Source: Lachnospiraceae bacterium Zagget2 (GTDB taxonomy: Bacteria; Bacillota; Clostridia; Lachnospirales; Lachnospiraceae). Taken from it: a DNA stretch of 36,294 nt. The notes below the pieces were generated by a model. It did no database searches and was not told where the DNA came from. It saw only the letters and a program-made list of their open reading frames with translations. The stretch is taken from NCBI GenBank assembly GCA_001941045.1, contig MSHD01000007.1, forward strand, positions 99,180 to 135,473. Direction: 5' to 3'. Below, one piece after another: positions 1-36,294 of this stretch (position 1 is the first letter of the stretch; every line of letters begins with the position of its first letter). The translations under genes were made by a program, and so were the position numbers.

Positions 1-850
1 GATGCTTGATCCGGGAGACGAGGTGCTGATTCCGCAGCCAAGCTATGTCTCCTATGAGCCCTGCGCAGTGCTCGCAGGCGGAAAGCCTGTGATCATCGAA
101 CTCAAGGCAGAAAATGAATTCCGGCTGACCCCGGAGGAAATACTGGAGAAGCTCACCGACCGGACGAAGCTGCTCGTCCTGCCTTTCCCGAACAACCCGA
201 CAGGCGCGATCATGGAGCAGAAGGAGCTGGAGGCGATTGCGAAGGTCATCATTGAAAAAGATATTTTCGTTCTCTCCGATGAGATTTACAGTGAACTGAG
301 CTACAAGGGAGAGCATGTGTCGATTACATCGATTCCGGGTATGCAGGAGCGGACGATCCTGATCAACGGCTTTTCCAAAGCCTACGCGATGACAGGCTGG
401 CGGCTCGGCTATGCCTGCGGCCCGGCGGAGATCATCAGTCAGATGACAAAGATTCACCAGTTTGCGATTATGTGTGCGCCGACCACAAGCCAGTATGCGG
501 CAGTGGAGGCCCTGCGGAATGGGGACGAGGATGTGGCCATGATGCGCGAGGCCTATGACCAGAGACGGCGCTATCTGGTGCACGCCTTCAAGGAGATGGG
601 GCTTGACTGCTTCGAGCCCTACGGAGCTTTTTATATTTTCCCGTGCATTAAGGAATTTGGCATGACATCGGAGGAGTTTGCGGCCCGTTTCCTGCAGGAG
701 GAGAAGGTGGCGGTCGTGCCGGGCACCGCATTCGGCGACTGTGGAGAAGGCTTCCTGCGTATTTCCTATGCCTATTCGCTCGACAATCTGAAGATTGCTC
801 TGGGCAGGCTGGAAGACTTTATTGAGCGGCTGCGGGCCCAGAAGGCGTAG
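1..850 (+). CDS. Class I/II pyridoxal-phosphate aminotransferase, 5'-truncated
   Basis: This is the C-terminal part (about 282 residues) of a fold-type I PLP-dependent aminotransferase, which moves an amino group between an amino acid and a 2-oxo acid in the cytoplasm. The gene runs off the left edge: family members are about 390 residues, so roughly 100 N-terminal residues are missing, and the reading frame is open from base 2. Visible motifs are the NNPTGA loop, the LSDEIYSEL segment (PLP-ring Asp), the SKAYAMTGWRLG motif whose Lys forms the Schiff base, and the C-terminal FLRISYA segment with the carboxylate-binding Arg. Substrate specificity (aspartate, alanine, aromatic) cannot be read from this. 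The stop is 10 bp before trmL, so the two are probably co-transcribed. The family assignment is very secure. Confidence 0.93.
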   Translation, partial: MLDPGDEVLIPQPSYVSYEPCAVLAGGKPVIIELKAENEFRLTPEEILEKLTDRTKLLVLPFPNNPTGAIMEQKELEAIAKVIIEKDIFVLSDEIYSELSYKGEHVSITSIPGMQERTILINGFSKAYAMTGWRLGYACGPAEIISQMTKIHQFAIMCAPTTSQYAAVEALRNGDEDVAMMREAYDQRRRYLVHAFKEMGLDCFEPYGAFYIFPCIKEFGMTSEEFAARFLQEEKVAVVPGTAFGDCGEGFLRISYAYSLDNLKIALGRLEDFIERLRAQKA

Positions 851-860
851 GAGATAAGCT

Positions 861-1358
861 ATGGCACTGAATATTGTGCTGTATGAACCGGAGATTCCGG
901 CAAATACGGGAAATATCGGGAGGACCTGTGTGGCTACGGGCAGCCGGCTTCACCTGATCGAGCCGCTCGGATTCCGGATCGGGGAGAAAGATTTAAGAAG
1001 AGCCGGGATGGATTACTGGAAAGATCTGGACGTGACGACTTATCTGGATTATGAGGATTTTCTGGCGCGCAACCCCGGCGCGAAGATCTATATGGCTACG
1101 ACGAAGAGCCCGAATTTATACACGGATACTCATTTTGAACCGGACTGCTATCTCATGTTCGGCAAGGAGAGCGCGGGACTTCCGGAGGAGCTGCTCCGTG
1201 ATAATCAGGAGAGCGCGATTCGTATTCCGATGAATCCGGATATCCGCTCGTTGAATCTGTCCAATTCGGTCGCCATTGTGCTGTATGAGGCGCTGCGTCA
1301 GCAGAATTTCCGGGGGATGCAGCTTGCCGGAAAGCTGACCCGCTACGAGTGGAAATAG
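861..1358 (+). CDS. trmL: tRNA (cytidine/uridine-34 2'-O)-methyltransferase TrmL
   Basis: A 165-residue SPOUT-class methyltransferase, the normal length for TrmL. TrmL methylates the 2'-OH of the wobble nucleotide of certain leucine tRNAs using S-adenosylmethionine. Diagnostic segments are EPEIPANTGNIGRTC at the N-terminus (substrate loop with catalytic Arg), LMFGKESAGLPEELL near residue 95-110 (first part of the SAM-binding knot), and IPMNPDIRSLNLSNSVAI near residue 122-140 (knot closure, with the N-L-S-N-S signature). The ATG is 10 bp after the aminotransferase stop and is preceded by a modest GGAG-type site (ggagataagct). It is a housekeeping gene unrelated to the downstream injection system. 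Confidence 0.96.
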   Translation: MALNIVLYEPEIPANTGNIGRTCVATGSRLHLIEPLGFRIGEKDLRRAGMDYWKDLDVTTYLDYEDFLARNPGAKIYMATTKSPNLYTDTHFEPDCYLMFGKESAGLPEELLRDNQESAIRIPMNPDIRSLNLSNSVAIVLYEALRQQNFRGMQLAGKLTRYEWK

Positions 1359-1380
1359 CCGACGTGCTGGAGGAAGGCCG

Positions 1381-2751
1381 TTGAGAAATACGCTGCGAAG
1401 ATGGTACAAAAGAATGCTTTGCCTTGCGCTCGCGCTCTGCGTGGGCTTTTCTTCGTGCGTTGCGTTTGCGGTGAGCGATGAGACGCAGAGCAAGATCGAC
1501 CAGACCGAAGAAGAGAAGGCGGCGGCGGAGAACGAAAAAGCGGCGGCGGAAGAGGAACAGAGCAATCTGAGCAACGCAAAAGAGGAGATGGAGCAGTATC
1601 TGGCTCAGCTCTCCTCCCAGGCGAACAGTCTGAACGAGCAGGTGGCGCTGCTCGAGGAGGAGCTCGAGACGAAGGAAGCCGAGGTGGCTGCGAAGGAGGA
1701 GGAGATCGCCGAGGCTGAGGCGGAGCTGGAACAGCAATACGCGGACATGAAGACCCGCATACAGTATATGTATGAAAGCGATCAGAATACGGTGCTTTCC
1801 TATATGATGGCGTTGCTGACCGGCGGGATCACCGATATGCTGAATAAGGTGGAATATGCAGCCAGCATCAATGAGTATGACCGCGATATGCTGGAAAACT
1901 ACAAAGCTTCCAAAGAAGCGCTGGATCAGCAGTATGCCGAGCTTCAGGACGAGCAGGAAGCGCTGGAACTGCTGAAGACGGAGACGGAGGAAAAGCAGCA
2001 GCAGGTCGCGACGCAGCAGGCCTCAACGGGATCGAAGATCAGTTCCTACAACAGTCAGCTGGCTGCTCTGGAGGAAGAAATCACGGATATTGATGAGCTG
2101 ATCGAGCAGAAGACAGCTCTTCTGAACGAATTGATTGCGCAGGCGGAGGCTGAGGAAGCTGCGGCCAGGATTGCGGCAGCTCAGAGTGATGCTTCGTCGA
2201 TGAGCGGTACGGTCATTGTCGGCGACGCGAATATTTCGAGGGAGACGATTACATTAAGCGATTATGAGATCATGCTCCTGGCAGTCATGATTTACTGCGA
2301 GGCGGGCAATCAGGGCACGGAAGGTCAGCTCGCGGTAGGCTACGTGATCATGAATCGCCTGCGCAGCTCTCTCTATCCCAGCACGCTGGAAGCGGTATTG
2401 CGTCAGTCAAAGCAGTTTGAACCGGTCAGCTCCGGCCGTTTTGATCTGGTACTGCAGGCGGAGCAGGACGATACGATCACGAACATTGTGACGGAGTCGT
2501 GCTGGAGCGCGGCCAGAACGGTCATAAACGGGACAAGCAATGTAGGGGACTCTCTGTTTTTCCGCACCTGGGCGCCGGTGCCGTCCCTGATCACAAATCT
2601 GCAGAACAATAACGTGCCGTACTGGATCATCAAGGATCATGTCTTCTATTATTACTGGACGAGCTATACGACTGAGTCGAGCAGCAGCGACAGCGATTCA
2701 GAGGAAGAAGAGGACTCTGAAAATGATGATGCAGACAGTGAAGATGAGTAA
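1381..2751 (+). CDS. Secreted coiled-coil cell wall hydrolase (PcsB-like N-terminus, SleB-like catalytic domain)
   Basis: A 456-residue exported protein. The start is TTG at 1381, chosen because GGAGGAA lies at 1369-1375 and the translation opens with a good signal peptide (RRWYKRM, then a hydrophobic LCLALALCVGF core, cleavage near residue 30). Residues about 35-270 are Glu/Ala/Gln-rich heptads, a long coiled coil like that of PcsB/CwlO-type hydrolases. Residues about 290-430 form a SleB-like hydrolase domain: MIYCEAGNQGTEGQLA contains the likely catalytic Glu (E307), followed by VIMNRLRSS and the QFEPVSSGRF segment. The last about 25 residues are a Ser/Asp/Glu-only tail. In relatives the SleB-like domain cleaves peptidoglycan. 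It lies 22 bp after trmL and ends just before the tRNA promoter. Any link to the injection system is speculative. Confidence 0.87.
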   Translation: MRNTLRRWYKRMLCLALALCVGFSSCVAFAVSDETQSKIDQTEEEKAAAENEKAAAEEEQSNLSNAKEEMEQYLAQLSSQANSLNEQVALLEEELETKEAEVAAKEEEIAEAEAELEQQYADMKTRIQYMYESDQNTVLSYMMALLTGGITDMLNKVEYAASINEYDRDMLENYKASKEALDQQYAELQDEQEALELLKTETEEKQQQVATQQASTGSKISSYNSQLAALEEEITDIDELIEQKTALLNELIAQAEAEEAAARIAAAQSDASSMSGTVIVGDANISRETITLSDYEIMLLAVMIYCEAGNQGTEGQLAVGYVIMNRLRSSLYPSTLEAVLRQSKQFEPVSSGRFDLVLQAEQDDTITNIVTESCWSAARTVINGTSNVGDSLFFRTWAPVPSLITNLQNNNVPYWIIKDHVFYYYWTSYTTESSSSDSDSEEEEDSENDDADSEDE

Positions 2752-2760
2752 AAAAAACTC

Positions 2761-2789
2761 TTTACAAATCAAATTAATCATTGTATAAT
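2761..2789 (+). promoter_or_regulatory. Sigma-A type promoter of tRNA-Pro
   Basis: TTTACA at 2761-2766 and a perfect TATAAT at 2784-2789 are separated by 17 bp, 37 bp before the mature tRNA 5' end. This is the best promoter in the window. It lies immediately after the stop codon of the hydrolase gene. Confidence 0.85.
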
Positions 2790-2826
2790 GTACAAGTTCG
2801 CAGACGAGAACAGTTATTTAACAGTT

Positions 2827-2900
2827 CGATGCGTGGCTCAGTTTGGTAGAGCGCTGCGTTCGGGACGCAGAGGTCGCAGGTTCAAATCCTGTCGCATCGA
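2827..2900 (+). tRNA. tRNA-Pro (anticodon CGG)
   Basis: A complete 74-nt cloverleaf can be folded by eye. The acceptor stem is CGATGCG/CGCATCG (7 perfect pairs), the D stem GCTC/GAGC with loop AGTTTGGTA, the anticodon stem CTGCG/CGCAG with loop TTCGGGA (CGG at positions 34-36, reading CCG), and the T arm GCAGG-TTCAAAT-CCTGT. The discriminator is A and the 3' CCA is not encoded (CTCC follows). It has its own promoter (2761-2789) and terminator (2917-2960). Confidence 0.97.
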
Positions 2901-2916
2901 CTCCTTTATAAGGGCG

Positions 2917-2960
2917 CCGGAAAGCTTGAATGACAGGCTTTCCGGTTATTTTTTAATTTT
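2917..2960 (+). terminator. Rho-independent terminator after tRNA-Pro
   Basis: A 9-bp perfect stem (CCGGAAAGC at 2917-2925 with GCTTTCCGG at 2937-2945, 11-nt loop) is followed by the T-rich tail ttattttttaatttt. It ends the tRNA transcript 27 bp before the LuxR gene, so some readthrough may feed that gene. Confidence 0.85.
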
Positions 2961-2986
2961 CTGGTATTAGGAAAGAGAATTACATT

Positions 2987-4003
2987 ATGAAAGAGCAAAA
3001 GAGTCATGTTCTCATGCCGCTTCTGGGCAGTGCATTTACTCCCGGACATTGTCTGGAGACCGTGCAGGCGATGGAGGATGCCGGGCAGCGCGGGATCGCC
3101 ATGGCGGAGTATTATTATTTCAGCGGGCAGCCGGAGGAAGCCGCGAAGGCTGCGGAGCCGTATCTGCTCAGTGAGGACACGTCGCTGCGCCTGTCTGCCT
3201 GTCTTGTTTACGCCTATGCAAATCTTGCCACGGATCATATCCGGCTAGCCCGCCGTGCTTTAACGGAGCTGCAGAATTTTTTTGCAGATAATAATGTGCG
3301 TGAGGACGCGTCGCCCCGGTTGAAAACCATGTCTTCTTTTGTCTCCATCACTGCTTCGGTGCTGCTTCATCTTCCCCTGCCGGATGATATGCGCTTTGAA
3401 TCTGTGAATCTGATGATGCTGGAGCCGGGGCTGCGCTTTTTCTTTTGTTACGTGCAGGCGCATTATGTGTATCTGCAGGGCGATTATGGAAAGAGTCTTG
3501 GAATTGTGGAGACGGCTCTGGCGTTTCAGCCGCAGGTCTATCCGATACCGAGTATCTATCTTCGGCTGGTTGCCGTTATGGACTACATGGGGCTGAAGGA
3601 TACAGAAAAGGCGAAGGAGCAGATGCTGCTGGCGTGGGAACTCGCAAGGCCGGATGGGCTGATCGAAGCTTTTGGCGAGCATCACGGTCTTCTTGGCGGT
3701 ATTCTGGAGGCTACGCTGAAGAAAGACTGGCCGGAGGATTTTAAGAGGATCATCGGCATCACCTACAACTTTTCCAGCGGATGGAGAAAGGTTCACAACC
3801 CGGACACGGGGCATGATGTAGCGGACAACCTGACGACGACGGAGTTTGCCATCGCCATGCTTGCGGCGCGGAGCTGGACGAATCAGGAAATCAGCGACCA
3901 CCTGGGGATCAGTGTGAATACTGTAAAATGGTACGTTTCGGTTGTTCTGAGTAAGCTCGGGATTACGAAGCGGAGCGACCTGAGAAAATATATGCTTCGG
4001 TAA
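2987..4003 (+). CDS. LuxR-type helix-turn-helix transcriptional regulator with helical-repeat N-terminus
   Basis: A 338-residue regulator. The C-terminal about 55 residues (from about 284) are a LuxR/GerE DNA-binding domain: TTEFAIAMLAARSWTNQEIS, then DHLGISVNTVKWYVSVVLSK and LGITKRSDLRKYML, with the recognition helix around SVNTVKWYVS. Residues about 20-265 are Ala/Leu-rich paired helices resembling a TPR-type sensor module, as in MalT-like regulators but without their ATPase domain. There is no phosphoacceptor receiver domain. The start at 2987 follows a GGAAAG site. The gene sits between two terminators directly upstream of the injection-system array, so it is a good candidate for controlling that array. 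This is inferred from position only. Confidence 0.88.
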   Translation: MKEQKSHVLMPLLGSAFTPGHCLETVQAMEDAGQRGIAMAEYYYFSGQPEEAAKAAEPYLLSEDTSLRLSACLVYAYANLATDHIRLARRALTELQNFFADNNVREDASPRLKTMSSFVSITASVLLHLPLPDDMRFESVNLMMLEPGLRFFFCYVQAHYVYLQGDYGKSLGIVETALAFQPQVYPIPSIYLRLVAVMDYMGLKDTEKAKEQMLLAWELARPDGLIEAFGEHHGLLGGILEATLKKDWPEDFKRIIGITYNFSSGWRKVHNPDTGHDVADNLTTTEFAIAMLAARSWTNQEISDHLGISVNTVKWYVSVVLSKLGITKRSDLRKYMLR

Positions 4004-4020
4004 ATAAGAGACTGCGAAAG

Positions 4021-4065
4021 CAGCGTCATATCTGTGATTTCTCACGGATGTGGCGCTGTTTTTTT
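4021..4065 (+). terminator. Strong rho-independent terminator closing the LuxR gene
   Basis: A 17-bp stem without mismatches apart from G-T pairs (4021-4037 with 4042-4058, loop TTTC) is followed by seven T. It isolates the regulator transcript from the injection-system array. Confidence 0.92.
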
Positions 4066-4114
4066 GCTCCCATACTTTTTTGATTGCAAACGGAAGGTGT
4101 CGGATTTTGGAATA

Positions 4115-4125
4115 ATTGTTACAAT
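4115..4125 (+). promoter_or_regulatory. Candidate promoter/operator of the injection-system array
   Basis: The sequence TGtTACAAT (4117-4125) fits an extended -10 element; no good -35 is seen 17 bp upstream, so an activator may be needed. The same bases form a perfect inverted repeat, ATTGT-T-ACAAT (4115-4125), which could be a protein binding site over the -10. It is the only promoter-like motif noticed between the LuxR terminator and the first gene of the array. It is a pattern call only. Confidence 0.42.
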
Positions 4126-4172
4126 GATACAGGCGGAATTACGTTCGGTATGATGTCGCGGGAGAGGTGAAA

Positions 4173-4475
4173 ATGGAGAGGAAATCAAGGCGTTACGAGT
4201 TTGAGGGAGTCGTTCTGGATATCCCCCTGCATTACGACAGCCTGGCTGATATGTATATAGAGGAATATCCGGATTTTATTGAGAATCCTGTGTGGACACG
4301 AGACGGGCATCCCGTTATGGCCAGCGTGGAAGACGCCTGTCCTTACTGCGAATGGGATGAACCGGAGCGGTGTATAGACTGCGGTTCCTGCAGGTTCTAC
4401 ACGCCGGCAGCTCCGCACACGTTGATGGGTGTCTGCCGCCACGAAAAGCGCTTATGGGCTGGCAGGCAGAAGTGA
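4173..4475 (+). CDS. Small cysteine-rich protein, possible zinc-binding, first gene of the CIS array
   Basis: About 100 residues, function not recognised. The ATG at 4173 is preferred over the in-frame GTG at 4167 because GGGAGAGG (4160-4167) gives a sensible spacing only to the ATG. The C-terminal half carries six cysteines as CPYC, then CIDCGSC and a final GVC, a spacing suggestive of one or two metal-binding knuckles. The N-terminal half is rich in acidic and aromatic residues. It lies 40 bp before the next gene and shares its transcript. It could be a regulator or a structural accessory. I do not recognise the family. Confidence 0.7.
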   Translation: MERKSRRYEFEGVVLDIPLHYDSLADMYIEEYPDFIENPVWTRDGHPVMASVEDACPYCEWDEPERCIDCGSCRFYTPAAPHTLMGVCRHEKRLWAGRQK

Positions 4476-4515
4476 TTTCTTATAGAGGTGGCGAAACAGG
4501 AGGGGAGGCCATACC

Positions 4516-6327
4516 ATGAACAATACAAAATTATATCCTTTTGAGAGAAATCGTTACTATGCCGGGAAGATGCTCACGTCCGCGGACTTCCAGGCAGAGC
4601 AGACTTATTTCAACAACAAGCGTCGGTTTGTCAACAACCTGATGTATGGTTCGGGTGTGGTCTGCGGCTGTGGCGTATTCAGTCTCGATGATCTGTCGCT
4701 CCTTGTGGAAAGCGGCGTTGCGATTGACGGGCTGGGACGGGAGATTGTTGTGGAGTCTTCCGTGGTGAAAAAGCTCTCTGCGATCGAGGGCTTCGAGAAC
4801 CTGCGGACAGACGAGGCCTGCCTCTGCCTGCGCTACCGGGAGGAGCCGATTCATACGGTCTACACCGTGAATCAGGGAACCGGGGAGGACGGCCGTGAGG
4901 AGTATGAGTACAATCGCATCAGCGAGTCCTATCAGCTGTTTCTGATGGATCGGGAGGATGATGCGGCAGAATATGAGATGGAGAGTGAGTTTTTCACGAG
5001 TCTTACTCTCTTTGAGGATGAGGATTTTCTGGTGAAGCTGTCTATGCCGGCCACGGTCTGCCGCGGAAAGAATGTCCGGCTGGAGTTGATCGTGCAGAAA
5101 CTCTCTTCACAGAACCGGAAGCTCTCCTACCGTGCGGTTCTGCAGACGCCCGTATTTCTCACGTCGGAAGGAACGCATGAACTGTCGGTGGAGATCCGTG
5201 ATGCTTCGCTTGTGGAGGGCGAGACACTGAAAAAAGATTACTGGCTGCATACACAGGAGGCGCCGGTGATTGATACGAGCATTCTGGTGGAGAGCGGAAC
5301 AGCCCGTGTTTCGGTGGATGGCGCGGCGAAGGAAGCCCCTTCCGGCAGTGCACTGAATATCGCGCTCACGGATATGAAACCGGGCGATCTGGTCAGCCAG
5401 GAACTGGGACGTATCAGCCTGGAGATGAAGAGTATGGGCGGCGCGAAGGATTACGTCTGTCTTGCAGATCTGAAGCTGGTTCGCACGGAGAATGCCTATA
5501 TTATAGAAGAGGTTCTGGAAAAGGGGATCAAGAACTATATTATGGCTCCCTCTCAGAGCAGGATGCGCAGTCAGTACATGGAATATTTTTCAAAGGATCC
5601 GGATATTTTCCGCAGCGGAGAGCCGAACCGGCCCGCTGCAGGGGAAACCGGGCCGGCTGCCTGGCAGGGGCGTGCGATCGAGGCAGCATCCGGTGTGCTG
5701 GAGATTCCGCTGGGAGAGAATGCCAGAAGAGGAGACGTTCGCTATTCCGGTGAGATCATGCATGGCCTTGGAAAGGGAAACGTACACGTAGAAATCGGTT
5801 ACGAATATATAGCGGAGGATCCGGCGCTTGGCATCACTTCCAGAAATACAATCTATGGGAATCCGAAGCTGTTTCGCGATGAACAGCTGACCGCTGTGGA
5901 TGTGGAGACGGCTGTGAAGGTCATGAACGACAAGGGAAGCTTTATCGTGGCGGCAAAGCTTCTGGAAAATGTGAATTATCTTGTGCTTACCTATCGCTGG
6001 GTTGCAATTCGTTTTCCGGCGGGGAATGATCTGGATCGAAGCGAAAATTACAGTGACAGGAGCATTTCCGTGGATACGCCGACGGTGGTTATGGGGACGC
6101 GGGAGAATTTTTATTTCCATGTGCGCTACAACAATATGGAGGCCTGCAGCATCGCCTACGAGCTGACAGAGCCCGGAAGCGGCGAGATTACTTCGGACGG
6201 CGTCTACACCTCGCCGGCGAAGGAGGGGGTGTATGAGATCCGCGTCTACTGTGTGGACATGCCGGTGATCTGTACCTATGCCTATGCAATTGTGAAGAAA
6301 ACAGGAGCTGAGACGGAGGAACCGTAA
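4516..6327 (+). CDS. Conserved CIS-associated protein with C-terminal Ig-like domain
   Basis: A 603-residue protein with no signal peptide or membrane segment. The N-terminus has the pattern FERNRYYAGKMLTSADFQAE followed by QTYFNNKRRFVNNL and GSGVVCGCGV. From memory, similar R-N-R-[FY]-x-x-G-K-L-L-x-x-x-D-F openings occur in uncharacterised proteins of Gram-positive contractile injection clusters. The middle is beta-rich. The last about 70 residues (SIAYELTEPGSGEITSDGVY onward) resemble a bacterial Ig-like domain. It has a strong GGAGGGGAGG site. A surface or baseplate accessory role is possible, but the function is unknown. The association with a CIS is well supported by the neighbours. Confidence 0.8.
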   Translation: MNNTKLYPFERNRYYAGKMLTSADFQAEQTYFNNKRRFVNNLMYGSGVVCGCGVFSLDDLSLLVESGVAIDGLGREIVVESSVVKKLSAIEGFENLRTDEACLCLRYREEPIHTVYTVNQGTGEDGREEYEYNRISESYQLFLMDREDDAAEYEMESEFFTSLTLFEDEDFLVKLSMPATVCRGKNVRLELIVQKLSSQNRKLSYRAVLQTPVFLTSEGTHELSVEIRDASLVEGETLKKDYWLHTQEAPVIDTSILVESGTARVSVDGAAKEAPSGSALNIALTDMKPGDLVSQELGRISLEMKSMGGAKDYVCLADLKLVRTENAYIIEEVLEKGIKNYIMAPSQSRMRSQYMEYFSKDPDIFRSGEPNRPAAGETGPAAWQGRAIEAASGVLEIPLGENARRGDVRYSGEIMHGLGKGNVHVEIGYEYIAEDPALGITSRNTIYGNPKLFRDEQLTAVDVETAVKVMNDKGSFIVAAKLLENVNYLVLTYRWVAIRFPAGNDLDRSENYSDRSISVDTPTVVMGTRENFYFHVRYNNMEACSIAYELTEPGSGEITSDGVYTSPAKEGVYEIRVYCVDMPVICTYAYAIVKKTGAETEEP

Positions 6328-6330
6328 GCC

Positions 6331-7182
6331 GTGGATAAGATTTATCAGTCGCAGCGGATGAGACTCGCCTGCGTTCGGACTGTAAAATCGAATAGTGTCA
6401 ATGATATTCTGATATGCCGCGACCTGAATTCTTCCGCAGGAGCGCTGTATACGGTGCTTGCCATCAAGGATCATGCTGTGGTGCGGCGTTGCCTGGAGGC
6501 TTTCCGGAATGCCGGTATCTCAGGAGAGAGAGCCTGCGTGGAAAGTTTCTCTGATCAGGGTGTGTTCTGTATGGTATTTGTCTACAGGCAGGAACGGCCG
6601 TTGAAGGATTTTTATACGGGCAGTTTCTACTCCCTTACGGAGTGTGAGACGATCTGCAGCAGCGTCATCATCGCCTGTATGACGGCCGGACTGCCTTATC
6701 CGCTGCTTTATCTCGCCCTGCGGCAGGGGCAGCTGAATCTGGCGAAGGATCACACCGTCTATCTCGGGTGGCAGATTGACTTAAGCGAGCTGGACTCCGG
6801 CAGGACGGAGCGGGACTGCGCAGTGGAATGCGCGCAGATCCTAAGGGAGCTTCTGAGCGCGAAGGCGGCGCAAAAGGCTTACAGCTATCGTCTTCTGGAG
6901 AAAAAGATCGGCAGGAAGAGCTACGACTCGTTCACGGAATTATACAAGGATATTCAGATCGCGGCTGCGCCGAAAAAAAAGCGTGGCATCCGAAAGAGAC
7001 TGATGGCCTGGATTGCCCGCAGACAGGATATGATCTTCCGCATCCTGCTGTTTGTCTGCACAGCGCTGGTGCTGATCGTTCTCGCGTCTTTGTTGTGTCA
7101 GCTGATTTTCGGGGATGTGCCCTGGCTGCGATTATTATTCAATGGATTTAAGACGATCGGTACGGAATCGTTGACCGGATAA
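6331..7182 (+). CDS. C-tail-anchored membrane protein with pseudokinase-like cytoplasmic domain
   Basis: A 283-residue protein starting at GTG 6331, with GGAGGA 11 bp upstream and a 3-bp gap after the preceding gene. Residues about 1-215 are soluble; a Lys/Arg-rich stretch (PKKKRGIRKRLMAWIARR) is followed by one hydrophobic helix, ILLFVCTALVLIVLASLLCQ, near residue 235-258 and a short outside tail. Parts of the soluble domain look like an eroded protein kinase fold: VLAIKDHAVVRRCLEAF could be the VAIK lysine strand and LNLAKDHTVYLGWQIDLSEL the catalytic-loop to DFG region, but HRD, the catalytic Asp and DFG are absent. The membrane anchor is secure. The pseudokinase idea is my inference and is weak without structure prediction. 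Confidence 0.75.
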   Translation: MDKIYQSQRMRLACVRTVKSNSVNDILICRDLNSSAGALYTVLAIKDHAVVRRCLEAFRNAGISGERACVESFSDQGVFCMVFVYRQERPLKDFYTGSFYSLTECETICSSVIIACMTAGLPYPLLYLALRQGQLNLAKDHTVYLGWQIDLSELDSGRTERDCAVECAQILRELLSAKAAQKAYSYRLLEKKIGRKSYDSFTELYKDIQIAAAPKKKRGIRKRLMAWIARRQDMIFRILLFVCTALVLIVLASLLCQLIFGDVPWLRLLFNGFKTIGTESLTG

Positions 7183-7194
7183 AGGGAGGTGCTT

Positions 7195-9447
7195 ATGAGG
7201 AGGAGAATACCACTTCTGATCGGTTTTCTCTGGCTGTTTGCTGTGATCGGGCTTGCTGCCATCTGTGGAGGAGACTGGCCCGGTGAGCTGCCGCGCTCCG
7301 TATATCTGAGCGACGCCCTTGAGAAGGGGAGTGAGTTTGAAGCTCTGTGTTATTCGGAAGGACTGTATGCCGTGCTGACGCCGTCCTCATCGGAGGACAG
7401 GGAGGGTCGGAGAATTGTAAGTTTAAGTGAGACCGGCGAGGCCCTGGCCGTAACCCCGGTTCTGGAGCTGGAGAGCGGGGGAAGCCTGAGCGCTCTAAGT
7501 GTAACTCCGGAGGGCTTTTATCTTACGGTGATCCTGGACGGAGGAGAGAGTGCGGGTTTTTATTTTGTGGAGAGCGAAAGCCTTTCCGCGGAAAATCTGT
7601 CCGCGGAGGAGCCGCCGGAGCCTCTTTCCCTTGCACTGGCGAGCTCCGTAAAAGCGGAATATGGGCGCAGGATCAACTGGGCCGGTTATGCGGACGGAAC
7701 GCTCCTCACCTGGAAAGACGATGGAACCGGGGCAGTGTATTACGAGCAGGCCGTGTCTGATGCGGCCGATTGTGAGCAGATGCTCATGGACATGGGGCAG
7801 GAGGCAAATATTCGCCAGCACAGCACGATCTGTTATCTTGTACTTCTGTTTGCCGGTTGGGTCATATGGTTCCTGGTTGTGAGGCTGCTGCGGAACCGAA
7901 GTTATACGGTATATGCGATTGTGCTCGTCGAGGCGCTGCTTCTCGTCATTACGGTGACCGGTGTGATGCTGGCTACGCGCAGCAGTCAGAACACGAGCGA
8001 GTCGGAGACAGAGCGCTACAGCCGTTATTATATGAAGTCGCTGCTTGCAGATATGAAGGCGCTGCAGCCGCTGGAGGATTTTGAGGCGGAGGCCTTCTAT
8101 CAGAGTGATACCTATGAGGAGCTTTTCAGCCTTCTGTCAGGATTTATTTCCGATGAGGGAACGGCGGATGTCTTTGCGGATATCTGTATCCTGAGGCCGG
8201 AGGACGGCTGCATTCTGGTGAGTGCCAGCGGGAAGAACGGAGCGCCGCTCTCAACGGTTTATGGACAGGACGCGGAGCTCCTGGAGATGGATTTCACGGC
8301 TGACAAAGTGACGGTATATACACTGGCGGCGATTCGCGGTGAGGATGATGGGAGTCTCTTTTCGGAGGCGGCAAATCGCGGATACCTGATCTTTGCGGGT
8401 ATTCTGTTCCTGACAGTGAGCGCAGTGTGTGTGGCGCTTCTGCTGATCCGGGGCAGAGAGCTTAAGAGGCTCTCAGCTGCCATGTTGCAGGTGTCGGCCG
8501 GACAGGAGGCATCCGCGGGTGGGAGAATCCGCAGCCGCGATACGGCGGTCATGTGGAACAGCCTCATGGAGATTCAGAAGAAGATTCACAGGATCAACTA
8601 TACGCGCTATCGGATCCTTGAGTCCTGCTACCGCTTTGCGCCGAAGAATATAGAAAAGCTGTTCGGACGTGATTCGATCACAGAGGTCGCGGGCGGAGAT
8701 ACGGTCCGATTGCATGGGATGGTGGCTTTTATCACAACCGCTGAGCCGTCTGGTATGGAGGAAATGACAGCGGAGCAGATGAATCAGTTTGTCACTCTGG
8801 TGGAACAGCATCAGGAAGAAAACGGCGGATATTTTGTGTCCGGGAACGCAGATCTGACGAGTCTGAAGCTGTTGTTTCCAGAGGGAAATGGGCGAAGTGT
8901 TGAATTTGGTATTTCCTTTCTGCGGGAATTCTATGAGGGGTCAGTGCTTCAGAGCCTGCAGGCGGGGATTCTGATCCACTGTTCGGACTTCCTTTATGGA
9001 GTGGCCGGAAATGAGCGGCAGAGCTTTCCGTTCCTGCTCTCGGAGGAAAAGGCAGAGCTTGAGCGCTTCGCAGCATGGTTTCGGGGAATGGATCTTCGGC
9101 TGGTTATTACGGCAGAGGTGCTGGAGCAGGAGAAGCCGCAGGGAACACATCGCTATCTGGGCTATCTTTTCCTCGACAGGGTCGGAAAGCGGCTTGATCT
9201 CTATGAGGTGCTCGATGCCTGCCCGCAGGCGGAAAGGCGGCTGAAGACGGATACGGCGGAAAAGTTCGGAAAAGCGCTGGAATTGTTTTACCAGCATGAT
9301 TTCTATCTGGCGCGCGGCGGTTTTTCAGACATCATGAAAGCCAATCCTGATGACCGCATGGCCAGGTGGTACCTGTTTACCTGCGAAAAATATCTGAATC
9401 AGTCCTGGTGTGAGGGCGATATCTGCAGACTGCGTTACGATCATTGA
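7195..9447 (+). CDS. Membrane receptor with HAMP-like linker and degenerate class III nucleotide cyclase-like domain
   Basis: About 750 residues. The ATG at 7195 is chosen because AAAGGGAGG ends at 7189. Topology read from hydrophobicity: helix 1 near residues 5-24, outside domain about 25-210, helices 2 and 3 near 212-231 and 238-258, a second outside domain about 260-395, helix 4 near 397-418, then a HAMP-like linker. Residues about 495-670 follow the layout of class III adenylate/guanylate cyclases (VAFITTAEPS, AGILIHCSDFLYGVAGNERQ), but the metal-binding Asp of the first motif is replaced (VAFITT) and the G-D motif is altered. The end (LYEVLDACPQAERRLK, then LARGGFSDIMKANPDDRMA) matches the tail seen after such cyclase domains. 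It is probably a non-catalytic envelope sensor for the CIS. Confidence 0.8.
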   Translation: MRRRIPLLIGFLWLFAVIGLAAICGGDWPGELPRSVYLSDALEKGSEFEALCYSEGLYAVLTPSSSEDREGRRIVSLSETGEALAVTPVLELESGGSLSALSVTPEGFYLTVILDGGESAGFYFVESESLSAENLSAEEPPEPLSLALASSVKAEYGRRINWAGYADGTLLTWKDDGTGAVYYEQAVSDAADCEQMLMDMGQEANIRQHSTICYLVLLFAGWVIWFLVVRLLRNRSYTVYAIVLVEALLLVITVTGVMLATRSSQNTSESETERYSRYYMKSLLADMKALQPLEDFEAEAFYQSDTYEELFSLLSGFISDEGTADVFADICILRPEDGCILVSASGKNGAPLSTVYGQDAELLEMDFTADKVTVYTLAAIRGEDDGSLFSEAANRGYLIFAGILFLTVSAVCVALLLIRGRELKRLSAAMLQVSAGQEASAGGRIRSRDTAVMWNSLMEIQKKIHRINYTRYRILESCYRFAPKNIEKLFGRDSITEVAGGDTVRLHGMVAFITTAEPSGMEEMTAEQMNQFVTLVEQHQEENGGYFVSGNADLTSLKLLFPEGNGRSVEFGISFLREFYEGSVLQSLQAGILIHCSDFLYGVAGNERQSFPFLLSEEKAELERFAAWFRGMDLRLVITAEVLEQEKPQGTHRYLGYLFLDRVGKRLDLYEVLDACPQAERRLKTDTAEKFGKALELFYQHDFYLARGGFSDIMKANPDDRMARWYLFTCEKYLNQSWCEGDICRLRYDH

Positions 9448-9494
9448 CAGAATATAGTCAGTATAAGATTACCTGAGAAAGGAGGAGTGCGGAT

Positions 9495-10691
9495 ATGGGA
9501 ACGAATCTGTTCAGTACCCTGATCTCAACGATCAAGTCGAAGATTACGCCGCTGGTCACAAAGTTCAAGAACTGGACCAGCTGGAGCTTTATCCGTACCA
9601 AACTGATCTCCTCCATCCGGGATTTCTTTTCGAAGATCCTGGACATCAGGCCCAGGCACAAGAAGGACTATTATGAGGTCTTCGGCTGGCTTGTGAGCCG
9701 CCGTCTGGCGCTCGCGCTGGTGATTGTCGCGGGGGTGCTCAGCGTTTACTATCTGTTTTGCGTGCGCAGTGTTCTGCCTTCTTCCGGTTCGGATACGGTG
9801 AAAACATATTCCTATGATTCTCTGCTGCTGCGTTTTACGAGCGGCACGGTACAGATCACGGCGAAGAGCGGTTACCTGGCCTACGAGGGAGAGGTGGCGT
9901 CCGGCGCGGTCACCGGCTACGGCACTCTGTACAATGCCGAGGGGGTCGTTGTCTATCAGGGAAATTTTGAAAACAACGAGTATCAGGGAACGGGTACTCG
10001 GTACTACGATGACGGAACCATGATGTACACGGGAGAATTTGAGGCAAATGCGTTCAGCGGGACGGGAAAGCTGTACCGCGAGAATGGAACGATGGAGTAC
10101 GAGGGGGATTTCGCGCTTGGCATGAAGGATGGCTCCGGTCAGCTCTATGATATAAGCGGGAATCTGGTCTATGAGGGAAACTTCAGTAAGGACAGTATTG
10201 TCTACAGCGAGATTCTGGGACAGAAGGCCTCCGAAGTGGCGGAGATCTATTCCGGAAGTCGGACGGTGTATGAGCAGGATGACAGTTACGCTGTGGTACT
10301 GGATGATATTGACGTGGTTTATGCCGATAACGGGGAGAGCGCGGCGCTGGATGAGGAGATCACGATCGGACAGGTGATTGTGTTAAGCAATGAATTTTCC
10401 ACGGGCAGCACGAAGCTCAGCACAAGGGAGGAACTTGAAAATTATTTTGGGGCGGAGTTGCTCATACGGACAGAGGAGCTCACGCTGGCGGAGGCGGTGG
10501 CCTTTGCCCGTGTTGATTCGGAGGATACGGAACTGGTGCTCTCACAGGAATATGACGACTACTATACGGTGGAGGAATATGGCGGAAGCGCCAGGGCTTT
10601 TACAGGTACCCGGGACGGCTTAAGCTACACCTTTGTATCCTCCGGGACGGACGGTACGTTTTCCTTCTATATTATTCAGTATCAGGAGTAA
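9495..10691 (+). CDS. Single-pass membrane protein with extracytoplasmic MORN-type repeats
   Basis: A 398-residue protein starting 8 bp after a perfect AAAGGAGGAG site. Residues 1-68 are basic and amphipathic and probably cytoplasmic. One helix (LALALVIVAGVLSVYYLFCV, about 71-90) spans the membrane. Residues about 129-235 hold four to five MORN-like repeats with the pattern Y-x-G-x-[FV]-x-x-x-x-x-x-G-x-G-x-[LR]-Y (for example YQGNFENNEYQGTGTRYY and YTGEFEANAFSGTGKLY). The last about 160 residues are an acidic alpha/beta domain of unknown type. MORN repeats in other proteins form extended beta scaffolds that bind partners or membranes. It follows the receptor gene by 47 bp. An envelope-anchoring role for the injection machine is inference. 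Confidence 0.83.
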   Translation: MGTNLFSTLISTIKSKITPLVTKFKNWTSWSFIRTKLISSIRDFFSKILDIRPRHKKDYYEVFGWLVSRRLALALVIVAGVLSVYYLFCVRSVLPSSGSDTVKTYSYDSLLLRFTSGTVQITAKSGYLAYEGEVASGAVTGYGTLYNAEGVVVYQGNFENNEYQGTGTRYYDDGTMMYTGEFEANAFSGTGKLYRENGTMEYEGDFALGMKDGSGQLYDISGNLVYEGNFSKDSIVYSEILGQKASEVAEIYSGSRTVYEQDDSYAVVLDDIDVVYADNGESAALDEEITIGQVIVLSNEFSTGSTKLSTREELENYFGAELLIRTEELTLAEAVAFARVDSEDTELVLSQEYDDYYTVEEYGGSARAFTGTRDGLSYTFVSSGTDGTFSFYIIQYQE

Positions 10692-10707
10692 GGGAAAGGC
10701 GGAACAG

Positions 10708-12537
10708 ATGAGAAAAAGAAATCGAACAGCAGCCATTCTTGCAGCGGTTTTGTTTCTCGAAGGGACGGGCATTACGGCTCTGGCCGCGGGGAGCACGACC
10801 CTGAAGCTCGAGACTGCGGTGGAGCAGGCCTTTACGAACAGTTCGGAGTATACGGAGCTGAATAATGAGCTGTCCATGAAGCAGGTGGATCTGGCACAGG
10901 CGGTTCTGGCGGCCAGCCCATATGCAGAGGAAGATTCCGGGGAGGAGACGGCTGCAGAAGAGACGGCGGTGGAGGACGACACGGCAGCGGAAGAGGCCGG
11001 GGAAGAAGAGACTTACCTGTGGTCGCCCTTTATGGAGGCGGTGCCCGCGGAGGGGCAGAGCCTATCAGAACTCTACAGCATCCTGATCGCGCCGCTGCTG
11101 GCGCAGATGGACGTCGAGACCGCCGAGGCGGCGCTGGAGAAAGAGCGGCTGTCGGTGCAGGAGGAGATCGCAGGGCTGTATGCGGATATCGTCACGCTGC
11201 AGCAGAAGATAGAGCTGGAGGAGGAGCGGCTTGCAGAGGAGAAAACGTCTCTGACGAAGATCAAGGCGCTGCTCAGGACCGGGCAGGCCACGCAGGACGA
11301 TGTGGACGCACAGGAGGATGAGGTCGGGTCATGTGAAGAGAGTCTGAGCGAAAAGCAGGAAGAACTTGAGGAGGCGAAGGCGGAGCTCTCGGAAGCCATG
11401 GGCGTAGAGCTGTCCGAGAATGTCAGCTTTGCAGAGCTGGAGGTGGAGAGCGAGCTCTGGGAGGGAAGACTCGGGGAGCTGATCGCGGGCACGCTGGAAA
11501 ACAGCAGCTCGTATCTCGCGTCCTGCGCGAGCGCGCGGAATATGCTGTGGGCCTTCTGGAAGGAATATACGGCGCGCTCTGAGAATTATCAGGTGCCGGA
11601 CAATATTTTACAGTATATGTTAAGAGCGGTCGCCGGATGGGCGATCGACACGGAGGAGTTTCAGGAGGAGTATGACGCCTACGCGGAAGCGCGGGCCGCG
11701 GCCCTTGCACAGCCGGTGGCGGATGACGACGGCGCATATTCGCTGTATGACGACGTGCTGAAATACCAGAACCTGGTGATCGATATGGACAGTCAGGAGG
11801 AATCACTGACTGAGCGTGTGGAAGAAAGCTATGAGAATCTGCTGGACCGGAAGGAACGGATTGAGGAGATTCAGGAAGAACTGGAGGCGCTTGAAAAGAA
11901 ACAGAAGGTTTACCGGGTGCGCTACCGCATCGGCGAGCTCTCCAGGGAGGAGTATGATGCGCTGACAGACGAGTATGAAGAGCTGGAGATGGAACTGCTC
12001 GACGCGCAGGGCGAATATTTCAAAGCGTATTACGCGCTCGACAGTGTTACCGGAGGGTATCTTCAGGAGCTCACAGAGGAGATCGGGAACGATTCGGCCC
12101 GGACTTCCGGCAAGGAGTCTGAGAGTAGCTATGTCAGCTCCGGGGATTCTGCAGAAAGCGATTCGAAAGGCGTATCTGACACTGCCTCTGTGACGGCTTC
12201 CTCTGCTGATGCAGAGGAGGCAGAGGTTGTTTACTACATAAAATCGCACTCGGCCGAGGAGGAATTTTCCTTTGGGGTATCTGTCCCCGGAGCTTACTCC
12301 GAGGAGATTGCGTATTACGAGCTCTGGTGCGGGAACCTGCAGGTGGGGGAGCGCACGGCGACCACAGAGGAGATTCGCCACTGGCGGCTGCTCGCGTGGA
12401 GGATGTCCGATGTGAAGGTCTGTTTCTATGATGCAGACGGGGCATTTCTGGGAGAGTGCACGTTTGACCCGACAGAGCCGATCGGTATCGTCACGACAGC
12501 GCCCTACGCCGGGCAGACGGACACGACCGGGAATTAA
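10708..12537 (+). CDS. Secreted TolC-like coiled-coil protein
   Basis: The ATG at 10708 is used although the frame is open further upstream. It follows a GGAAAGGCGG-type site and opens with a signal peptide (MRKRNRTAAILAAVLFLEGT, cleavage near ALA-AG at about residue 26). The mature part begins TTLKLETAVEQAFTNSSEYT, like the first helix of TolC-family proteins, and residues about 130-480 are mostly Glu-rich heptads in two long coiled-coil blocks. The last about 90 residues form a compact domain after a Ser/Asp-rich linker. A Gram-positive cell has no outer membrane for a TolC channel, so the helical fold has probably been reused as an extracellular scaffold. It is the last of four consecutive envelope genes before the CIS structural genes. 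Confidence 0.75.
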   Translation: MRKRNRTAAILAAVLFLEGTGITALAAGSTTLKLETAVEQAFTNSSEYTELNNELSMKQVDLAQAVLAASPYAEEDSGEETAAEETAVEDDTAAEEAGEEETYLWSPFMEAVPAEGQSLSELYSILIAPLLAQMDVETAEAALEKERLSVQEEIAGLYADIVTLQQKIELEEERLAEEKTSLTKIKALLRTGQATQDDVDAQEDEVGSCEESLSEKQEELEEAKAELSEAMGVELSENVSFAELEVESELWEGRLGELIAGTLENSSSYLASCASARNMLWAFWKEYTARSENYQVPDNILQYMLRAVAGWAIDTEEFQEEYDAYAEARAAALAQPVADDDGAYSLYDDVLKYQNLVIDMDSQEESLTERVEESYENLLDRKERIEEIQEELEALEKKQKVYRVRYRIGELSREEYDALTDEYEELEMELLDAQGEYFKAYYALDSVTGGYLQELTEEIGNDSARTSGKESESSYVSSGDSAESDSKGVSDTASVTASSADAEEAEVVYYIKSHSAEEEFSFGVSVPGAYSEEIAYYELWCGNLQVGERTATTEEIRHWRLLAWRMSDVKVCFYDADGAFLGECTFDPTEPIGIVTTAPYAGQTDTTGN

Positions 12538-12550
12538 AAGGAGGACTGAT

Positions 12551-13147
12551 ATGGCAGATTATCCGATTATTGCAGATGTGAGCGCGTATATCGTGCGGAC
12601 ACTCCGCAGCAAGATGTGCCCGGAGCCCATACCGTCTCCGAATAATATTGAGATTTCATCTCCCGCGGATCAGGACGTGGATTACATTCTCGGACTGTAC
12701 CTCTACGATATCCGCGAGGAGAGCGACGTGACGCAGCAACCCTATATCCAGAAGGGACGCGTCCAGATAAAAAAACCGCCAAGGCCCTATGGTCTCTACT
12801 ATATGGTCTTTATCAACGGCTCCTCCCAGATGGGACTCAAGGCGCCGGATATACAGAAAATCATCGGAAGGGTGGCACAGATTGTGAATGACAACAGTTC
12901 CGTCCTCCCGAACCAGCTGCAGTCCTGGCTGGATACCCAGGAACCTCCGATTGTACTGTCTCAGGCGAAGATAAGTCTGGAGGAGAAGGTGAGGGTGTGG
13001 CAGGCGATTAACAAGCCCTATCAGATCAGCCTGTTCTACAAGGCGGCGCCCGTATTTTTATCCAGCGAGATTGTCATCGACACCCCCCGTGTCGTGGATG
13101 CGACATTTGGACTGCATATTACCGGGGAGGAAGGAGGAGAGGGATAA
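12551..13147 (+). CDS. DUF4255 (Pvc16/Afp16-like) tail terminator/cap protein
   Basis: A 198-residue protein starting at ATG 12551 after an AAAAGGAGG site; the frame is open upstream but this start matches both family and ribosome site. It begins MADYPIIADVSAYIVRTLRS and contains DQDVDYILGLYLYDIREE and RPYGLYYMVF, typical of the DUF4255/Pvc16 N-terminal family. In PVC and Afp particles this protein caps tube and sheath at the end distal to the baseplate and fixes particle length. In those clusters it is the last gene; here it is the first structural gene, 4 bp before the next one. The family call is secure. Confidence 0.9.
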   Translation: MADYPIIADVSAYIVRTLRSKMCPEPIPSPNNIEISSPADQDVDYILGLYLYDIREESDVTQQPYIQKGRVQIKKPPRPYGLYYMVFINGSSQMGLKAPDIQKIIGRVAQIVNDNSSVLPNQLQSWLDTQEPPIVLSQAKISLEEKVRVWQAINKPYQISLFYKAAPVFLSSEIVIDTPRVVDATFGLHITGEEGGEG

Positions 13148-13150
13148 CAG

Positions 13151-13918
13151 GTGGATGCATCTGAGATTCGTCACAGCCTGGATCTGCTGGTCAGACTGAT
13201 TGATACGACCACAGGTCTTACGGTGGAGGAGAGGAACGTCCGGTTCTGGAAAGACGATCGCCCGGTGCGCCCCATTCCCAGAGGAAGCGGAAATTACGTA
13301 TTCCTGAACTGCGGAAGGGCGGACGGAGAGCTCAGGGTCAGCGTGTATGGTTATGAGCCGTACCGAATGACGATTCGTTATGAGGGGCTGGACAGCCGGA
13401 TGCCGACAAAGGAAGCGTTCCTGATACCGTCGGAGAGCGCGTCAGGGGGACAGCCGGTTATCACCTTTTCAGGGAAACTCCCGGGAATCACGGAGATCCA
13501 GGCGGTAAGCCCCGGCCATGCCGGGTGCTGCATCAGCGGTTTTGACGAGCGAAAGCGGATCATGAAGCTCTTCAAAACGCACAGGCTGGGCATGGACGAC
13601 ATTTTCTATGGCCTGGTACATCCGCAGCAGCAGACTTATGAACCCTTTGAGGTCGTGAAGGAGCTGCAGGACGGCTCGGTGAAGATCAGCCGACCGCTTG
13701 CGGAGGCGTTCACAGTGAACGCGCCCGTCGCCCGAATAGTATTCGGGAGCGTCTCAGAGGATGGCAGTTATCTTCTGCGTGTCAGGGATGATGCGGAAAA
13801 TCTTGTCTATCTGGTTCGCTACGTGGCGGAAGGAAAGGCGGCTTTCCGGACGGTGGATTTCCATCGCGCCGGAGAAAGGAAACTGGAACAGGAGGAAAGC
13901 GTATGGGACAACTTGTAG
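13151..13918 (+). CDS. CIS accessory protein of unknown function with Ig/carboxypeptidase-regulatory-like N-terminus
   Basis: A 255-residue protein starting at GTG 13151, with GGAAGGAGGAGAGG just upstream overlapping the end of the cap gene. It has no signal peptide or membrane helix. Residues about 10-95 (RLIDTTTGLTVEERNVRFWK, then GSGNYVFLNC and VSVYGYEPYRMTIRY) look like a beta-sandwich of the carboxypeptidase-regulatory type. The C-terminal half is a mixed beta domain with no recognised motif. Its 3' end overlaps the PAAR-like gene by 16 bp, so the two are probably translationally coupled. This suggests it works with the spike tip, possibly as an adaptor or as part of a cargo carrier. Function is not known. 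Confidence 0.72.
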   Translation: MDASEIRHSLDLLVRLIDTTTGLTVEERNVRFWKDDRPVRPIPRGSGNYVFLNCGRADGELRVSVYGYEPYRMTIRYEGLDSRMPTKEAFLIPSESASGGQPVITFSGKLPGITEIQAVSPGHAGCCISGFDERKRIMKLFKTHRLGMDDIFYGLVHPQQQTYEPFEVVKELQDGSVKISRPLAEAFTVNAPVARIVFGSVSEDGSYLLRVRDDAENLVYLVRYVAEGKAAFRTVDFHRAGERKLEQEESVWDNL

Positions 13919-14286
13919 TGACAGGCGGAAGCGCCATGTGTACGTTCGGCGCAGCGCCGGGGACGATCAATGTGACATCCCAGACCATGTGTCTGGCCTG
14001 CGGAAGACCGGCGGCCACGATCCAGGACTGTCAGCCCGCTAATGTCACCTTTGGCATGTGTTCCTCCCTGGCCAATCCGCAGGTGGCGGCCGCTACAGCG
14101 GCGGCGAACGGGGTGCTGACGCCGCAGCCCTGCGCACTCGTCCCGGCGGGAACCTGGATACCGACCAAACCGACAGTACTGATAAGTGGAAAATCCTGTC
14201 TGACCAGCGACTGCAGACTGATGTGCGCCTACGGCGGTTCTATCAGCATTGTATCGCCGGGACAGACGACGGTTATGGTCACATGA
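13903..14286 (+). CDS. PAAR-like spike tip protein (DUF4280)
   Basis: A 127-residue protein starting GQLVVTGGSAMCTFGAAPGT and continuing with NVTFGMCSSLANPQVAAAT, CALVPAGTWIPTKPTVLISG and SCLTSDCRLMCAYGGSISIV, the full-length pattern of DUF4280 PAAR-like proteins. Conserved cysteines line the small beta-cone, which sharpens the tip of the gp5-like spike and may carry cargo. The start overlaps the preceding gene by 16 bp (ggaacaggaggaaagcgt precedes the ATG). In Afp/PVC clusters the PAAR gene sits between gp25 and baseplate J; here it is placed just before the sheath gene. The call is secure. Confidence 0.93.
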   Translation: MGQLVVTGGSAMCTFGAAPGTINVTSQTMCLACGRPAATIQDCQPANVTFGMCSSLANPQVAAATAAANGVLTPQPCALVPAGTWIPTKPTVLISGKSCLTSDCRLMCAYGGSISIVSPGQTTVMVT

Positions 14287-14320
14287 TTATCGGAAACAAA
14301 ACGAAAGGAGAACTACTATT

Positions 14321-16018
14321 ATGGCAGAATATTTTACACCCGGAGTCTATGTGGAAGAATATGATAATTCTCCGCGGAGCATCGAAGGTGTAGGAACCAG
14401 TACAGCCGGATTCATCGGCTTTGCGGAGAAGGGGCCGGCGATCGGCGCTCCCTCCCTGGTTACGAGCTTCAAGAGCTTCAGCAAGCAGTTCGGTGGATTC
14501 TTAAGTGAATTTACCCACGGCGATTATCGCTATCTGGCGAACAGCGTCGAGCAGTTTTTCGTCAACGGCGGAACCAGATGCTATGTGTCCCGCGTGATTC
14601 CGGACGGCGCGAAGGCGGCGTCGAAGGAGCAGGGTATCCTCTCCGTGGAGGCGGCGAATGAAGGGAAATGGGGCAATCGTATCCAGATTTCTTTCAATAC
14701 CGTTGAAAAGAAGAAGATGCAGCTCATCGCCCAGTCCGGCACCGGTTACATCGCGAAGTCGGTGGACGGCTTCCGCGAGGGCGATCTGGTCGATGCGAAT
14801 GGCGAGTACAACCGCATCGCGACGATCTATGACAATACCGTGACCTTCGAGCAGCCCTTCACCGGCGAGGTGGTGGACACCGGCATCATCCCGAAGACGG
14901 TTCTCTATCTTGTGAGTGTGGACGTGAGCGTCCGTTACAACGACGAGGTCGAGAATTACGGCGATCTGAGCTTCAACGTGAAGGCGACAAACTATGTCGG
15001 TTCCAGACTGGCTTTGAGCGAGCTGGTGAAGGTTTCCATCGGCCAGCCGGAGAAGATCGGGAATCCGATCGAGGCGATCTTCGGCGAGGGCAATACCAGC
15101 GGCATGCTGAATCTGGAGGGCGGCTCCGACGGAAGCATCGATGCGGTGACGGCGGCGACCTTCATCGGTGTAGACGGCGGCCCCGGCAAGCGCACAGGTA
15201 TCCAGTCCTTCGTGGAGAACAGCACGGTCAGTATGCTGGCGATCCCCGGCGTGACTGATCCGGAGGTGATCGTGTCGCTCGTAGCGCACTGCGAGAATCT
15301 GAAGAGCCGCGTGGCGGTCTTCGATATGCCGAAGGACGCATATAAGACGAAAGACCTGATCGAGTACCGTGGCATTATTGATTCGACCTACGCCGCGATG
15401 TATCACCCGTGGATCCAGGTCTTCGACCGTTCCTCAAACCGCAGCGATTTCATTCCGCCCTCGGGCGCGGTCATGGGCGTCTACTCCCGCACCGACATCA
15501 ATCGCGGTGTGCACAAGGCTCCGGCAAACGAGATCGTGTTCTGCACGGGCCTGAAGGTGAATTACACCAAGGCGGAGCAGGATATCCTGAATCCGGAGGG
15601 CATCAACCTGATCCGCGCGATTCCCGGACAGGGCATCCGCGTGTGGGGCGCGAGGACGGCCAGCAGCAATTCGGCCTTCAAATATGTCAACGTGCGGCGT
15701 CTGTTTATCTATGTGGAGGAGAGCATCAAGGCGAACACCAACTGGGTGGTCTTCGAACCGAACGACGCGACGCTGTGGCAGAGAGTCAGTCTGACGATCT
15801 CGTCCTTCCTCGACAGTATGTGGAGACAGGGCATGCTGGCAGGATCCACGCCGGCAGAGGGTTATTTCGTAGAGATCGGTTCGTCCACGATGAGCAAGGA
15901 CGACATTATGAACGGCAGGCTGATCTGCAACATCGGTATCGCACCGTCCCGTCCGGCCGAGTTCGTGATCTTCCGCGTGACCCAGCACACGGCTGAGTCC
16001 GGCGGAGGAGAAGAATAG
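14321..16018 (+). CDS. Contractile tail sheath protein
   Basis: A 565-residue sheath subunit. The ATG at 14321 follows AAAGGAG and gives the family-typical opening AEYFTPGVYVEEYDNSPRSI, so the longer upstream frame is discarded. The C-terminal conserved sheath domain is clear: RAIPGQGIRVWGARTASSNS, YVNVRRLFIYVEESIKANTN and NWVVFEPNDATLWQRVSLTI, ending IGIAPSRPAEFVIFRVTQ. Together with the tube it forms the contractile body. It is longer than Pvc2 (about 355 residues) and similar to longer phage-like sheaths, so it probably has an extra surface domain in the middle. The gene uses strikingly few rare-looking codons and is rich in C-ending codons, as expected for a major structural protein. Only one sheath gene is present. 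Confidence 0.97.
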   Translation: MAEYFTPGVYVEEYDNSPRSIEGVGTSTAGFIGFAEKGPAIGAPSLVTSFKSFSKQFGGFLSEFTHGDYRYLANSVEQFFVNGGTRCYVSRVIPDGAKAASKEQGILSVEAANEGKWGNRIQISFNTVEKKKMQLIAQSGTGYIAKSVDGFREGDLVDANGEYNRIATIYDNTVTFEQPFTGEVVDTGIIPKTVLYLVSVDVSVRYNDEVENYGDLSFNVKATNYVGSRLALSELVKVSIGQPEKIGNPIEAIFGEGNTSGMLNLEGGSDGSIDAVTAATFIGVDGGPGKRTGIQSFVENSTVSMLAIPGVTDPEVIVSLVAHCENLKSRVAVFDMPKDAYKTKDLIEYRGIIDSTYAAMYHPWIQVFDRSSNRSDFIPPSGAVMGVYSRTDINRGVHKAPANEIVFCTGLKVNYTKAEQDILNPEGINLIRAIPGQGIRVWGARTASSNSAFKYVNVRRLFIYVEESIKANTNWVVFEPNDATLWQRVSLTISSFLDSMWRQGMLAGSTPAEGYFVEIGSSTMSKDDIMNGRLICNIGIAPSRPAEFVIFRVTQHTAESGGGEE

Positions 16019-16058
16019 ACAGGCGGACGCGTCAGTGAACAGAAAGGAGAGATAAAAG

Positions 16059-16511
16059 ATGGCGACATATGAAAACAGTAAAGGACTTTCCTATCCTTTG
16101 ACAAAGATGAATTTTCTGGTCACGGTGGACGGCGTGTCGGGAACGGCGGCCTTCAGCGAGGTGACCGGAGTCGAGTCGAGCGTGGACGTGATCGAGTTCC
16201 GCCAGGGCAACGCGAACAGCCTGGCGCCGGTCAAGATTCCGGGCCTTGTGAAGCACGGCAACGTGACGCTGAAATTCGGCTACACCCTGGACAGCGCGTT
16301 CAAGACCTGGGTGCAGGAGTGCGTCAGCGAGGTTCGCGGCGAGATTCCGCGGAACAATGTGCAGATCGAGATGATCGATATCAACGGCGGCGCGCCGCAG
16401 ACCATCGCGACGGCAGTGACCGGAACCAGGGTCTGGATCCTGACGAACGCCTGGGTGACGAAGTACAACGCACCCGACCTGGACGCCAAAGACCAGCGAT
16501 GTGGCGATTGA
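16059..16511 (+). CDS. Inner tube protein (gp19/Hcp-like), apparently frameshifted near its 3' end
   Basis: As read, 150 residues. The opening (SYPLTKMNFLVTVDGVSGTA, AAFSEVTGVESSVDVIEFRQ) and PGLVKHGNVTLKFGYT are typical of the T4 gp19-like tube family, whose hexameric rings make the channel inside the sheath. The ribosome site is AAAGGAGAG. The normal family ending is not in this frame: after NAPDLDAK the frame reads DQRCGD and stops at 16511, while the +1 frame reads TSDVAIESVEIAYEELVIPN and stops at 16554, a standard tube C-terminus. One extra A in the AAA-G at 16488-16491 would explain this. Either it is an assembly error or mutation, or a +1 recoding site. It follows the sheath by 40 bp. 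Confidence 0.9.
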   Translation: MATYENSKGLSYPLTKMNFLVTVDGVSGTAAFSEVTGVESSVDVIEFRQGNANSLAPVKIPGLVKHGNVTLKFGYTLDSAFKTWVQECVSEVRGEIPRNNVQIEMIDINGGAPQTIATAVTGTRVWILTNAWVTKYNAPDLDAKDQRCGD

Positions 16512-16554
16512 AAGCGTCGAGATCGCGTATGAGGAACTGGTGATTCCGAACTAA
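16491..16554 (+). other. Out-of-frame 3' end of the tube gene
   Basis: Frame +1 relative to the tube gene encodes T-S-D-V-A-I-E-S-V-E-I-A-Y-E-E-L-V-I-P-N and then TAA at 16552-16554. This is the expected last beta strand of gp19-like tube subunits. The frame-corrected tube would be about 164 residues. Confidence 0.85.
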
Positions 16555-16563
16555 GCGATAAGC

Positions 16564-16651
16564 GGGTGGCTGCAAGGCAGTCACCCACCCCGCAAGGGGC
16601 ATTGGCGATCCCGACAGGGACGAGCCGCGGGATGTTTCCCGCGGCTGGTCC
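16564..16651 (+). promoter_or_regulatory. Cluster of stem-loops after the tube gene
   Basis: Between the tube and the next gene there are three hairpins. GGGTGGCTGC/GCAGTCACCC (16564-16573 with 16577-16586) has 10 pairs and a 3-nt loop. CCCC-GCAA-GGGG (16588-16599) has a GNRA-type tetraloop. A very stable AGCCGCGGGA-TGTT-TCCCGCGGCT (16623-16646) extends outward with a further GGAC/GGTCC-type clamp to 16618-16651. None is followed by a T run. They may protect the abundant sheath-tube mRNA from 3' decay or reduce readthrough into the low-copy baseplate genes. Confidence 0.6.
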
Positions 16652-16692
16652 GTATCCGGATCATAATCAGCAAGGCAAAAAGGAGAAAATGT

Positions 16693-17055
16693 ATGGAGAC
16701 TGTATTTGATTTTACATTGCCGAAGGGCTATATGGACGGCAGCGGACAGCTGCACCGGAAGGGAAAGATGCGTCTGGCGACCGCCGGAGACGAGATCGGA
16801 GCGACGCGGGATCCGCGCGTGCTCAGCAATCCGTCCTACCTGACGATCGTGATCCTCGGCAAGGTCGTGACAGAGCTGGAGGGACTTGAGATGGTGAGCG
16901 CGAACGTGATCGAGAAGCTGTTCACCGCGGATCTGGCCTTTCTGCAGGACATGTATCAGCGGATCAACGACATCGAGCCGCCTACGATGGAGGCGGTGTG
17001 TCCGGACTGCGGAAAGATTTTCCGGGTTCCTCTAAATTTTACCGTGGAGGGATAA
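16693..17055 (+). CDS. Tail assembly chaperone-like protein with C-terminal CxxC
   Basis: A 120-residue protein with a clear AAAAGGAG site. The opening FDFTLPKGYMDGSGQLHRKG and KMRLATAGDEIGATRDPR resembles short phage tail assembly chaperones (Mu gp41-like type), and its position just after the tube gene is the usual place for them. A CPDCG pair near residue 100-104 may bind metal or be a relic of a zinc ribbon. In contractile phages such chaperones coat the tape measure protein before the tube forms. The last codons contain an in-phase slippery heptamer (17034-17040), and the next ORF overlaps in the -1 frame, as in phage G/GT pairs. The chaperone role is inferred from family resemblance and synteny. 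Confidence 0.75.
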   Translation: METVFDFTLPKGYMDGSGQLHRKGKMRLATAGDEIGATRDPRVLSNPSYLTIVILGKVVTELEGLEMVSANVIEKLFTADLAFLQDMYQRINDIEPPTMEAVCPDCGKIFRVPLNFTVEG

Positions 17056-17255
17056 GGCTGTACCCCGAGGAGGAGCTTTATAAGGAGATGGCGTTCATTT
17101 CCTATTATTTCCACTGGGGCAGCGGGGACGTGATGGGGCTCGATCACGTGACCAGGCGGAAATGGTGTGGTGAGATCTCCCGCATCAACGAGAGCCTGAA
17201 TCCCTCCAAAAACAAGAAGGAGAAAAGTATTCTTGACATGAAACCGACGCGCTAA
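16998..17255 (+). CDS. Short CIS protein (DUF6760-like), overlapping the chaperone gene in the -1 frame
   Basis: The conserved part is YPEEELYKEMAFISYYFHWG then VMGLDHVTRRKWCGEISRIN, which resembles, from memory, short DUF6760-type proteins found beside the tube genes of contractile injection systems. The start is uncertain. GTG 16998 has a GGAGG at 16989-16993 (4-nt spacing) and would give 85 residues overlapping the previous gene by 58 bp. CTG 17058 sits 6 nt after GGAGGG but is a rare start. ATG 17088 would cut into the conserved core. A -1 frameshift from the upstream gene at 17034-17040 is the fourth option. The C-terminus is Lys-rich (NPSKNKKEKS). It ends 14 bp before the second tube gene. 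Probably an assembly factor. Confidence 0.72.
   Translation: MSGLRKDFPGSSKFYRGGIRLYPEEELYKEMAFISYYFHWGSGDVMGLDHVTRRKWCGEISRINESLNPSKNKKEKSILDMKPTR
17034..17040 (+). promoter_or_regulatory. Candidate -1 ribosomal frameshift heptamer A AAT TTT
   Basis: In the chaperone-like frame the codons are CTA AAT TTT ACC, so the heptamer AAATTTT fits X XXY YYZ in the correct phase. Slippage by -1 would continue TAC CGT GGA GGG and enter the overlapping small ORF, which stops at 17255. A weak 6-bp stem (AAGGCT 17054-17059 with AGCTTT 17074-17079) lies downstream. This is a candidate only. Confidence 0.4.
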
Positions 17256-17269
17256 GGAGGTGAAACGCC

Positions 17270-18079
17270 ATGTCAGATCTGTTCAGTTTCGATATCGGTC
17301 TGAACCTGGATCGCAAGCCGCTCGTCAACTTCAATTTTGTGCTTCGTGTGGAGGCGCTGTACGATCTGCCCTGCAAATCCATCAAATCCTTCAACAGGGC
17401 GAACGAGTTTGAGTACGTCCAGGAGGGCGGCCTGAACGATTATGTACATATGCTGCGCAAGCCGATCTCGCAGCCCTTTACCTTTCAGGTGGAGCGCTAC
17501 GTGGGCGTGAATCTTCTCGATCCGCTGACGCTCGGCACAGACCTGGTGCTGCCGGTCATCCTGATGGTGAACCGGACCTACGGGAGCGATCAGACCGTGC
17601 GCTACTATCTGTTCACCGGCTGCACGGTGATTTCGAAGGATTTCGGGGAGCTTGATTCGGAGCGCAGCGCCCTCCTGGTTGAGACGACGACGATCGCCTA
17701 CCGGGAGATGTTCTGCATTGACAATCCCTTCGCGGGGATTACCGCGGATGCGTGGAGCTTTGACGGAACGAGCAAGGAAGGCAGCGGGACGCGTTCTGCG
17801 CGGAAGAGCGGCGCGGCGGAGCCGGGTAAGAGCGACATGCAGGCTCTGGCGAAGAAATGGATGTTTGCCGATGGAGGTTCGGCCAGAAGTGTGCTGACGG
17901 AGGAAGAGCTGAGTAGTCAGGATGCGGGCCAGGCATTTAAGGGAATCAACGGCAGCGCGGCGGGACATGCGACGGAGGCCCGCAAAGCTGAGATGGAGGG
18001 GGCTGCCAGAAAGTGGCCGCCGACGAAGAGCGCGGCGAGCGTAGCCTCCTATCTGTCGGCGACGACAAAGACAGTCTGA
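17270..18079 (+). CDS. Second tube-like protein (gp19 fold) with long C-terminal tail
   Basis: A 269-residue protein with a consensus AAGGAGGTG site. Residues 1 to about 165 have the tube fold pattern: LVNFNFVLRVEALYDLPCKS, QPFTFQVERYVGV, LVLPVILMVNRTYGSDQTVR and LFTGCTVISKDFGELDSERS, ending with a strand ETTTIAYREM like that of the major tube. In Afp and PVC a second, distinct tube protein (Pvc5 type) occurs between tube and baseplate. The last about 100 residues are Ser/Gly/Ala/Lys-rich and probably disordered, which is not typical of a stacked tube ring and might face the lumen or the tape measure. It is clearly different from the major tube subunit, not a recent duplicate. Confidence 0.87.
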   Translation: MSDLFSFDIGLNLDRKPLVNFNFVLRVEALYDLPCKSIKSFNRANEFEYVQEGGLNDYVHMLRKPISQPFTFQVERYVGVNLLDPLTLGTDLVLPVILMVNRTYGSDQTVRYYLFTGCTVISKDFGELDSERSALLVETTTIAYREMFCIDNPFAGITADAWSFDGTSKEGSGTRSARKSGAAEPGKSDMQALAKKWMFADGGSARSVLTEEELSSQDAGQAFKGINGSAAGHATEARKAEMEGAARKWPPTKSAASVASYLSATTKTV

Positions 18080-18100
18080 TGATGCGAAAGGAGGAGAGCC

Positions 18101-20923
18101 ATGCTGACAATCAAAGCGCCGATAGCGATCAAATGCGGGAGAGCCATGGCATCCTCCCATGAATCTTTTGCGCAGCGCATCCTTGGAAATTATCAGCTGG
18201 CCGCTGCGAAAATGGAGCGCGAGGATCTACTTCATGTGGTCATGGCGCCGCCGGAGGTCTACATAGGCGGAGGCGCGCTGACCAGTATCGTGGAGGACAC
18301 GCGCGTCCGGAATATCCGCGAGATGAAGCTCACGATGATCAACAATCTGCTGAACCGGATTGCCGTGGCGGATGAGGTGAAGCTCAGCTATCAGGACCGG
18401 GTGTATATCACGGATGTGCTGCAGCGGCTCGGCGTGACGAATGTCAGTTACTTCATGAAACAGGTGTCCGAATTGAAGCAGGAGAGCCGGAATGTGGAGG
18501 AGCTGACGGAGCTTTACTGGAATCACATGGAAGAACTCAACCGGACGGTGGAGCAGTATGGAAATCTGGCCGGCGAGAGCCGGCTCGTGGAGCAGAGCCT
18601 GAACCGGGAGAGTACGCTCCATCTCCATGAAGAGATTATGAATCGTCTTCAGACCGGTGTACTTTACCAGATCCTGAGTAATTTTTATTCTGTCCGGACG
18701 GAGGCGCAGTATATCAACGCGCAGGAGCTGAATTTTGCAGAGCAGCAGCGGACCGTGTCACGGATTCTTCTCAACCGTCTGGAGACGGAGACGACGGGGA
18801 CACAGGTTCCGTTCGTGTACCGCCATGAAAACTATTATGAGGAGAACGCGCAGGAAGGAGATACCCTGACGGAGAATGCGGTGAACAGCCGGCTCACCTC
18901 AGCGGTGCTCCTGAATCTTGCGGACAGCCTCATTCAGAATCTGTCTGTGAGGCAGATTCGTGGCTCGGACGTCTGGATCCATCTGGAAAACAGTCTTTAT
19001 CAGTCGGCGGAAAATACGTTCCGGCGTATGCTCTACCGGACGGAAGGGCAGAATGTCCGGCTCAGCGTAAGGCAGGACGCAAAGGAGCAGACTCTTAAGA
19101 TGCAGGAAAGGGAGATCACGTCGCTGCGTGAGCTCCTGAAGATCGCGGGGACGGAGGCACAGCTCCCGGGCGGCCGGCCGGCTTCTGTACAGAGAGGGGA
19201 GGCGCTTCCGGAGGAGGGGATGCGGCCGGCTGATATCCGCTACGGGGAGATTGCTTCGGAGACAATAGAGAATACCACGTCGCTGCAGATGCTGACAGAG
19301 CGGATAAAAGAAATTGTCACAGCGGACACGGGGCTTCCGGGGCGGAGCGCAGGGTTCCCTGAAAATGGGGAAGAGTGGAAGACGGCGCAAACAGAAACAG
19401 AGCAGCGGGAGAAGGCGGAAGAGAAGAGCCACCGCGGGACGGAAGCACCGCGCGCGCGCAGACGCACGGCACCAAAAAGCCGGGAGGAAGCGCCGCAGGA
19501 AGAAAGAGCGGGCGCGTCGGCTCCGGTGGAGCTCACGCTCCTTGCGGAAGGCAGCGCGGACAGCGGCTTTCGGGAGGAAGGAAGTCCCGGAAAAGCTGTG
19601 GGAAGCTCAGATGAAGAGTTGCTGCAGGCGCAGATCGCACAGACGCTGAAGCAGTATTTTTCCTCAGTCTACCCGTCGCCGGGTGAGCCGGAAGAAAGCC
19701 TTCATCCGGTATCTCTGTCATATTCCCGGTTGCAGGAGCAGGAAAACGCGGCGGAAAGTCAGGACAGAAGGGATGTCCTGCCGGAGAGCAGCGGCGGAGA
19801 TACCGTCCGAAGCATTCTGGAGCGCTGGCAGGCGCCGGAGGAGAAGAAAGCGGCGACGGAGATCATGCAGTCCGGATCGGATTTCACAGTTCAGGAATCT
19901 TTGATTTATCCGGAGAGAGAGCCGGAAACCGGATTCATGGAAGAGCGGGAACAGATCCGGGAACGAACGGAAAGGCTCGTCCGCGGGGAGGATCATTACC
20001 ACATCCGTCAGGACGCAGCGGAGCAGACATTTTATTCTGTTGAGGAAGCGTCTTCGGAGGAGCAGGCGGGTCTGCAGGAGTCTGACGAGGAACGTCTGGA
20101 GCGTGAACTTCAGGAAATCAATCGCAGAAATGTGGAGAACTACGAGCGATATCAGCAGCTTGTAAAGATCCGGCAGCAGGAGGAAGCAGGAAGAAAGCAG
20201 AAGGAAAAGCCGTCACTTCTTAAAATGCGCGAGGAGAGCCTGCGGGCGTTGGAAAATCCACAGCAGGTGCTGGAGGAACACCTGGGCAGGACCCCGGAGG
20301 AAGCGACCCCCCCTTCCAAAGTGGATCGTAAGCTGATCGAGAGCCTTCCGGAGGAGACGAGAGTGCTCTATCAGAGGCTGGAGGAGCTGCAGGAATCCCG
20401 TCGGAGCGCCGGACGTCAGGGGGAGATGGAACAGAGCCGGGATATCAGCCGGCTTGCCCGGGATATCCGTCTGATCGAGCGGGAAAACACGAATGTGACG
20501 CAGGAGGTTTCAGAAGACCGGCACGAGATTCGAGAGGTGCTGAAAAGCGTGACGGAGAGAAGCCAGGATTACGGGCAGGCGACTTTCCCTCCGGGCAGTC
20601 AGACGGAGTACAGTCATCAGGAGCTGTCGCTGGTTCATAAATCCACGGAGAGCACCCTGGACGAGGAAACCCTGCAGGAGCTGCTCGCGCAGAACCAGAC
20701 GATCCGCCGCGATGTGGAGACCACGAAGCGTGTGGAGGAGAATGTGCAGACGCAGACTACGAGTGTACAGAGGCAGACGAGCCGGACTGAGGTGGAAGAG
20801 CGTGAAGATATTGAGCGGCTCATCCAGAGAGGCCTGCGGCAGCAGATGGGAGCCCTGTCCGATCAGATTTATACGAAACTTGAGCGGCGGCTGGCGAGCG
20901 AAAAGCGCCGCAGAGGATATTGA
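18101..20923 (+). CDS. Large coiled-coil protein in tape-measure position
   Basis: A 940-residue protein with a strong AAAGGAGGAG site. Residues 1 to about 340 are moderately ordered and mostly helical (MLTIKAPIAIKCGRAMASSH, RVYITDVLQRLGVTNVSYFM). From about 380 to the end it is dominated by Glu, Arg, Gln and Lys with many predicted-looking coiled-coil heptads (LIQRGLRQQMGALSDQIYTK near the end). There is no signal peptide or membrane helix. Its place, after tube, chaperone-like and second tube genes and before the hub genes, is the place of the tape measure in contractile phages. Afp and PVC also have one (Afp14/Pvc14) but elsewhere in the cluster. I see no sequence proof of homology. Alternatives are a scaffold or a cargo-loading protein. 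Confidence 0.68.
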   Translation: MLTIKAPIAIKCGRAMASSHESFAQRILGNYQLAAAKMEREDLLHVVMAPPEVYIGGGALTSIVEDTRVRNIREMKLTMINNLLNRIAVADEVKLSYQDRVYITDVLQRLGVTNVSYFMKQVSELKQESRNVEELTELYWNHMEELNRTVEQYGNLAGESRLVEQSLNRESTLHLHEEIMNRLQTGVLYQILSNFYSVRTEAQYINAQELNFAEQQRTVSRILLNRLETETTGTQVPFVYRHENYYEENAQEGDTLTENAVNSRLTSAVLLNLADSLIQNLSVRQIRGSDVWIHLENSLYQSAENTFRRMLYRTEGQNVRLSVRQDAKEQTLKMQEREITSLRELLKIAGTEAQLPGGRPASVQRGEALPEEGMRPADIRYGEIASETIENTTSLQMLTERIKEIVTADTGLPGRSAGFPENGEEWKTAQTETEQREKAEEKSHRGTEAPRARRRTAPKSREEAPQEERAGASAPVELTLLAEGSADSGFREEGSPGKAVGSSDEELLQAQIAQTLKQYFSSVYPSPGEPEESLHPVSLSYSRLQEQENAAESQDRRDVLPESSGGDTVRSILERWQAPEEKKAATEIMQSGSDFTVQESLIYPEREPETGFMEEREQIRERTERLVRGEDHYHIRQDAAEQTFYSVEEASSEEQAGLQESDEERLERELQEINRRNVENYERYQQLVKIRQQEEAGRKQKEKPSLLKMREESLRALENPQQVLEEHLGRTPEEATPPSKVDRKLIESLPEETRVLYQRLEELQESRRSAGRQGEMEQSRDISRLARDIRLIERENTNVTQEVSEDRHEIREVLKSVTERSQDYGQATFPPGSQTEYSHQELSLVHKSTESTLDEETLQELLAQNQTIRRDVETTKRVEENVQTQTTSVQRQTSRTEVEEREDIERLIQRGLRQQMGALSDQIYTKLERRLASEKRRRGY

Positions 20924-20953
20924 TATACAAGGCAGATCAGTGAGAAAGGAAGC

Positions 20954-20965
20954 ATGGATTCATGA
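20954..20965 (+). promoter_or_regulatory. Three-codon mini-ORF overlapping the next start codon
   Basis: After the site GAAAGGA (20944-20950) the first ATG (20954) reads ATG GAT TCA TGA. Its stop overlaps the start of the next gene (ATG 20962-20964) as ATGA. Translation of the downstream gene may occur by reinitiation or by direct use of the ribosome site at 11-nt spacing. Confidence 0.35.
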
Positions 20966-21801
20966 ATACAGCGCTTTTTCAGAATGCTCTGAACAGTCTG
21001 ACCGGGAACGCGACAAAGGCTGTGCTCTTTGTCCGGCAGATCAAGGCGAACGATACGGTGGATGCGGCCGCGAAGGATGCGGATCTGCTCAGGAGAAGTC
21101 TGAACTCGACGACAGCGAGCGCGCTTTCCTCGGGTATAAAAAGCAGCTACAGCTCGATCGTGAAGAGTGGGAGCCTGACGGGGAAAGGGTATCTGGCTCT
21201 GGAGCTCCAGTATAATCCGAACACGCTTTATCTGAACACGCAGGGCAGCGGCAGAAAAATCCGCTATGCTGGAGGAAACCTCGGAGGAGAGGCAGTCAAT
21301 CAGACGGTTCAGGAATTCAGCAGAACCGTCAGCAGTCTGTCCTGCCAGCTCGTCTTCGACGACGTGAACGTGAGCGATGCTTTCATGCTGGAAAACCTGT
21401 CTCCAACTCTGGGGAATGCGATCTCAATGGGTTCCAGCACGGTCAAGAAGCTGAAATCCACCGGTTCGGGATATTCTGTGCAGCCGCAGATGGAAGGGCT
21501 CATGTCGCTGCTGACACAGGAGATTACGCGGCAGGTGATCTTTTTCTGGAGTGGGATGTTCTTCCGGGGAGAGCTGAACAGTGTGGACTGCAATTACACG
21601 ATGTTCAACAAGAGTGGGGATCCGGTCCGCGGGACGGCGGATATCACGATCAGCCAGAACCGGGAGTCAGATGCCGACAAGTCAGAATGGGACGCGGCCT
21701 TTACCAGAATCTTCGGAGCGGCAGGGGTAGCGGGTACCTCTGGCAGTAAGAGTACACTCAGCAAGCTGACAAACAACAACTTTTTAAATTTAAATTTATG
21801 A
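20962..21801 (+). CDS. Pvc7-like CIS tube-initiation/hub protein, copy 1
   Basis: A 279-residue protein with the CIS tube N-terminal domain pattern: GYLALELQYNPNTLYLNTQG (the polypeptide is E/Q-x-N-P-x-x-L), SCQLVFDDVNVSDAFMLENL, and IFFWSGMFFRGELNSVDCNYTM split here into WSGMFFRGELNSV and a following YTMFNKSGDPVRGTADI segment. In Afp/PVC this protein joins the gp27-like hub to the first tube ring; many homologues end in a LysM domain, which I do not see here. It ends with a hydrophobic NFLNLNL tail. The next gene is a paralogue with the same layout. It is 38 bp after the coiled-coil gene. The start at 20962 overlaps a mini-ORF stop. Confidence 0.85.
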   Translation: MNTALFQNALNSLTGNATKAVLFVRQIKANDTVDAAAKDADLLRRSLNSTTASALSSGIKSSYSSIVKSGSLTGKGYLALELQYNPNTLYLNTQGSGRKIRYAGGNLGGEAVNQTVQEFSRTVSSLSCQLVFDDVNVSDAFMLENLSPTLGNAISMGSSTVKKLKSTGSGYSVQPQMEGLMSLLTQEITRQVIFFWSGMFFRGELNSVDCNYTMFNKSGDPVRGTADITISQNRESDADKSEWDAAFTRIFGAAGVAGTSGSKSTLSKLTNNNFLNLNL

Positions 21802-21820
21802 TATCGGAAGGGAGGAAGTC

Positions 21821-22654
21821 ATGAGCGCGGTTGCAGGTACACTGAAAAGCACATTGGCGGGTATGACCGGCAATATTACAAAGGCCTGTATTCAGATTTA
21901 TGATCAGCGTCCCACTTCGGTTACGGTCGTGGAAGCGGTGGCGGCTGGTGGAAAGGCCCTCCCACTGGCAAGCGTGGCGAACGAAGTGGCTGCGAAGGCG
22001 AGGGAGATGCTGGGGAACGGGACCTCTGCCGCCGGGACGTCGACAGGCTCTGTGAGGACCTTTCAGGTGATGTTCAATCCCTCCACACTACATCTGAGCG
22101 GTTACGGTTTTGGAGATGGACAGGTCACAAGAACGAATTTTACGGCTACGAATAAAAACAAGGAACAGAGCGTCGGTATGGCGCCGGAGGATATCCGGAT
22201 CACGCTGGAGGTGAAGCTGCTCTTTGACCGGACCGATCCTTCCGACGCCTTCCTGTCCGACAAGCTGAACCTGTCCGCTACGGCGCTGGCGACGAACGTG
22301 GTGAAGACCGGAATGTCGCTGGCCAGGAAGGCAAACCACTCTGTGCAGCAGGAGGTCGAGGCTTTCACGGGAGCCCTTCATTCCAACCGGACGAGGAAGA
22401 TGGCCTTTTGCTGGGGAAAGCTTCGCTATGACGGCTATCTCGAACGGGTGAACGCGCGCTACACGATGTTTAATCCGCTCGGTATTCCGACGCGGGCGGA
22501 GGTCATGCTCTATATGATTTGTGCGGACAAGGATGTCGCGGAGAACAATATGGGAGCCTGGAGGACGAGCTATAACAGGGCTTTTGGGAGCGGGAACAAG
22601 AGTCTTGTCAGCACGTCGCAGAAAGTGGGAAGCCTTTTAAACTTTAAACTGTAA
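21821..22654 (+). CDS. Pvc7-like CIS tube-initiation/hub protein, copy 2
   Basis: A 277-residue paralogue of the preceding protein. Matching segments are GSVRTFQVMFNPSTLHLSGY, EVKLLFDRTDPSDAFLSDKL, and MAFCWGKLRYDGYLERVNAR followed by YTMFNPLGIPTRAEVMLYMI; both end in a short Leu/Phe tail (SLLNFKL here). The two copies are diverged in most other positions, so the duplication is old. Heteromeric rings at the hub-tube junction, or two stacked adaptor rings, would explain why both are kept; this is inference. The start follows GGGAGG at good spacing, 19 bp after copy 1. Confidence 0.85.
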   Translation: MSAVAGTLKSTLAGMTGNITKACIQIYDQRPTSVTVVEAVAAGGKALPLASVANEVAAKAREMLGNGTSAAGTSTGSVRTFQVMFNPSTLHLSGYGFGDGQVTRTNFTATNKNKEQSVGMAPEDIRITLEVKLLFDRTDPSDAFLSDKLNLSATALATNVVKTGMSLARKANHSVQQEVEAFTGALHSNRTRKMAFCWGKLRYDGYLERVNARYTMFNPLGIPTRAEVMLYMICADKDVAENNMGAWRTSYNRAFGSGNKSLVSTSQKVGSLLNFKL

Positions 22655-22670
22655 GGGCAAGGAGCGGGAA

Positions 22671-23795
22671 ATGGCGTCGTTTACCTACGCGAGTCTGAAA
22701 ACAAAATATGAGAACTTCACCTATCCGGTGGCAGTGCTGAAGATCGGCGGAAAAGATCTGGCTGAGAATCAGGCGGGGCTGGCCGGCTCGGACATCGAGG
22801 TTGAGATGACCAGTGGTTTTGAGGCTGCCGCAGCGACCTTCTGGATTTACAACTGCTATGATTATATCAACAGTGAGTTTCTCTTTGACGCCATCAGCCA
22901 GTATATTTACATGGGTTCGAGTGTCGTCATCAGTCTGGGCTACGGCTCCTCCGCGCGCGAGGTCTTTCGCGGATTCATCTCCGGCGTCCGTTTTGCCTTC
23001 CAGGAGGGCGGCGTCCCGGGGGTTGAGGTGAGTGCGATGGATGTGAAGGGGATCATGATGAACGGCAGTTACTCGAAGCAGCTGACGGCCACGAAGTTCT
23101 CCGGGGCGGTGAAGGAGATTCTGCAGAAAACCGCTTACTCCAAACTGAAGTCGGATGATATCATCACGAGTCTTGACGTCACGGACACGCCGGATCAGGC
23201 CGCTGACGACCGGACGATCGAGATGGTCTGCGAGAACGATTATGAGTTTGTCGTGAAGGCTGCGAAGAAATATAACTACGAGTTTTTTTCCGTGGGAGGC
23301 ACGGTGTATTTCCGCAAGGCCCGCAGCAACACGGAGCTGCTCATGGAGCTGGGGCCGGGGAACGGGCTTCGCAGCTTTGAGATCAGTTACGATTTCACCG
23401 GCCTCGTGGAGACTGTCGAGGTTCGCGGAATGGATGTGGGCAAATCCGAGGCGATCTCCTCAAAGGAAAAGCTGCAGAATAAGATTTCTCAGGGGAGCAA
23501 GGCGAAGTCTCTGCTGAGCAAATCCGAGAAGGTCTATATTGACCCCACCGTGACGAGTGTGACGGAAGCGGGTTATCGCGCAAAATATCTGGCCGAGGAC
23601 ATTTCCTACCGGCTGGGTACGCTGGAGGCGGAGTTCATCGGGATGCCGGAGCTGGTGCCGGGACGCTTCCTGAAGATCCAGAGCCTCGGGACTGCTGTCT
23701 CAAACACCTTCTACCTCGTGACGGTGCGGCATATCATGGACAGCGACCGCGGCTACATCACGAAGGTCGTGGGTCGGGCGGCAAAGATGGAGTAA
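22671..23795 (+). CDS. Baseplate hub protein (gp27-like; phage late control D / VgrG N-terminal part)
   Basis: A 374-residue protein matching the hub part of VgrG/Pvc8 and phage GpD. Typical features are the opening YPVAVLKIGGKDLAENQAGL, ISLGYGSSAREVFRGFISGV, GVEVSAMDVKGIMMN, and ENDYEFVVKAAKKYNYEFFS with GGTVYFRKA, which form the two tube-like barrels of the hub trimer. It ends FYLVTVRHIMDSDRGYITKV. In Afp/PVC and type VI systems the hub and the gp5-like spike are one polypeptide; here they are two genes 17 bp apart, as in many myophages. The ribosome site is AAGGAG. Assignment is secure. Confidence 0.9.
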   Translation: MASFTYASLKTKYENFTYPVAVLKIGGKDLAENQAGLAGSDIEVEMTSGFEAAAATFWIYNCYDYINSEFLFDAISQYIYMGSSVVISLGYGSSAREVFRGFISGVRFAFQEGGVPGVEVSAMDVKGIMMNGSYSKQLTATKFSGAVKEILQKTAYSKLKSDDIITSLDVTDTPDQAADDRTIEMVCENDYEFVVKAAKKYNYEFFSVGGTVYFRKARSNTELLMELGPGNGLRSFEISYDFTGLVETVEVRGMDVGKSEAISSKEKLQNKISQGSKAKSLLSKSEKVYIDPTVTSVTEAGYRAKYLAEDISYRLGTLEAEFIGMPELVPGRFLKIQSLGTAVSNTFYLVTVRHIMDSDRGYITKVVGRAAKME

Positions 23796-23811
23796 GAGAA
23801 AGGAGAAGCCC

Positions 23812-24624
23812 ATGGGACTCTTTGACATCATAGATGATATGGCGGAGAAGCAGGTCATGAAGACCGACACCGGCGACAACCGGATCTTCGGCGTCGTGAT
23901 CGGTCTGGTGGCGCAGAACTACAGCAAGGATATGCCGGGTCGCGTCTGCGTTACGGTGCCTACCCGTGACAAGGGGGCGAACGAGCTCAAATGGGCACGC
24001 GTCGCCATGCCGTCGGGCGGTTCCGGCTGGGGGCAGTACTTTCTGCCGGAGGTCGGCGACCAGGTGCTCCTCGTGTTTGAACAGGGCAATATCGAGAAGC
24101 CTTACGTGATCGGCTGTATTCCGAAGGACAGCGATGAGATCCTGAAGAAATCTGTCGATGAGAAGAATCAGTATAAAAAAATCGTCACAAAAAACGGGAA
24201 TCAACTCTACTTTGAGGACAATAAAGAGGGCAGCGGCGAGAAGGACAAGATCCGGCTTGTCACGGCAAAAGAGTCGCATCGGATTGAGCTGGATAATGAG
24301 AACAGTATGATCACCCTGTCTGACAAGGACGGAAAAAACTGTATCAAGCTGGACACAAAAGAAGGAAATATGGAGATCACCGCCGCGAAGACCCTCACGA
24401 TCAAGGTGGGTGAGAAGGTGGAAATAAAGCTGGACGGAAGCGCCGGAGAGATTTCCGTGAAGGCTACGAAGCATGCGGAGACGCTGCAGAGCGAGCTTTC
24501 GATGAACGCGAACAGCGCGCTGAAGCTCACAGCATCCACGCTGGAGGCGAGCGCGAAAGGATCGCTCAAGCTGTCAAGCAGCGGAGCTGTGACGATATCC
24601 GGTACGCCGATCAAGATCGGATAA
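23812..24624 (+). CDS. Spike protein (gp5/VgrG C-terminal type: OB fold plus beta-helix)
   Basis: A 270-residue central spike. Residues about 23-110 are the gp5-type OB fold: FGVVIGLVAQNYSKDMPGRV, WARVAMPSGGSGWGQYFLPE, VGDQVLLVFEQGNIEKPYVI. From about residue 125 to the end there are short repeating strands alternating charged and aliphatic residues (MEITAAKTLTIKVGEKVEIK, AKGSLKLSSSGAVTISG), the pattern of the triple-stranded beta-helix needle. The PAAR-like protein (13903-14286) should cap it. There is no extra effector domain at the C-terminus. It starts 16 bp after the hub gene with AAAGGAG. Confidence 0.93.
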   Translation: MGLFDIIDDMAEKQVMKTDTGDNRIFGVVIGLVAQNYSKDMPGRVCVTVPTRDKGANELKWARVAMPSGGSGWGQYFLPEVGDQVLLVFEQGNIEKPYVIGCIPKDSDEILKKSVDEKNQYKKIVTKNGNQLYFEDNKEGSGEKDKIRLVTAKESHRIELDNENSMITLSDKDGKNCIKLDTKEGNMEITAAKTLTIKVGEKVEIKLDGSAGEISVKATKHAETLQSELSMNANSALKLTASTLEASAKGSLKLSSSGAVTISGTPIKIG

Positions 24625-24645
24625 AGAATGAGGAGTGTGGGATAG

Positions 24646-25089
24646 ATGCCGAAAGGAGATTTTCTCGGAGCGGGGATGAAGTTTCCCCCTCAGATCAACA
24701 GGGCTACGGGACGTTTTGCCGTGTCGTCCCAGGAGGAGAGTGTCAGGGAATCCATTTACCTTATCCTGATGACACAGCAGACAGAGCGCTTCCTGAGACC
24801 GGATTTCGGGAGTAACCTCATGTCCTATACCTTTATGGACATCAACGCGACGACCATCAATATGATGATCCGCTCGCTCAGGGATCAGATCACATCCCAG
24901 GAACCGCGTGTGCGGGATGTGGAGATCACAACGGACTCCGAGGTACGGGACGGTTGCCTGATGGTAGAGATTGACTATATGATCCGTGACAGCAACACCA
25001 GTGACAATCTGGTATTTCCCTTTTACTTAGAAGCGTCAGCTGAGGAAGAAGCCTATGAACAGGAACAGTATGAAGAAGAATATGAATGA
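24646..25089 (+). CDS. Baseplate wedge protein, gp25/GpW-like
   Basis: A 147-residue member of the gp25-like family. The key block is ESVRESIYLILMTQQTERFL followed by RPDFGSNLMSYTF, which contains the conserved R-x-x-x-P-x-[FY]-G motif, and then a helix (TINMMIRSLRDQITSQEPRV) and strands. gp25 links the sheath to the baseplate wedge and seeds sheath assembly. Despite the old family name lysozyme, no glycosidase active site is expected. The C-terminal 20 residues are very acidic and overlap the start of the next gene by 35 bp, implying coupled translation. Confidence 0.93.
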   Translation: MPKGDFLGAGMKFPPQINRATGRFAVSSQEESVRESIYLILMTQQTERFLRPDFGSNLMSYTFMDINATTINMMIRSLRDQITSQEPRVRDVEITTDSEVRDGCLMVEIDYMIRDSNTSDNLVFPFYLEASAEEEAYEQEQYEEEYE

Positions 25090-28000
25090 CGCCCGGATCG
25101 ACGGTCGTTCGCGGGAGGAGCTGGAGCGGCAGATCGAGGAGTTAGCCGCCTCCTATGTCCCGGAGTGGCGTTTTGACCGTGAAGACCCGGACATTGGCTC
25201 CGTTCTGGCGAAGCTGTTTGCCGGACAGATGGCCGGAAATATCGTGCGCTGCGGGCAGGTCCTGGACAGATATCACACGGAATTTGTGAATTTTCTGGGT
25301 GTTTCTCTTCTGCCCGCCCGCCCCGCAAAGGCGACGGTCGTCATGGAGCTGGCTCAGGACACCATCCCGGGTGTGGAGGTGCCGAAAGGGACAAAGCTTC
25401 TGGCCGAGTCGGACACTTACGATGGACAGCTCATCTTTGAGACGCTCCACGATCTCTATGTCACGAACGCCTCCCTTGACTGTGCGTTCATGACCCAGAA
25501 AAAGGACGGGAGAATTATTCCGCTGAAAGGGCATTTCTCCCTGCCGCGTATCGTGGAGGAACCGGAATCTGACACGGATGAGGAACCGCAGGAAGCGGCT
25601 CTTAAGGCCTTTTATCTGTTTGACTCCTGCGAGGAAGGAATCGGGCAGTATGCGCTGATCTTCTATCACTCCTCCGCGCTTGATCTGGAAAATGACAGTC
25701 TCTATGTCCGGATAGAGGGAAATTCTGCGCTGCCGGACGGTATCCGCGAGGGTGCATTCCGCTTCTTTTACCACACAGAGGAGGGACTTGTCCCGGTGGA
25801 GTCCGCGGAGGTTCTGGAGGACGGTAAGACCGTGCTTCTTCAGAAGGAAAAGGAGAATAAAAAGGTAGAGCTGGACGGACAGTCCTATAGTCTGCTGGCG
25901 CTCTGCGCAAAGGAGCCGGTGCGGGAGGCGTATTCGGTTTCGGATATCAGCGTCTCCTCCTCCGGAAAAGCGATGCCTGCCCAGTTCGCGAACAATGGAA
26001 CCGAGGATTTCGATACTGAGGATTTCCTTCCCTTTGGCGAGACGCTGTCTTTGTATCAGGAGTGTTATATCGGCCATGACCTGTATTTTTCCAGGGCAGG
26101 AGCCAGGGTTACGATCAGTTTCGACCTGTCCTTCCTGGAGCACCGCATTCTCGGCGCGCCCCGCGAGGAGGATACATCACTGAAAATTATCAAGAGAAAG
26201 CCGAAGGTCTACTGGACGGACGCTGCCGCCGACGCGAGAGCCGAGGAGATTTCCTTTGAATACTTTAACGGACTGGGCTGGAAAAAGCTGATCTGTGACG
26301 GGGAGACCCGGAACCTGTTCGCCGGGGATACAGGCGCGCATTATGAGATTTCCTTTCTCTGCCCTTCCGACTGGGAGAGCTCCGGCGCGGGCGCTTTCGC
26401 GGGGCGCTGCATCCGCATCCGCCTTCTGAAGGCCGACAACTGTTATATGGTACCCTGTGTTCACCATTATCCCAGGATTGAGAAGCTGCGGATTTCCTTC
26501 TCCTACGAGGATCGCTGGATGAAGGCAGAGCGGCTCGTCTCAATCAGCGGCACCATGCGAACCGACCTGACGGAAAAAGTTCGTATGGGAGAGGCCTTCA
26601 CGGCTTTTTCAGGCGGGGAGTATGAAGATGACGCTCTGTACCTGGGCTTTGAGAAAAAGATCGAAAAAGGCCCTGCAGGACTGCTTTTCCAGATCGACGA
26701 TCATGCGCGGTTCCAGGGAATCCGCTGCAGGTTTTCTTATTACAGCCCGCAGGGCTTTCGTCAGATGAAGGTCGTCGACCAGACGATGGGCATGTCCCGT
26801 CCGGGAATTGTGCGCTTCCTTCCGCCCTCTGACATGTGCCGGACGACACTGGAGGGCAGGAGTGCCTACTGGATACAGGTCAGCCCCGTGGACGGTGAAG
26901 AGAACCGGCTTACCGGGGAGCCGCCGCTGATCCGCGATATTCGCTTTAATGCGGTTGAGACGGCGAATATCGAGACGATGGATGAGGAAGATTTTTATAT
27001 CGACGCGGCTGCGCCCGACATGGAGGTGAGTCTCGGCGTCAGCCACATTCTGGATGTGGAACTGTGGGTTAACGAAAAAAATACGCTCTCACGTCCTCTG
27101 ATGCAGCGTATGCTGCGGGAAACGCCGGATGAGGTGCGTGCGGAGTACGATATGCTGGGTGAAGTCAGTTCCTTCTATGTGAGATGGAGGGAAGCGGATC
27201 GGCTGGATTTCCCGGAGTCGAGACGGAGTTTCCTGCTCGATCGCATGAACAGCCGCCTGATCTTTGGCGACGGCGTACATGCAGATTTCCCGAGGGTGAC
27301 GAATGATGTGGCTTTCCGCACGGTCATCCGCCGCTGCGCCGGCAGTGAGGGAAATGTGGAGCCTGGACAGATCAACGGTTCCATGGGCAGCCTGATGTTT
27401 ATCGGGGAGATTCATAATCCTGCGAAGGCTTATGGCGGGAGCAGTATGGAGACGCTGGACGGCGCGCTGTGCCGCGGAGCAGGGATCCTGAAATCCAGAC
27501 ATCGCCTGGTCTCCATGGACGATTACATACAGGAGATACAGAATTATTCCGATCTGATCGCGCAGGTGAAGGGAGTGACCGGCCTGGACGCAGACGGCAG
27601 GAAGGACGATCAGGCGCTCTGCTTCCTGATTCTGATGAAGGATTTTGATGTTGGCTCCTACTCCTTCCACAGTCTGTCGGGGCAGTTGAAAAAGCATCTG
27701 CAGGAGGCCTGTGAGCTTACAATCGCTCCGAAGGATCTGTATCTTGCGGAACCGGTGTACGCGAGGATCAGTGTGAGTCTGTGGGTGTGTGTTCCGCAGA
27801 TGGACGACAGCTTTGAGACGCAGAATCTGCTTCTTGACACTTTGGAGCAATATCTGAATCCGGTATACGGAAACGCCGGAGAGGGCTGGCCCATCGGCGC
27901 ACTGCCGAGGCGTGCGCAGCTGATGATGAAGCTGAACCGGCTTCGTAGTAAGGCCGTGGTTCGCAGAATGGCGGTAACCGTGTCCTGGCAGGACCGTCAG

Positions 28001-28102
28001 GGAAGCCATGAGGCCGATCTTAACAGTGCCCCGGAGCATCCGTTTTTCGTCTGCAGAAGCGGAGAGCATAAGATTCATGTTATGCTCCAGGACGAGCAGT
28101 AA
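25055..28102 (+). CDS. Baseplate J-like protein, large (Pvc11-type)
   Basis: A 1015-residue wedge protein. The N-terminal about 130 residues (SYVPEWRFDREDPDIGSVLA, HTEFVNFLGVSLLPARPAKA, IPGVEVPKGTKLLAES) match the start of CIS baseplate J proteins; later blocks include SAYWIQVSPVDGEENRL and the J-core FGDGVHADFPRVTNDVAFRT with RLVSMDDYIQEIQNYSDLIA and TIAPKDLYLAEPVYARISVS. The start at 25055 overlaps gp25; ATG codons at 25070 and 25082 are possible alternatives. J proteins form the wedge that opens during contraction. The length is usual for Pvc11-type proteins and well above phage J (about 300-400 residues). Confidence 0.92.
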   Translation: MNRNSMKKNMNDARIDGRSREELERQIEELAASYVPEWRFDREDPDIGSVLAKLFAGQMAGNIVRCGQVLDRYHTEFVNFLGVSLLPARPAKATVVMELAQDTIPGVEVPKGTKLLAESDTYDGQLIFETLHDLYVTNASLDCAFMTQKKDGRIIPLKGHFSLPRIVEEPESDTDEEPQEAALKAFYLFDSCEEGIGQYALIFYHSSALDLENDSLYVRIEGNSALPDGIREGAFRFFYHTEEGLVPVESAEVLEDGKTVLLQKEKENKKVELDGQSYSLLALCAKEPVREAYSVSDISVSSSGKAMPAQFANNGTEDFDTEDFLPFGETLSLYQECYIGHDLYFSRAGARVTISFDLSFLEHRILGAPREEDTSLKIIKRKPKVYWTDAAADARAEEISFEYFNGLGWKKLICDGETRNLFAGDTGAHYEISFLCPSDWESSGAGAFAGRCIRIRLLKADNCYMVPCVHHYPRIEKLRISFSYEDRWMKAERLVSISGTMRTDLTEKVRMGEAFTAFSGGEYEDDALYLGFEKKIEKGPAGLLFQIDDHARFQGIRCRFSYYSPQGFRQMKVVDQTMGMSRPGIVRFLPPSDMCRTTLEGRSAYWIQVSPVDGEENRLTGEPPLIRDIRFNAVETANIETMDEEDFYIDAAAPDMEVSLGVSHILDVELWVNEKNTLSRPLMQRMLRETPDEVRAEYDMLGEVSSFYVRWREADRLDFPESRRSFLLDRMNSRLIFGDGVHADFPRVTNDVAFRTVIRRCAGSEGNVEPGQINGSMGSLMFIGEIHNPAKAYGGSSMETLDGALCRGAGILKSRHRLVSMDDYIQEIQNYSDLIAQVKGVTGLDADGRKDDQALCFLILMKDFDVGSYSFHSLSGQLKKHLQEACELTIAPKDLYLAEPVYARISVSLWVCVPQMDDSFETQNLLLDTLEQYLNPVYGNAGEGWPIGALPRRAQLMMKLNRLRSKAVVRRMAVTVSWQDRQGSHEADLNSAPEHPFFVCRSGEHKIHVMLQDEQ

Positions 28103-28114
28103 GGAGGAGGCAGC

Positions 28115-30208
28115 ATGCTGAATAACCGGAATCTGGACGACCGGACATATGAAGAGCTGATGGCGGAGGCTTTTACGGAGATTCCCATGTATTCGGAGGA
28201 GTGGACGAATTTCAATCCTTCCGACCCGGGGGTCACGATCCTGGAAAACCTGACGGCCTTCCAGATCCTGCAGCAGAATCATATCAATGAGATTACGCCT
28301 GCGATCCAGCAGAAGCTGCTGGAACTGGTCGGTTTTCGCGCGCAGAAGGGGCGTCCTGCCCGCGTGCTGCTGGCTACGGAAGGCCAGCGGGAGGAAATCT
28401 GCCTCGCAGCGAATCAGAAGTTTTTCCTCGGTGATCTGTGTTTTGAGACGAACCGTTCCTTCCATCTGAAACCCTGTCATCTTACTGCCATATATGGAAA
28501 GTGCGGCGGAGAATGGCAGGACTGCTCACATCTTCTGGACCGTGAGGTGCGGGTACCGTCTGTCATATTCGGTACACATCCGCAGGCCGGTGACAGCCTG
28601 TGGCTTCTGGCGGATGCCCTGCCAGATGCAGGGGAGGAGCTTATTTTCTATGTGAAGGCGTCGGAACGCCATAAGCGAAATCCTTCTTCTGCAAAGGGCG
28701 GCAGCATGTTCGCGGACATCCGCTGGGAGTGTTACACGGAGGAGGGCTTCGTCCCCATGCATGTGCGCGACGATACCGGCTGTCTTCTGACGAGCGGGGA
28801 AATCAGGATGCGGCTGCCCGCGCAGAATGCACTTCCCTGTCCGGACGCTCCCGGAAAGTGTTTTGCGCTGCGCGCCGTGCTTACGCGGGCGCAGTACGAT
28901 GTGGCGCCGCGCCTTCTGGCGGTCAGCGGATTTCTGTTCGAGGTCTGGCAGAAGGACACAAGGGCAATCTGCTATACTTCGAACCGGACTGCACGCGTCA
29001 GTCTGAAAAGCGGACTTCTTAAGGAGGGTTACATCACAGTTTTCTGTAAGGAAAAGAAGGGTTCCTCCTACCGGAAATACACGCGCGCCGGTGTCCGTGC
29101 CGGAAAAGGGAGATATTTTGACTACGAGGAGGCGCCGGACGGCACGCTTACTTTTATTTTCGATAAGGAGCGCTTCGGCTACAGTCCGGAGAAACTGAAA
29201 AATGCCGTGAAGATCGTGGCCTACTCGGAGGAGATCATGCGTCAGTATTATCTGGGAGAGGTTCTGGGGATGGATCACCAGACGCTCCGGCTTCCGGCCG
29301 GTCATGTGGTGGCAGAGTCCTTCTGTATCATTGCGAAGCGGCCTGACGAGAACGGGGAGGAGCTCTACGATTTTGTGCGTCCGAGCCGTTTCGGAGAGGA
29401 TGATCTGAGCTACTATCTCTATGAGGATGAGGGGAAGATTGTCATCGAGGACGCGGGGCGCTTCATCGGAGCGAGCCTGTATATGGGGGCTTTCGCGGTC
29501 ACACGCGGTGAGGAGGGCAATATCCGTGAAGGCAATACACTGTTTGCAGAGGATCCTGTTGGTGCGCGCTTCTACAATCCCGGCCCGGGGACACGGGGCT
29601 GTTTCCGGGAGAGTCTGGATCAGGTAAAACGACGATTCCTCGAGGATTTGCAGAGACCCTGTACTGCGGTGACTGCCGCCGACTATGAGCGCCTCGTGAG
29701 GGAGACGCCGGAGCTCTGCATTCATAAGGTGAAGGCCTTCATGGACGAGAGCAGGAATCTGGTACGCATCGCGGTAAAACCGGACACGGACGAGGAGTTC
29801 CCGGAGCTCTCGGAACATTACCGGGCGGCAATCGAGCGACAGCTTGAAGAGCGTCGACTTCTGACGACGCGGATCGAGATCGTCGGGCCGGTCTACACGC
29901 AGGTGGATGTGCTGGGGACGGTCTGTGTGAAGCGTCATTATGAAAACAGTCTTCAGGAGATCGTTGACACGGTGCGCACGGCGGTGGACTGTGTCAGCTC
30001 AGAACGTGGTTTTGGCGAAGCGCTGCGTTTTGATCAGATTTTTCACCAGATCGAGGAGCTGGACTGTGTGGCTTTTGTCAGCGACCTGTCCCTGCATCCG
30101 CGGAACCAGGCACTGGCAAGGATTCAGGATTCCGATGTGATTCCGGCGCAGAATTGTCTCTGCAGCGCCGGTGAGATTCAGATCGAGACGGTAGTGAGCA
30201 GAATCTGA
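28115..30208 (+). CDS. Baseplate J-like protein, second (Pvc12-type)
   Basis: A 697-residue second wedge protein. It begins NLDDRTYEELMAEAFTEIPM and EEWTNFNPSDPGVTILENLT, a hallmark of the second J-like protein in these clusters, followed by LLELVGFRAQKGRPARVLLA. The C-terminal third has CTAVTAADYERLVRETPELC, IRIAVKP-type and TTRIEIVGPVYTQVDVLGTV segments, the J-core. It starts 12 bp after the first J gene with AAGGAGGAGG. In Afp/PVC the 11 and 12 proteins form a heterodimeric wedge. It is about 300 residues shorter than its neighbour. Confidence 0.9.
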   Translation: MLNNRNLDDRTYEELMAEAFTEIPMYSEEWTNFNPSDPGVTILENLTAFQILQQNHINEITPAIQQKLLELVGFRAQKGRPARVLLATEGQREEICLAANQKFFLGDLCFETNRSFHLKPCHLTAIYGKCGGEWQDCSHLLDREVRVPSVIFGTHPQAGDSLWLLADALPDAGEELIFYVKASERHKRNPSSAKGGSMFADIRWECYTEEGFVPMHVRDDTGCLLTSGEIRMRLPAQNALPCPDAPGKCFALRAVLTRAQYDVAPRLLAVSGFLFEVWQKDTRAICYTSNRTARVSLKSGLLKEGYITVFCKEKKGSSYRKYTRAGVRAGKGRYFDYEEAPDGTLTFIFDKERFGYSPEKLKNAVKIVAYSEEIMRQYYLGEVLGMDHQTLRLPAGHVVAESFCIIAKRPDENGEELYDFVRPSRFGEDDLSYYLYEDEGKIVIEDAGRFIGASLYMGAFAVTRGEEGNIREGNTLFAEDPVGARFYNPGPGTRGCFRESLDQVKRRFLEDLQRPCTAVTAADYERLVRETPELCIHKVKAFMDESRNLVRIAVKPDTDEEFPELSEHYRAAIERQLEERRLLTTRIEIVGPVYTQVDVLGTVCVKRHYENSLQEIVDTVRTAVDCVSSERGFGEALRFDQIFHQIEELDCVAFVSDLSLHPRNQALARIQDSDVIPAQNCLCSAGEIQIETVVSRI

Positions 30209-30221
30209 GGGAGGAGAGACG

Positions 30222-31328
30222 ATGGCGGACAGAACGACATACAGTATAAGAAAAAACCGCTTTGAAAGCGGCTTCCATCCCGGATTTGTGGTAGAGAGAG
30301 ACGGGGCTTTACGTGCCTGCCCGAATGCGGCATCCCATTATCTCTATCTGAAGGCGATTGACAGTGGGCAGGCGGACTCTGAGTGGGGAAGACTGTCCCT
30401 GGATATCCGGCGTCCCGAGGACATGATCTGTTATATCCGCGTGGCGGCACTTAATGAGGATTCCTTCTACCGGGAGGGAAAGCCCGTGCGGATCGAGAAT
30501 TTCCTCTGCAATGCGGCCGAAGCGAACAGCATAAAGAAGGAATTTTTCAGCAGGATCGAGGCGCTGCGTTTTGTAAACCGGGAGGATATGCTGCTCTACA
30601 GCCTGAAGGGCAGATATCTCTATCTGATGCTTGAGATTGTCGGGGAGGGAAGCTGCGAGATCGGCGGCCTGCGCATTGATGCGCAGGGGGACAATTTCAT
30701 GTATACCTTTCCTGCCGTCTATCAGGAGAGGAACAGTTTTTTTCATCGCTGGCTCTCTGTCTTTTCGAGTCTGTACAATGATTTTGACGGAGAGATCGAC
30801 CGCCTGCCCGCACTGCTGGATCTGGACAGCTGTCCGCCGGAATATCTGCCCATATATGCTTCCTGGCTTGGTGTGGATGTGGGAAATGATTTCCTGGATG
30901 AGGCGATCTTACGGCCGCTCGTAAAAGAAGCCTACGCGTTGAACCGGATGAAGGGGACGAAGGCGGCGCTTGAGCGCGTGGCCCGGATCGTACTCGGTGA
31001 GAAGGTGCAGGTGCTTGAGCGCAATGTGATGGCGGATTATATCGGGCCGGAGCAGATGGCAGAGTTTGAGCGGCTCTATGGGAACAGTGTGCACGATGTG
31101 ACGATTCTCGTGAAAAAGCCCCTTTCTGAGCTCACAAAGGCCCGGCTGCTGTTTTTGCTGAACCAGTTTAAGCCCGCGCGGGCGCGTCTGCATATCATCA
31201 GCGTACAGCGGGAGGGCGTCCTCGACGATTATGCTTATCTCGATATGGACGTGAGGATCGCCGGACAGAAGAGAGGAACGCTGGACGAGAGTCAGGTGCT
31301 GGACGGCGCCGTCCGGCTGGAAGGATAG
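30222..31328 (+). CDS. Tail protein I-like baseplate protein (TIGR02242-type C-terminal domain)
   Basis: A 368-residue protein. Residues about 165-270 carry the tail-protein pattern: YTFPAVYQERNSFFHRWLSV, DGEIDRLPALLDLDSCPPEY, LPIYASWLGVDVG, and AYALNRMKGTKAALERVARI, where L-P-x-x-[FY]-x-x-x-x-F-L-x-R and the R-G-T-like step (here MKGT) are family marks. The first about 150 residues are a beta-rich domain. In phage P2 protein I completes the wedge around J. Afp/PVC clusters place the fibre gene after the J genes; here no fibre follows, so this is the last clear baseplate gene. It has a GGGAGGAGAG site. Confidence 0.87.
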   Translation: MADRTTYSIRKNRFESGFHPGFVVERDGALRACPNAASHYLYLKAIDSGQADSEWGRLSLDIRRPEDMICYIRVAALNEDSFYREGKPVRIENFLCNAAEANSIKKEFFSRIEALRFVNREDMLLYSLKGRYLYLMLEIVGEGSCEIGGLRIDAQGDNFMYTFPAVYQERNSFFHRWLSVFSSLYNDFDGEIDRLPALLDLDSCPPEYLPIYASWLGVDVGNDFLDEAILRPLVKEAYALNRMKGTKAALERVARIVLGEKVQVLERNVMADYIGPEQMAEFERLYGNSVHDVTILVKKPLSELTKARLLFLLNQFKPARARLHIISVQREGVLDDYAYLDMDVRIAGQKRGTLDESQVLDGAVRLEG

Positions 31329-31353
31329 AAAGAGAACAGGAGGATAAATCAGA

Positions 31354-31653
31354 ATGACAATTTCAGAGACAAGACAGGCAGATGTGGTTCAGCTGAGCGT
31401 GGAAGGCAGGGTGGATACAAACACAAGCCCGCAGCTTCAGAAGAGCATACTCCAGGCATTTCAGAAAGGGAATAAAGTGGTTCTTGACCTGGAGAAGGTG
31501 GATTATGTGTCCAGTTCGGGACTGCGTGCGCTGCTGATCGGTCAGAAGACCGCGAATTCCAAGGGCGGAAGCATGAAGCTGGTTCATGTGTGCAGCGCCG
31601 TCATGAAGGTGTTCGATATGACAGGCTTTTCCAAAATGCTGACGATCGAGTAG
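31354..31653 (+). CDS. STAS-domain anti-sigma factor antagonist-like protein (SpoIIAA/RsbV type)
   Basis: A 99-residue single STAS domain, the usual length. LSVEGRVDTNTSPQLQKSIL is the N-terminal strand-helix, and VVLDLEKVDYVSSSGLRALL carries the S-S-G-L motif whose serine (S54 or S55) is phosphorylated by an RsbW/SpoIIAB-type kinase in relatives. It ends FDMTGFSKMLTIE, also typical. The site is AGGAGGA. A matching kinase is two genes downstream (32312-32752), so a partner switch is encoded inside the injection-system array. No sigma factor gene is seen nearby, so the switch may act on a protein of the machine or on a distant sigma factor. Confidence 0.93.
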   Translation: MTISETRQADVVQLSVEGRVDTNTSPQLQKSILQAFQKGNKVVLDLEKVDYVSSSGLRALLIGQKTANSKGGSMKLVHVCSAVMKVFDMTGFSKMLTIE

Positions 31654-31659
31654 CGCATC

Positions 31660-32310
31660 ATGATCCGTTTTGAACATGTGCAGAAGCGGTATGATGAGAG
31701 TGCGGCGCCGGTTTTCGGCGATTTCTGTGAGACTGTCCGTCAGGGGGAGTTCGTACTGCTGACCGGGGAAAGCGGCGCGGGAAAGAGTACCCTGCTGCGT
31801 CTTATTCTGAGGGAAACGCCCTTGACGGGTGGCCGTATCCTTGTGGCAGGGCAGGATATCGGAAAAATCCGCGGAAAGGATATTCCGCTTTATCGCAGGA
31901 AGATCGGGGAGATTTTTCAGGAGACGCCGCTGATTGCTGAGGAAAATGTTTATGAAAATGTAGAGCTGGCAAGATTGATTGCCGGGGGAAAGAGGAAGGA
32001 TAACCGGATGGTGATCACCTCGCTTTTCCGGCTGCTCGGCATCAGTCACCTGCACCGAAGCTATCCGGCGCAGCTATCCGGAGGGGAACGGCAGAGGGTG
32101 TGCCTTGCCAGGGCGCTGGCGAACTATCCGGCGCTGTTGCTGGCCGATGAGCCCACAGGAAATCTGTCACCGTCGGAGTCAAAGGAGATCATGGGTCTCT
32201 TTGAGCTGATTCACCGGCAGGGAATCACCGTGGTAGCGGCCACGCATGACCGGGAGAACGCGGCGGGACTTGCATACAGAGAGATTGCTTTGAAAAGGAA
32301 GGGAGAATGA
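31660..32310 (+). CDS. FtsE/LolD-like ABC transporter ATPase without partner permease
   Basis: A 216-residue ABC ATPase. Walker A is GESGAGKS (residues 36-43), the Q-loop is EIFQETPLI, the signature is LSGGERQ (139-145), Walker B is ALLLADEP (158-165), and the switch His is in AATHDRE. Length and sequence are closest to FtsE and LolD/MacB-type ATPases, which work with a membrane permease such as FtsX. No such permease is encoded in the window. The start has almost no ribosome site (ATG 31660, 6 bp after the STAS stop), so translation is probably coupled. All catalytic residues are intact. It might use an outside FtsX-like partner or one of the membrane proteins at 6331-10691; both are inference. 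Confidence 0.9.
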   Translation: MIRFEHVQKRYDESAAPVFGDFCETVRQGEFVLLTGESGAGKSTLLRLILRETPLTGGRILVAGQDIGKIRGKDIPLYRRKIGEIFQETPLIAEENVYENVELARLIAGGKRKDNRMVITSLFRLLGISHLHRSYPAQLSGGERQRVCLARALANYPALLLADEPTGNLSPSESKEIMGLFELIHRQGITVVAATHDRENAAGLAYREIALKRKGE

Positions 32311-32311
32311 T

Positions 32312-32752
32312 ATGGAAAGGATGGTGGACCTGAAGCTTCAGGCCAGTAACGACACGCTTTATACGGTGCTGGACGCCATAGAGGCGCATCTTACGAAATG
32401 CGGCTGCCCGAAATCCGTGCAGACGGAGATTCTGGTAGCTGTAGAAGAGCTCTATGTGAATATTGCCAGCTATGCTTACGGGGACAAAAAAGGCGAGGCA
32501 GCCGTACAGATGGATGTCCTTGGTGATCCGGGACGCTGCAGGGTGACACTCATCGATCATGGCATGCCCTACAATCCTCTGGAAAAGGAAGATCCCGACA
32601 TCACGCTCTCCGCGGAGGAGCGGGGCATCGGCGGTCTGGGCATCTATATGGTAAAGCAGACGATGGACCACGTGGAATATCGTTATGAGAACGGCTGCAA
32701 CATTCTGACGATTGAGAAGGGTATCGGACCGGAGGAGAACGCATGCGGGTGA
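32312..32752 (+). CDS. ATP-binding anti-sigma/regulatory kinase (RsbW/SpoIIAB-like, HATPase_c_2)
   Basis: A 146-residue GHKL-type kinase domain. The N box is ILVAVEELYVNIASYAYG, the G1 box LIDHGMPYNPLEKEDPD, and the G2 box ERGIGGLGIYMVKQTMDHVE, then EYRYENGCNILTIEK. These are the ATP-binding boxes of anti-sigma kinases that phosphorylate STAS antagonists. It starts 2 bp after the ABC ATPase gene with GGGAGA. Its likely substrate is the STAS protein at 31354-31653. Whether it binds a sigma factor or another target cannot be told from sequence. Confidence 0.93.
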   Translation: MERMVDLKLQASNDTLYTVLDAIEAHLTKCGCPKSVQTEILVAVEELYVNIASYAYGDKKGEAAVQMDVLGDPGRCRVTLIDHGMPYNPLEKEDPDITLSAEERGIGGLGIYMVKQTMDHVEYRYENGCNILTIEKGIGPEENACG

Positions 32753-32967
32753 CCGACAGGCTGATCGAGGATGCGAAGAAGCGGGCCAGGAAGCCGGAGC
32801 CGGAAGATGAGGAGATGGACGAGTACATGGAGCGCAGGCGTCAGTCTTATCTGAATGAAAAGAAAGCGGTGTTTGACGACGATACGTTCGGTGGCTTTAA
32901 CACGCAGAAGAGCGTATTTGACCGCACAGCGATTTTTCGTACGGGTGAGAGGTACGATGGAAAGTAA
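32743..32967 (+). CDS. Small charged protein of unknown function
   Basis: A 74-residue protein overlapping the kinase gene by 10 bp, with GGAGGAG before its ATG. The first half is highly charged and helical (DRLIEDAKKRARKPEPEDEE). The second half holds two similar short pieces, KKAVFDDDTFGG and QKSVFDRTAIF, separated by 10 residues, which look like short linear binding motifs. It ends 12 bp before the AAA+ ATPase gene. A peptide adaptor between the regulatory module and the ATPase or sheath is possible. I do not recognise the family. Confidence 0.68.
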   Translation: MRVTDRLIEDAKKRARKPEPEDEEMDEYMERRRQSYLNEKKAVFDDDTFGGFNTQKSVFDRTAIFRTGERYDGK

Positions 32968-32979
32968 AGGAGAGACAGG

Positions 32980-35301
32980 ATGGACGTTGGCAGAATTTTT
33001 GCGGGGGAAGATCGGGAACAGCCCTTTGCGAGCTATGAGGAATATATGGAATATCTGTTCGTCTGCGTCAACGAGGCGATGGACCGTTATCTTTCCGGGC
33101 TGAAACAGGTCTACGCGACGGGACAGGGCGGCTATAAGAACGTCCTGTATCCGGATCTCGAGATCGCCCATGACACCTGTCGCAACAAGCTGGAACAGTT
33201 CGCGTACCAGGCCGCGCAGAACGGAGCGGAAGAGCCGGCGCAGAGGGAATCCGAAGAGCCGGACCGGGGTGAGGAGGATCCGGATCTGCTTGACCTCTTT
33301 GCGGACTTTGCGGACAGCAGCGACTCTGCAGCTTTTGCCGGGAGCGGAAGGTCAGAGGAGATGGCGGAGGAGATGATCGCGTACATAAACAGGCGGGCAG
33401 AGCATTCTGTCGAAGCGGGAATCTCCCTGCCTTTTCACGATATCTGTCGTCGTCTGGAATTTGAGAATTTCACCGTTTTCTGCCTGGCGGCGAGTATCCT
33501 CGCCTCCACGCAGACCGACTATGCGGGCGTCTTCCAGGTGATCAATGAAAATGGAAATCTCTCCGCGCCGACGATCGAATCTGCGGCGAAGCTCTACTAC
33601 GGAGGCCGCTTTTCCATCACCGGCGCCTACGGCGACATGTCGGTCTGCCTGGAACAGCTCCTGCCGCTTTTAGATCTGCGCGTGCAGGGCAGCATGCCCT
33701 TCTCGACTGTCGTATCTCCGGACAAACGGGTGATCGATTTCCTTTTCGGAAAGCATCCCCTGCGCCTGGATGAAAACTATATCCGCTTTTTCCAGATGCT
33801 CACCGGGGAGGGGGAGCTCGATCCCATCATGGCAAACGAGGGTGTGCTCGAGGCCATGGAGATCTCCTATGGAGAGGGCGTGCGGATCTTCTCTTACTAC
33901 GGGGACGAGGGCAGCGGCAGAAAATTTTTTATTAAACATTTCTGTGCGCGACACGGCCTGCAGGCGGTGTCGGTCAACTGTAAGAAGCTCTTCGATTATG
34001 ATTTCTCCTTTGTGGACAAGGCGCTTTGGGCGGTGACGCGCGAGTGCATCCTGATCGGGGCCTGCTGCTGTCTCAGTGATCTGAGTTATCGTGAGGAGGA
34101 GAAGGAGAAATTTTTCGGCTACATGGATCTGGCCTTTTCGAAGCTCACGCGGCACGGTCTTCTGGTCTTCGCCCTGAGTAAGGAGAAGCTCTCCATGAAG
34201 GACATGACGAAGGAGGAGTACACAGAGCTCGAACTTCCGACGCCCTCCAATCAGGAGCGCGAGGACTGCTGGAACTATTACGCGAAGAACTATGCGCTGG
34301 CGCAGGATGTAGATCTCTCCGAGATGGCGACCAAGTTTCTCTTTACGCCGGGAAAGATCCGCTCCGCGCTCCATCAGGCGAGGAGCTACGCCACCATGGA
34401 CAAGAGCATCGAGATTCCCCGGGCGACGCTCTTCCGCGGCTGCAACAACCAGATGAGCTCGGAGCTGACGCAGAAGGCGACGAGGGTCAAGGCGAACTTC
34501 GGTTTCGAGGACATCGTCATGAACCGGGATCAGCGGGAGACGCTGGAGCACGCCATCGACCAGATGACCTACCGCAAGCAGGTCTACGACAACTGGAACT
34601 ACACGAAGAAATACCCCTACGGGCGTGGCCTGTCGATCCTGCTCTTCGGCGCGCCCGGCACCGGCAAATCCATGTGCGCCCAGGTCATCGCCCACGAGCT
34701 GAACCTGGAGCTCTACCGCGTGGATCTGTCGAAGGTGATCGATAAATACGTCGGCGAGACCGAAAAGTCGATCTCGATGATCTTCCGGGAGGCGAAGAAG
34801 TGCAACGTCGTCCTCTTCTTCGACGAGTGCGACACCCTCTTTGCCAAGCGCTCCGACGACGGCGGCAGCAATCAGTCTTCGAACAATAACAAGACGGCGC
34901 TGCTGCTGCAGGAGGTGGAGGCTTACGACGGCGTCTCGGTGCTGGCGACGAACTACAAGCACAATATTGACCCGGCCTTCTTCCGGCGTATGAAATACAT
35001 CGTCGAGTTCCAGTTCCCGGACGCGGACACGCGCGAGATGCTCTGGAAGACCACGATCCCGAAGGGGACGCCGCTCGGCGAGGATGTGGACATCCGCTTT
35101 CTCGCGGAGAAGTTCGAGTTCGTCGGCGGTAATATCAAGAACTGCATCCTCAATGCGGCCTTCCTGGCCGCCGCGGACGGAGACGGACAGGAGGTCTGTA
35201 TGAAACATTATCTGCAGGCGATCCGCTATGAATTTGTGAAGACAGGGAAGGTATTTACCAGATCGGATTTTGAGCCCTACGCCTCTCTGATCGGGCTGTA
35301 G
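32980..35301 (+). CDS. CIS-associated AAA+ ATPase (Pvc15/Afp15-like)
   Basis: A 773-residue protein with a C-terminal AAA+ domain. Walker A is GAPGTGKS (557-564), Walker B VVLFFDECD (610-618), sensor 1 ATN (656-658), and an arginine-finger region DPAFFRRMKY follows. The N-terminal about 500 residues include a charged linker near 80-125 and a second, eroded P-loop-like segment (IFSYYGDEGSGRKFFIKHFC, about 305-325) without the full Walker A, so this may be a degenerate second ATPase module. In Afp/PVC this ATPase is essential for particle assembly or cargo loading. The site is AAAGGAG. The AAA+ domain is more G+C-rich than the N-terminal half. Confidence 0.92.
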   Translation: MDVGRIFAGEDREQPFASYEEYMEYLFVCVNEAMDRYLSGLKQVYATGQGGYKNVLYPDLEIAHDTCRNKLEQFAYQAAQNGAEEPAQRESEEPDRGEEDPDLLDLFADFADSSDSAAFAGSGRSEEMAEEMIAYINRRAEHSVEAGISLPFHDICRRLEFENFTVFCLAASILASTQTDYAGVFQVINENGNLSAPTIESAAKLYYGGRFSITGAYGDMSVCLEQLLPLLDLRVQGSMPFSTVVSPDKRVIDFLFGKHPLRLDENYIRFFQMLTGEGELDPIMANEGVLEAMEISYGEGVRIFSYYGDEGSGRKFFIKHFCARHGLQAVSVNCKKLFDYDFSFVDKALWAVTRECILIGACCCLSDLSYREEEKEKFFGYMDLAFSKLTRHGLLVFALSKEKLSMKDMTKEEYTELELPTPSNQEREDCWNYYAKNYALAQDVDLSEMATKFLFTPGKIRSALHQARSYATMDKSIEIPRATLFRGCNNQMSSELTQKATRVKANFGFEDIVMNRDQRETLEHAIDQMTYRKQVYDNWNYTKKYPYGRGLSILLFGAPGTGKSMCAQVIAHELNLELYRVDLSKVIDKYVGETEKSISMIFREAKKCNVVLFFDECDTLFAKRSDDGGSNQSSNNNKTALLLQEVEAYDGVSVLATNYKHNIDPAFFRRMKYIVEFQFPDADTREMLWKTTIPKGTPLGEDVDIRFLAEKFEFVGGNIKNCILNAAFLAAADGDGQEVCMKHYLQAIRYEFVKTGKVFTRSDFEPYASLIGL

Positions 35302-35317
35302 AGAAAAGGAGGAGCGC

Positions 35318-36294
35318 ATGCCGGAAAGTTATAACAAAGACGCGTATAAGAAGGTCTACCAGCATCCTCAGTGGAGACAGACCGCGGATGTATATGAGGC
35401 AGGTTTCGCGCAGAACCTGCACCGATCTCCCGTCGTGCAGGACGCCGCGAGGGGAGCGCTGGTCAGACTCAGTAACATGCTGAACGCCTACTACGGGATG
35501 CAGGACAAGAGATGGGAATTCTATGCACAGACCGGACGTCGTGAAATGGGAACCCGGGAGGAGACGGATGCGCTGCGGGAGGTGGCCACCTCCATCTCGA
35601 AGACGAAGCTGCAGGTCACCCGGACGCTTCAGGAAGCACTGCTGCCGCAGCAGGCGGACGCGGCTGCCGGGGTCAACGAGGGTCTTCTGGAGGATGTCAT
35701 CAACGGGGAAGGCAGCGTGGATGATCAGATGTCCCTTTTGTATAATGCGGTATCCAATACAGGAGGAACGGATGAACAGCAGGCTTCCCGCAGACGGACG
35801 CTGCAAAATATGATGCGCGGCATGGGTTCCGACAAAGAGTCCGGGCGAGTGAACCGGATCGCGGAGTTCGCGGGCGACGAGTTTCTGAAGAAGGGATCCA
35901 GGGCTCTCTATGATCAGAGCTTTGGCAGGCAGGGGAAAAAGTTAAGATCCTTTTCCGGTCCGAGGCAGTTTGAAAAGGCGGCGCTGGAGAGGGGAAAAAG
36001 AAAAGAGGAGAAAGAAAGGGAAGGCCAGAATAAGGGAAATCTTTTTTCCAGGGCTGTTTCTGCAGTCCGCAGAAGGCTGGGTGGACGGGAGAGATCTCCG
36101 CAGGAGGAACCCGTGACTGCCCAGGGCATGCTTCGAAGCGCCGGCGCCTCCACCACGACGCTGCGGCTGCTCGGAGCTTATCGCATGCTGGGCGCGGGAA
36201 AACGGGACCTTCTCTATTTCCGGCTGGCGCTGATCGCATGGATGGTGCAGGGAAGGCAGAACTCGATGTATGAGATTATGAGAGCTTCCCACAG
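35318..36294 (+). CDS. Unrecognised protein following the CIS ATPase, 3'-truncated by the window
   Basis: An open frame of 325 codons runs from ATG 35318 (site AAAAGGAGGAG) off the right edge, so the end is missing. It begins ESYNKDAYKKVYQHPQWRQT and has an Ala/Gln-rich helical N-terminus. A strongly basic, probably disordered stretch (GRQGKKLRSFSG, KAALERGKRKEEKEREG) lies around residues 205-265. The visible end is an ordered helix pair (GAYRMLGAGKRDLLYFRLAL, IAWMVQGRQNSMYEI). There is no signal peptide or membrane segment. Genes after the ATPase in such clusters are often cargo or effectors, and a basic N-terminal leader plus a C-terminal domain fits, but no toxin family can be named. The frame is continuous with good codon use, so it is a real gene. 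Confidence 0.8.
   Translation, partial: MPESYNKDAYKKVYQHPQWRQTADVYEAGFAQNLHRSPVVQDAARGALVRLSNMLNAYYGMQDKRWEFYAQTGRREMGTREETDALREVATSISKTKLQVTRTLQEALLPQQADAAAGVNEGLLEDVINGEGSVDDQMSLLYNAVSNTGGTDEQQASRRRTLQNMMRGMGSDKESGRVNRIAEFAGDEFLKKGSRALYDQSFGRQGKKLRSFSGPRQFEKAALERGKRKEEKEREGQNKGNLFSRAVSAVRRRLGGRERSPQEEPVTAQGMLRSAGASTTTLRLLGAYRMLGAGKRDLLYFRLALIAWMVQGRQNSMYEIMRASH

What the first reader, a model, noticed from the sequence alone, without database searches (positions are those of the whole stretch)
4173..36294. Complete Gram-positive contractile injection system in one unbroken array, with its own envelope and signalling genes
Sheath, tube, cap, PAAR-like tip, hub, spike, gp25, two J proteins, tail-I-like protein and AAA+ ATPase are all present. 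They are framed by four membrane/secreted proteins upstream and a STAS-kinase-ABC module downstream. The gene order differs from Afp/PVC: the cap and PAAR genes come first, hub and spike are split, and no fibre gene is visible. The family calls are established knowledge. The idea of a membrane-tied machine fired by signals is inference.
Basis: partly seen in the sequence, partly recalled or inferred. Interest (0 to 1): 0.85.

Follow-up and report, generated by a model that had tools for sequence, protein, structure and literature searches.

The report
Envelope-linked contractile injector of gut Lachnospiraceae
Gut and rumen bacteria of the family Lachnospiraceae carry a phage-tail-like injection machine whose genes sit together with a fixed set of membrane, cell-surface and signalling genes, which makes it a strong candidate for a contractile weapon built to work through the wall of a single-membrane bacterium.

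The parts
4018..4061 (+). terminator-like hairpin between the LuxR-type gene and the array
   Evidence: consensus scan only
4167..4475 (+). 102-aa Cys-rich protein, kept in close relatives
   Evidence: G011-G013; Fer4_2 below cut-off
4516..6327 (+). 603-aa protein with Cis13-like N-terminus (res. 8-152): candidate fibre-like/anchor subunit
   Evidence: NCBIfam NF053767 E 3.4e-26, 92 bits, below its cut-off of 370; alignment A5
6331..7182 (+). 283-aa protein, probable kinase fold without visible catalytic motifs, one strong C-terminal membrane helix (238-256)
7189..9447 (+). 752-aa membrane protein with four hydrophobic segments, sensor candidate; C-terminal part resembles a degenerate class III cyclase (recalled motif, no profile match)
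   Evidence: hydropathy; alignment A4; no Pfam match
9495..10691 (+). MORN-repeat protein with one membrane helix (66-84)
   Evidence: PF02493 E 7.6e-9
10708..12537 (+). secreted TolC-fold protein plus a C-terminal beta domain (queries began at 10717)
12551..13147 (+). cap (Pvc16_N/DUF4255); ORF opens at 12428, start chosen by homology
   Evidence: PF14065 E 2.3e-28
13151..13918 (+). 255-aa conserved protein of unknown role
   Evidence: before the sheath in 50 of 50 loci
13903..14286 (+). PAAR-like tip (DUF4280)
   Evidence: PF14107 E 1.1e-26
14321..16018 (+). sheath (ORF opens at 14249; queries began at 14327)
   Evidence: PF17482 and PF04984; solved relatives
16059..16511 (+). inner tube (gp19-like)
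   Evidence: PF06841 E 4.4e-24
16693..17055 (+). tail assembly chaperone-like
   Evidence: phrog_508 E 3.9e-6
17052..17255 (+). DUF6760 small protein (within the ORF 16998-17255)
   Evidence: PF20546 E 1.8e-16
17270..18079 (+). second tube-like protein with C-terminal extension
   Evidence: phrog_4542 E 1.9e-4; 264-1002 aa in relatives
18101..20923 (+). 940-aa low-complexity protein, tape-measure/cargo candidate
   Evidence: position and variable length, 621-1399 aa; no family match
20962..21801 (+). CIS_tube (LysM-type) adaptor 1
   Evidence: PF19266 E 1.1e-13
21821..22654 (+). CIS_tube (LysM-type) adaptor 2
   Evidence: PF19266 E 5.1e-15
22671..23795 (+). hub
   Evidence: NF033848 E 8e-12, below cut-off, and phrog_52
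23812..24624 (+). spike (gpV OB domain)
   Evidence: PF04717 E 2e-20
24646..25089 (+). gp25-like sheath initiator
   Evidence: PF04965 E 3.5e-19
25055..28102 (+). baseplate J-type protein 1 (1015 aa)
   Evidence: TIGR02243 E 6.5e-21, below cut-off; 9gtp chain E 3e-15
28115..30208 (+). baseplate J-type protein 2 (697 aa)
   Evidence: PF04865 E 4.8e-10
30222..31328 (+). Tail_P2_I-like baseplate protein
   Evidence: PF09684 E 2.1e-11
31354..31653 (+). STAS (RsbV/SpoIIAA-like), invariant SS-x-GL
   Evidence: PF01740 E 5e-18; alignment A6
31660..32310 (+). FtsE-like ABC ATPase without a permease in the array
   Evidence: PF00005; TIGR02673 213 bits, cut-off 265
32312..32752 (+). RsbW/SpoIIAB-like HATPase
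   Evidence: PF13581 E 5.7e-25
32743..32967 (+). 74-aa ORF, unknown
32980..35301 (+). CIS-linked AAA+ ATPase
   Evidence: PF00004 E 5.4e-27; 62-91% identical in 18 of 20 relatives, 81% in a fragment of one more, not found in G016
35318..36294 (+). partial gene running out of the window: cargo/effector candidate
   Evidence: homologues in 5 of 18 relatives; no family match

Best explanation
This is a chromosomal contractile injection system of a single-membrane gut bacterium, built as an envelope-docked device. Steps: (1) sheath, tube, baseplate and cap assemble in the cytoplasm with AAA+ help; (2) the Cis13-like 603-aa subunit and the membrane proteins (kinase-fold protein, four-helix sensor, MORN protein) hold the baseplate at the membrane; (3) a secreted TolC-fold protein, in most relatives with one or two very large secreted partners, forms a scaffold or passage across the cell wall; (4) a SpoIIE phosphatase / RsbW-like kinase / STAS partner switch, working with an FtsE-like ATPase, decides when it assembles or fires; (5) cargo comes from the variable genes around and after the AAA ATPase. 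Gene anatomy and conservation are shown; folds are predicted. Docking, passage, gating and target are inferred.
Against: No structure or localisation data. In Streptomyces the related particles float free in the cytoplasm and act on their own cell (PMC10066040, passages). The 603-aa protein has no predicted membrane helix and its Cis13 match is below the family cut-off. TolC-family proteins also occur in Lachnospiraceae without this CIS: of 34 of 299 genomes with a PF02321 match, 24 lack the sheath, so the fold alone proves no role in a CIS. The large secreted partner is missing in the window's own clade (window, G011-G013). Four of 5 outlying Clostridia loci lack the TolC-fold gene in the 40 kb read. 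The kinase-fold model is of modest quality. The CIS tube is probably wider than a TolC trimer lumen (recalled). No sigma factor target of the STAS switch was seen.
Confidence: 0.5

Rival explanations
1. Cytoplasmic self-killing CIS as in Streptomyces: particles float in the cytoplasm and, on envelope stress sensed by the membrane proteins, dock briefly and lyse the producer; the TolC-fold and other secreted proteins are stress sensors or wall scaffolds.
For: After 9ezm the closest solved sheaths are 8bky/8bl4 (Streptomyces origin recalled); Casu et al. argue that a T6SS mode through thick peptidoglycan is hard to conceive (PMC10066040, passages); partner-switch modules are typical stress switches (recalled).
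Against: A secreted TolC-fold protein and secreted partners of about 890-1920 aa would be costly for a self-lysis device. Homology to CisA was not tested.
Confidence: 0.27
2. Released extracellular CIS (eCIS, Afp/PVC mode) with the 603-aa Cis13-like protein as receptor-binding fibre; the envelope genes serve release.
For: Cis13-like N-terminus; in outlying relatives the gene follows Tail_I; LuxR-type gene nearby, and GerE-domain regulators are named as eCIS regulators (PMC8213781, passages); a cell wall hydrolase lies just upstream, beyond the terminator-like hairpin.
Against: No lysis gene recognised inside the array; conserved membrane proteins and a TolC-fold protein have no known role in eCIS (recalled).
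Confidence: 0.15
3. The envelope/signalling genes are an unrelated operon that happens to be co-transcribed.
For: TolC-family proteins exist elsewhere in the family; 4 of 5 outlying Clostridia CIS loci lack the TolC gene.
Against: Order kept in 50 of 50 loci; Cis13-like, MORN and sensor genes stay with the CIS when gene order changes (G298, G126); module clade on the sheath tree 100/100.
Confidence: 0.05

Closest known systems
Streptomyces cytoplasmic CIS (subtype IId)
   Same: Nearest solved sheaths after 9ezm (8bky, 8bl4); a J protein hits 9gtp, the S. coelicolor baseplate (PMC12237407, passages); DUF6760 gene and a long gene in the tape-measure position; single-membrane host
   Different: In the Streptomyces plasmid locus read here no TolC, MORN, STAS, ABC or HATPase gene is annotated, and its ATPase gene lies before the sheath, not last
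Thylakoid-anchored CIS of Anabaena (tCIS)
   Same: Cis13-like N-terminus on a candidate anchor subunit
   Different: No thylakoids; the 603-aa protein has no predicted membrane helix; different envelope partners
Haloarchaeal T6SS-mode CIS
   Same: CIS in a cell with one membrane, with a linked membrane protein upstream of the core (PMC11566945, passages)
   Different: Archaeal S-layer envelope; one six-helix protein rather than a set with a secreted TolC-fold part
Type VI secretion system
   Same: Idea of an envelope-docked contractile machine
   Different: No TssJ/L/M or ClpV family among the array proteins scanned
Bordetella BtrUVW / SigB-type partner switches
   Same: STAS + HATPase kinase + SpoIIE phosphatase; the Btr system controls a secretion machine (recalled; PMC8256260 and PMC7498569 seen only as search listing)
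   Different: An FtsE-like ATPase sits between, and is fused to the kinase in two relatives

Membership tests
Contractile injection system | Sheath, tube, gp25, J, spike, cap and AAA+ in one cluster | tested here: met
Contractile injection system | No capsid/terminase/portal in the cluster | tested here: met
   none among the scanned array proteins. A separate siphophage-like prophage lies roughly 16 kb upstream. Terminase_6N not found in the genome; other terminase families not tested
Contractile phage tail | Sheath closer to phage sheaths than to CIS sheaths | tested here: not met
   best phage record 30% over 63%; top three solved chains, all CIS-type, E 1e-106 to 1e-92; a scan of viral contigs for close relatives found none
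Subtype IId cytoplasmic CIS | Sheath groups with Streptomyces IId | tested here: inconclusive
   nearest solved chains, but the tree leaves the deep order open
Subtype IId cytoplasmic CIS | Particles stay in the cytoplasm | not testable with these tools
   needs imaging
eCIS (Afp/PVC) | Tail fibre (Cis13-type) | tested here: inconclusive
   N-terminal match only, 92 bits against cut-off 370
eCIS (Afp/PVC) | Release into the medium | not testable with these tools
   needs culture work
T6SS | TssJLM membrane complex, ClpV | tested here: not met
   no such Pfam family among the scanned array proteins; the rest of the genome was not searched for them
TolC (outer-membrane factor) family | TolC fold of the helical barrel | tested here: met
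   predicted monomer only
TolC (outer-membrane factor) family | Outer-membrane beta-barrel strands | tested here: inconclusive
   no strand of 3 or more residues in the helical part of the model, but residues 69-100 are below pLDDT 50
TolC (outer-membrane factor) family | Host has an outer membrane | tested here: not met
   no Omp85 match in the genome; control rings in 7 of 14 named genomes
Partner-switching module | STAS with conserved serine, HATPase_c_2 kinase, SpoIIE phosphatase | tested here: met
   the phosphatase lies outside the window
Partner-switching module | Sigma factor target | not tested
   none seen among scanned genes
FtsE | TIGR02673 equivalog cut-off and FtsX partner | tested here: not met
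   213 bits, cut-off 265; FtsX-family permeases lie elsewhere in the genome
Active protein kinase | HRD/DFG-type catalytic motifs | tested here: not met
   none visible in alignment A3; motif reading by eye

The most novel reading that the evidence does not exclude
A Gram-positive counterpart of the type VI secretion system: a contractile machine permanently docked in a single-membrane envelope, firing outward through a cell-wall passage made from a TolC-derived protein that lost its outer-membrane barrel, and switched by an RsbW-FtsE-STAS relay. It is widespread in gut and rumen Lachnospiraceae.
Probability: 0.33. Interest if true: 0.92.

Novelty: new variant of a known kind. Interest (0 to 1): 0.72.

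Why it matters
How a contractile weapon could fire through thick peptidoglycan has been called difficult to conceptualize (PMC10066040, passages). This family ties a CIS to a conserved set of wall- and membrane-directed proteins in a single-membrane host, so the question becomes testable in isolates such as Butyrivibrio sp. AE2015 or Lachnospiraceae XBB2008 (records). It also fills an apparent gap: Geller et al. report eCIS depleted from mammal-associated and digestive-tract bacteria (PMC8213781, passages), and a 2025 metagenome survey puts human-gut CISs mostly in Bacteroidota with a single one in Proteobacteria (PMC12210884, passages). Here the sheath is in 27 of 299 sampled Lachnospiraceae genera, and many record titles name rumen or gut samples.

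Tried and rejected
Rejected: phage tail (but see the neighbouring prophage). Diderm host: no Omp85. The ABC ATPase as true FtsE: below cut-off. YukC/EssB of type VII secretion for the kinase-fold protein, suggested by topology from memory: no YukC in the genome and EssB not among the rows shown (a missing row is not proof). Anti-phage defence: of 8 proteins scanned, only AAA-type matches and one weak match of the TolC-fold protein.

Led nowhere: profile searches of A3, A4 and A5 against the PDB, with at best weak matches (A3's best was a protein kinase at E 0.05), and A2, which gave only matches over a low-complexity stretch. A1 by sequence profile gave only weak PDB matches; the fold search was needed. 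The 16S search of the genome found none. Phage rows and one misframed plasmid row distorted the first tree; four rows were dropped for the second. G066 is a lone sheath without recognised neighbours but is counted in the 11-row clade.

Rows dropped before counts: of 20 genomes with handles, 18 were stitched. G014 was dropped because the fetched contig was not that of its sheath locus; G016 was not fetched, having no CIS-type AAA match. G005 has an unread gap, and G009 and G019 end at contig ends. Of 238 sheath relatives, the 80 best were kept by the tool; of these, 50 (9 kb upstream) and 42 (9 kb downstream) entered the counts. The profiles used were built from the window and these same relatives, so matches in those relatives are partly by construction; one search counts rest on the window's own proteins.
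Full report
What is there. The window lies in a 3.34 Mb genome, 98.4% complete with 3.35% contamination (G000:C7:99180-135473). The 80 best of 238 sheath relatives are 99-71% identical and mostly come from records titled Lachnospiraceae. From 4167 to 35301 the genes are on the + strand. Pfam names the core above its cut-offs: cap, PAAR-like DUF4280, sheath, gp19 tube, two CIS_tube proteins, gpV spike, gp25, one J protein, Tail_P2_I and AAA+. Weaker matches give a second J-type protein and a VgrG-related hub, a chaperone-like gene, and, above cut-off, DUF6760. The array continues beyond the window to about C7:147461.

Not a phage tail. The sheath matches CIS chains far better than phage chains: 9ezm E 9e-106, 8bky and 8bl4 E 3e-95 and 1e-92, Pvc2 4.5e-48, pyocin 1.5e-14, T4 gp18 about 1e-8 (the organism of 9ezm is not told by the tool, and the Streptomyces origin of 8bky/8bl4 is recalled). 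The best phage record is 30% identical over 63%. A scan of IMG/VR for close relatives found none. A siphophage-like prophage does lie upstream; its right end was not determined, but lies roughly 16-17 kb before the CIS. Terminase and portal there were read by eye. Between them lie an ABC/MacB-type pair, an M3 peptidase, a nitroreductase, a VanW protein (10 ORFs scanned) and the tRNA-Pro.

Conservation. In 50 of 50 loci with at least 9 kb before the sheath, cap, the 255-aa gene and PAAR precede it in this order; the TolC-fold gene is seen in 47, the sensor in 40, MORN in 40 and at least one large secreted protein in 45. The 10 kb flank limits these counts. In 18 stitched loci the TolC-fold gene is in 18, the 603-aa, kinase-fold, sensor and MORN genes in 17 (not found in G019), STAS after Tail_I in 17 (not G015), ABC next to STAS in 12, AAA in 18 (in G006 it lies upstream). 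One or two further large proteins (about 890-1920 aa; the N-termini printed look like signal peptides or anchors) sit between the TolC-fold gene and the cap in 15 of 18, and are absent in the window and G011-G013. Outlying Clostridia: of 5 loci (G646, G126, G298, G343, G262) all have a sensor-like gene, 4 a MORN gene and 1 (G646) a TolC-family gene followed by a 1136-aa ORF; G515 has none of these. Closer outliers G105, G124 and G169 have the 603-aa, kinase-fold, MORN, TolC-fold and large secreted genes, 3 of 3; G066 has only the sheath and a distant ABC match. On the sheath tree (27 rows) the envelope clade (11 rows, including lone-sheath G066) is supported 100/100 and the 16 Clostridia rows 85/99; deeper order is open.

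Signalling. STAS carries an invariant SS-x-GL motif in 17 aligned sequences; that the second serine is the phospho-acceptor is recalled. In G004 and G010 the FtsE-like ABC and the RsbW-like HATPase are one protein (G004 confirmed by Pfam). The RsbW-like gene is near the array in 10 of 18 relatives. A kinase-like gene of 285-325 aa (longer by ORF call in two, on the other strand in three) is found in 10 of 18; one was profiled as HATPase_c, the others by similarity. At least one of the two is present in 17 of 18, the exception being G009. SpoIIE phosphatases lie downstream in the window's genome and in some relatives (G001, G005, G006, G020).

Cargo. The genes around and after the AAA ATPase vary between genomes. 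The gene leaving the window has homologues in 5 of 18 relatives, of 747-1546 aa. It matched no family. By eye, the readable C-terminal part recalls an ADP-ribosyltransferase; that is a recalled likeness, not a test.

Distribution. The sheath is in 27 of 299 sampled genera of the family at E up to 1e-40, the window's genome included, and in 20 of 391 genomes of the class at E up to 1e-30, including more distant lineages.

Literature. Searches for CIS with Lachnospiraceae, Clostridia, Butyrivibrio and relatives, TolC and Gram-positive, and sheath with rumen genera showed no description of this system in the rows listed (16 and 119 list 10 of many). The one paper naming CIS and Lachnospiraceae is a cockroach single-cell study that mentions a T6SS family common to its taxa (PMC10266427, passages). 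The library lacks most subscription papers, so absence is not proof. Supplementary tables of CIS surveys were not read and may list these loci.

Conclusion. The anatomy is a CIS beyond reasonable doubt. Its novelty lies in the fixed partnership with a TolC-fold secreted protein, membrane proteins and a partner switch in a single-membrane host. Docking and outward firing are the favoured, unproven, reading.

Noticed in passing
L119:7533-8717 and L125:11251-12429: FtsE-like ABC ATPase fused to an RsbW-like HATPase in one protein (G004, G010).
   Followed up: yes
G006 and G020 loci, about 22-24 kb after the sheath: MATE transporter fused to a HATPase domain (581 and about 600 aa); in the window's genome the two are separate neighbours.
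   Followed up: partly
G066:C1 near 3754920-3756599: Lone CIS sheath gene with none of the other core CIS genes recognised in 40 kb of a single-contig 6.9 Mb genome (8% contamination).
   Followed up: partly
34 of 299 family genomes: TolC-family proteins, mostly of about 380-460 aa and often in tandem, in a family regarded as single-membraned; 24 of the 34 genomes lack this CIS sheath.
   Followed up: no
G000:C7 about 59000-87000 (L198, L082): Siphophage-like prophage roughly 16 kb upstream of the CIS.
   Followed up: partly
L156:8853-12260: In outlying G646 the TolC-family gene is also followed by a very large ORF whose N-terminus resembles the secreted partner (by eye; no Pfam match).
   Followed up: partly
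window 1381-2751: Cell wall hydrolase with PcsB-type coiled coil just upstream of the array; PcsB is an FtsEX partner in other Firmicutes (recalled), and the array holds an FtsE-like ATPase.
   Followed up: no
L117 (G002) and L123 (G008) loci, about 23 kb after the sheath: Very large proteins (1255 and 2286 aa) with signal-like N-terminus and C-terminal membrane anchor (by eye) next to the CIS in two relatives.
   Followed up: no
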